The translations under genes and the position numbers were made by a program. Below, piece by piece: positions 1 to 64,000 of a DNA stretch of 64,000 nucleotides. The stretch's first letter is position 1; each line of letters starts with the position of its first letter. Source of the DNA: Antedon mediterranea (taxonomy: Eukaryota > Echinodermata > Crinoidea > Comatulida > Antedonidae); NCBI RefSeq assembly GCF_964355755.1, contig NC_092671.1:13124501-13188500 (forward strand). Reading direction: 5' to 3'. The notes under the pieces were generated by a model. It saw nothing but the letters and a program-made list of their open reading frames with translations, was not told the origin of the DNA and ran no database searches.

Positions 1-24
1 ACTTTTTGCGTTCCATACTTTAAT

Positions 25-150
25 GGGCCGAGTTGACCGATTATTTTTTGGCCGAGTTGACGTGAGGCCGAGTTGACTTGCGGCCGAGTTGACTTGAGGC
101 CGACTTGACTTGGGGCCGACTTGACTTTGGCCGAGACGGTTTAGGGCCGA
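25..150. repeat. GGCCGAGTTGAC minisatellite
   Basis: Seven or eight imperfect units of about 15-24 nt built on GGCCGAGTTGAC / GGCCGACTTGAC(TT). It is much more GC-rich than the rest of the window. Confidence 0.85.
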
Positions 151-448
151 CTTGGATCGAAACCTAGTAGGTAGGCTAGGCCTATAGACTAGAGACTAGC
201 TATACCTCAAATAGGCTATTTATTAGGATAGGCTTAAGCTGGTTGGTTCAGTATCCCTATATATTATTAAATTATAATAAAATACCAAGAAATTCTTTAT
301 CCGAGTCCTCTTTTTCGTTTCTTGAACTTTGGCGTCTGCTGCTGCTGCTGCTCCGATCCATTCGAAATGTTGTAAACAAAACAAAGATTATGGAACGCCA
401 CGACTGCCTTCAGCACGTTCCTATACATTATCAAAAAATACATCTTCA

Positions 449-1904
449 TCTATATATAAATTTACGTAAGGGCAAAATTCGATAAATCGCAGTTTATTTC
501 TAGAATTTTTAGTCGATGGTATATAAAGTTGGTTCGTACTTTCGGTACTGATTTTAACCATCTGATGTAACCATGTTTACTAATTAAATTGAGTTAGATA
601 ATTAGTTATTGACAATTAAAACGAATTTAGGTTCAACGATTTGCCCCAAATAGGGTGTTTCGTGGTCGTGGTATACACTGTCTAATGGATGTCTAACTTG
701 AAAAATACCCGCAGACAATAATGCAAGGATGCTTCGCATTTTCCTATCTCCTCCTACGATAATTGTTTTTAATAGCTGAAAACCGGTTGAACAGCTCGAG
801 TACAGCATCATAATGTTGAAGACAGGCCGATTTTCTTTAAAAAATACTATTTTGATAGATTTAATATACGTTTATACAAATGTTTTGATCTGCGATAAAT
901 GGAACATTCCAATCTCTGTTCCACAAGTGTCTATTCCCTCAGGCGTCGTAAAGACAAGTACTGTACAGTCATAACAGAAATTCGATACATTTTTTTCCAA
1001 TCTGTGGAATCCTTTTTTTTTAACGCATAATGAGCTAGCCTTTCCAGTCGCCGTCTATTATGTACAATCAACTTTATTATTGCAGCTAAACCACCACCAA
1101 CATCACCACCCTCCCCTCACTGGCATGTGTAGCGTTGTAAAGTCAGTAGAGGACAGGCCTACAGTACGAATGATCAGTACATGCCCTAAACGCAGAACAA
1201 CTTTGGTGGTTAGGAAACAACTTAATTTTCAATACAAGTTGGGTAGCATAATTGGCTCTATGAAACACTTGACCATTAGGCCTACTAATTAAGTTGAGTT
1301 AGATAATTATTTATTGACGATTAAAGCGAATTTACGATTTGCCGCGATTAGAGGTGTTTAATATATTACTGACAGTTCCTTCTGAACGTTTGTAATCATG
1401 TAACTTCAAAAAAATATAAACGTCGTATTAGAGTGATGTATCGTTACATGTACTGTACTATTTCAATCGACTATGACGGTGACAGTTTCAACAAAGTATT
1501 AAATCGCAATGTTTTACTGTGTTTACTGGTATATTATTTGTAAAACATGAAAACAATTCATATTTCGTTACTAAATCGATAAAGAATATATTTAAAAATT
1601 GTTCGTCTTTGCATCCATCCTCTTCCCCATCCCTCAACCCAAATGTTACATACAAAACACAAATTCAGTTTGTTTCTTATTTTGTGACAAACTTCATTTT
1701 CGGAAGTAATTCCCGGGGTGCTAATTTTAGTTGAGTACATAAATCACCGTGTCTATTTATTCGTTCCTGTAAACAACATGTATTATTGTCCTGCATGTGC
1801 ATTTGAAGTCGCCAGTTTTTTAAACGCTGAAATTACTATGTATTCGAGAACCATCTGTGGGCACGACCTAGATGGTACGCGAGCGAAGCGAGCGTACCAT
1901 CTAG
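449..1904 (+). mobile_element. Helitron-like element, family 1, copy A
   Basis: It begins TCTATATATAAATTTACG after an A and ends with a hairpin (13-bp stem CTAGATGGTACGC, 11-nt loop) finishing in CTAG, followed by T. TC at the 5' end, a 3' hairpin, a CTAG end and insertion between A and T with no target duplication are Helitron hallmarks. In classical Helitrons the hairpin lies about 10 nt inside the end, whereas here CTAG is part of the stem. No Rep/helicase frame is present, so it is non-autonomous. Confidence 0.7.
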
Positions 1905-3230
1905 TCTATATAAATTTACGTAAGGGCAAAATTCGGTAAATCGCGCCTTACTTCTAGAATTTTTACTCGATGGTATATAAAGTTGGTTCGTACTTTCGGT
2001 ACTGATTTTAACCACCTGATGTAACCCTGTTTACTAATTAAATTAAGTTAGAAAATAAGTTATTGACGATTAAAACGAATTTAGGTTCAACGATTTGCCC
2101 CAAATAGGGGTGTTTTCCGATCGTGGTATACACTCTAATGGATGTCCGTCTTGAAAAATACCCGCCACAAAAATGCGAGTGCGAGGAGGCTTCGCATTTT
2201 CCTATCTCCTCCTACGATAATTGTTTTTAATAGCTGAAAACTGGTTGAACAGCTAGAGTACAGCATCATAATGTTGAAGACAGGCCGATTTTCTGTAAAA
2301 AAATACTATTTTGATAGATTTAATATACGATTATACAAATGTATTGATTTCCGATGAATGGAACATCCCAGAGATTTGTTTAACACAAGTAGGTAAATTT
2401 ATGAGCCCTTGGTTTAAGACATACGGTAGGTAAATATATGGTCCCTTTGAGAATAAACTTGCAATACTTTGACAATACTGTAAATACCTATTAACTATTT
2501 TTGGTCCTCATTTGAATCAAACATTTCTTACTGTGAATGTTCGTAATGTTAGATGTAATATAAAAATATATACAAATAAACTTTATTACTGATATTGTGG
2601 TTAGGCTCTACTGTTAGATATATAAACACATTATTATATACAAATAAACTTTATAGTGACAGTTCCTTCTCAACGTTTGTATTAATTAATAATTACCAAT
2701 AATATAAACGTCGTAGGGGTGTATCGTGACATGTACTTTAATATTTCAATCGATTATGACCGTGACAGTTTTAACAAAGTATTAAATCGCAAATGTTTTA
2801 CTGTATTTAGAGGTATATTATTTATAGGCCTATACAACATGAACAAAATATTTCGTTACTGACTGGATAAAGAATATATTTAAAAATTGTTCCTCTTTGT
2901 ACCTATCCGCTTTCCCATCCCTCAACCCTAATGTTACATACAAAACACAAATTGGGTTTCTTTAAATGAGTCCAAATCAAAAATTTGGACTCATTTTGTG
3001 ATAAGTTTCTCCTTCGGAAGTAATTCCCAGTGTGCTAATTTTAGTTGACCACATAAATCATCGTGTCTATTTATTCGTTTCTGTAAACGACAATGTATTA
3101 TAAGTCCTGCGCCGGGTACGTACATTTGAAATCGCCAGTTTTGTTACGCACCCTGAAATTACTGTGTATTAGAGAACCATCTGTGGGCACGACCTAGATG
3201 GTACGCGAGCGAAGCGAGCGTACCATCTAG
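1905..3230 (+). mobile_element. Helitron-like element, family 1, copy B (head to tail with copy A)
   Basis: It starts TCTATATAAATTTACG directly at the CTAG end of copy A and finishes with the same hairpin and CTAG at 3230, followed by T. The interior matches copy A across most of its length, with small indels. It keeps a short palindrome (ATGAGTCCAAAT...ATTTGGACTCAT) at about 2967-2993 that copy A has lost. Confidence 0.7.
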
Positions 3231-3978
3231 TAGATATAAGACATCATGTAAGGTACTCAATACTACTATACACACGTGCCTATACATAAGACATCGACTG
3301 AATATTTGAATAACACATTTTTGTTTAAATTCCGTTTTTTTTTACTGTAATTAGCCTATAAACCAATTTGGTGTTAAAAGCAAAACCATCAAAAAGTTTT
3401 GTATTATTTCCTGTAGGCCTACTGTACAAAAATATGATACACAAGCAACTCTCTACATACACATAACGTTCCTTGTTTTGCCTCGTGTTAGTTTCTTCCT
3501 AATTAATAGAGATTGGATACCCCCGTAATGAACACACAGAATCACAAGATTTTGATAATGTAATGAAGCATAGAGTGGTGTTAGAGTGGTCTACTTAAAA
3601 AAAGAATGTAGGCTATGTATGAAATTATTTACACACAAGCGGTTTTCAGAGTTGAACACAATAGATCATGTAAAACAAATGTTATAAGCATTTCGTGTGT
3701 AAACAATATAATTGTGTGAAAATACTTTTATTCCTTTAATATAAGGTGGATCCTTAAGATTTTTACTACACTACATAAATGATCATGTAGACAAGTTGCA
3801 ATAATCGTTGGGAAAGTACTGATAAATCTGAAAAAGAGGAATACATCGTGTTCAATTCGAGAAATGGATATTGCATTCCAAGCATATCGAATGACGTGGA
3901 GAAAAGTTTGTGTAGTTAATATCTTGTTATAAGCAGACCATTTAATATTATTCTTGTTGAACAATGTCAGTTTCGCGG
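3231..3978. other. 3' flank of gene 1
   Basis: Probable 3' UTR (minus strand) up to the AATAAA at 3727-3732. Beyond that it is AT-rich and I see no gene. Confidence 0.5.
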
Positions 3979-6900
3979 TCATATGCCATCACTTGACGAG
4001 GCGTTCAATAGAACGACCTGAGAAGAACTCTCATGATTATACTCTGAATCTGGAACAATCTGGTGTGTCCATCCTTCACAAATACTCTCTTTAACTTTCT
4101 TCAGTAAATCAGCTGCAATTAAATAAATAATATATACAGTTTTAAAAATTATTTAGTGTGTAAACTATAATATTTTAAAACATGAACATAGTTTAGAGAA
4201 CATTAGGCCTACATTATCTATAATACCGACACATTTGACGGAAATTATTATTATGATTAAATATAATTAATGGAAACTTACCAAACACTAGCACTAAGAT
4301 GGACAAGTTAAGCATCAGTAGAATAAATGGTGTGATTTCATGAAGAAGAATAATTGAATCATCTGCCGTGTATAAAGAATCATCCATGTCAATAATTGTA
4401 CCAATCGATAAGTTAACAATTATGAAGACCAGTGTCAACAACTGAAATCTTTGATCCGATTTTTCCTTCATTGGCTCAAGATAAAGATGTAATGCAATAA
4501 GAATAACAGTTACAAACAAGGAATAAGACATGTTTGATGCTTCGTCATCTTTGAAGTTAGCGATAAGTGAAAGAATTGCTTTATTGTACATCTCAAATAC
4601 TTCCCAGTACCAAAACCGTGAGTTGTATTGCTTACAAAAGAACTTTAATCCCAACATTTCTGGTTGTACACTACTAATATCTTCGTTATGTGAGGCATTA
4701 CGTTTATATTTCCAATACAAAACGGCAACAACTGCAAGAGGAAAACCTATTACATATAGCAATGAAACAAACACGATGTTTTTGTTAGTATTGTACAGCG
4801 AACCATTATTATCTTCCAAATTCATAATAGAATAGTCTGACGTAAGTATTTTCTTTGTATGATTGTGATTGTCATCTGATGTAACATTAAATGTACGAAT
4901 CGACCAAGGACCTACGGCCATGATATTTGAGCAGGAATTTGCGTACGTTAAATACATTAACATTATTGTAATTGATAAGCATTTGTCTTTTAAACGATGA
5001 ACTGTGTAATCACCACGATATCTATTGATAAGGTGTAGCAGCAAGCAAACCGTTGACGCCAATATTAGGATAACAAAAGGTGTGGCTATACCAATATACA
5101 AAAGTGTATATGCATTCCAAGAACCAGACAAAATACACGCCGGACTGAGAAGATTAACATATCGAATAATGTCAAGATACTGTAAAATTTGTCCAACTGA
5201 TTGAAAGCCTTCTGGCCAGTGGATTTCATTTATTTCAGATAGTATACCAAGGATTTGATAGAAATTGATAGCTATCTTCATGTGAGTGAAAAAAGAACCC
5301 ATACCTGCGATACTATTTCTTTTATCTATCTGCCAAACTATGTATCCAACAACGGCGATTATTAAGATAATAACAGCAAATAGAATAATCATAATGAAAC
5401 TCTTCTGACATTTATGACATTCGTTGAATAATTCGTAATAACCTGGTAAGCATGCGCCACATAACCATCCTGTATAACCACTCGAACAATTTGCGTCGAT
5501 ACCTCCTACGCAACTTTCTGACCGTGGACACATAAACACAGCAGGTAATAATCCATCGTAAATTGCATTTTTCAAAGCCTCAGGATTACTTTCATTAAAG
5601 ATGTTGCTAACTAAATGCGTAATAAAATCATTGTACTTTACTTTACTTTCTGAATCAAATCCCCAAAACCACCAGTAGCCCGGTAGCAATTGTTGAAAGT
5701 CACGTGTACAGTCGACACCTTCTGGACAAGGTTTGCATTCACCGAATCGATCAACACGATGGAAGTTATCAAGGCAATAACAAGCATTGAGATATGCTAA
5801 TTGGTCAGTCTGTGTTCCAGACGGACATGATTGACAATCACCAATCGTACTAGCACCAGCACTGGCTGTGAAACTTCCCACTGGACATCTTTTGCTGTTG
5901 TTAAGCCAACTCCCATCCTCACACTTCCCCAACTCGTCGTTGTAAAATCCTCCTAGAATATTCAATTTCAATCAATAAATCATTAAAAAACTAACATTTA
6001 GAAATTAAAATTAAAAAATCAGAAGTAGAAAGAAGATTATGTTTTGGTTGTTGACGTATTTTACTGTTTATTTTACATATCATGTTACAAAAATGCGACG
6101 GACAATGTTCATACATTAATATATTGCGAAACTGAATGTCGATGTTTAGTTTTGTTGCATAACCATGCCATAGATTTTCAAGAAACTTGGTTAAACCATC
6201 AAGTTTGTATTCTGTAGCCTTTATAGTGTTGTTGTCATATTGGTAACAACTTAAATGAATATGTAAATATTTAACGTTGTTGACGTGCTGATTGTTTATT
6301 TCACTTGATATTATTCACACCGTAGGCCTAATAACAATTAATGCATCTGTTATCATTTCTAAATTGTCACGGTTATAAATACTAACAATTATAATAATAT
6401 TATACACTTTTATTTTATAAGTCACCTGGTGGACAAGCAGAGCATCTTGTTGTTGTTTTTTTATGGTCTATTTTTCTGCGTAACTGATAATACCCCTGTT
6501 TACAAGGCTTGCATGTATCATTGTCGCATGCCATACCATAGTATTGTCGAGTAAGATCAAAATCAGAGCGGTCAAATACGATCTCAGTTGTATTTTTCAA
6601 ACAATAACTGAAAAAGAATGTTCATCAGACTAACTTTATCCGCCTAACAAAATCAGTTTTAGGCCTAACATTTTTATTGTTGAATAGGCCTTTACCATTT
6701 TAATGTCACACACTAGTTATTCACTTTAACAAAAATTCGATTGAAAAAAAAACCATTTACTTGAAAAATGTAATTTAAATCAAAATATAGTCAAATTGGC
6801 CACCAGGCAACGGGATTTTGGTTGAATTTCTCCGTTTATTTTTTAGCATAGCATTCAAAGTCTCATTTTAATATATCAACTAACTTTAATTTGTCCAGCT

Positions 6901-9900
6901 GGAAGGGTTACCCTCTATAAATAAATTGAAATAAATAAAATAATCATCTTTTTCATGTTTGGGTGGGGCGGGGTGGGGGATACATCTTTAATTGTGTTAA
7001 AAATGATGGACATTTTTTTACCCATCAGTTTTTCGTGAGCATAGTCTTTCAAAATGAATAAGCGAAAAGGCATTACGTAAGCAAAAGGTCGTCAGTTCAA
7101 ATACCAGTAGAGGATATTCTGGTATAACTTTTGTATTTGGAACTTTGTGTCGAAATATGATGAATACATTTACATATCTATGAATATCAAATCCCAAAAT
7201 ATATTTACACTACTGCATTTCCAGACAAAGATGATGGAATTGTTGACAAATTTTCACAGTTCAAGTATCTGAAAAAAGTATTTGACAATATGATTAAGTA
7301 AGACTATTAGTGTATTGTGTCCACTATGAGTAAGTAAGACTATTAACACAAAAAGGAGAAAGAAAAGTGTTAATTACTTACACACTTGAATCCGTTGATA
7401 TGTTAGAAAAACTGTTCTCTTCTATAAAAGTGATTGGATTGTAGAACAAATACCTGGTGAACAAAATAAAATAAAAGTAAAATGGATAATACACACAGCA
7501 CATTTATTGTGTAGTTTGTTGATAACGTATTCATGTATTAATGTTATATACATGACATAGCTTTAATTAATGTAATTGTAAATTTAAAGATTTGTTAATC
7601 TTTGTTAAATAAAATTTGTAATCTGTGTACAGCATCCAAGAATTTGAGATTAGAAAGCATGTATAATGTCATGTAACTTACAGTTTTTTCATTACTCCAT
7701 TTCTAAACGTTCTACTTGTTATAGTTTCCAGCTTATTTTTTTGTAAATATCTGAGGAGTAAGGGTTTAATTTTACTACAAAATCAAACAAAAACGGAGAC
7801 CAATAAAATGTTCTCATAATGGCATACTACGTTGTTAATCCATTATTATTGCAAAGTGAAGTAATTCTGAACTATTACAAATCGCCTGATTCTCGGTACT
7901 GTTTCTAGTTTTCCCCAGTATCATAGAAATATGCCGTAATACAGCATCACATGTGTGTCATGTAAGTATCGCCTAGTATCATAGACCACCCTTAACAGTA
8001 CCTTACATAATGCTCCACATGTGATACAGATGCGATGCTGTATTATACAAATATTCGTGATACTTGGTAACTATTGTCGTATATGGAAATACAGCAATAA
8101 CAATCGCTACGTTTAACCCTTTCACTGCGGAGCATTATTCCCACCTCTGTGCGTAATGTATATTTAAGAAAAACATAGGGTATTTTAATAAATTGCAAAA
8201 AAATACTAATTGAGATAATTGTGTAATTATTTTTGTGGTGTGTGATGGGCAAAGGGTTAGTCTACAGTTAGGTATAAAAAAAAAAGTAATTTGCATATTG
8301 ATGACGTCATGTGACGTCATTACAGGTATTTTGGATTTCGTGTTTTTTATCGAATCAATGATAAAAACTATATTTTCTATAAGAAATTCTTATGGAATAC
8401 GTTTTTCCAACTGGATATTGATGAAGATACGTATAACAAATAAAAATATAAAAACAAATTGAATTATTTTTATTGTTTTATAAAAATTATGCACAAATCA
8501 AAGTTTTGGGGCAAAATCGTGAAAATAATGACATTTTCCAAAAATTCACTATAGTACAAAACTAACTATTGTTTCAGAATTTTTTTTTTTTTTGCGTGTT
8601 GTGATAAACACATGTTGCCCTATTGGGGCTGGTAAATTTTGGTTACTTTCAAAATGGCCGCCATTACGCTACTCAAAACAACTTTCCAAGATAGAATACT
8701 ATTATATACACTATACTATATATAACTATAACTATAGAGGGCGCATGATTTTCAAGACAATAATACAGCTATAGGGGGCCGTTTTTTTTGCTGGAAAAAA
8801 TTTTTAATGACTTGCAAAAATATTCAAGTTCATCGAACAAATATAGAGGGTGCTATATATTATAGGCAAATACGATTAAATCATTGTTTTGCCCATACCC
8901 GGTATTACCGGGTATACGCACTTCAACGACGTTTGTTTATACCCGGTAGTACCGGGTATACGCAGTGAAAGGGTTAAAGTGTAGTATTAGTGTCAAATAA
9001 GGAACATAATATCAACTTCTTTAAAAAAAATTTATCCTGTCTGTTAAAAACTTCTTCTTGACTTAACAAACATGCCCAGTCTCTAATTTAGAGTTATTTT
9101 CCTTTAGATGACAGGCAAACCCGTGTTAAATAGACCCCTTATCTTATTCAGTAAAATAATGGGTTTACTTACATGCTTTTCAAATTAGTATCATCAAATG
9201 CTCCATCTTCGATGAAAGATATTTGGTTTTCAGAAAGTACCCTGGTTAAATGAAATAATGAGGACAATAACTTTCAACCTATTTAAATAGATTAACTAAT
9301 ATTTGTTATCATTTATGATCAAAGAAACTCATACTGTAGTTTAATTATATTGTATGACATTTTGTAACATCTTTGTTCTCATCGTATAGAGCCAGTATAG
9401 GCCTACCATTATAAATAAATCTTAAATATGTAGAAATTCTACAATTAAAAGATAGACTTAATGATTGAATCCACTTACAATATATTTAGGGCTTTACAAC
9501 CTATAAAATTGGTTTTCGAAATATTTTGAATTTCATTCCTGTGCAGGTACAGTTTGTGTGGAAAATGCTGTAATAAAGATCTATTTCCAAGTGAAGAGAT
9601 GTGATTGTTTCCCAGGTCACTGTAAATAAAAAAAACATTACTTAATTTATTTAATTTTATAAACAATACAGACAGTTGGTAATTGTAAAAATTGATAAAT
9701 TAAAAACATATTCGTTAACTATTTGTTATTTATATGAAAAGCAACTATTTACATGCTTATGAATAATCAGGTGTCAATTATTGCTTTAGGCTTATTTTCA
9801 ATTAATTTTAAATGAAACTTTTTATGGGTGTTTTTCAAATGAATAATTGACAATTTGTACTACATGAAATTTATTATTATATTTTTAATTTATTTATAAA

Positions 9901-12900
9901 TGTTATCATAAAGACTTCAATGACTGCGGATTGTATGGCTATAATGGAAGTTTCTATTCTCCATTCATAATGATTCTAATAATATTTAAATTTCGTTTTG
10001 GATCTAATAAAACGTTCTGGATTCTTGAATACAGACATAATATTTCGCCATTGTGTTAAGGTTCCAAGGACTAATCAGCAGTAGCCTATAATTAAACGCT
10101 GTGTACACTATAAAACTTTGTGACAAAAAAAACTATTGTTTCTACACTGATAGTGTAGACAGAGATTTCGTCAACTTACAGAGTATCCTGCATTTGAAGG
10201 TGGTATAATGCAGAAGGAAACACAGTTAATAAATTACTAGCAGCAGTGCTTCAAAGAAAACAATAGAACACAAGTTATAACATTTTTTTTTAATGAAATG
10301 CGTGTCTCACCTGATAGCAAAGAAAGTATAAGTATACCAATATGCTCGCTCGAATGATCGCTTTATAATAAATTAAATACACACGACACACACATACACA
10401 GAAGATCATCCATAACGAATGCGAACCATTTGAATAAAATAGCTCACCAACGGTATCTCACTCAATGTTAAAATAACATGTATTATAGCAGCAGTAACAT
10501 CTTCTTCCCCCATTGTTTGCTCTAAAAACAACACTCCATTTCAAAGTTATATTAATGTAGATATTCGATCATTTGAGACATGTTTATGTAAGACAGTATA
10601 CTTACAAATCAGCAAGAAATATTAGCTCTTTAAATGCTTCCGGGTGAATTTTGCTGATTTGATTGAAATCCATTCGTCTAAAAAGTTTTATTGAAAAAAA
10701 ACCCATAGTTGTTGATAAACTTTGGTGTTTAACCATTTATATTTAGTTTTAAAATTTGACAATCCCACTAATCACGATTAATGACATTACCATAGTAATA
10801 AAATATTAGTTACTCACAACACAGACAAAAAACTTGTTTTAACAAATAGTCTTGCTGGTATGGAGCTTATGTTCGAACCTTGTAGATAACTATGTGATAA
10901 ACAAAAGTACAAGATCTATATCAAACGTAATACTGTAACTAGAATAATATTAATAACAAGAGACATGCACCTTTACTACAGAAAAGTCAGGCACACCAAC
11001 AGAGCTGAGAATAAAACAAACAAGAAACAATAACAAGTCCAAGTATAATAATAGTATAATAACTTACATTCTACTTCCATTCGGAACATTCGTAAATGTT
11101 CCTGTTGACAGGACAGACAATGACCGACTGCTAACTCTTCTGTGAATACGGTAATTATTATTATTATGAGAATATAGTCCAGTTTGTAAAATTACAAGTA
11201 TATAATTACATTCTATCCGCACAAATGTATATTACACTACCTTTACAGGAATATATTACAGTACCTTGATCAATCAACTTTCAACAACTTACATTTCAAT
11301 CATCCCTTTACTCCTAAAGAAGAAGGCGTTTTCCATCAGTCCCTTGATTTGTATTTTTTGAAGGTGTCTACATTAGTTAAAGCAAAATTGAAAACGAGTT
11401 TACTAAGATGATCCGACGTTCTACTTAAATAAGTTTCAGAAATAAAATCTGAATACGTTATTTTAGTTGTTAGGCTTACTTATCAGGAAGAAATATTTCA
11501 GCACCTAATTAGAGTTTTGGCGTAAACTGACAGAAGAGAAAATGGTAATATCACTAAATATTATCATCCACATTAAAAGTATATGTTTTAAACATTTAAC
11601 GTTGTATAATACCCATAGGCAGTTTCATTTTATCTTATATGAAGTATGAATTAAAACAAATTGTATACATTAATATTGAAAACAAAAAAGAAACGTAACG
11701 CAACATAAGTAACGCACGATAAGATAAGCAAACAAATATAACCATCAGACATAAAATTAGACACAGGTGTAAGAAAAGCATTTTTAATATTTTTGTTTAT
11801 TTTTTTATATTCTTATTTTAAAATAATGTATATAGTCTGTATATAGGGTATAAATGAATTATATATATAAAAAAATACATACTGAAAATAATTATATAAC
11901 ATTAGTAAATGTATCTTCTACAGTACATTTAAAAAAAAGGTGGATAACAGAAAAGAAATATAAAATGTTCTAATTCTAAGAACAGTAACATTGATAAAAT
12001 CACATAATGTAAACTATATATATATAAACCAAACAAAAGTGAGAATAACAATAAAATAGTTATTATTATTATTTGAAATAATTATATTAATCTGTTGAAG
12101 ATGAAATGAATAAATAGTGGTTAACGCCACAAAAGAGAAAAAAAAAACATTTAAGGCATATAATACTGTAGTGTACCTACATCTCATTAATACTTTGTAG
12201 ACCAGCAAACGTAAATGGTTCGATTTGCTCCAGAGCACTATCACAAACGTCGCTGTAATAATGAGTGATATATAACATTTCATCAATTATTTAGTGTGTG
12301 ATACTGTGATTTAAAATATATACACAGTAAAAGTTGCGGCTATAGAATAAAAGTATACAATACGGTAGTATTATATAATTTAGGAATAATATTAAAAAAA
12401 AGCTAGAACCTTACATGCGTCTAAAGTGTGCCCCCTGGAAACTCGTCTTGGTTAGCTTTTTAATTGGATTACCATTCAACATTCTATAAGTATAAATATG
12501 GTGTTAAAGCCAAAATGTACAAACTACTACTATACTATATCACATTCCTCCATGTTGGAATTACAATACATTATGTAATAAGTTGTTGTGGAAATTGACC
12601 ATTCAAATTATTTCAAACCCATGAAATATGAATAAAAATGTTACAAAGCAGTTTACGGTTATTACAAAGATAGAAAAATGTCTCTATATTATAATATTGT
12701 ATCTAAAGTTGGTAATTTAAAATGAATGTTCGTTTGTATAATATAATCTTCCAATAAATAAAATAGAACTTTTCAGTATATAATAGAAAATGTATATAGA
12801 AATAGAACGTACGGTAGTTGCATGCGTCGGGTACTATTATTCCGAATAACTAATATAAGTAAGGATTAGCATCTATTATTGTTGACAAAACTAAGTTATG

Positions 12901-14769
12901 CTACACTTTTGTGAACATTGGAAATAGTCAGTACAATTATATTACTAAACCCTCCACATTCATCTTTTAAATGGTTTAAATTGTAAATAGGTTGAAAGAT
13001 TGAAAGGCATTTTTTGCATTCATTGCAGATAATCTATTTGAAAAATTTAAAAATAGAGTATTATAAGATAGTCTGCATTGAAGCATAGAATATTTATAGT
13101 GTCAAGTGCATTCAATTAAACCGCGTAGGATTGATATTCAAGGAAATGTTTGGGTTGTGAAAAATTATTATTATTATTATTATGTTCGTATAAATAAGAA
13201 ATATCTGTTTGTCTCGAAGTATATTTATGTATATTATACAATACAAATCACCATGAACTGTCCAGCAATGATGACGAAACGGAACTGAATCTGGGTGGGT
13301 GATAAGTGGGTGATAAGAATGTTAGTAAATCGCATAATAATGGTTCACTTACATTCTGTCTAGTCGAGTTAAGTTTGAAAACACTCCGTCGATAGACTTC
13401 AAATAATTGTAGTTAGCAGATCTGTAAAATATATATTTAATAAACAATATTTTATTGTGAACAACATCACAACAACATAATTGTATATTTATCAAGTAGT
13501 AAATGAGAAAAGAAGACACAAGGACGACATAGAGAGCTAATATTGAATATTGAAATGTAACAGCTTACATTCTGTTTATATACTTCGGAAACTTTGGTAA
13601 TTCAGTCAATTTGTTAAAATCCAATGATCTAAATGTCATAAAATATTGAATAAGCATACATTAGAAAAAAATAATGCTTCATTGTATCAACTTAATATTT
13701 CCAATTCTTGAGGCATTCGTTGACACTCTTATGCCAACCGAATTAAAATAAAAATATCTAGAAAGCATATTAAATGTATGGGTGATAAGAATAAAACGTT
13801 CATAAACCACTCCGACATTATTTTGCTAATAAACATTTTGCCCTTGTTTGGCCCTTTTTGTGCTATAACGGTAAAATGAAAAAGGAAGTTTTCGTATCAC
13901 TTCGAAATTTCAATATTTAATATGTTTATACAGAAGGAAAATGTCTATTCCTGAAACGCCAAAAATATTTATATTTGAAACTTACATTTCTTTTAATTGA
14001 AAAAATCGAAGCAATGCATCACTGGCAATCTTGGTGAGGTTGTTATTGTCGAGCCTCCTTTTCAAAACAATGTAGTAAACGTAGTTTAAATGTCTTATTT
14101 TATTTTATTTAAAGAAAGAATCTTAATTAAATACTACTTTTCATATTCTGGGTTGGTTAAAGAAACAATTTAAAAGATCAGGTTATAATTAAATTTAAGT
14201 TTTTTTTGGAGTGTTAATTGATTTTGATTTACCGTGTAAATGGGATAGATTTTGTCAAAAGGGTAAATGTAACGCAACGCTGTTAATAACGTCGAAAGTA
14301 ATAACATTTAATGCCCCTCATTCATAATGTCTTCAACATTACAAGATGCCTATAATCTAACTTTTTTTTTTCATTTTAGGTGATTTTGATGAACTAATAT
14401 TTTAGCAATCGTATTTAAATTACAGTCTACAACTGTTTGCATAACAATGACATTTACAAAATTCGGTAGTCCATTACCAGTATCGGGAATTCCGGTGACA
14501 ACCATGGATTGCATCATGATTATCATATAATAATATAAAGCTATCAACATAATGTGCATCTTAACTCACAAATGTGTTGTGTTTTCAGGTATTCCAGCAG
14601 GTAAGTGAACAAGCCCACGTCTACTACAATTGACTATTAACCAATATCTGTTAGGAGATTCGCAGGTACATACAAAATCTTCTCCACTGGCATTGTTCAT
14701 GCAATCTGCCAATGCAAAAATAACATAGCTACAGGAGAAAAGAAACGTAAACAAATATCTTAAAAACAT
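3979..14769 (-). CDS. Gene 1: LRR / Cys-rich / multi-pass membrane receptor-like protein (19 exons)
   Basis: Exons, 5' to 3': 14769-14570, 14057-13986, 13628-13569, 13421-13353, 12483-12415, 12252-12181, 11367-11293, 11139-11068, 10889-10818, 10677-10606, 10248-10180, 9619-9479, 9241-9173, 7750-7682, 7453-7382, 7268-7209, 6607-6426, 5952-4282, 4112-3979. All have AG/GT borders. The sum is 3300 nt, an exact open frame of 1099 aa plus stop. Order: signal peptide (MFLRYLFTFLFSCSYVIFA), LRRNT-like Cys cap, about 15 LRRs of roughly 23 residues, a Cys-rich stalk (CKPCKQGYYQL, CPVGSF, YTGWLCGACLPGYYE), then a polytopic C-terminal module. It is probably a cell-surface pattern or ligand receptor. The ligand and signalling mode are unknown, and I know no named homologue. 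AATAAA lies at 3727-3732 on the same strand, about 250 nt after the stop. Intron 13 carries a piggyBac-type MITE. Confidence 0.86.
4282..5952 (-). CDS. Gene 1 exon 18: Cys-rich stalk and polytopic domain
   Basis: This single 1671-nt exon holds the second half of the protein. It opens with GGFYNDELG and CPVGSF/CPSGTQTD repeats of GCC2/GCC3 (ephrin-receptor-like) type. CYCLDNF, CKPCPEGVDC and an EGF-like CSSGYTGWLCGACLPGYY segment follow, ending in CHKCQ just before the first helix. Clear hydrophobic stretches include FIMIILFAVIILIIAVVGYI, FVILILASTVCLLLHLI, LSITIMLMYLTYA, IVFVSLLYVIGFPLAVVAVL, LFVTVILIALHLYL, LLTLVFIIVNLSIGTI and FILLMLNLSILVLVF. Motifs KIAINFYQIL...WP and RFWYWEVFEMYNKAILSL recall, from memory only, the polytopic TRP-like modules attached to Cys-rich stalks in many protist and invertebrate proteins. 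In this copy, reading past the exon-18 donor meets a stop, so the last intron must be spliced to reach exon 19. Confidence 0.88.
8113..8977. mobile_element. piggyBac-type MITE with TTAA target sites, intron 13 of gene 1
   Basis: Both ends read TTAA then CCCTTTCACTGCG, as an inverted repeat (8113-8129 and 8961-8977). TTAA duplication with CCC-starting termini is typical of piggyBac derivatives. No transposase frame remains. Near the right end two direct copies of a palindromic motif (ACCCGGTA-N-TACCGGGT followed by ATACGCA) lie at about 8896-8922 and 8940-8965. Confidence 0.72.
10141..10164. repeat. Fused-end remnant of the CTCTGTCTACACTATCA MITE
   Basis: TCTACACTGATAGTGTAGAC plus AGAG is two element ends joined with nothing between them. 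It lies in the intron just 3' of gene 1 exon 11. Confidence 0.45.
14570..14769 (-). CDS. Gene 1 exon 1: signal peptide and LRRNT cap
   Basis: The ATG at 14769 starts a hydrophobic leader, then a cysteine cluster (DCMNNASGEDFVCTCESP) and the LRRNT-type end GLVHLPAGIPENTTHL. The exon ends in phase 2 at a GTGAG donor. The same exon, with the same donor and phase, occurs at 22971-23179 and 36701-36909, which fixes the start codon and reading frame by comparison. Confidence 0.88.
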
Positions 14770-16195
14770 TTTCTGTAATAGGCTCTGCAGTAATGATATA
14801 CTTGCTCTTACGGTACGACTAATTCTAGTTGTTTTATCACGACTATATAATGTCAGAGATGAGTGTTAATAGTATGAAAATAAATCATATTTACTTCCTT
14901 CTTCCTTATTTTAATAAAAAAATGACAATAATATCTTCATGTATTGTATTCAAGAATTCAAGGCCTACATGCCACTAAGCAGTGAACTGTAGACGACTTT
15001 TGTAATTGTAAAAGAATTACAATATATAACAAAATCTATCTATACAAAGTAATTAGATATATTTAAAACATACACAACGTGTTTACCTCTATAGCAGCAT
15101 CAAACAAATTAATTATTCCATCTGCCACATTATCTGTATCTGTACACCGTTTTTAATCTGCTTGAGACTAATTTTAATTATTTAAAATGTTATCTTGTGT
15201 ATTATAAAATACTAGATTTCAATATATCACAACAAGGCCATATTCCTGCAGTCGCGTGCTCAAGTGTTTTACCGACCAACCGACCGACACAGTGAGCCGT
15301 TGCACGCGACTAAAAATCAGTGGCTTCTTATGATTGAACACACCGGACAAATTAAATGAAATCCTACATTCGATTCTGATTTAACTAACGCAGACCTACT
15401 GATCACTAGCATAGTCAACACATTGTTTTTGATTGAAAGGCAAAACATACAAGGAAATACTAAAATTTGGTGTTTAAGGAAATATCCTGAAATTTTATTC
15501 GCAATAACACCAAAGATTAAATAAATACTGTCTAGATAACGGTGACAATTCCGTATACTACAGTACTACACTTGTTTATAATACAAAACCAAAACCACAC
15601 TGTACAATATATTGCTTAAAGGGTTAAAATTGTATATACAGAGATCATATTAAACAATTTGCTTACGGCACCTTTTCTACTAGCTAAAAGCGTTTAAAAC
15701 TGAGGCTGTTGTTGAGACAATACCACTGTAATACATAACACGATTTATAAAAAATTAATAACATCTTATTGTTCAGTGACTGCTTCCACATTTTTGAACG
15801 ATCTAATGTGGTATGTGGCTGCAAATCAGTACCGGTACTTACACTCAAATATAATTATTCTGAATAATTAAACTTTAAAGATATTTTTTTAAATACATTA
15901 AAGTACTAGTAATTATTGATTATGGAAAGGGTCTAAGGCCCTCTACAAAATATTTATAAATTCTTAAAAGAAAGAATCTATATATAAATTATGGTTAATT
16001 CTGACATAGGCGAGCACAATGCAAAAACTTCGGTACAAATCTCCGCCTTGGATACCTACCTTATCTATCCGAGATGTACCGTGAAACGTATAATTGATAA
16101 CATTAGTGTTCACGCCGGCGCTATTGTTCCATATTTATATCTTAGGAAGATATTATAAAGAGTTTTTTAACAACATTTATGATTTCAACATTAGA
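14770..16195. other. 5' flank of gene 1
   Basis: Non-coding. The part at 15500-15760 is duplicated upstream of pseudogene 2. No clear TATA box or second gene is visible. Confidence 0.5.
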
Positions 16196-17308
16196 TTTCA
16201 ATTCTTCCCGGTCAAAGTAATTTCCGGGTTTAAGATAAGTTTACCTTGCAACAACCTGGTTTCAAATATTTTCTCTCTTTTAAACACAAGGGAGCAGTTA
16301 AAATAGTAGATTTGACCCTAAAGGTGACTGGAAACAGGCACTTTCCATCAATCAATATAGTGTCCCTTTGGAAGACGAAAAAAAACCAGATATATTTGGC
16401 CATTAATCATAGCCATTTCAGTTTTTTGTTTATTTTAAAACATACCGCGCGTGTGTGAAGGTACAGTAGTTAAATAATAGGAATTATACTGCAAATTAAT
16501 AAAGATCAAATTAAATATACGCCATAAAGAATCAGAATATATTGTGGGGAATAGTATTATAAAATTACATAGGGAGATTTGATGATAAGACATTTTTCGA
16601 GTGAAATCCCGATAGCTGAGTTTTATTGAGTAAGCTTGCAGGAATAACTGTAGGCTATCTTCATGTGTCCCGTTAGGACCGAGATGTCTGCCCATGTTGC
16701 AATCCGTAATGTCTTCTTTCTTGGGCCCACTCTGTCACGGCAGTTAGTTTCAAAAGATGATTAAATTAAATAATGTATTAATAATTATTAGGATGGTATT
16801 CATTTGAATAAACGCCTCTCCAATAAAACATCACTTTGAATAATAACCCCCCCCCCCCAACCCAACTATCTAATAAACGTCCATCCACATATTTATAACA
16901 ACACAATTATACTATTTGTAGTAGAATTCACCGCACTGTTATTTACAATTTACCAAGCATTTGTTATTCTTTTTTAGCACTTTTCATATCTATTAGAGGA
17001 TTTCATTTGATTATAAATGTTACCATATTATTATTAAAACTACAAAATTTAACATATATCCCTCGAATAAGCACCTCCCTCAAATGACCTCCGCCTCCCC
17101 AAAGGGCCCTACCAAACAATAAAAACTGTACTTTAAAATGTTATTAATCATCTAAAACACTGTGAAACAAAGTAGTTTAGTTTTACGAATGTCAAGCATT
17201 TTCAATAATGGTAACCAACAGAAAACGTATAAGGAGAACATTATCATTCCGAGAACCATCGTCTACACTTCCTAGAGGGGGAGCGAGCGAAGCGAGCTCA
17301 CCCTCTAG
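16196..17308 (+). mobile_element. Helitron-like element, family 2, long copy
   Basis: Its 3' end is a hairpin with stem CTAGAGGG.../...CACCCTCTAG around GAGCGAAGCGAGC, ending in CTAG then T. The 5' portion (ATTTCAATTCTTCCCGG...) matches the mini copy at 23235-23452. About 900 bp between 16306 and 17200 is absent from the mini copy. The exact 5' end is degraded and 16196 is approximate. Confidence 0.6.
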
Positions 17309-18483
17309 TATTAACAATTTCTTTAAAATTAATATATTAATGTTAAATACTAATGATAAAATGTATTCTTTTGTTAATGTTTTGACAAGCTGATCTGTGT
17401 TGAGAACTATAATCTAATCCTTCAATTAATGATAATCTGAATAAATAATATTACATATAATTTAAGTTATTATCGAATCTATCTCTAATAACAACTTATG
17501 TTCACGACATTACTGCACTAGTTTTAGTGTGTTTGATAAGAATAGCATATTACGGTGCGACGGAACCATTAAATGATGATAAGTATCCTCTTAGTGAAAT
17601 TATTATAATTATGCTTATTTAGGTACACAGTAAGATTAACAATAAATTGACAATCTGCATTTTCAAGTCCTGACTATATGCCATCAATTGACGAGGCGTT
17701 CAATAGAACGATCTGTGAAGAACTGTCATGAGTATACTCTGAATCTGGAACAATCTGGTGTGTCCATCCTTCACAAATACTCTCTTTAACTTTCTTGAGT
17801 AAATCAGCTGCATAAGGTAAATGATATACAAAGTAAGTATTATAACAATTATACACATAACTGCCTACATGTTGATTATAGACTAAAGTTATTAATGACT
17901 TACCAAAGACTAACACTAAGATGGACAAGTTAAGCATCAGTAGAATAAATGGTGTGATTTCATGAAGAAGAATAATTGAATCATCTGTCGTGTATAAAGA
18001 ATCATCCATGTCAATAATTGTACCAATCGATAAGTTAACAATTATGAAGATCAGTGTCAACAACTGAAATCTTTAATCCGATTTTTTCTTCATTGGCTCA
18101 AGATAAAGATGTAATGCAATAAGAATAACAGTTACAAACAAGGAATAAGACATGTTTGATGCTTCGTCATCTTTGAAGTTAACGATAAGTGAAAGAATTG
18201 CTTTATTGTACATCTCAAATACTTCCCAGTACCAAAACCGTGAGTTGTATTGCTTACAAAAGAACTTTAATCCAACAATTTCTGGTCGTATACTATTAAT
18301 ATCTTCGTTATGTGAGGCATTACGTTTATATTTCCAATACAAAACGGCAACAACTGCAAGAGGAAAACCTATTACATACAGCAATGAAACAAACACGATA
18401 TTTTTGTTAGTATTGTACATCGAACCATTGTTATCTTCCAAATTCATAATAGAATAGTCTGACGTAAGTATTTTCTTTGTATA

Positions 18484-19910
18484 AGTTCGTTCGCGTACCA
18501 TCTAGGTCGTGCCCACAGATGGTTCTCGAATACACAGTAATTTCAGCGTAACAAAACTGGCGATTTCAAATGTACGTACCGCAATACATTGTCGTTTATA
18601 GAAACGAATAAATAGAGACGATGATTTATGTAGTCAACTAAAATTAGCACCCTGTGAATTACTTCCGAAAGAGAAACTTATCACAAAATGAGTCCAAATT
18701 TTTGATTTGGACTCATTTAAAGAAACCCAATTTGTGTTTTGTATGTAACATTAGGGTTGAGGGATTGGAAAGCGGATAGGTACAAAGAGGAACAATTTTT
18801 AAAAATATTCTTCATCCACTCAGTAACGAAATATTTTTTTTATGTTTTATAGGCCTATAAATTAATATACCTCTAAATAAAGTAAGACATTTGCGATTTA
18901 ATACTTTGTTTATTTTATTCATTTATTTATGTATTTATTTCTTTTAAATATCCGTTGTACACTAATTTTCCCCGTGTATGGCAAGAGATTCCTAATTGTA
19001 TTAGAGAACATTCTTTATTTAGTTTAGTTAAAACTGTCGCTGTCATAATCGATTGAAATATTAAAGTACATTTCACGATACACCACTACGACGCTTTTAT
19101 TTTTGGTAATTATTAAATAATACAAACGTTTAGAAAGAACTGTCAGTATAAAGTTTATTTGTATATAATAATGTGTTTATATATCTAGCAGTAGAGCCTA
19201 TCCACAATCTCAGTAATAAAGTTTATTTGTATATATTTTTATATTACATCTAACAGTACAAACATTCACAGTAAGAAATGTTCGATTCAAATGAGGACCA
19301 AAAATAGTTCATAGGTATTTACAGTATTGTCAAAGTATTGCAAGTTTATTCTCAAAGGGCCCATATATTTACCTACCGTATGTGTTAAACCAAGGGCTCA
19401 TAAATTTACTTACTTGTGTTAAACCAAACTCTGGCAGACTGAGAGATTGGGATGTTCCATTCATCGCAAATCAATACATTTGTATAATCGTATATTAAAT
19501 CTATCAAAATAGTATTTTTTAAAGAAAATCGGCCTGTCTTCAACATTATGATGCTGTACTCTAGCTGTTCAACCAGTTTTCAGCTATTAAAAACAATTAT
19601 CGTAGGAGGAGATAGGAAAATGCGAAGCCTCCTCGCATTTATGTGGCGGGTATTTTTCAAGATGGACATCCATTAGACAGTGTATACCACGATCGGAAAA
19701 CACCCCTATTTGGGGCAAATCGTTGAACCTAAATTGGTTTTAATCGTCAATAACTAATTATCTAACATAATTTAATTAGTAAACAGGGTTACATCAGGTG
19801 GTTAAAATCAGTACCGAAAGTACGAAACAACTTTATATACCATCGAGTAAAAATTCTAGAAGTAAGGCGCGATTTACCGAATTTTGCCCTTACGTAAATT
19901 TATATATAGA
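18484..19910 (-). mobile_element. Helitron-like element, family 1, copy C, inside pseudogene 2
   Basis: This is a reverse-orientation copy. Its 5' end (TCTATATATAAATTTACG, complement of 19893-19910) is intact and again preceded by A. Its 3' end is cut inside the terminal hairpin at about 18484, where receptor exon 18 sequence begins at once. The receptor sequence expected on the other side (exon 18 start, intron 17) is missing, so insertion or later rearrangement deleted about 1.1 kb of exon. An AT-rich insertion at about 18905-19015 is not in the other copies. Confidence 0.7.
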
Positions 19911-20273
19911 TTCCTTTTTAATTTCATAAATCACCTGGTGGACAAGCATAGCATCCTGGTATGCTCCGGTCAGCAATGTATCTGCGTAACTGATAATATC
20001 CTTGTTTACAAGGCTCACATATACCTTTGTTGCATACCATACCATATTGTATTGTAGTATATTTAAAGAAGTCAAATTTGATCTCAGTTTTATTTGTTAA
20101 ACAATTACTGAAAAAAAAAATCACATTTTAAACCACTGAATTAATTAAAGGGGGAATATATTCATGTATATTTTATTAGTATGAGCGTAATATTTTCACC
20201 AGAGACAACCCCTTCCTAAATGTAGTTTAAAGTAATGATTTCCTTTGTAGCGGAGTAGGCCACTATCTTATAC

Positions 20274-20389
20274 TTGGTTCCCACTAGGGATATTTGACCA
20301 ATCACAGGTGATAGATTATTGTTGCTTGTTATTAGTCAACTCGCTTGCGTTGCGTCTACGTCCTTGCGTTGCGTCCTAGTGGGAACCAA
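20274..20389. mobile_element. Short TIR MITE (TTGGTTCCCACTAGG family), pseudogene 2 intron 16
   Basis: 15-bp perfect terminal inverted repeats TTGGTTCCCACTAGG / CCTAGTGGGAACCAA flank a 116-bp element with internal TTGCGTTGCGTCTACG repeats. Confidence 0.75.
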
Positions 20390-23234
20390 CTTTTAAATAT
20401 ATATCAAATTTATGAATAGGGAGGGTTACGTGTGGAGGAGGGCGTGATCAAACTATGAGTGGAGATTTACGGTTAAAGTGTGAAGAGAAGTACGCGAACA
20501 TCAGTTATTCGTTCATTTCTGTTTAGGATGGAAGATGGGAAAGTACACAAATCCCACAAGATAATTTTTAATTCAGATATCAAATATATTTACACCACTG
20601 TATTTCCAGACAAAGTCGATGGAATTTTTGTCAGTTGTCCACAGTCCAAGTAACTGAAAAAAAGAATATAGTATTGATGAATAGGCCTACGTACAAATGG
20701 TTATTGTTGAAATTTAATATATGCCTTTATTATTATTAATTTTATTGCACATTTGCTCTTACACTCACCAAACAGTTAATTTTTCCAGGACGTACGCCTT
20801 TATTTAATAAACTCAAAATAAATTTATCATGTAGTTTATTTTGTCTAGATTAATGTTGGTAATTTAGTCAAGTTGTTGAAATCTAATGATCTAAAAAGAA
20901 AATATTCACCATTTTATCATTTTCATTACATCTATTAATTAATTTATATGACAGATCCGACAAAATCGGCGGAAAGGGAAAACTTAAAATATGGCGTTTA
21001 AAATAAGTACCTGACATTCAATACTCGCTCTTCCGCGCTATCCTGGAAAACCCTTATATTAGTTCCACTAGTAAAGGAAATGTGAAACAGCAGTAAGTAA
21101 TTTTCACATGGATCGCAGTCGACTGTTACTCGTCGACAAATATATGAACGGTTAGATTAAGTGGACACTCACGTTGACGTTTCAGTAAACGTATAGTCTA
21201 GTAAAAGTATGGTTGAACATACATAGAACAAATTGCAACATAATTGTTTTGTCTGGTTGATATGGTCAAAATAAACGTCATATCCAAAGTTTACCAAAAT
21301 CAGACATCGGAAAGTGGGTTAATTAGCATAAATTCAAAATGGCCGCCATTTACCATTTTGAAGCCCTGTATATCCTGGACGGTTGATTTTAGACGAATTA
21401 AGTGCATTGTGAGTAGATAAAAATGTAACATTAAACTTCACAATTAGCATATTAAATATGTTTTAAATTAGTCTTAGGTACGTCATAAGGTAGGCCTATT
21501 ATGTTATAACTGCTTAAATGACTGGTTTTAGACCCGACAGTGAATTACGAGTAGAAATTAATAAATAAGATATAAAACTTTTCTTGAAAATTGATAATTC
21601 ACAGTTAGTAATATAATTTAACTTAAATTTAACTACATTTACTTTTGCAGTGATATGACGTCATACCCGTACTCATGTCAGAGAGCGAACGACAAAATGC
21701 CACTGAATAACATTTGACATTTGACGAACCAGATATAGCATAAATTGAGGTCATAGAGTAGCAGTCGCCATAGTCGACGTGAAAAGTCCTTATAGTACAT
21801 TACGTGAAAGTGAGCTTTTGTATCCTATATTAGTCCCTATTATTGATAAAATGTTCATTTCAGGCACACCATAACAATGTAATTCAAAACTTACATTTCG
21901 TTTAATTCGGAATGTCGAAGTAACGCATCGCTGGCAATAGTTGTGAGGTTGTTATTGTTCAGATATCTTTTTAAAAAATAGTAAGAAACAAATTGATTTT
22001 TAAGGGTAATAATATAGAAATATAATATATAAGAAAAAATCAAAAGGTTCATATACCATGAAAAATTACCCAAACAATTAATTTAAAATTATTATGTTTT
22101 CTTTGGAGTCACAAAACTGTTTTACAATGCTTTTCCGGGTATGTTTGTGCATGTATTTTAAACCAATCAAACTTGATTTGTTGTAAGTAGTATCAGTATT
22201 GGTGTGTTCGCTATTATTTGCTGCGATATATTTTAATTATTATGGCACTTCTTCCGTTAGTCCTCAACCTGTGTTCTCACTGTGTTTTATAATGTGGACG
22301 GGAATTAAAGACATGGTAGGTAATATTATATCTATAAAAACTGTAGTCCTGTAATAAAAACAAAGGGTATAAATAAAATATAACCGAAGACAGAATAAAT
22401 TGTTATTTTTATACCATAACCCATATATCTTATAGTTATTTCAATTGTTATTTATATAACATAACCCATATATTTTATAGTTATTTTAATTATTTATAAA
22501 ATATAACCCATACATCAAGTAACTAATGCTATTTTAACGTGTCCCAATCAAATGACGTCATGATCAATAAAAACAATAAAATCGTTGTATCGTGAAGATT
22601 GTAGGCCTAATTGTTTGATCATGAGGTCAATTTGATTGAATATTTCACCGAAGACAGAATATATTTTTATTTTTATAGTTCCAGTATGAAAACGTTTATC
22701 ATTTATCTATTTATCGTCGTTCATTCTCGTGCTAGTATAAACGGGCCTTTGTGCTTTCTTGTTTCATTTTGTTGTGCTCTAGCAAAGGCTAAACTTATGG
22801 AACGCAGTTTACGCAAGTTATTGGTGATGATGAAAATTGCATCGATGAAACGGCGTTTCGTATAAACTTATCAAAATCATCGTTCTATTCAAAAGAAATA
22901 TGTACGCTGCGCACGTGATATAAGTATCAAAATCTAAGCTACTAAAATGTAAATGTGTTTTTAAACTCACAAATGTGTTGTGTTTTCAGGTATTCCAGCA
23001 GGTAAGTGATCAAGTCCACGTCCACTGCAATTGACTTTGAACCAATTGGTGTCGGGCGGAGATTCACAGATACATAGCAAACTGTTACTATTATTATTGT
23101 GCAGACAATCCAAGTGTGCATAGCAACACACGACGAAGCTATAGAAAAGAATAAAAGTAAACGAAGGACGTAAAAACATTTTCTACTTATCGCGCCCAGG
23201 CTGCAGAAATATACTTAATCTGAATTTCCAGCTA

Positions 23235-23452
23235 CTAGAGGGTGAGCTCGCTTCGCTCGCTCCCCCTCTAGGAAGTGTAGACGATGGTTCTCGGAATGAT
23301 AATGTTCTCCTTATACATTTTCTGTCGGTTACCATTATTGAACTGCTCCCTTGTGTATAAAAGAGAGAAAATATTTGAAACCAGGTTGTTGCAAGGTGAA
23401 CTTATCTTAAACCCGGAAATTACTTTGACCGGGAAGAATTGAAATATATAGA
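23235..23452 (-). mobile_element. Helitron-like element, family 2, 218-bp mini copy
   Basis: On the minus strand it starts TCTATATATTTCAATTC after an A and ends with the CTCTAG hairpin followed by T. It lies just upstream of exon 1 of pseudogene 2. Removing it brings the conserved upstream block to the same distance from the ATG as in gene 3. Confidence 0.65.
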
Positions 23453-23670
23453 TTACGATTTAAATAGAATATTGATCTGATGCAGGAAATAAAATAAAAT
23501 TACATGTTACTTCTTTCTACCTTATTTTTCAATGAATGAATATGACAGTCTATTTTGTAACTCCTTTCAGTTCCATTGTTATAATCACTCAGTGTAAAAC
23601 AGTTAACAAAGTTAAATGTTCTATTATTGTAGAGGTTTTATTCTGTTTTAGTTTTCAATTCTATGTTAAA

Positions 23671-23720
23671 AAGGGAAAAGTGAAATTTCTTCCCTTTTCG
23701 GTGTGACGTATGTGACTTTA
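23671..23720 (-). promoter_or_regulatory. Conserved upstream block, pseudogene 2
   Basis: AAGGGAAAAGTGA...TTCCCTTTTCGG then TGTGACGTATGTGAC (a CRE-like TGACGT core) is shared with 37156-37205 at nearly the same distance from the ATG once the mini Helitron is removed. Regulatory use is an inference. Confidence 0.3.
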
Positions 23721-24144
23721 ATTTTATGCAATTGAAATTGTGTTAAAATGTTATTGTCTGTTATATTCTCAATATATGTGATCACCATAGGCGTATATTC
23801 GATCGATTTGGCTATTTTGAGAAGATTTATTTGCACACATGCCTTTGCTATGGCGCATGTCTGTGTGATTTCTAATGCTTTATTAGTTTAGGCTATGAAT
23901 GTGAATAACCTTAATTTAAGGCGATATATATAATAGGCCTATGGAAATATGAGGTAGGCTACCTTTTTATAATCTTTAGTAACATACACAGAGCCAGATA
24001 AAATTGCAATATAAAGGGGACAAGTTCGGCGTTATAACAAGTCTTTCGTTTCGAAATTTATTTTCATGTTGATAAACATGTCTCAAGATAACTGGCCTTC
24101 TCATGGAGAGAACATCTGGATCATATTTGTAAAATTAATTACAT

Positions 24145-25040
24145 TACAAAATGTTAGGGCTTCAGAGGATACCCACCTGTAAATTAAAAATCAGGTAGAG
24201 ACTAAACTGTGACGTCATCAGCAACATCTGTGCTTTATAGATTTTAAACAAAGATCGATTCAAATGATTATTGATTACAATATTTTCATGAAGAATTCAG
24301 TATTGGTATTTCATATTCAGTTAATTAAACTAAAGAAATAAACATATGCATGGAATTCATTTTGTAACAACCGATACTATTTAGGCAAAAATGCAATGGA
24401 AGGCCAAAGAACACCGGTAAACAGGTAATAATGCATCCGATTATGTTATGTTATATATGCAATAGGTAGGTACAAATAACCGTATTTACAAAATAAAAAA
24501 TGGATGGACCAAATGAAGTATATTCTCCACTCGTCAAACATAACTTACTTACAATGCTGGTGACGCCCATGGATTGCATCACGATTAATACATACAAGGT
24601 AATGTGCATTTACACCCACAAATTAAATAAAATCCTATTAACTAACGTAGAATTACAAATTATTAAGCAGAGTCAACATTATTGTTTTGATTGATAGGCA
24701 AAACATACAAGGAAATAACTTCATTGGAAAAGAAGTAATCTTAGTAGGCCTATTTGCGGAAATCTCCAGATATTTTTCACAATAACAACAAAGATTAAAT
24801 AAAATAGTCCTGCACTGATAACAATAACACTTTCGTAGACTACAATTGTTTATAATACAAAAACCAAAACTGCACTGTACAATATATTGCTTAAATGGTT
24901 AAAATTGTATTTACAGATATCATATTAAACAATTTGCTTATGACAACATTCTAGCTCAAAGGCGTTTACAACTGAAGTTTTTGTTGAGACAATACCACGA
25001 TGATACATAACACGATTTATTAAAGTAACATCGCACATCT
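24145..25040. repeat. Duplicated 5' flank of the receptor array
   Basis: 24145-24420 matches 40547-40935 (upstream of gene 3), and 24795-25040 matches 15500-15760 (upstream of gene 1). These shared flanks show that each duplication unit included several kb upstream of exon 1. Confidence 0.7.
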
Positions 25041-25229
25041 TGATAATGATAATCTGAATACATAATCTATCTCGGGATAAATATGTTTAATTAGATTAGC
25101 ACATTACAGTGCGACGGAACAATTAGATGATGGTAGGTATACTCTAGTGACATTTTTATACAGTAATTGTGTTTATTTAGGTAAACACAGATTAACGATA
25201 GATTTACAATCTACATTTTCAAGTCCTGA

Positions 25230-28200
25230 TTATATGCCATCACTTGACGAGGCGTTCAATAGAAAGATCTGTGAAGAACTCTCATGATTATACTCTGGAT
25301 CTGGAACAATCTGGTGTGTCCATCTTTCACAAATACTCTCTTTAACTTTCTTCAGTAAATCAGCTGCATAAGGTAAATAATATACAAAGTAAGTATTATT
25401 ACAATTATACACATAATGGCCTACATGTTGATTATAGGCTAAAGTAATTAATGAAAACTTACCAAAGACTAACACTAAGATGGACAAGTTAAGCATCAGT
25501 AGAATAAATGGTCTGATTTCATGAAGAAGAATAATTGAATCATCTGTCGTGTATAAAGAATCATCCATGTCAACAATTGTACCAATCGATAAGTTAACAA
25601 TTATGAAGACCAGTGTCAACAACTGAAATCTTTGATCCGATTTTTCCTTCATTGGCTCAAGATAAAGATGTAATGCAATAAGAATAACAGTTACAAACAA
25701 GGAATAAGACATGTTTGATGCTTCGTCATCTTTGAAGTTAGCGATAAGTGAAAGAATTGCTTTATTGTACATCTCAAATACTTCCCAGTACCAAAACCGT
25801 GAGTTGTATTGCTTACAAAAGAACTTTAATCCAACAATTTCTGGTCGTATACTATTAATATCTTCGTTATGTGAGGCATTACGTTTATATTTCCAATACA
25901 AAACGGCAACAACTGCAAGAGGAAAACCTATTACATATAGCAATGAAACAAACACGATGTTTTTGTTAGTATTGTACAGCGAACCATTATTATCTTCCAA
26001 ATTCATAATAGAATAGTCTGACGTAAGTATTTTCTTTGTATGATTGTGATTGTCATCTGATGTAACATTAAATGTACGAATCGACCAAGGACCTACGGCC
26101 ATGATATTTGAACAGGAATTTGCGTACGTTAAGTACATTAACATGATTGTAATTGATAAGCATTTGTCTTTTAAACGATGAGCTGTGTAATCACCACGAT
26201 ATCTATTGATAACGTGTAGCAGCAAGCAAACTGTTGACGCCAATATCAGAATAACGAAAGGTGTGGCTATACCAATATACAAAAGTGTATATGCATTCCA
26301 AGAACCAGACAAAATACACGCCGGACTGAGAAGATTAACATATCGAATAATGTCGAGATACTGTAAACTTTGTCCAACCGATTGAAAGTCTTCTGGCCAG
26401 TGAATTTCGTTTAGTTCAGATAGTATGCCAAGGATCTGATAGAAATTGATAGCTATCTTCATGTGAGTGAAAAAAGAACCCATGTGTGCGATACTTCTTT
26501 TATCTATCCGCCAAACTATGTATCCAATAACGGCGATTATTAAGATAATAACAGCAAATAGAATAATCATAATGAAACTCTTCTGACATTTATGACATTC
26601 GTTGAACAATTCGTAATAACCTGGTAAGCATGCGCCACATAACCATCCTGTATAACCACTGGAACAATTTGCGTCGATACCCCCTACGCAACTTTCTGAT
26701 CGTGGACACATAAACACAGCAGGTAATCTTCCATCGTAACTTGCATTTTTCAAAGCATCAGGATTACTTTCATTAAAGATGTTGCTAACTAAATGCGTAA
26801 TAAAATTATTGTACTTTTCTTTACTTTCTGGATCAAATCCCCAAAACCACCAGTAGCCCGTTAGCAATTGTTGAAAGTCACGTGCACAGTCGACACCTTC
26901 TGGACAAGGTTTGCATTCACCGAATCGATCAACACGATGGAAGTTATCAAGGCAATAACAAGCATTGAGATATGCTAATTGGTCAGTCTTAGTTCCACCT
27001 GGACATGTTTGACAATCATTAATCGTAGTAGCACCAGTCTTTTGCGAGAAACTTCCATTTGGACATGGTTTGCAGTTCTTAAGCCAGCTGCCTTCCTCAC
27101 TCATTCCCAACTCATCGTTGTAAAATCCTCCTGAAAATATACAATCGTACTATAATTAAACATTATTTTGTTCTTATCGTTTGAAATTAATTAATACATT
27201 TTCAGTATATCATCTCTTTTACATGTGGGTAAAATAAAAACTTTACAATACCAATCTGACAAATATTAAACAAGCCGTTGCTAATTTCATCATCATCATC
27301 ATCATCATCGTCGTCGTCGTCATCGGCATCGTCATCATAATCATGATCATATCCTCATCATCATCATTATTATTAATATTAATATTATTATTATAAATTC
27401 CTTTTTGATTTGACAAATCACCTGGTGGACAAGCATGGCATTCTGGTTTCACATTGTTTTGGCGTAACTGATAATGTCCCTGCTTACAAGGCTCACATAT
27501 ACCTTTAGTTTTGTTGCATACCATACCATAGTTTATATGAGTAAAATTAAAAAAGTCAAATATGATCTTAGTTTTATTTGTTAAACAATTACTGAAAATA
27601 AAAAACCAAAAACACTGAATTAATTAAAAATGAAAATATGTGTGTATAAACGTAATATCTTTCTCAAACCATTTTCAAATCTAGTTTAAACCAATGATAT
27701 CCTTATAGTATATGGCAGATACTTACATAAATTGCTTGGTTCCCACTAGGAATATTTGACCAATCACAAGTGATGGATTATTGTGGCTTGTGACTGGTCA
27801 ACTCGCTTGCCTTGCGTCGTCTACGTCATTGCGTTGCGTCTCTAGTGGGAACCAAGCTTTAAGTAGATATCAAATGATGTTTAGGATGGGAGATGGAAAA
27901 GTACACAAATCCCAAAAGATCAAATGTATTTACACTACTGTATTTCCAGACAAAGTTGATGGAATTTTCGTCAATTGTCCACAGTCCAAGTAACTAAAAA
28001 AAAAAATATTAGTATTGATGCATATACAAATTAATATTGCTGAAATTCAATGTAGGCTTTTAATTGTATTAATTTAAATACATTATTCTATTTATGCCAT
28101 AACTTACACCCCCCAAACAATAAAACATTTCACAGGACGCAATCGTCCATAGTTTATTTTGTCTAAATTACTTACACAATTGAATCATTTGACATGTTAG

Positions 28201-31200
28201 AAAAGCTTTTCTCTTCGATAAAAGTGATTGGATTATTGAACAAGTACCTGATAAATGAACAAATTAAAAAAAAATGTGATGTATTGTTAAAATGTTGATG
28301 GACCTAATAACGTTACTACGGTGATTGGGTAAAATAACGAAAAAATCAATATTGCAGTAGATCGTATGAATACACATATATATATATATATTACTATACC
28401 GGTAGTCTACAAATGGCATAATAATTCTTTTGCTTGTAATACTTAACGTGTACACGATTAAAGAGTGACGTAATCTGAGTTAGAAAAGCGTGTAGAAATA
28501 AAAGTTCATTCTACTTACAGTTTTTTCATTACTCCATTTCTAAACGTTCCATTCGTTATAGTTTCCAGCTTATTTTTTTGTAAATACCTGAGGAGTTACC
28601 AACATGATCTTCTAATTTATTTATGGTTTTATTAATATTAATTTTTTTTAAAACTATATGCTTGATATTATTATACACGACTAAATGCTAGTAGACCTAC
28701 AAGTAATAAATACAACAATATCAACTTCTAGTGAGTCTCAAACCTTTACCCGGTCAGTCTAATTTGATATTTGACTTAAGTACAAAAAACACATTAGACT
28801 TACTGCAAATCTGTATTTAAATTAATTATTATTAAATTTTTAAATTTTAGTCCACCAGATGTTTCGATTTTTCTGATTTCAAGCTTTTATTTTAGACCTA
28901 CATATGAAACGGAATGGTTTGAAATACAGGTTAGAAATTAGACTAAAACTAAATATGGCCCAAACTGAATGGATAAACAATTCAAACGCTGTAAATATGT
29001 CCTATTAAGTACATTATTATTTTATTTTACTCACATGACTTCAAAATCAGTATCATCAAATGCTCCATCTTCAATGTACGATATTTCATTATGGTCAAGC
29101 ATTCTATTAAAAAGAAATATTCAACTTCTAATCTATTGACTCTATTTACTAATATTTTCGTGATCGTCACAGCTGTCACTGTTGTCGCAGCCACCCAGAG
29201 GCGTAGGCTGGCTGTTGTCTGGGGGACAGATGCGAAATTTGTAAATGTGGAACCCTCAAATGGGGCTGAGCTAAAACAAATTTGAAAAATAGAGCTGCTT
29301 AGGTCCTTGGAAATTATACTTATTTGAAACGGTTAGAGTTTAGGACCAGCCCCATCATGGCTGGCCGGCTGAGCTAAGACCATTTTTAAAAAAGAGCTGC
29401 TGGGTCCTCACTCATACTTTGAAAATGACCGGTCTTGGCCTAATAAAGTGGACCCAGCCTACGCCACCGATTAGATTCATCACCATGATACTCATCATCT
29501 TTATTATGACAATTTTTAAATACGGTAGTCATTGAAGTTACGGATTTGGTTGTCAAATTATCATTCACCGCGACTCCACAATTCCTTGAATTAATGATGA
29601 TACTTACAATATATTTAGGTTTTTACAACCTCTAAAACTTGCTTTTGAAATTGTTTTAATTTTATTCCTATCCAGGTACAAGTATTGAGGAAAATACTTA
29701 GATTGAAATAAAGATCCATTTCCAAGTGAAGAAATGTGATTGTTATCCAGCTGACTGAAAATAAAATATCATATAAGTTGTTATTTATCATTCTGACATG
29801 TATAGGAAATCGTTTCATTTCAGTAACACCAATATTTACCTGTGCCTCTCGCTTTTCTCATAGGGGTATTTAATGTATACGGTAACAATTTTCAGAGGTA
29901 AATAAACGCAGTTCTGATTGTGGTACATTACTGTACTGTATCAAGTTGATTCATTATGAAATAAACACGAGTATGTATACATTCTAAAAACTTCTGTGAT
30001 AAAGGATCTATGTATAAAGTATTATTTAAATATTGTTTTAAAAGCATAACGAACTTAGTTACACTTACAGAGATTCACGGATTAGGAGGTTATACAATGC
30101 TGAAGGAAACACAGTTAAAACATTGCTAGAAACAGACCTTCAAAAGAAAACAATGCAGTATAAAGATCAATTTAATTACTGGCTTTTGTAATAACACAAC
30201 CGTAAACCACAAGAGTTTATTTGAAAACAAGATACGCAACCAATGCTTTTCCATTTCAAATATTGACCGATATTAGAATGTGGTGTAATGTATACTTACA
30301 AACTAAAAACACCAATTAGATCTTTAAATGCTTCTGGATGAATATCACCAATCTTATTAGCTTCAAGTCGTCTGAAAACAAATAGATTGAAAAACACAAT
30401 ATTCTTGATTGATAAAACTAAAGTAAATTATTTTATAAATTTTGAATTAATTAAATAAAATACTTACAGAGTGTTTAACCAAGTTGTATTAACAAACAAT
30501 CTTGCTGGTATCGTGGTAATTTGACTATATGTAAGGTATCTGTTAACAATAAAATACTATATAAGTATGAACAAAATAAAAAAACAACACACACAAACAA
30601 ACAAATAGAGGGAGATCTCTAAAATTGAAGAGCTAACTTACATTCGACTTCCTGATGGAATATTTGCGAATGCTCCTGTTGCCAATTTCAACAACTGATT
30701 GTCAACATATCTGTGAAAAGGTAGATAATGTCCAAACCACATGCTAACTATTCACGAAGTTTATACATCAACATTATTTGACATAATATTTATATTACTT
30801 TTAATATCTTATTTTGTACATTTGTTATTGTTAGTTTTTATTATATTCAATCGAAATATATTATATAAAATGTATGTTTAAAATTAACAAAACGCCAGTT
30901 TCTTTCTTCTTTACACGTAGTTATTCTCTTAAGGTAATTTACACAACCCAAAACAAAAATGTTTATGGTACAAAACTTACATTTCAATTAAAGATTTACT
31001 GGTAAAGAAGAAGGAGTTTTCCACCAATTCCTTAATATTAGTTTCTCTGAGATGTCTAATAGAATAAAAGTTGAAGTTCTGATTTAAAAACATAGGCCTA
31101 CTTAATGCACTTAATGATAAATAATATAATATAGTAAGACGATATGTTAGGCCGAACAAGAAGAAATATTTTAGCATAATATATAATGATATCCCGCCTA

Positions 31201-34200
31201 GATGTAGAGTGGATTGTGACCTAAACTGCTGATATTAAGCGTCAGCATTAGCGCGTACAACATTAGCGACTTTTCGTTTTAATGATGCACCGTGGAGGAG
31301 GTGTAAAAAGACAGGATGGTCATTATAAAACGTCAAAGTGTTGAACGTATAGTTATGAAAAACTTTAATTTTTTCAAATAATTCAATTTTGCTTTGCAAT
31401 ATTTTTTTATCCAAAAAAACAATAATAAATATTATACATTATACGTACATTCTGTTAATACGCTGTAGACCAGAAAACGTAAATGGTTCAATTTGCTCCA
31501 GAGTACTATTACTAATGTCACTGAAATATACAAAGGGTGATTCAACATATTTTATTATTAGTGCGTAACTAATGAAAGTACCATGTTTAAACGCAATGTT
31601 AGTTTAGTTTTGATACGACGATTGAAAAAACCCAAACAATCGATTTTTGTTTAATAATAGTATTGTTATTTAACTGAAAACTATAATTAAATTAAATTGC
31701 ATAGGCGTACCTATGCCTACATTTTTTTAAATTTCTTTATTATCATTATTATTATCCTCATTCTCATTATTATCTTTATAATTTTTATCATCATCTATAT
31801 AATCATTATCATCATCTTTGTAATCATCTTTGTAATCGTCTTTTTAATCACCTTTGTAATCATCTTTGTCATCATCTTTATAATCATCTTTGTAATCTTC
31901 TTTGTAATCATCTTTACAATCACCTTTGTAATCTTTTTTGTAATCATCTTTATAATCATTATCTTCATCTTTGTAATCGTCTTTGTAATTGTCTTTGTAA
32001 TCGTCTTTGTAATAATCTTTGTAATCGTCTTTTTAATCACCTTTGTAATCATCTTTGTAATCATCTTTATAATCACCTTTATACTCATTATCTTCATCTT
32101 TGCAATCGTCTTTTTAATCATTTTTGTAATCGTCTTTTTAATCACCTTTGTAATCATCTTTGTAATCATCTTTATAATCATCTTTATAATCATTATCTTC
32201 ATCTTTGTAATCGTCTTTGTAATCGTCTTTGCAATCGTCTTTGCAATCGTCTTTGTAATCGTCTTTGTAATTGTCTTTGTAATCGTCTCTGAAATCGTCT
32301 TTGCAGTCCTCTTTGTAATCGTCTTTGTTATCGTTATCATTATTATAATTCTTATTACCAGCAAAATTATAATATAAGCCTATTATTTATAAAAGCTTAC
32401 ATATTTCTAACAAAAGATCCTTGGAAAGTCGTCCTCGTTAGCTTCCTAATAGGATTACCATTCAATATTCTACAAAATGCGAAAAATAAAAAGGTATGAT
32501 TTGTAATTAATTGATTATTTAATTATTGACTGAATTGATGCTACAGTATAACCTTTCTCTCTCTCCTCATACTATGCTAAATATAATATAATATATAATA
32601 AAATAATGGCAGATGAACTGATGAAATAATTTACTTACATTGTGTCAAGTCGAGGTAAATTTGTAAATGATCCATCGACACACCTCAACCTATTATAACT
32701 CGCAGATCTTTAACATGAAAATATTCAATAAAGAATACATAATTATACATTAAGTGCATTATTATGCCAAAGTTAAATGTTTTAATTAATGTATAATTAC
32801 GATGGTATAATAAATAGTAGTTATGACCACAAATTATGTACCGCCGGTCTCCTCTGTCCAATGTGATTATGCTTTGAAAATACAGTTGGGAAACAACTAA
32901 TTCTCCATGGTATAGTTACTTAAAAAGCAACAGACATACACTTAAGTTGGGAAAAATGTAGGCCAGTGACAACATTTAGCTGATAACTTACATTGTGGTT
33001 ATTTTCTTTGGAAATTTTGGTAATTTAGTCAAGTTGTTGAAATCTAAAGATCTGAAAAAGAAAATATTCACCATTTTATCATTATCATTAAATCTATTAA
33101 TTAATTTAAATGACAGATCCGTAACAGACAAAATCAGGAAAGGGAAAACTTACAACATGGCGTTTAAAATAAGTACCTGATACTCAATACTCGCTCTTCA
33201 CCCGCTATACTGGAAAACCCTTTTATTATTTACACTAGTAAAGGAGTGTGAAACAGCAGTAGCGAAATTTAGATTTGAGTGAATGTGCACGACGTTCACG
33301 TCCACATGGATTACAGTCGACTGTTACTCGTCGACAAATATATGAACGGTTAGATGTGGATACTCACGTTGACGTTTCAGTGAACGTATAGTCAGTAAAA
33401 ACAAAGTAAGAACAAATTGCAACAGAATTGTTTGTTTTGTCTGGTTGATATGGTCCAAAAGTTTAACAAACATCGAATATCGGATAGTGGGTTAATTAGC
33501 ATACATTAAAAATGCCGCCATTTACCATTTTGAAGCCATGTATGTCCTGAACGGTTGGTTTTAGACGACCTAAGTGCATTGATGACATTAAACTTCCCAT
33601 TAAATATGTTTTAACTTAGTCATAGGTACGTCATATATTATTGTATAACTGCTTAAATGACATTATCCTACTGAAAAAAATCTATAAACTGCAGGAAAAC
33701 AAGTTTCTTAACATTTTCTTGTTTTTACCAAAATCGGACATCAAAAACAGGGTTAATTAGCATAAATTTAAAATGGCAGTTATTTGCTATGCCATTTGAA
33801 GCCCTGTATCTTCTTAAAGGTTGGTTTTAGACCCGAAAGTGAATTACGAGTAAATAATAATAATAAGATATTAAACTTTTTTTGAATATTGATAATTCAC
33901 AGTTAGTAATATAATTTAACTTAAATTTAACTACATTTACTTTTGCATTGATACGACGTCATACGTCCACCCGTACTCATGTCAGAGAGCGAACTGAATA
34001 AAACCCTAAATTTCAAATTTGGCAGTAGCATAAATTAACGTCATAGACTAGCAGTCGTCATAGTCTATATTATAGTATCTGTATTACATCAACGTTAGCT
34101 TTGTGTCCTACATTTGTCTCTATTATTGATAAAATGTACATTTCAGGCACACCATAACAATGTAATTCAAAACTTACATTTCGTTTAATTCGGAAAGTCG

Positions 34201-36909
34201 AAGTAACGCATCGCTGGCAATAGTTGTGAAGTTGTTATTGTTCAGATATCTTTTTAAAAAAGAGTAAGAAACAAATTGATACAATTATTTTAACTTTCTA
34301 CTTTAAATCAATAACATTTTACCACTCAATGGAGAGTTAAAAAAATTAACAAAACACAGCCACTGTCACACACAGCCACTGTGCAAATTGGGACTGGACC
34401 GTTTTAGAGGTGTTAACCACCTGTAGATCCTTCACTGAGTTAGTGAGAAGTCGAATAAATAAAATAAAAATAAATAAAAATAAAGGATGATATTATAGAA
34501 ATATAATATATAAGAGAAAATCAAAAGGTTCATATACCTTGAAAAATGACCCAAACAATTAATTTAAAATTATTATGTTTACTTTGGAGTCACAAAACTG
34601 CTTATGTGTTGTACAAAGCTTTTCCGGGTATGTATGTTCATATCTTTTCAACCCTGTCAAATTTAAATGAAAGTTACTCTACCAAACATGTCTTTGTAAG
34701 TAGTATCCGTATTTGGTGTGTTTGCTATTATTTTCTGCCGCACTAGTTCTGTTGTCCTAAACCTGTGTTCTCATTGTGTTTTAATAGAATATAATGGACA
34801 GGAATTAAAAACATGGGTAATATTATATTTATAAAAACTGTAGTCCTGTATTTAAAAAAACCAAGTATATATAATATAGCCGAAGACAGAATTCTTATTT
34901 TTATAGTTATTTTAATTGTTATTTATATAACATAACCCATATATTTTATAGTTATTTTGATTGTTATTTATATAACATAACCCATAGGCCTAAATCGAGT
35001 AAAATATTCAGCGTACAGACATTGCACGATAAACAACCTCGGTAAATAGATATACATAACCGTTTATACTATCTAACTAATAACTTTTTATCATGATTTT
35101 AATCATGACGTCAATTTGATTGGATATTTCACCGAAGACAGAATATATTGTTATTTTTATAGTTCCAGGATGAAAACTGTTATCATTTCTTTTGTTTTCT
35201 GTAGAAAAACTGTATCTATATATACATTTACGTAAGGGCAAAATTCTGTAAATCGCGCCTTACTTTTAGAATTTTTACTCGATGGTATGTAAAGTTGGTT
35301 CGTACTTTCGGTACTGATTTTAACCACCTGATGTAACCCTGTTTACTAATTAAATTAAGTTAGATAATTAGTTATTGACGATTAAAACGAATTTAGGTTC
35401 AACGATTTGCCCCAGATAGGGGTGTTTTCCGATCGTGGTATACACTGTCTAATGGATGTCTATCTTGAAAAATACCCGCCACAAAAATGCGAGGAGGCTT
35501 CGCATTTTCCTATCTCCTCCTACAATAATTGTTTTTAATAGCTGAAAACCGGTTGAACAGCTCGAGTACAGTATCATAATGTTGAAGACAGGCCGATTTT
35601 CTTTAAAAAATACTATTTTGATAGATTTAATATACGTTTATACAAATGTATTGATTTGCGATGAATGGAACATTCCAATCTCTGTGTCGTTCCACAAGTG
35701 TCTATTCCCTCAGGCGTCGTAAAGGAAAGTACTGTATACTCATAACAGAAATTCGATCCTTTTTTTTTTCAATCTGTGCTGCAGAGGTTGGATATAATTT
35801 TTTTTAATGGATAATGAGCTAGCGTTTTCAGTCGCCGTAATTTAATATTTATTACCGATTAAATCGAATTTATGATTTGCCCCGAATAGAGGTGGTTTTC
35901 ACAAATTGTTTAACATTATATATAAACATACGTCGTAGTGTATCGTTACATGTACTGTACTATTTCAATCGACTACGACGGTGATAGTTTCAACAAAGTA
36001 TTACATCGCAATGTTTTACTGTGTTTAGTGGTATATTATTTGTAAAACATGTTAATTAATATTTCGTTACAAAATAAAGACTATATTTAAAAATTGTTCC
36101 TCTTTGCACCCATCCTCTTTCCCATCTCTCAACCATAATGTTACATACAAAACACAAATTAAGTTTGTTTAAATTTGACTTAAACAATTGGTCTCATTTT
36201 GTGACAACATTCTCTTTCGGAAGTAATTCCCAGTGTGCTAATTTTAGTTGAGTACATAAATCACAGTGTCTATTTAATCGTTCCTGTAAACGACATATAT
36301 TATTGCCCTGCATTATTGTACATTTGAAATCGCCAGTTTTTTAACGCTGAAATTACTGTGTATTCGAGAACCATCTGTGGGCACGACCTAGATGGTACGC
36401 GAGCGAAGCGAGCGTACCATCTAGTATTTATAATTTATCTATTTATCGTCGTTTATTGTCATGATAGTATAAACGGGCCTTTGTGCTTTCTTGTTTCATT
36501 TCGTTGTGCCAGCAAAGGGCAAACGTAAGGAAAACAGTTTACGCAAGTTATTGGTGATGATGAAAATTGCATCGATAAAACGGCGTTCCATACAAACTTA
36601 TAAAAATCATCCTTCTATTCAAAAGAAATATGTACGCCGAGCATGTGATATAAGTATCAAAATCTAAGCTATTAAAATGTAAATTTGTATTTAAACTCAC
36701 AAATGTGTTGTGTTTTCAGGTATTCTAGCAGGTAAATGAACAAGCCCACGTCCATTGCAATTGACTTTGAACCAATTAGTGTCGGGCGGAGATTCACAGA
36801 TACACAGCAAACTGTCATCATTATTATTGTGCAGACAACCCGAGTTTGCATGGCAACACACGACGAAGCTATAGAAAAGAATAAAAGTAAACGAAGAACG
36901 TAAAAACAT
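25230..36909 (-). CDS. Gene 3: LRR / Cys-rich / multi-pass membrane receptor-like protein (19 exons)
   Basis: Exons: 36909-36701, 34249-34178, 33051-32992, 32707-32639, 32469-32401, 31520-31449, 31055-30981, 30710-30642, 30539-30468, 30371-30300, 30137-30069, 29754-29608, 29103-29035, 28587-28519, 28247-28176, 27993-27934, 27591-27422, 27130-25463, 25363-25230. They sum to 3297 nt (1098 aa plus stop) with AG/GT borders throughout. Architecture and exon phases match gene 1: leader MFLRSSFTFILFYSFVVCC, LRRNT, LRR array, Cys-rich stalk, polytopic end, cytosolic-looking tail ADLLKKVKESICERW. Helices fall near residues 684-707, 783-805, 822-843, 889-911, 972-989, 999-1017 and 1030-1053. The last intron (99 nt) is a multiple of three and has no stop, so retention would give a 1131-aa form. 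Intron 1 holds a Helitron-like copy and the intron between exons 5 and 6 a 12-bp minisatellite. A possible AATAAA is at 25172-25177. Confidence 0.88.
25463..27130 (-). CDS. Gene 3 exon 18: Cys-rich stalk and polytopic domain
   Basis: The exon is 1668 nt and open throughout, almost identical to gene 1 exon 18 apart from scattered substitutions and one missing codon (KRSIAHMG against KRNSIAGMG). N-glycosylation sequons (NVT, NHT, NGS) cluster between the third and fourth clear helices. The FWYWEVFEMYNKAILSL motif and the WYWEVF-to-LYLEP spacing are kept. Most differences between copies look conservative at protein level, which suggests purifying selection. A dN/dS calculation would be needed to say so firmly. 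Confidence 0.88.
27287..27392. repeat. CAT/CGT trinucleotide tract in gene 3 intron 17
   Basis: A (CAT)n run, then (CGT)n, then mixed CAT/CATAAT units. Paralogue introns lack it. Confidence 0.9.
27736..27855. mobile_element. Short TIR MITE (TTGGTTCCCACTAGG family), gene 3 intron 16
   Basis: It has the same ends and interior as 20274-20389 and sits at the same intronic place in the paralogue. It is a shared insertion older than the gene 2/3 split and is absent from gene 1. Confidence 0.75.
29200..29465. mobile_element. 266-bp MITE-like insertion, intron between gene 3 exons 12 and 13
   Basis: 11-bp perfect ends GGCGTAGGCTG / CAGCCTACGCC bound a segment that is richer in G+C than its surroundings and has no counterpart in gene 1. 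Internal GAGCTGCT...GGTCCT repeats occur twice. A short frame crossing it (29091-29285) is not a gene. Confidence 0.6.
31740..32343. repeat. 12-bp minisatellite in the intron between gene 3 exons 5 and 6
   Basis: About 600 bp of variants of TCATCTTTGTAA / TCGTCTTTGTAA. Because the unit is 12 nt and stop-poor, long frames exist on both strands (226 and 189 codons of FVIV- or KTIT-type repeats), which I reject as genes. Confidence 0.92.
34282..34490 (+). mobile_element. Retroposon-like insertion in gene 3 intron 1
   Basis: Absent from the aligned intron of pseudogene 2 (about 21990). It contains a CACAGCCACTGT duplication, GGTGTTAACCACCTG, and an A-rich (AATAAA)n-type end, suggesting a small SINE. 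Confidence 0.45.
35215..36424 (+). mobile_element. Helitron-like element, family 1, copy D, in intron 1 of gene 3
   Basis: It runs from TCTATATATACATTTACG after an A to the CTAG hairpin end followed by T. Relative to copies A-C it has internal deletions. The equivalent place in intron 1 of pseudogene 2 (about 22695-22705) has no element and shows near-continuous flanking sequence. That is an empty paralogous site and evidence for mobility after the gene 2/3 duplication. Confidence 0.7.
36701..36909 (-). CDS. Gene 3 exon 1: signal peptide and LRRNT cap
   Basis: The ATG at 36909 starts a hydrophobic leader, then Cys residues (GCLHNNNDDSLLCICESPPD) and GLVHLPARIPENTTHL. It ends in phase 2 at GTGAG. 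It is 209 nt, the same length as the pseudogene's exon 1, and nine nucleotides longer than gene 1's. Confidence 0.87.
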
Positions 36910-37155
36910 TTTCTACGTTTAGTACTGATAGCGGCCAGGCTGAATATTAGCTATTACGATTATTGTCCGAGTCAAATATAATAGTTAAAATTACATGTTA
37001 CTTCCTTATACATTATTTTCCAATGAATGAATGAATCTTTTCAGTTTTAATTCTTGAGATCACTCACAATTGAAAGGCAAACACCTTTAGTTAAATATTC
37101 TATTATTAGGCCTATAGAAATTTTATTAAGAATTGGTTTCCTATTCTATGTTTAT

Positions 37156-37205
37156 AAGGGAAAAGTGAGATTCTTCCCTTTTCGGTGTGACGTATGTGAC
37201 TTTAA
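37156..37205 (-). promoter_or_regulatory. Conserved upstream block, gene 3
   Basis: Same AAGGGAA...TTCCCTT inverted repeat and TGACGTATGTGAC as at 23671-23720, about 250 bp before the gene 3 ATG. Common descent from the duplication alone could also explain it. Confidence 0.3.
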
Positions 37206-37309
37206 TTTTACGCTATAAAATTGTCTTAAAATGAAATTGTCTGTTATTATTCTCAGTATATGTGATCACCATAAGCGTATATTCGATCGGGCTATTTTGA
37301 GCAGATTTA

Positions 37310-37475
37310 TTAGAGATCTAGCTGCTCCAAGTCCTTTTATTTTATTTTTATTAAACCTTATTTAAAGAGGGTAACCAAACAGTATGCTGACACTCAAGGG
37401 ACCTTCATAACAACCTTGCTGTTTTTTTTTTCTCTTTTGTGGCGTTAACCACTATTTTATTCATTTCATTCTCAA
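37310..37475 (+). mobile_element. Retroelement tail fragments
   Basis: GAGATCTAGCTGCTCC...TTATTTAAAGAGGGTAACC recurs at 39155-39260. The adjoining T-run and GTGGCGTTAACCACTAT segment recurs reversed at about 12104-12150. They look like 3' ends of LINE/SINE-type elements. Confidence 0.45.
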
Positions 37476-37717
37476 ATGATCAATACAATGATTTTACACT
37501 TCATCCAAATATATATTCTCTGTTCTGTTATTTTCTTGTCCTTTCTTTTATCTTTTGTACGATTTGATCGAAACAATTCGGTCATATATATATATATATA
37601 TATTGGGGCGACTTTTTCTCATTCTCACAGATTTCCTCATCTTTATCGTTTCAAATTAATTAATTAAATTTCAGTATATCACCGGGCGGTTTAGAATTAA
37701 TGTTCTTTGCCTGATTT

Positions 37718-37720
<3 letters not shown>

Positions 37721-37776
<56 letters not shown>
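37721..37776. repeat. (TA)n microsatellite, left of palindrome
   Basis: An uninterrupted TA run of 56 nt that ends where the palindrome arm begins. Confidence 0.95.
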
Positions 37777-37779
<3 letters not shown>

Positions 37780-37886
37780 CATACTGTAAATTATAGAAAC
37801 AGTGCTCATATTCGGAACATGATCTCATAATCGCGTCGAGCATAGCTCATTGGCGAAAGTTCCGTATTATTTAGTTGTATGAAAAA

Positions 37887-37957
37887 ATGTCTGGCGGGAT
37901 TCGAACCTGCAACCTCTCGCTTACAGGGCGAGTATCATACCACTAGACCACAGAGCC
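37887..37957 (-). tRNA. tRNA-Thr-like gene or tRNA-derived sequence, anticodon TGT
   Basis: On the minus strand GGCTCTG starts the acceptor, TGGTCTAGTGG the D arm, CTCGC-CCTGTAA-GCGAG the anticodon arm (TGT, 37923-37925) and GGTTCGAAT the T loop. Only about four of seven acceptor pairs form and the T stem has one mismatch, so function is doubtful. It lies in the left arm of a large palindrome. Confidence 0.5.
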
Positions 37958-38062
37958 ATGTATGGTATTATCACAGATTTTCACCCACCAGATACATTCT
38001 CTCATACAACAAACGCCCTCACAATCAGTGCAGGCTTAACAAGTCAGTGGTATAACAAGTCA

Positions 38063-38118
38063 GTGGTATGATACTCGCCCTGTAAGCGAGAGGTTGCAGG
38101 TTCGAATCCCGCCAGAGA
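38063..38118 (+). pseudogene. Partial tRNA-Thr-like copy in the right palindrome arm
   Basis: It carries the D-arm end, anticodon arm (TGT at 38081-38083) and T arm of the same tRNA in opposite orientation. Its first ~14 nt are replaced by unrelated sequence. Its 3' acceptor side (CAGAGAC) pairs better with GGCTCTG than the left copy's own 3' side does. Confidence 0.55.
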
Positions 38119-38267
38119 CATTTTTTCATACAACTAAAAAATACGGAACTTTCGCCAATGAGCTATGCTCGACGCGATTATGAGATCATGTTCCGAATAT
38201 GAGCACTGTTTCTATAATTTACAGTATGATTTATATATAATTTACACAGTGCTACGCAACATCATTG

Positions 38268-38270
<3 letters not shown>

Positions 38271-38350
<80 letters not shown>
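38271..38350. repeat. (TA)n microsatellite, right of palindrome
   Basis: An uninterrupted 80-nt TA run, about 33 nt beyond the right palindrome arm. The YIYIYI frame across it (38165-38404) is not a gene. Confidence 0.95.
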
Positions 38351-38351
<1 letters not shown>

Positions 38352-40099
38352 TTTATACTTTTATATGTATTATCCACTTTTTTCATAATTTTCTTTTATT
38401 TTAACTATTCCTCTCTACATTAAAAAAAAACCAAAAAAAAACAAACAAACAAACAATAGGTCTATGTCTCTGTACAAAACACACAAGTACATATATTCGA
38501 GTACATGACTGCATACATACATACCCACGACAAAGGTATATATATAAATAAATAAGTATTTACAATATATAAAATGCAATACAATTACTCAATTATTCTT
38601 AATTCTTTTTTTTTTACAATAAGAACATAAGTAAAAATATAAAATTCAAATAATTATAGTAAGCTTTAAAAATTCTTTCCTTACTCTTGTGTTTTAGTTT
38701 TATGTCTCATAGTTATATTTGTTACTTACTTATATGTTACGTTTCGTTTTGTTTTTAATATTTGTTTCATTTATTTTGATTTTTTTTTAAATAATTCTAT
38801 ATAAAGATTTAACTATTGGCATTGTACAGCGTTATATAAACCTCTGTAGAATATACCGTATTATAATAGTCGGTTAAGGTATAACCTATTATTTTTTTCT
38901 GCCAAAAAGAGGCGAGAAAGTGAACCATAATTCCATTTTTTTACTTTTTTTCAAAATGTGTGCTTTATAGATAACAACCTTGCTGTTTACGTTAGACCAA
39001 TAAAAGATAAAATAACCTTTTTAACTCATTTTTGTATTTTTGTGATTTTAACTAAACAAACGAAAATAATTTCAAACTATGTACTATATTTTACTGTGTT
39101 TGACCTATATAAATGAAGTGAATCGATTGGACTATTTTGAGCAGATTCATCAGAGATCTAGCTGCTCCAATTCCTTTTATTTTATGTTTATTAACCTTAT
39201 TTAAAGAGGGTAACCAAACAGCATCATGCTGACATTCAAGGGGCCTTTATAACAACCTCCTTTCTGTATTCTTATGTCAATTTTTAACTTTGAACAAACA
39301 AAAATAATTTCAAACCATGTACTATATTTTACTGTGTTTGACTATGAATAAATGAATTGAATTGAAATCGGGAGGGTTGAAACGTCTGTTATATTTCCCG
39401 ACAACTCTTTCTATTCCTTACTAAGACTAAAGAGACTAAATATATAAGCACGCTAAATTATAGTTTATCCATCCTGTAATATGCGAGTTCTTTCTGTTAA
39501 TAGAATAAACAAAAGAAGTAACAAAACAATATACAGATTGGCTGTTGCGTTAAACACTGCCCTCGGTCGTTTCATAAAGTTTATCCGTAATAATATGTGT
39601 GTCCCAAACACAGTGTGTTCTACTGAAAGTATATGATGCAGAGTCTCTGTGATGAATCACATTTTTATGTATCAGATATTACACACAGTTTAGTTCAATT
39701 CTCAAACCAATACCAGTTGTCTAGGAAACAGATATTGCAGCTATAGATATTAATAAGGAAAAACAGTCAATTGGTAGAGTGTTTGAGGGCGCTGGTAATA
39801 ATATAATCACACACTAGGCCTATGAGCCGCCTCAGTGAAGTACATAGTGTTGATTGCGAATCAATTTCAATCAGCTTAGTGTTTGTTTAGATCGCCAGTT
39901 GGCAAGCATTTATTTCTAGAGAAAATATTTATTTACTAAATCAGTTTTAGAGATTCTAGCAAATTTACAGTTACTGTACATTGACCAAGTGAGAGTTGGA
40001 TGAAATAGACATTTTTGTTTAAATTGTAATTATAAGCAATCTGGTACTTAAGAAAAGGAATATAAATGTACAAACTAAAATGGACAAAACATATAACTT
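38351..40099. other. Non-coding stretch upstream of gene 3
   Basis: AT-rich, with retroelement-tail pieces at 39040-39360. I see no supported gene. Confidence 0.5.
39155..39260 (+). mobile_element. Second copy of the GAGATCTAGCTGCTCC retroelement tail
   Basis: Near-identical to 37312-37410, including GAGGGTAACCAAACAG and CTGACATTCAAGGGGCC. Flanking ACCATGTACTATATTTTACT sequence is itself repeated at about 39070 and 39315. Confidence 0.45.
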
Positions 40100-40325
40100 T
40101 TTCCTGATTAAAACACGTACAGAAACATACTTCAATAATGCAGCTAGTAATCAGCGCAAAGTTGAGTCTTGATCTAACTGGGTTCCCATTTATACACCTG
40201 GGGGAGAGAGGCAAACGTAAGTAAAGTATCTTGGCTAAGGATACAAGCAATGCGGCGAGAGTTGGATTCGAACCTCGATCTCACGATCAGTAGCCGAACG
40301 CCCAACACACTGCGCCACAGGCCCT
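40100..40325 (-). mobile_element. tRNA-derived SINE, copy 1 (3' truncated)
   Basis: On the minus strand the head is tRNA-like, with an A box (TGGCGCAGTGTGTTGGG) and B box (GAGGTTCGAATCCAACTC). A body with AAGATACTTTACTTACG and CAGGTGTATAAATGGG follows. It matches 44165-44454 in order and orientation but lacks that copy's tail. Confidence 0.75.
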
Positions 40326-41212
40326 CGTAAACGTATTGCCGTGAACGAACGAGGGGCAATCTTGTAACACTAGGTCTAGTAACGGAGAACTTTGTTGGGT
40401 CCTGAAGGTATCCCTAAAATATCATGCTGTATTTTAATTTCAAGAATAATGACTGTGTTGATTAGAGGCATAATTACGTACTATCCAACTATTGTAGAAT
40501 ACCGTCTAATAAAACATACTCGTTGTTCCGGTAAGGGCGGAATGTTTGGGCTTCAGAGGATACCCACCTGTAAGTTTGTATTATATTGGCGAGAAAATAT
40601 ACTGTGGTACCGTTCACTAAAACGTGTGACTAGGCTATAGTCTAATTTCAACTTAATATTTGGCAGTGATAGGTTCAATACGTGTAAATAAAAATCAGGT
40701 ACAGGTACTAAACTGTGACGTCATCAGTAACATCTGTGCTTTATAGATTTTAAACAAAGATCGTTTCAAAATGATTATTGATTACATCACATGTCAATGT
40801 TTTCATGGAGAATCCAGTATTGGTATTTCATATTCAGTTAATTAAACTAAAGAAATAAACATATGCATGGAATATATTTCGTAACAGCCGATAATATTTA
40901 CATTTTGAAGAATACAATGGAAGGCTAAAGAACACTGGAATAAACAGGTAAGGCATCCGATTATGTTGGAAATATGCAATAGGCCTAGGTAGGTACTAGT
41001 AACCGCATTTACAACATGAATAAGTGATCTAATGGAGGGCCAGTTACCGCCAATCAACAAAAATGTAAATTAATGTATTAATTAGTATCCCCTGCCTGCT
41101 GAGTGTTCAATAGTATTCTCACCTCGTCGAAAATTACGTTGTTTTGTATTGTCTCTGTGCTGCTTGATGTTTTGTAATTGTAAACCATTATTAACTTGTT
41201 GTATCTGTATAT

Positions 41213-41335
41213 ATATATTGTAACTACTGTATGACCTTATTTTGTAAACATTTTGTATGGGTCGGAACTCTTGTTACGAGAGTGTTCCTCCGTTTTAAAG
41301 GAGAGTAACCAATAAATATTATTATTATTTATTAT
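41213..41335 (+). mobile_element. LINE-like 3' tail
   Basis: GGAACTCTTGTTACGAGAGT, then AGGAGAGTAACCAATAAA and an (ATT)n run, resemble a 5'-truncated non-LTR element end. No reverse-transcriptase frame is present. Confidence 0.4.
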
Positions 41336-42184
41336 CTCTCCACCCCTACAAAGACTATTTGATTAATTATAAAATAGTATAGACACATATAACTTATAAG
41401 AAAATACAATGCATTTTGTTATAGGCTTTACCTATATACGGATAAAACTATGTAGGCTTAACTTCATTAGAAGTACAACCATTGCTGGTAGTTTTTCATG
41501 CCTAATTTTATCTCTTTTTATTAACCACTTAATATAGAATACCCACTTGGTTGCTATTTTTGTACATCTTACCAATAAGTGTGATAATATGATTACGCTA
41601 TAGGTATTCATTAAAATGATCATACTAAGTAGGCAACGTAGGTATTAACATACATTATCAAAAGTAAAACTGAATTGACAGCTCCCTGTTGAAATTATTG
41701 AAGATAAAACTAGACTAAACGGAACAACGCGTCGGATATCTTGTCAAATCTCTATATATTATGTAATGAAGACAGAACGAAACTGCCTAATTAATATGGT
41801 TATTTTACTATGTTATTGTACAATGATAATAATTAATCACGAGGGGAATTCATTTCCAGTTCATTTACACATCTCAAAATTGTGTAATATTAAGTCTTGT
41901 ACAATTGGTCTAACTTCTATAGTAGGTTAGTGAGTCAATTTTTAATGTATTTCATACAAGTACAAAAAATTAAAATTTGTTTAACTATAATCTTTTATGA
42001 CTGTATTTTTTCAATCTTTTAACTCACGCTTTCTTTTTTTTAAATTTTTTTATTGCAGTTTTATACCATTTTAACTCTATTTAGCGCCATATGTTGACGA
42101 TGATTTTTACAAATAAAATGAATGAATAAATGTTTTTGGTCTTTCAATAACAGCAATGTTCATAGTAACCATACGTGAGGGGAA

Positions 42185-43444
42185 ATGACGTATTCTGAGT
42201 GTGTTAGTGAAGATGAATACTACATTTGTCCATCTGAATTCGGGGACTCGTCTAAAACATCCTGCTGTATCGATAGCTACGGCGTTGGACAGTGCTGTGT
42301 CCCAGAGACGATAGGGGCCACTAATGATCAGCCTTGGGCCGGCTACCAGACAGATACGTAAGTTATAGCACAATATCATTGTATGGTGTGTGATATTTAT
42401 ACTAATTATGAATAAATATGTTTATAAATGTAATAAAATAATAATAATAATAAATATTGAATAGAAAATTTAATTTTGTAAACTGATTATGTTAATATTA
42501 TTAATTTCAATGTCTAATTAATTCTATATCGGCATCGGCAATAAATTCAACAATAAAATATTAATGTTCTCTGTTGTATGGCGGTATCTCTTTTAACTTA
42601 AAGCAAACGTGATTATATTAATATTCTGCTTAAATCTATAAATTGATCAAGTGACTAATTGTAATTTTCATTTTTTTATCTTGTTTATTAACACATCCAT
42701 TATTAAATCAGTAGGCCTATTCAATGACTGAAATAAATAGAATATGCCTGCAACGTATATGCATATTGAATACTAAAGATTATAACTGAGATTAATATGA
42801 AATATACAGTAGTTCATAACGTTGAGATGATGATAATAAAGTTGATGGAAATAATAATTATCAGGTTTCTGAAATATCATCGTATATTTATTTTGTAGAG
42901 TAATAATATTTAAATAGATTCATAAATATTTAAATGTTTACCAAATTACCACATTTTCTTCTTATTTTACAGTCCTATGATATATTATATGGATTATTTA
43001 TTGATATTCGGAGCCAGTGCTGTATTGTTAGTGATAATGGGACTACTGTGCTGTGAATACTCGGATTTTACTTTAGAACAAGACAACTCGTATCTAATTA
43101 AACAACACTCAGTTGCACCTAACACTAGATTTTCCGAACCTCACGACTACAATGGTAACAATTTCCGGGTCCTTCGTGAGTATAATCGGCACATCGACAA
43201 TGTACCTTCGGCACCGCCGAGTTATTACGAAGAATTTGACAACGGAACCTTCGGTCGCAATTATGAAAGACACCACTATCCCGAACAATTGACTGAAAAC
43301 ACCAACACTTTTAAAAAGTCGAATCAGCATTGCCATACAGACACGAAAATGCAATATCAATTAGAATCAACGTCGTGCCACAACTGGTACCTTCCACCCT
43401 CCAACGCTCCTCGACGATCACCTTCCTTTAATGATTGGTCTTGA
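42185..43444 (+). CDS. Shisa/STMC6-like single-pass membrane protein with PPxY tail (two 3' exons seen)
   Basis: Exon 42185-42357 joins to 42973-43444 through a GTAAG...TTTTACAG intron. The phases fit (2 to 1) and the joined frame is 645 nt, 214 aa plus stop. The extracellular part has six cysteines in C-C-CC-CC order (SECV, YICPSEF, SCC, GQCC), the signature of the Shisa/CYYR1/VOPP1/WBP1 (STMC6) group. One helix (YLLIFGASAVLLVIMGLLCC) follows. The ~130-residue cytosolic tail carries APPSYYEE, a PPxY motif for WW-domain partners such as NEDD4-type ligases. Family members act in receptor trafficking or protein turnover, but which member this is cannot be told. No signal peptide is seen. The frame closes at a TGA (42176-42178) just upstream, so either this ATG is used or an upstream exon joins at about 42180. 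Confidence 0.68.
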
Positions 43445-44164
43445 AGACATAGTGGTACTACGACGGTGGTAATTTAAAGCAAAAAAACTCCTTTATTATA
43501 TGCTTTCCTAATACAATATATGTATGCGAAGCATTTGAATAATTAAAATTAAACCCAGATGATTTATAATTCCTCCGCCTCTTAACCTTTTTTCTGATTG
43601 ATATTGCACGGAAATACTGGTCACATGATCTAAATTCTTTTAATCGTTTACTTCCCAAGTCATCCTTCTATCCGACTAGTCTCTCAAAATGTTACATGTG
43701 CCTTCCCTTTAAACAATCCGAATTCACCACAAGTAAAACAGCATTAGTAAATTGTAAATCGTTTATTTATACTAATGCCCTTTGGTAGGGATTTAGAAAC
43801 CTCAACTAAATAATGAAATATGTCAAGACATAAATAATGTTAGTTCTAACTTTTCTTGCTATTACTGAAAATCGATGAAATAAATCTGAAAGAAAACGAA
43901 AGAGTTACTTTTAATCTGTTTTTCAATTTGCTGCTTCACGAAAACTTGATGAAACGAAAACGAAACGAATTTCACAGATAATAATGCATATTACCCATTA
44001 CACATATATTTATTCATATTCTAAACAAATAGAAATCAGTAAATTTACTAAATAAAATGTAGGCCTACATCTATCGGTACGTATTTCTTATACTATGTTT
44101 TGTACGTATTCTGAAGATACTTGAATCAATAGGCAAATAAAACAAGGAAGTATGCAGCATTCCT

Positions 44165-44454
44165 TAATAATAATAATAATAGTTCATTCATAGCGCATTT
44201 AAGCAAGCTCTCAATGCGCTGAACTTTATTACCCCAGTCAATTTTTTGGGATCAAACACGTATGGAAACATACTCCCAAAATGCAGCTAGTAATCAGCGT
44301 GTCAGTTGTGTCTTGATCCACCCATTTATACACCTGGGTGGAGAGAGGCAAACGTAAGTAAAGTATCTTGCCTACGGATATAAGAAATGCGGCGAGAGTT
44401 GGATTCGGACCTCGGTCTGACGATCGGTAGTCCAACGTCCCCCACACGCCCTCA
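44165..44454 (-). mobile_element. tRNA-derived SINE, copy 2 (with ATT tail)
   Basis: It has the same tRNA-like head and body as copy 1, then a 3' end reading GCGCATTGAGAGCTTGC...AAATGCGCTATGAATGAACT and an (ATT)n tail, a common SINE ending in marine invertebrate deuterostomes. Confidence 0.75.
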
Positions 44455-46854
44455 CCCCTAATAGAACATAGTGAGGGTGGACAGTCATAGACAGAACACA
44501 AACGGCTGTCTGAACAATTTTGATGGAGGAATCGAACTATTGGTTTTATAATATAATTAGAGAGAGTGGCCAGCGTATTGTAGGCCTAATTCAATAGACA
44601 TTTCTGCCACCTTACAATTATCCTTTGTCATTTCCAACTGGAAATTGTTATCAATGTGGTATATTATTTACTTACGTTTTTAGGGGAATATAGTTTACAA
44701 AAGATGCTCATTGTATACCGGTACGTATATAAATGCAGGAAAAAATAATAGATAGATATCGCAATTTATAATATCAATAAATAACAAAAAACAGATAAAG
44801 CTTAATCCAGTTCAGCCTGGACACAACCGTGTTTAATTACTGATACAATAACATGAGTTGATGTGACCCAAATTCAACAACGACACTCAGCTTATGTGTA
44901 ATCTTCACCCGTGGCGATGATGTCAATCTGCCATGCAGTAGACATTTATAAAAAGCGCGCTCATTTGACGTTGGTCGCCTTCCTGCTGCAATGATGTAAA
45001 CACCTATACCTCCAAACTGCCATGCCTCCAGCTAATTTCATCGCAGAGAATGGAAACAAATGTCAAGGCAATTTAATGTTTCTAATTTTCTTTAAATCAA
45101 CCGATAAAAACTATTCTAGAAACATGTTTCTTTAAATTGTCACTATATAATGTTTATGTAATATTTATTAATAAATTAATGTACTTATTTATCGCGCATG
45201 CTTTTATGTAGAACAAATATTTCTTTGATGAAAATTTGGACAAAAACGTTTTAAATAGACAGTTCCGACACAGTGATTTAGATTTTTTGTAGATCAAGGC
45301 ACACATTTATTACGATAATAGAATATACGAAATAATAACACTATTCTTTGTTAGAGACCACTGTCTAATTATATTCAACAATAATAACTAGAGACACATG
45401 TTCAATAGAACATGTACCCAGTAATTTCTCACACTTTGACAAACTGTCAAATTCTATAAATGAGAGACCAAATTGGTAGAAAATTGGTTCAATAAATAGA
45501 CTGTTTAGTACACGGTCTTCTGAACAAATTTTGAGAAAATCAGAGTTTTTGTTTGTAAATAGTAATAATGCAAAGAAAGAACTGTAAGAAAACAGAACCC
45601 AGTCAGCTGAAATTGTGAAGGTTAGGAAGTTGTTTGGTCATAGAAAAAAGAAGCTGAAGTCTACCTTTGAGTGAAAGAAAAACTACCATCGAATACTTTC
45701 AAATGAGAGGGACATCTAGACATGAAACGAACTGTTTCATTTGGTTTTTATATCAGCTTATTATTTAATCATGCATTATGTGGAGGATTAACTAATCTAT
45801 ATGACCGTCCTTTAACCTGTCGAACTTCAAATCACCCGAGGAGAGAAAAAAAATGACATTGCACAAAACACCTTGAATACCGCTTTAAAGATCATCTAAA
45901 TAAATACAGTTTTATCAATATTCAAAAAGTGAAATAACCTGACCAAAACACTAAGTTCTAATCGATCATGAATCTCCATTTTTAGAACCGGAACATCACC
46001 ACCTTGCATGCAATCAATAACTGTAGCATGTGCACTTGTATGGCGTCACGTGATCGTAGAAACCGTTTCATTCTTTTTATAGGCTACATTATCACTCGCT
46101 CTTGTACTACCTTTTTACTCATTTTTACCACGAAGAAAAAAACTGCTACTGTTACGAAATATAATTTTAATATGTTATCGTATGTCATATACATGTTACT
46201 CATGTGTGCGTCATGATACGTGAGCTCAACTGTGCGTGTTTGTGAGAGGCGAAAACTCGACCGCAAATGCACATCGTTGTCCGAGAAGGGACTATTTTGA
46301 AATGTGTAATGATAATTGGAAAAATTATTTTAAATAAAAATAGGGTCTAATAGCAAAGATAACGCAGTGATAACGCACCAACACAATGAAAAGGTGATTT
46401 GTCTGAATATACCGTATTCTATATAGGCATACTAGTTTACAACTTTTTAAATTACTATGATTTATTCTTAGAAACAATTTAGGGTTATGCAGAATGTGCC
46501 AGGGTTATATGTAATGTTTTCTAGCAAACAGCTATTTTGGTTGAAAGAACAAATAACGAACGATCTTAATTTGAATTAACAATCATTTAGATACTAATCA
46601 ATCAATCAAACATTTTTGTTCTATAAATTTAAACTAAGTTTATGTAAATAACACCAAATTTAGCAAAGCCGAGACCATTCAAAACGATAAAATAATAAAA
46701 GTAATATGATAACAGTGAAATGTAGCAGGCCTACATCATATATTCGAGCGTAAAACTCATAGCGTGAGCATTAATTATGTTATGTTATTGTTATGTTATT
46801 TATTTATTATTCAACATTTTTTGTTTTGTTTTTGACGTTATCAAATTTTTATTT

Positions 46855-47003
46855 TCTTTTAAGTTCTGTTATTTATTTGTTAATTTTGTAGCTTAAGTTA
46901 GTTAAGATAAAAGGTACCAAGCTTGATTAGCTTCGGCTATACCTTGGCTACCTTTTGTATTAAATTGTTTTTTGTTTGATACAATAAAGAAGAAGAAGAA
47001 TTA
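46855..47003 (+). mobile_element. LINE/SINE-like 3' tail with GAA repeat
   Basis: GGTACCAAGCTTGATTAGC...GCTATACCTTGGCTACC followed by AATAAA(GAA)n. Tail form only, nothing coding. Confidence 0.4.
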
Positions 47004-48892
47004 TCGAGCTCTAAAAAAAACCAATGAAATTATAGCAGTTTTATCCGTGTTCAAGCATGAAATAATGCATCATTCTACGAATGTTAACAGCGTAGTAAAT
47101 TGTTTGATTACAAGGTCATTGCAAGGTAGAACAATATTATACAGATGGTGATTGCTGTTATCTGGCGCAATACGGCCTAAAACACGCCACTTTCTCTCAC
47201 GAATTGTACACTTCACTAAAACTACAATTTTCGCATAGCAAATATGAATACGCATGCGCACGAACACTTTTTAAACCATTTTCCTAATGAACATGCTTTA
47301 TACACCCTGCTGACAAATTGGCGTGTCACACCAAACTTGATGTTTAGGCCTATAAAGCTAATAATACTAAATATTCTTGTACTTTCCAATGATATTAGGA
47401 CGACTTAATTGGAAACTACAGTAAGACGAAACCTGAAAAAATGCTATAGTCAATGTATCAGCAACTTAGGACGTAGAACAATTTAAAATGTAAATGAGTG
47501 TGGTGGATTTTAATATAACTGACTAAAAGTGCACATCACGCTGGTGACGTCATCAAATATCTCAAATAAATCTCTCAACTTAATAAAGTGCGAAGTTACC
47601 ATCACCACTCTACAAAGTTTTTAAACTATAAAATAAAAATGTTGTTTAAACAAATATAAATGTAAATACTAAACATAGGCCTATAAACAAATTAAATGCT
47701 TGAACCGGAGAATAAAATGAGTAATCAAACATTGCCCCAGTTTGTATTGTGGATCCTTTTGAGGAGATTACAGCTTGAAAACATTATCACAGAGCACATG
47801 TTAGGAATAAATTGGCCTGGTACAATAACATCGGCTAAAGAGGGAGAGTGCCCATCTTGTCTTTGTTCGTTATTATTAGCGACCTTTCCTTGCTGTTGAG
47901 TCACAATTCATTCTCAAAAACATGCGCAGAATGACTGTTGGACCAGGGAAGCTTTATGAAAACTATAAATACACCCTCCCGCCACCACCATCTTTCCCTA
48001 TCACTTGGATACGTCCGGAAAAGTGGAGACGCGCAATAAGAGATGCTAACAGAAACGACATGTGTCACAATGTTCGATTCGTGCTGTCGGGCGTAACTTA
48101 TATATACAATTACAATGGATAAAAGTCATAAATTCTCAACAGATATTCATCAAGCTTGTATTTATGAGCTATTAAACCGCTTACAATACTTCCTACTATA
48201 TTGATTTATTTCACGGAAATGAATAAATCAATTAATTTCATATTGACATTGGAAGTGCAATTTTTTTACAGGACTAAAGGTTATTATTTTAAGTTAATGT
48301 ATTAATTAGTAATGGAAGTAAAGGTTCTACTTTATGAATGATTTATATCCAAACAGGTTTATGCAACTCCTAATTAATATTATATTTTATATGAAGATCG
48401 AATACTAATTGGTATTTTACGTTTTTGTAATACAGGGATGACTCATCTCACTCTCTCTCTCCACAAACTCTTTTAATGTTGTATTGTAGACAACATTGTC
48501 CAAATATCTGGACTCACTAATAGTTGCACTGTATGTATTATTAAGTACTTAAGTTAATATACCGGTACAGATTAAGATATGATAAACAGAAAGTGTTGAT
48601 CAAATTGTTAAATCATAATACGTTACGGAACAATGTCCTATAGAGTTTTATCCCCTTAATAGGGATGCTCCAGAGAAGAGGTCACTTATTCGTCCAAATA
48701 GTATAATGTCACTTATTCGTCAAAATAGTATAATTATAGTATTTATAAAACGTCGTAAAATTTTTAGTCAAGATAACGTCTGACATTTTTTTAAGTTGGT
48801 GCAATTCTTATTGTTATGACGTTGCTTTCGTAGAACCATCAGACAATTTGATGATCTATAGGTATGCAGGTACAGCTTAAATTAAACATTGT

Positions 48893-49100
48893 CATCGTCG
48901 ACGACCAACATGGTATGCCATAATAGTTTTTAAAAAAACACCACACAGGATAATGTATGTGCACAATGTTTAATAAATAAGTTTACACAAGCGATTATGA
49001 TGCCTGTGAAAGGCCTTTACTATTAAAGAAATGTTATAATGATCTTAATTCCCAGACCACCATCATTTAGGCTAAATATCTACTACAGAATTATCAACAT
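48893..49100 (+). repeat. Long inverted repeat, left arm (208 bp)
   Basis: It is almost identical to the reverse complement of 51796-52004, from CATCGTCGACGAC at the outer end to GAATTATCAACAT at the inner end. The arms are 2.7 kb apart. Confidence 0.85.
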
Positions 49101-50962
49101 TTAGGCCTATATTAATTATTTTTAATTTTTTTTAAAACTGCTATAATAGTATTATACAATGATGAAAAAAAACCAGTTTAGACGTATTTCTAAAGATGTA
49201 AACCCACGGTATGCAATGTTACATTTCTTTCGTCGGAAATAGTAATTTTAGTATAATGTTTAAATAGACTTACCAATGACTTAATGCTTGTAATGTTACT
49301 GTTTAAGTGGTATAACAATAATGTATTAATTTAAAAAATGAAAAATAGTTTAGATATACATTTGTATAAAGTCAATTGAAGAGTATGTCTACAATTCTAC
49401 AATACATTCTAATGCATGGGGTTTAAATAATTACTATGTAATACTTAATTAACATATTTTACATTTCAACTTTTAAATAATTTATTAAATCAAGTTTGTA
49501 GGTAAATTACAAAAAAAATCATTGTGTTTCTGAATTCTAAATATGGATTTACAAAAAAAAGGGAAAAAAATCATCCACTGATTACAATGCAATTCGGAAT
49601 ACAAATACCATGCACCTTTCTGTTTTGTTTGCAGTCTAATGCAAAACATTACAATAATTACTCTTATATTTTTATACCAGTTTTTCTCTCTCATAAATTT
49701 TAAATGGCTCTGCACTTTTCATAAAATTTTTTAATTTAAAAAATAGAAATAACTGTTTGAATATTCAAGGATAACTGTTATTGGTAACTAAATCTTCAAC
49801 TCAGACATTTTATGTTCAAATCAATAATTGATCAGGTGCCGAATAATTAATTATTATCAATGATAATGCTTCTTAACAACACAATTTCAATTACCCGGGC
49901 TGCTTCCTTACCATACTTATGGGGGCTGAATCTAGTTATTGTATTTACCAACGACTGCAATTAGCGTTATACGGAAACCCTTAACTGCTTTTTCACACAT
50001 GTAATTTACTTACAAAATATCTTACACTTGATATTGTATGCACATCACAGAGTAAGTGTATAGTAACACATTGCCCCGAGTTATAAGTTAAATAATGTTG
50101 TTTTTCAATCCCCACTCCACGTCACTGGCGTGACACTACGCATTATCTATAATCGTTTAGAAAGTATTATTTACAATATTTGTAGTGCGCATGCCCTATG
50201 ATCAATTTTACAGCATAAAACTAATTATTTAGATTTTAATGTTAAGCCAGTTTAGTATGTGAACTAAGGACACCCACTATACAATAATAATAGTTTAAAT
50301 ATGTTTAAATTTCAATAATAACAACTATTTTGTGCAATTTAACGTGAGTTATTGTGAAAATATACATTACATTTTTATGTTTCAAATTTACAATTTATAA
50401 TGATAAAAGTGTTGATAAGCAAACCAATATGCGTATGTTGTTATTTTGTTTTCATGTGTGGACCTAATTACAATCTGGAATCTGCATCTTTTATTCGGTT
50501 CATTTTCGCTCTGATCCAACATCTGCCAATCCAAGTTTAAAAACCTACAAATAAGAAAATTATGGTGTTAGGTAATAACAAAATTCAAAAATTATTTTTA
50601 AAAAAACGTATACTATGAACAAAAGGAATTAAACTTACAAACTGAATAAACTGAAATTATAATGTAAACAGATTTCTTTCATAAATGAACAAATAACACT
50701 TGTTTGTTGAACAGACAATAATATAAAGAATTAATTACAATGATTGATTGGGACCAGTTTGAATATGAAATATATCAACAGATCAGACATAATTTCCAAA
50801 AACACAGAATCAGTATCAGTTCTAGTATTAGTAACATAGATATGAAGCAACTATCGGTGCTAAGCCGTAATTAGAATTGATCGATTATAGTTATACGGAC
50901 ATAATATGAATAGTTTAATGATCAATATTGTCATGTTTCAGGAGAAACAATTTACCTTTAAG

Positions 50963-51108
50963 CTCTGTCTACACTATCACACTTTATGTGAAAAGAAAAA
51001 TATGATGTGCCTATAATGGACATGATGATGTCATATCACCACCATAATATTGAGAATATCACTACCATATTTTGAGCAAATCACACTAGTTTGATAGTGT
51101 AGACAAAG
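50963..51108. mobile_element. MITE with CTCTGTCTACACTATCA ends
   Basis: An 18-bp inverted repeat with two mismatches (CTCTGTCTACACTATCAC and the complement of TTGATAGTGTAGACAAAG) bounds 146 bp of non-coding sequence. Confidence 0.65.
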
Positions 51109-51637
51109 ATAAAAAGAAATCGGCAGCACGCTATTTGTTGACCGGAAAAGATTTAGTTGAGAATTTAGAAGGTTTGATTGTTTAGAGGGCCGGGATTAAG
51201 TTGACTTTTTCGGAGTCAGATTGATTATTCAGGAGTCCAATATTTTTGGCTCGATTGACTATGCATGGGTTATGTTTATTATTTAGGGGTAAAGGTTAAT
51301 AGTTACAGTATCATGCAGCTGATTTCGCAGGCCCTTTAAAATACATGGTAGTAGGTATTATTAAGAAAGCTTCGAAACCAGATTGAGACATTATATTGGT
51401 CGGATAATATCGGCGACGAAGCATAATTATGATTAATAACAATTAATAGTCATATTAAATTGATCCAGTCTGTAAGATTTAACCGCATCACTAAAATGCT
51501 TTGTCAATTTTCATAAATTAAGTCACCTAAATTTGATATTTAAAGTAGTATCATCAAATTGGAAGACAAGATATTTTAATGGTTTTCGCCTCACTCTTGG
51601 CTATTGTGTTTTACTGGTAATCAAATATTAAGATTGA

Positions 51638-51790
51638 TTGATTCCTACTATAGACACAACACAAGGACGTAACGCAACGTAAGTCATTTGACCAATCACA
51701 ATAAATGGATTATTCGAACTAGCGCTTGTGATTGGTCAACTCGCTTGTATTGCGTCTACGTCCTTGCGCTGCGTACCTAGTGGGAACCAA
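51638..51790. mobile_element. Short TIR MITE (TTGGTTCCCACTAGG family), diverged copy
   Basis: The right end CCTAGTGGGAACCAA is intact. The left end (TTGATTCCTACTATAG) has drifted. The interior keeps TTTGACCAATCACA and TTGCGTCTACGTCCTTGCG. It abuts the right arm of the long inverted repeat. Confidence 0.6.
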
Positions 51791-51795
51791 GCTTT

Positions 51796-52004
51796 ATGTT
51801 GATAATTCTGTAGTAGATATTTAGCCTAAATGATGGTGGTCTGGGAATTAAGATCATTATAACATTTCTTTAATAGTGAAGGCCTTTCACAGGCATCATA
51901 ATCGCTTGTGTAAACTTATTTATTAAACATTGTGCACATACATTATCCTGTGTGGTGTTTTTTTTTTAAACTGTTATGGCATACCATGTTTGTCGTCGAC
52001 GATG
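51796..52004 (-). repeat. Long inverted repeat, right arm (209 bp)
   Basis: It mirrors 48893-49100, with the inner end ATGTTGATAATTC and the outer end GTCGTCGACGATG. No clear target-site duplication flanks the pair, and the 2.7 kb between holds only two MITEs and no convincing coding frame. Confidence 0.85.
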
Positions 52005-54973
52005 TCTTGTTATATAAAAATATTTTAGCAACATCCAATAGTAAAATAAAACAATTTTCCCATAGTACTATTATTATATTAGTAGAATAAATAATAAATG
52101 CTTTAAATATTAATTAACCTCTGTTTTTTCTAACCACAATTGATAAATAAAATACAGCAATTTTGTGGTAAAGTATAGCAAGTGTAAAGAGTCAGTCATT
52201 ACAGTGTTAATTATATAATATTTATTATAATATTATATATTAACTTATTGTTAATCTTTATTTATTTTTTATATTAAAATTATATTAATAATTGCAGTGG
52301 TAACGTAGTCTTAAACTGTAGATTTACAGCGGATGCTACTAACCGATATGAACATCTTGATTTACAATTCATCACTAAACTCAATTATTGGATGATATGA
52401 ATCTCTTATTATAGAAACCAATCCCATCAATCGTATTATCGTACACTTTTTGAGAGTTATGTTGTTTCCAGTTGATTTACTTTGCAATCAACATTTTTTT
52501 TTATTACATCCGTTGTGCTCTGTAATGTGAATGGGTATACTAAGCCAAACGTTTCTTTACGTTCGTCGGAGTTAGCAAAAGTGACCCACTTAAAAGAATT
52601 GTATTCAAGAAGAAAAACATAACATTCTAGACGGCGTGTGTGTGCGTGATAACTTTACAGTATACTAAATAAGTGCAAACTTAAAAGGGCATGCGTTTAT
52701 GCCTGTTTTCCATAAGGCAAGTGCGCGTGCGTACACAGCGTACATATTTTTATCTACTTTGTGTGTGACGTGAAAAAAAATGCTCGGGAATGTTCGATTT
52801 ACGCGAATATATATTTGCTAATGGAAAACAAGGTGTACGTGTGATACTTGGTGAGTAAACCAGAACCTACGTCATAAAAAAAAATCATTATTTTGTCTTT
52901 AGCTTCGAATGCCATCATTTAGTAATTATAATCTAGATGCAGTATCATAACTCATAGGGACAACGAAGTACAATCGTCCAGATACCAGTACTGTATCAAA
53001 TCTTATATGAAATACTAGTGTCAGTATGCGCTCGAATTAATAACACACCATATAAGGACGATAATAAGATTATTGAAATAAAAGTGGGATGATCCAAAAT
53101 AAAGAAAAAAAAAATAATAAGATTATATTATTATGCCTACAATTTTCAAATAAAAAATTATATATTCTTATAACATCAATTGAATTAAATGTTGTTCCAT
53201 TTCATATTCATAGTATATAATAATTGTCAGTTAAATAAATGTATTGCTTAGATTATGTACGGACAGTGTAACAATGTACCCGTTGACGATGTAACTGTTC
53301 CGTGAAGTTTTCTAGCTAAAACATATAGTTGTATATACCTTCACATACGAGCAGTATTTTTATGTGGCACCTTATGTTAACCATCGTAGTAATATATCAA
53401 TATTTAATGCTAATGATAACGCCATTTAAGATGACTGTGAACACATTAAATAACTATTCAGGAAATGGGACACGACAAATCTAAGTCAATGATCATAGTG
53501 CCGGTTTTCCGTATTCCAGTGACACAATTTAACGTTAATTAACCACAAATCTAACACACCTTAGCTCTAATACGCAAGCTTACTTACTTTTTTTTCATGT
53601 ACGCCTGCAGAGTAAGTTTTACTTTCATCATCAACAACCAAATCCGAAATAAATAACGTATTTAAGAACATAAAAAGCATTCATAGTTACTTAGAATTCA
53701 ATAAATCAAATTTAATTAGCAATTAAGAAGCGTCTTGAAGAGCGCAAACACTTCGTAACTAGGCGTGACATTTTCAGTGATGTAATTCCGAAAGTCCAAG
53801 TGTAAATAATGTTCGAAAATTAGAAATTCATGACACGAATAGAAAATTAAGATTGGTTAAGATAAATGATACTCTGATGAAAAACGTGATCATTTTTAGA
53901 TGTCCGTAAAACTTAGTAGAAATATAATTATAAGTTAGGAAAGAAACACGATTTTACATTAACAGTATTCTATGAAAAAAAAATCATTCTTACGTAAACG
54001 ATTTAAAACAAGTTGAATTGACTGTTTAAATCAAAATGTAAATTTCACACATTCTCATATTCTAGGTATACTATTAAATTTATTGAAAATATAATTAAGA
54101 TGAATTTTGCTGTGATGTGCATGCTAAATTGAAGTAAATTAATACCATTAGCCTTTTACTCATATTCTGCTAATATTTATGCTAAAATTGCTGTTTAAAC
54201 GATGGATTACATACAATTGATATAGAAGTTTTTTTTTGCTGTTACTCTTGTAGGAACTTTGTCCTAAGGCTTTTGAATTATAAAATGGTTTAAATATATT
54301 GAAATCTGACTGAAGAAACAAATGCAGTTCATAGTTATGAAAACCAATGTGGTTGACCATATGGTGGATAAACTTAACATTCACCCGTGCAGTAGCCCAT
54401 GTCATAAAGTAAAGACATGACCATGGTTTGTGTGTAACTCGCCTCCTACTCTCAGCTCGGTGGATCTTCCTCTGGTCTTTGATTAACCTATGCTACCAAT
54501 ACTGATACCAAAGTACTTTAACCCGGTTAAACATTACTAGAAACGTTACGGTCTCGAAAGTATTCAAAAAATGCATTTAACCAAAGTAGGACCGCAACAT
54601 TTCCATTTTCATCGATACGTAAACAAGATTAATTCTCACCTTTCCACAAGAATTAAACAGTCACAATAATGCACAAAATGATAAATGAACTTTCCTAGAG
54701 GTACAACCAGATTTACATTGACGTAGTAGTAGACATTGCTCAAGAGATCTAATAAACAATCGGGGACTGTTTAACGATGACAATAATAGCTGATATAATA
54801 TATAATAATAGCTAAGTACGGTACCTACAGTATCTTATTTGTACTATAACTTACCAAATCGTCTACACAAATTAATTCAGGTTGTCACACCTTTTAAAGA
54901 AGTGTTTTTTTTCCAAATTAAACGGTTGATATCTGATTTCAGTTTATTTGTTCATTAAAAACGTTTACGTTAA
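52005..54973. other. AT-rich non-coding stretch
   Basis: No convincing exon. A minus-strand open stretch near 54380-54490 (RRRVTHKPWSCLYFMTWA) could be a 3' exon of the peptide-precursor gene, but its acceptor site is poor. Confidence 0.3.
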
Positions 54974-55159
54974 TTAAAAAAATGTGCAATCATTATCATT
55001 CTCAGTAAAGTAACACTCTACCGCTATAAACTGATATAGGTTTTGGAGTTGTGTAAAAGTGCGGAAACGATTTTCTGAAACAGATACAAGAACAAAACCA
55101 ATACCAAAAGATTTAGGTAGAGAAGAAATAGGCATATGAAAAACGTAATTTTTGCCTAC

Positions 55160-58100
55160 CAGTGTTATGATGTCTTGCCAGTTAGTTGAAAGTAGTTGAA
55201 ATGCTTCTTCCATTCGACACATGCCGTCGTCTGGTTTTATACCAGGTACAAAATCTTCAAGTACCTCCTAAAAAAAATTTGATTAACAGTTTAACAATTT
55301 TTTTGAATTATAACTAATATAATGATGATATGTATCAAAGTATAAAGACCCATTTACACTAGGACGATAACGATCGACGATAAAAAAATAAACATACCTT
55401 TTTTTTACATAAAAGAAATTTTTTTTTAAAGAAATTTGTTTTCAATAAAACTATAGGATAACCAGTTAGGTTGTTAACAATATGAACTTACTGGGAGTGT
55501 TTCTTGGTAACCGCCGTCATATACCCTTTTTCCGACTGCAAAAGAGAAAGAAAATACAATCAATCATTAGTACGATAAAACAGTAACAACATAATATCAG
55601 ATCAACTTAAACCTTGAAATAAAAACAGACCAGAGCTGTCTATACTTGATAATAATTTAATTTTGAAAATAATTCCTCCCCAAAATTCCAAATATTATAT
55701 AGCCTATACTATATAGTTAAGTTCGGTTCCTAAAATAATTATAAAACACTATCACTCAAAAAGAAATATTACTTGTTAAAATATAGTTTTTCAAAATTGA
55801 ATACATGATATATGTAAAATACGTAGTATACCATTTAAATTGTTGTAGAGATTGCTAAGTAACGGCAGTAATACGTATAGTGAGTTAATAATCAGAAGTG
55901 TTTATGGAAATATACGAGATAAGCGATAAATTGTATAGATATTAAAGCAGACACTAAACATACTGAATGGAAGTTCATTACAATTTGAAATTGAAACTTA
56001 AAGAATGACTGTACATTGCAGGTGATCTTTTATTAACCTGTCCTATTTCAATACGTAATTGCTCAGTAATTAATCTTGTTGCTAAGTTGATAGACTTAAA
56101 TTATTTTGTAGATAGTATTTATAGTTTATAGTTAGTTATAATTTATATATATCCAATTGATATTTTAGTAAATAGTTTTTGTTTGTGAAGAAAATTGTCG
56201 ACTACTTATCCTTATTTTATGTTTTAATCAGCCATGGCTGGAGTACTCCGAGGTACTGTACTAAATAACTAACGTCGCACCAAATTAGGTACGGTACAGT
56301 AGTAGAAATGGGAGTGGACAGATGTAAGAATGTCTAGTGATGTAAAACACTTCGGGAATGAGATAAATAATTTTAATAAGGTCATTTAAGGTCTAGCTCT
56401 TGGCAAATAGTTTTCCTGTGAACAAAATATTAAACAAATATATGTATTAGTAAGAGTAAAAATAAGTAAAATGAGTCAGTGAGTGAAACCAAGTGACTAA
56501 ATTACATTAATATGAATATTTAATAACATTTCGTACTGCTTACGTAATTGGCACGCATAACCAATGCACTTTTAGAAAATTATTAATAAGATCACGAAAC
56601 GTTGTTTTTAATTGTTTGGTGTACAAAATTCAACTGTGAAACATGAAACCAAACATGATTAACAGTTTATATTTATGAAATAATTAAATTAAAGCACACA
56701 TTTAGCATAAAACATTAAATATCGATTGTTTTTTTTTGTTACAATAATTATAAAATACTATTTAGATTTCTTTTCCAATTTATTTCTCTGCTATATGCTA
56801 TGTATAAATGATTTTGACGTAAATTATGAACCAAAGAACTGCAAAATGTATAATAGATAACGAAAAAGTCAACTGTGTCTAATTTCTATCAAACTTGAAC
56901 ATAAAACTTTATCAGGGAAAAATACGATGGCGTTCGTGTAATAAAAGTTTCGGACAATCGGATCGCCCACGCTGATGATAGACAAGTAGGCCTAACATCA
57001 ATACAATAAACGCAATATTAAATAAAAATGATATTGATTAAGTACGTGTTTGGCAATGAGATGAGAATTCAATCAATCCTTTACACATTGCTAATTATTG
57101 CAGGGCGTGTGGTTGTGATGGTAGCCGTGTCTAATAAATGATAACATATTGATAATTTAACCAATTAACATGATATCGTATTGTCCAAAACATTGTAATA
57201 ACACTTTATTTCAATATTCAAACATATTAGATGTACTTTATTTACTATCTTTGTTTGAAGAATTGATCAGGTTAAAGATTTATTCTTGGCAACCGTAACA
57301 AATGGAATGATATTCTCTATTATTCATGTTGGTTTGCATAAAATAAAGTTTTAAATTAATATAAAGTATAATAGAAATATTATTGCTTTTTTATGTCCTC
57401 GTTTCTGGAACAACTTAGATATAAATATTAAAAATGTATATTCCATTAAATATACATATATTACACATAAAATGTTTAATGTGTATTATTTCGTAAACTT
57501 TTTTTGCATAGGCCTACAGCTTATCAGCCTTGTACTGTGTAGCTTATTGTTGATATCCTTTTTCATCGTTTAATTTATTTTAATCTGTATTTTATCATTC
57601 CCTTTGATTATTAAATAAACAAAATGATAAACGAAATGAAAGGGAAAAGAACATTTATTAATATGTTAATGTTCTATTATTTCGAAGTATTAAATAGGGG
57701 CCTAAAATATTGTCCCTAAGTATAGGCTAATCAGCCAATAAAAATAGAACAAAAGATGGAATAATGACGTATATATGATGTTAAATTATATTAAATTATG
57801 GAGGAACCACGATTAGACTAATTGTAGTTGAAATAATCCAATTTTAGGTGGAGAAGACTATTACACGCTTCCATGGGAGAACAAAGTGCAGTAGGCCTAC
57901 TAAGACGTGAATTGCACGTCATACGAGATATAGGCGTATTTTATATCGAGTCTTCCAGAGTGTGGCCTCATATTAGACCGTGACACTGTGCTTCTCACTT
58001 TTTAATGAAGGTAATTGCCATTCTGATGACATTACAAGGTCATTAAAATTAAAAGCATAATTCAATCCAATCTAATAGGACCCAATTAAAACACCACTGT

Positions 58101-58646
58101 AAATATCACACTATATTTAAATCTGTCATTTGTTATTTTCCTAAATAGGCCTACGCGTTATACAATATACAATAAGTTTTTACCAATATTTGCTAAATAA
58201 TGTTTTAAATACATTTTGTGTGTCCTAAATAGACAAAAATATTATATTCCTTAGTTCCAACGGACCAATTTCAAATCACAAAATATGCATACAATGCACA
58301 AACTCCATCATCCAAGTCTAGTTATGAGCATGATGATTTATGTTAAAGTCTTAAAGGCACTTTTACTTATGGAGTGCAAACGGTAAACGTCCGTATTCTA
58401 TTTTCGTTACCAGGCCAACTTTCAAAAAGGGTAAAGAAGCTTTCTCCGTTAAATTCATAACTAAAACGATTTATGAAACGGCTAATAATCGAACCAATAT
58501 TGGAAACAAAGTTATAATTATATATTACGGTACTTACATATTGGCTTCCTTGCGGCTGACGTCGTTGATATGAAACATACTGCGAGAACCAATGAAAGAC
58601 AAAGCCAACTAAAGGCTTGTCTATTTACATTTAATGAAATCGACAT
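55160..58646 (-). CDS. Candidate secreted peptide precursor (exons 58646-58538, 55535-55492, 55267-55160, 3' end unresolved)
   Basis: Exon 1 (ATG at 58646) encodes MSISLNVNRQAFSWLCLSLV then LAVCFISTTSA, a strong signal peptide, then ARKPI, and ends in phase 1 at GTAAG. Exon 2 (44 nt, acceptor CTTTTGCAG) continues FGKRVYDGGYQETLP and ends in phase 0 at GTAAGT. Exon 3 (acceptor TTTTTAG) gives EVLEDFVPGIKPDDGMCRME and on to NWQDIITL, with a weak GTAGGC donor. If that donor is skipped the frame runs to a stop at 54974. The join yields ARKPIF-GKR right after the predicted leader, the usual layout for an amidated peptide (Gly as amide donor, Lys-Arg cleavage). I do not recognise the family. Extra exons in the 3-kb intron, or a non-peptide-hormone secreted protein, are possible. 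Confidence 0.45.
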
Positions 58647-61600
58647 AATACTCTTTCGAAATTTATTAAATTGTTTTAGAGATACCTGTCTATAAAAATG
58701 GTATATAAAAGCTAGAGAAACCTGTTGATAGTGATAATATTATAGATATGGTAGTTAAGCAAGCTTCGAGTTGAATTTATAGACAGACGGAAACGGAACT
58801 GAATATATATTGACATTTAACACTGAAGATGCTATTGGTTATAATTTGGTAACTATTGGCGCGTTCTGGTCCAGTGACTTTTATGTAATCTGCGTCATGC
58901 ACCACTTTACGCAAAATTCTCACTTGTTCACTGTTGCCGTGAAACGGAGGTATAGGTTGAGTCAATAACAACAATGCAAACTAGTTTTCTTCGTATCTTA
59001 TAGAAACTGAATTGAAATATAACTTAAACAAATAGTATATTCATTGATGGTCATGATGACATTGTAATTCACGTATCGTATATTTTAAAGTCAAGATTTT
59101 TGTGAAATAAAATATGTGACGTCATCATATTTTTCAACTCTTAGCCCCAAAAAAATGGATTCTTATACCAATGTAATTTTTACAAAATATGATTTATCCT
59201 TGCTGCACAGAACTAACGCCATCAAAAAAAATAACGTTCCACAATGTACATAGGCCAAAAAAAAAACAATAATAAAGATTAACTTATTATGTACCATAAT
59301 TGTCTGAACGACAAATCAAATATAGTATTTATTACCTCATGTCTATATTATATTATGTATATCATTAAATAAGAGTCAGCTTAATTATTCACGTGTTGAG
59401 TAAATATTATTTTAGATCATTTATTAACACAACCCTATTGGGTAATACGAAGACAATGTCTTAAATGGATTATTTCTATGAATAAAAGAATGGATATGTT
59501 AATGTTTGACAAATCGAGGAAATAAAAAACATTTATTAGTAATTTTTGTTTGTGTTTTGTTCAGATGAGCAAAATCTCATTGGATCTGAAGCAGATTCGG
59601 TATTTCAAATATCAAACGCCATGACGTAAGGAAGGTTGTAGCGCCTAAAAGGAGAAGACAACTGCTGTTATAGAGTAGTGTTTGAAATATGACGTCACAT
59701 GTTAATTATGCTCATTAATTTTATTTTATTTAAATTTTGATTTCCCTCTGGATTTTATTCTGGAACTTTCAGAATCTCTTGAAATTCCGATTTATATATA
59801 TTATATGTATTTATTAATTTGTAAATATGGCGAAAAGAATTAAAGTATTTAAATAAAAATGAAAAAAAAAGATTTTCACTGTAAGAAATCTATTTTGTGC
59901 ATTTAAAATAATAAAAAGTATATTCATCATTAATAGTTTCTGACGAATGGAGTAAATAAGCAATGCACTTTTTATATTAACGCGACACTGATGGTATCTT
60001 ACGACACCGACCTAATTAGGATTCTGCCTTTAGACTGGTATATCCATTCCATAATTGGTGATTTCAATTGACGCAATCCTACGTATAAAATTAAAACTGA
60101 TGTACATGATCGTGAAGAGGATGTCGGATAACCTTACATAAAACGTTAATATTAATGAACGAGATAGTACTTGACCATTTATTAGGTACTATCTGTAATA
60201 GCTTGAGGTGGATACATGCATAGAACGTGTTGTAGAAGAGGAAATAAAGTATTTATTTACTTATATTAATCTGTATTGATGAGGAAGGATTTTGCCAAAT
60301 TATCCTTTAACAAATCTGAAGAGATGGCAATGACATTGACTTTGTGGAAATTAAAATTCAATTACGAAATATTGTTTCAATGAACAGGAAAATCAGTATA
60401 TAAAATACATATATAATTGCCATCATTGAAATGGAACTTAGCTTAGTTAAATAATAATTAATTATATACTAAATTTGACGATTTTTCATTTCTATTAGTA
60501 TTTCACAGCCCTCAATTATGCACTCATGGTTGAAAATGAATGTGCGAAAAATCGATCATTACCGATTGCGTACATAAAATCGATTTGCACGGTTTTCAAT
60601 ACAATATTAAAAATTATAACCGTTAAAATTATATGGTAAAAGATATTAAATAGATTAGTGGTGCAAATTCACATTTCACAAAGAAATACACAGTATTAAA
60701 GTTGTACTATTCTGGTAATTGTTAACACGGTTATTCTTTTTCACTTTCTGTGAAATGCTAATTTGAAGAAGCAGTAATAATCTGAAAATCAGATTAAGTA
60801 CCATATCAAAATATTTATGTATCTGTGATAATTAAATATTAGAATATTCAATAATGAGATCTTGATCATTGCTATCAAATATTGTGATTTATAGACTACG
60901 TGGACTGAAAATATTACGATCTTTGTTTTGTTTGACTGTAAGCGCACAATACATGGCGCTGTTTAAGCTTGGTTTCCACTTGGATACAACTCAATGGATC
61001 ATCTGGATGTCACTGTTGTGATTGATCAACTTACTTGCGTTACGCCTACGTTCTTGTGTTGCGTCAAAGTGGGTACCAAACTTTACGTGGGTGCATTTTG
61101 GTCCTAAAATGTGATATGTATTACCGTACTTTCAAACATATATACATATACATTATAAATACATATTTATTCAGATAACATCACTTTAACGAACATAGAA
61201 ATGGTTAAAGCAGATATACAATTCTTATTTCAGAAAATGGAGAACCGTAGAAACTGAAAACATTTTGGCAATTTATAAATCTATGCTATTTTATGGGTTG
61301 TACCCTACTATTTTTAAACATCGTTCTTTAATTCTCTTCCTTTCGATATACGTCATATTTCACGTTACTCTTCCTCAAATATGGTCTAAAAACATCTCTT
61401 TCAGATGGACAATTTAGGCTATTCAAATCAAGTTTTGATATATAATTTGTATTATCTACTTAATAATAGAGTGTCGTTATTGTTCTGAGGATCTCTAATT
61501 ATAAGCGTCAGTTGAAGGGACCACCTTCATAAAATAGTGTAGTAAAATAAATAAAATCAAAAGCGAGTGCAGTTTTAAAACGCGTTGTATGAAGATAAAA

Positions 61601-64000
61601 TACTTTGTAAAACCTTGAATCCTACATACGCATCAAATTGAGATAAATATCAGAAATGCACCTGCAGGGAGAGATTTACTTCAACAGAGTTCAACGAGAT
61701 AGTTATAATCCGTTAAATAAACCCCCTATGTTGAAGGCTACCCACCTAAATATTAAAGCACCGTATCCATTTATGATAATATAATCGAATTTAATCTATA
61801 GGAAAACATTATTGTCTATCTCCTGCGCTTGCGCAATATAATCGTTTCACATAGCTCTAACTTTCGAAACATGTGTTATTAAGCTACAGTGAGGAATATC
61901 GCCCGATTGGTGGTGTCACACACTAATTGCATTTTGCACGGCTGGCGGCTCAAACATAAACATTTCACCCTTTTCTAAATCATCGCCAGCCGCAACGCAC
62001 ACTTGTGCTCAGGTTTAATTCTTTATAAGTTATACCCGACAATAGTTTTTTGTCACAAATTCACAAAACACTTATTGTTCGCCGTAGGGTATTAAGGTAT
62101 CTTAGAAATTGATTTACAGAAATATACATTTATACATTATAGTCTGACTGATTGACCACAATTATGGCTACGCCCAAGGCAGAAACATGGCCGCCAAAAA
62201 TAAATGGGGCAATTATAGGTCATAGTTTTATCAGCGGTTTGGCGGACTCATTTTCCCTCAAACACGGGCTAGGGGGCGAGCAATAAGTATTTACACATTT
62301 AAGGGTTTATGATTCTAGGCGTATCCTTCACATTTTAACTACTTCATTATATTGCTATTTTCCGAATTGTAAAGATTTAATTCAATACTTATATAATAAT
62401 AAATTCAAGAGATTTCACTAACACTACTGAAATCCAGAATATTTTGTAAATCTGAGCATAGTACAGATTGAAATAAAAGGCATTGTAATTAATCATTGAC
62501 TCCAAAAATATATATAAAATCGAAACATTTGAATAGGCCACTGTAAATAACCCAGATGTTAATATGATAGAATAAACTAAATTGCAAAATAAGTCATAGA
62601 TAGTGGCCATATTCTGTGTTGTGAAACCTTTGGAGACATAAACTTCAAATGAAGTGCAATTTTGTGGAAAATGTTCCATTACCAAAAAAATATACCAAAC
62701 AAAATTCTAGTCTACAAACGTAGACAAGATACATGCTTTTGGTTTCACATTAAGTGTCAATCAAGATATATTTTGGTTCGCATTTTATAGGTTAGGATGA
62801 AAGTCTGCACCGATTTTGTTACGAAATATGGACTATCAGGAGTGTATTACAGTACTTGCTTTATATTTTCAGATGACAGTATCTTGCTTTGTAAAGGTAT
62901 AAGGGCCAAATTAAGCAATGCAAACATATATACAATTGTAGACCAAAGCATGCAGAAACTTAAAAAAATGAACACATTTTTGTTTTTTTATCATCATTGT
63001 CATTTCAATTGATTTTCTTTTCAAGAAGTACATTCACTAAAGAAGTTTGGATAAATAAAGAGTTATATATTATTTGACAGCTGCACAAAAGTCAAAGCTA
63101 GATGTGTAAACTTTGTTTGGAAAAATCTTACAAAAGTATTTTAAAGTAACCGAAACACGATTTTAAGTTTCGCAAATTTTAATAATTATTAAAATAATTA
63201 ATTTTACTGATAAAACTTTCTGAAGTTGAAATTGTGTTAATATTTAATAACTAGTATTACTTTTCTGCTGTTTCTGTAAATCGTAGATGTACACATACTA
63301 ATTATATTGTATGGATGATAAAGACAGTTCTAAAGTTGCAGAATCAAAATATCCATCTATTTAGAGAATTCATAAATAGTAAAACAAATATAGCTACATT
63401 TAGGTTGCACAGAGACGTATAGTCGATAATGCTTTGACAGTATTGATTTTGTAATTGAACGCCGTAAAGCATGATTTTGGAAGTCAAAAAAGAAGATTAA
63501 AAGAAGAATGGGTTTAGATATCAGACATTCCAAATGTATTACGTGACAGATGAAAATGTATAAATTGATAAAAACACAGGAAGTGAGAATAATCTATTTA
63601 AAAAAAATAATGTTAGTGATTGATGGTATCTAAATTAATCTTTGATCAAAAGAGGCAATCTATAGCCTTAACGTTACGTTTATATTTATATCACCATTCA
63701 AGAACCCATTCCATTAGAAACCTCATTCAGGGTGTATTTATTCCTTAACCTATTCATTATTAATGAATAATAAAGACATATGAAAAGGTGATACCTCAAT
63801 TTTGTCGGGGCTTATATTTGACATAAATGTAGTAAAATAACCAACTCTGTGTGCCTAATTGATTTGTAAATTCTTTTCAACAATAATAATACTAGTTTTT
63901 TTTACTAAATACTTTTTTTTTTTTAATATTTACTTCTATGCAATGTTACAATATTTGCCTACCGCACCCTCTATCATCTTTTCTTGTTTCTGACCAACAG
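58647..64000. other. AT-rich region upstream of the candidate precursor gene
   Basis: Apart from one MITE (60969-61079) I see no supported gene. The last 21 bases form a good plus-strand acceptor (TTTCTTGTTTCTGACCAACAG), so an exon may start just outside the window. Confidence 0.35.
60969..61079. mobile_element. Short TIR MITE (TTGGTTCCCACTAGG family), diverged copy
   Basis: Ends TTGGTTTCCACTTGG and AAAGTGGGTACCAA, with the interior ACTTGCGTTACGCCTACG, match the family with several substitutions. Confidence 0.6.

Follow-up and report, generated by a model that had tools for sequence, protein, structure and literature searches.

Results

Two intact genes flank a decayed copy

The window, by which we mean the whole 64,000-nucleotide stretch of DNA analyzed here, spans bases 13,124,501 to 13,188,500 of contig C2 in the 354-Mb genome of the crinoid Antedon mediterranea. 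Its minus strand carries two intact genes, gene 1 (3979 to 14769) and gene 3 (25230 to 36909), and between them a pseudogene, gene 2 (locus L018; 17677 to 23179). The initial annotation had reported two 19-exon genes with consistent splice phases, and independent rejoining of the listed exons of genes 1 and 3 confirmed this. Both yielded proteins of 1098 residues, that is, 1099 codons including the stop, and the 1099 and 1098 codons given previously for the two genes probably differ only in how the stop codon was counted. The models, drawn from genomic DNA, share one order: a signal peptide, an LRRNT-like cap, approximately 16 leucine-rich repeats (LRRs), a Cys-rich stalk, approximately nine transmembrane (TM) helices, and a short tail. 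In both genes the LRRs sit on phase-2 exons and the membrane helices on one large exon. The first 690 residues, corresponding to the ectodomain, contain 16 N-glycosylation sequons.

Translation of gene 3 starts at an ATG at 36909, and exons 1 to 17, from there down to 27422, are joined by AG acceptors and GT donors in compatible phases. Exon 1 (36701 to 36909) reads as a signal peptide followed by the LRRNT-like Cys cap. The LRR exons 2 to 16 (27934 to 34249) measure 60 to 75 nucleotides (nt) each, apart from one 147-nt double repeat, and are all in phase 2. Exon 17 (27422 to 27591) encodes a GCC2/GCC3-like stalk, with Ephrin_rec_like scoring just below the Pfam cut-off, and exon 18 (25463 to 27130) encodes the end of the Cys-rich stalk, DUF7630 (35 bits; cut-off, 27), and the membrane bundle. 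The last intron (25462 to 25364) is 99 nt long and in frame, so that its retention gives a protein of 1131 amino acids; the tail exon then runs to 25230. In the region from 27243 to 27623, the intron that follows the stalk exon has many GAT/GAC repeats, and its frame remains open for roughly 60 codons beyond the donor; a long degenerate GATTACAAAGA-type repeat lies at 31795 to 32386, within intron 5. Gene 1, assembled by splice phase, translation, and donor and acceptor sites, ends likewise with an exon 18 (4282 to 5952) that comprises the end of the stalk, DUF7630, and the membrane bundle, and an exon 19 (3979 to 4112) for a predicted cytoplasmic tail.

Searching with the gene 3 protein by tblastn delineated gene 2, which had been described as a third, decaying copy. 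This is what we find: gene 2 retains exon 1, the LRR exon 2, and the stalk exons but has lost LRR3 to LRR15; of its membrane exon, the C-terminal half is left and the N-terminal half is missing, and there is one in-frame TAA. The place of the missing half is occupied by a dispersed element (18486 to 19915), and the TAA comes after it. By blastn within the window, the element has relatives at 448 to 3213, before gene 1 in window coordinates, and at 35214 to 36407, in intron 1 of gene 3. It is approximately 1.4 kb long and carries the palindrome GGTACGC..GCGTACC.

Elsewhere in the window, ARAGORN predicts a tRNA-Thr on the minus strand at 37886 to 37957, and an inverted stretch similar to it lies between long TA runs at approximately 38040 to 38120. 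At 42926 to 43444 there is an open frame of 172 amino acids that has a single hydrophobic segment (MDYLLIFGASAVLLVIMGLLCC) and a tail rich in Pro and Tyr; it may be an exon of a single-pass membrane protein.

The membrane module

Pfam scans support the proposal that one gene combines an LRR ectodomain with a GCC2/GCC3-like stalk and a polytopic bundle that is not of the rhodopsin type. Over residues 1 to 1054 of the 1098 residues of the gene 3 protein, LRR_8 (E, 2.9e-42), LRR_5, LRR_4, and, above its cut-off, DUF7630 were matched; the similarity of the stalk to Ephrin_rec_like/GCC2_GCC3 reaches a best E of 1.5e-5 among family members. That the family belongs to neither the Toll-like receptors nor the LGRs also holds. 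The same stretch of the gene 3 protein contains no TIR match, and a TIR domain would not fit into the 43-residue tail. Pfam profiles gave no 7tm match, 7tm_1 included, at E values up to 10 in seven family members.

For the C-terminal part, for which the initial annotation had suggested domain and structure prediction, DUF7630, located just outside TM1, is the sole Pfam match of the membrane module. AlphaFold2, run on the window sequences alone without a deep alignment, returned pLDDT values of 40 and 38, too low to define a fold. Searching PDB by sequence, with a single query as well as with a seven-member profile, revealed no relative of the helix bundle and returned only weak TNFR/Eph matches to the stalk and a chance match to a cytochrome oxidase TM segment. 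An NCBIfam search gave nothing, and DUF7631 gave no useful match. The fungal TRP profile PF06011 matched no family locus in the genome, and none of the 37 genome matches of PKD_channel (PF08016) fell at one.

Hydropathy, on which the helix count is based, together with reading of the sequence, suggests a bundle of approximately nine helices with the N terminus outside and the C terminus inside. Basic loops fall on the predicted inside and the sequons FNVT, NHT, and NGS on the predicted outside, while the long variable inserts of the members on C3 (Q-rich) and C4 sit in a loop that is predicted to be inside. Both quoted motifs of the earlier description, including KIAINFYQIL...WP, are present. 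Down to 35% identity, charged and aromatic residues of the bundle are invariant (WxWExxExxxK, LHxxxxPxK, KIxIxxYQ, and DYSI), and their location inside predicted helices argues for a function of the bundle beyond anchoring the protein.

A genome-wide family

The initial annotation had described a tandem array. In the window this amounts to two intact genes and one wreck; what it missed is that the family extends genome-wide. A tblastn search of the whole genome with the membrane exon gave 43 matches, and reading of these loci puts the number of apparently functional genes at no fewer than 19, these having an uninterrupted last exon (seven on C1, four on C10, two each in the window on C2, on C5, and on C7, and one each on C3 and C4), and identified approximately 10 more loci that are broken or partial. 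DUF7630 scores above its cut-off 21 times in the genome, in each case inside this family. Searches of prokaryote genomes and of viral contigs found no relatives.

Upstream of copies on C1, C3, C4, C5, C7, and C10, a pattern-based scan, which yields candidate exons rather than full models, detected phase-2 LRR exons of 57 to 81 nt, with a double-repeat exon of 135 to 147 nt at several of these six sampled loci. The deeply diverged singletons on C3 and C4 also show this plan. Since the last exon of the C4 copy is only 35% identical to those of the window and is still preceded by LRR exons, the fusion of LRR and membrane parts is old within the lineage. In a tree, the window pair is separate from a clade of C1, C5, C7, and C10 copies, and C3 and C4 form long branches of uncertain placement. 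Some clades mix chromosomes, indicating that copies have moved. Birth and death, originally proposed for the array, is supported genome-wide by the intact and damaged loci, the tree, and the decay of gene 2. Long uninterrupted LRR frames elsewhere in the genome (700 to 1400 amino acids), at C8:215596, C9:8472284, C1:1172503, and C7:17627905, are perhaps Toll-like receptor genes.

Selection and probable sequence exchange in the window pair

Comparison of genes 1 and 3 gave a dN/dS of 0.41 for the LRRs and of 0.28 for the membrane part. Both values lie below 0.5, so the sensor and membrane halves are both constrained. This constraint and the recurrence of the exon plan at six other chromosomal loci show that the gene structures did not arise by chance. 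Divergence at synonymous sites is uneven, with a dS of 0.54 in exons 1 to 17, which cover the ectodomain, versus 0.08 in the last exons. Most likely, this contrast reflects homogenization of the membrane exon by gene conversion while the sensors diverged. The block of high similarity ends near exon borders, a pattern that conversion should leave if, once introns have diverged, it depends on homology between exons. Homogenization of the membrane exon as a general rule of the family was considered and rejected: in the C5 pair, the C7 pair, and the C1 pairs L008/L017 and L014/L017, dS is comparable in ectodomain and membrane parts, in a test that favors the more similar ectodomain exons. The phenomenon is therefore local.

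The array had also been taken to fit recognition of varying ligands. Of 56 strand-exposed LRR positions, 31 (55%) differ, against 64 of 171 (37%) other non-core positions (P = 0.02), an excess that is suggestive only. On the other side, the average dN/dS of approximately 0.4 indicates purifying selection, and this part of the proposal stands in weakened form.

Discussion

We consider it reasonably probable that these genes constitute a multigene family of cell surface recognition receptors in which an LRR sensor is coupled to an unnamed transducer. The LRR solenoid would bind a ligand outside the cell, the Cys-rich GCC2/GCC3-type stalk would relay the resulting movement to the bundle of approximately nine helices, and the bundle would produce the signal by conducting ions or by acting as a transducer of the G-protein type. 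Of these two outputs, the channel reading is somewhat ahead of G-protein coupling. An immune role, as proposed in the initial annotation, is possible, and a chemosensory role might likewise be envisaged; adhesion or transport would also be compatible with the anatomy of the proteins.

Several alternatives have to be weighed against this reading. The strongest, which we hold to be a real possibility but at less than even chances, is an LRR-gated ion channel, with the bundle as a remote relative of TRP or fungal Flc channels that the LRR sensor opens. Its helix number resembles that of fungal Flc proteins, which have about nine TM helices, and the charged residues that are invariant within predicted helices would suit a channel. 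However, PF06011 and PF08016 are both silent at the family loci, and the bundle matches nothing in Pfam or PDB by sequence. A divergent LGR-type G-protein-coupled receptor with a non-rhodopsin bundle has in its favor the gene structure, given that LGR genes carry their LRRs on phase-2 exons of approximately 72 nt followed by one large membrane exon. With no 7tm match and approximately nine helices instead of seven, we regard it as improbable.

An adhesion or self-recognition protein, the LRRs of which bind other cells while the polytopic part serves as an anchor or transporter, seems unlikely, if slightly less so than an LGR-type receptor. LRRs and Cys-rich stalks are known in adhesion proteins, and the ectodomain is covered by the residues that carry the 16 sequons, but no part of the gene is as constrained as the membrane exon, the invariant charged residues of which go beyond the needs of an anchor. 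Finally, gene models drawn from genomic DNA might artificially fuse LRR genes and polytopic genes that merely adjoin. We consider this very improbable, as neither the order and strand of the parts nor their splice phase changes at any of the six other sampled loci or in the two window genes; with one LRR exon plan common to every locus sampled upstream, the LRR and membrane parts belong to one gene.

The recognition receptor reading invites a broader and more tentative one, which we would not bet on at present. The helix bundle may form a class of membrane signal transducer in its own right, so far unclassified, that here follows an LRR sensor. The receptor repertoire would then be an expanded one shaped by birth and death, in which conversion can homogenize the transducer exon while the sensors diverge.

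The initial annotation called the family apparently undescribed. Our literature search found no paper describing the architecture of LRRs, Cys-rich stalk, and nine helices and none naming DUF7630, but the domain is already in Pfam. The family is undescribed only in the sense of being unnamed and unstudied in the papers searched, and relatives are already in databases, as uncharacterized proteins, via DUF7630.

Among known systems, the LGRs (glycoprotein hormone receptors and RXFP) are similar in that phase-2 exons encode their LRR ectodomain and a single large exon then encodes the membrane part. They differ in that their bundle is of the rhodopsin type, which that of the family does not match, and in that they have a hinge where the family has a GCC2/GCC3-like stalk and DUF7630. 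Toll-like receptors share the extracellular LRR solenoid, the LRRNT cap, and multigene expansion, whereas the family lacks TIR, is not single-pass, and has its LRRs spread over many exons. Eph receptors and ELAPOR1 show similar Cys-rich stalk repeats of the Ephrin_rec_like/GCC2_GCC3 type but are single-pass, in contrast to the polytopic family, which also lacks a kinase. For fungal Flc/TRP proteins the likeness is confined to the helix count, and polycystins find no counterpart at the family loci by profile. The link to DUF7630 proteins (PF24633) is secured by scores above the curated cut-off, but the Pfam entry comprises only 45 residues, has no function assigned, and leaves the helix bundle outside the model. 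Protist and algal polytopic proteins annotated "ephrin type A/B receptor-like" seem to have a similar W-x-W-E..E...K helix after GCC2/GCC3 repeats and are a possible lead. To our knowledge, wherever the output of an LRR receptor is known, it runs through a TIR, kinase, or rhodopsin-type module. Animal receptor biology would gain a further transducer type from a family that is conserved and expanded and relies on a different polytopic module without a name, and DUF7630 with its helix bundle would offer a concrete target for structure determination and electrophysiology.
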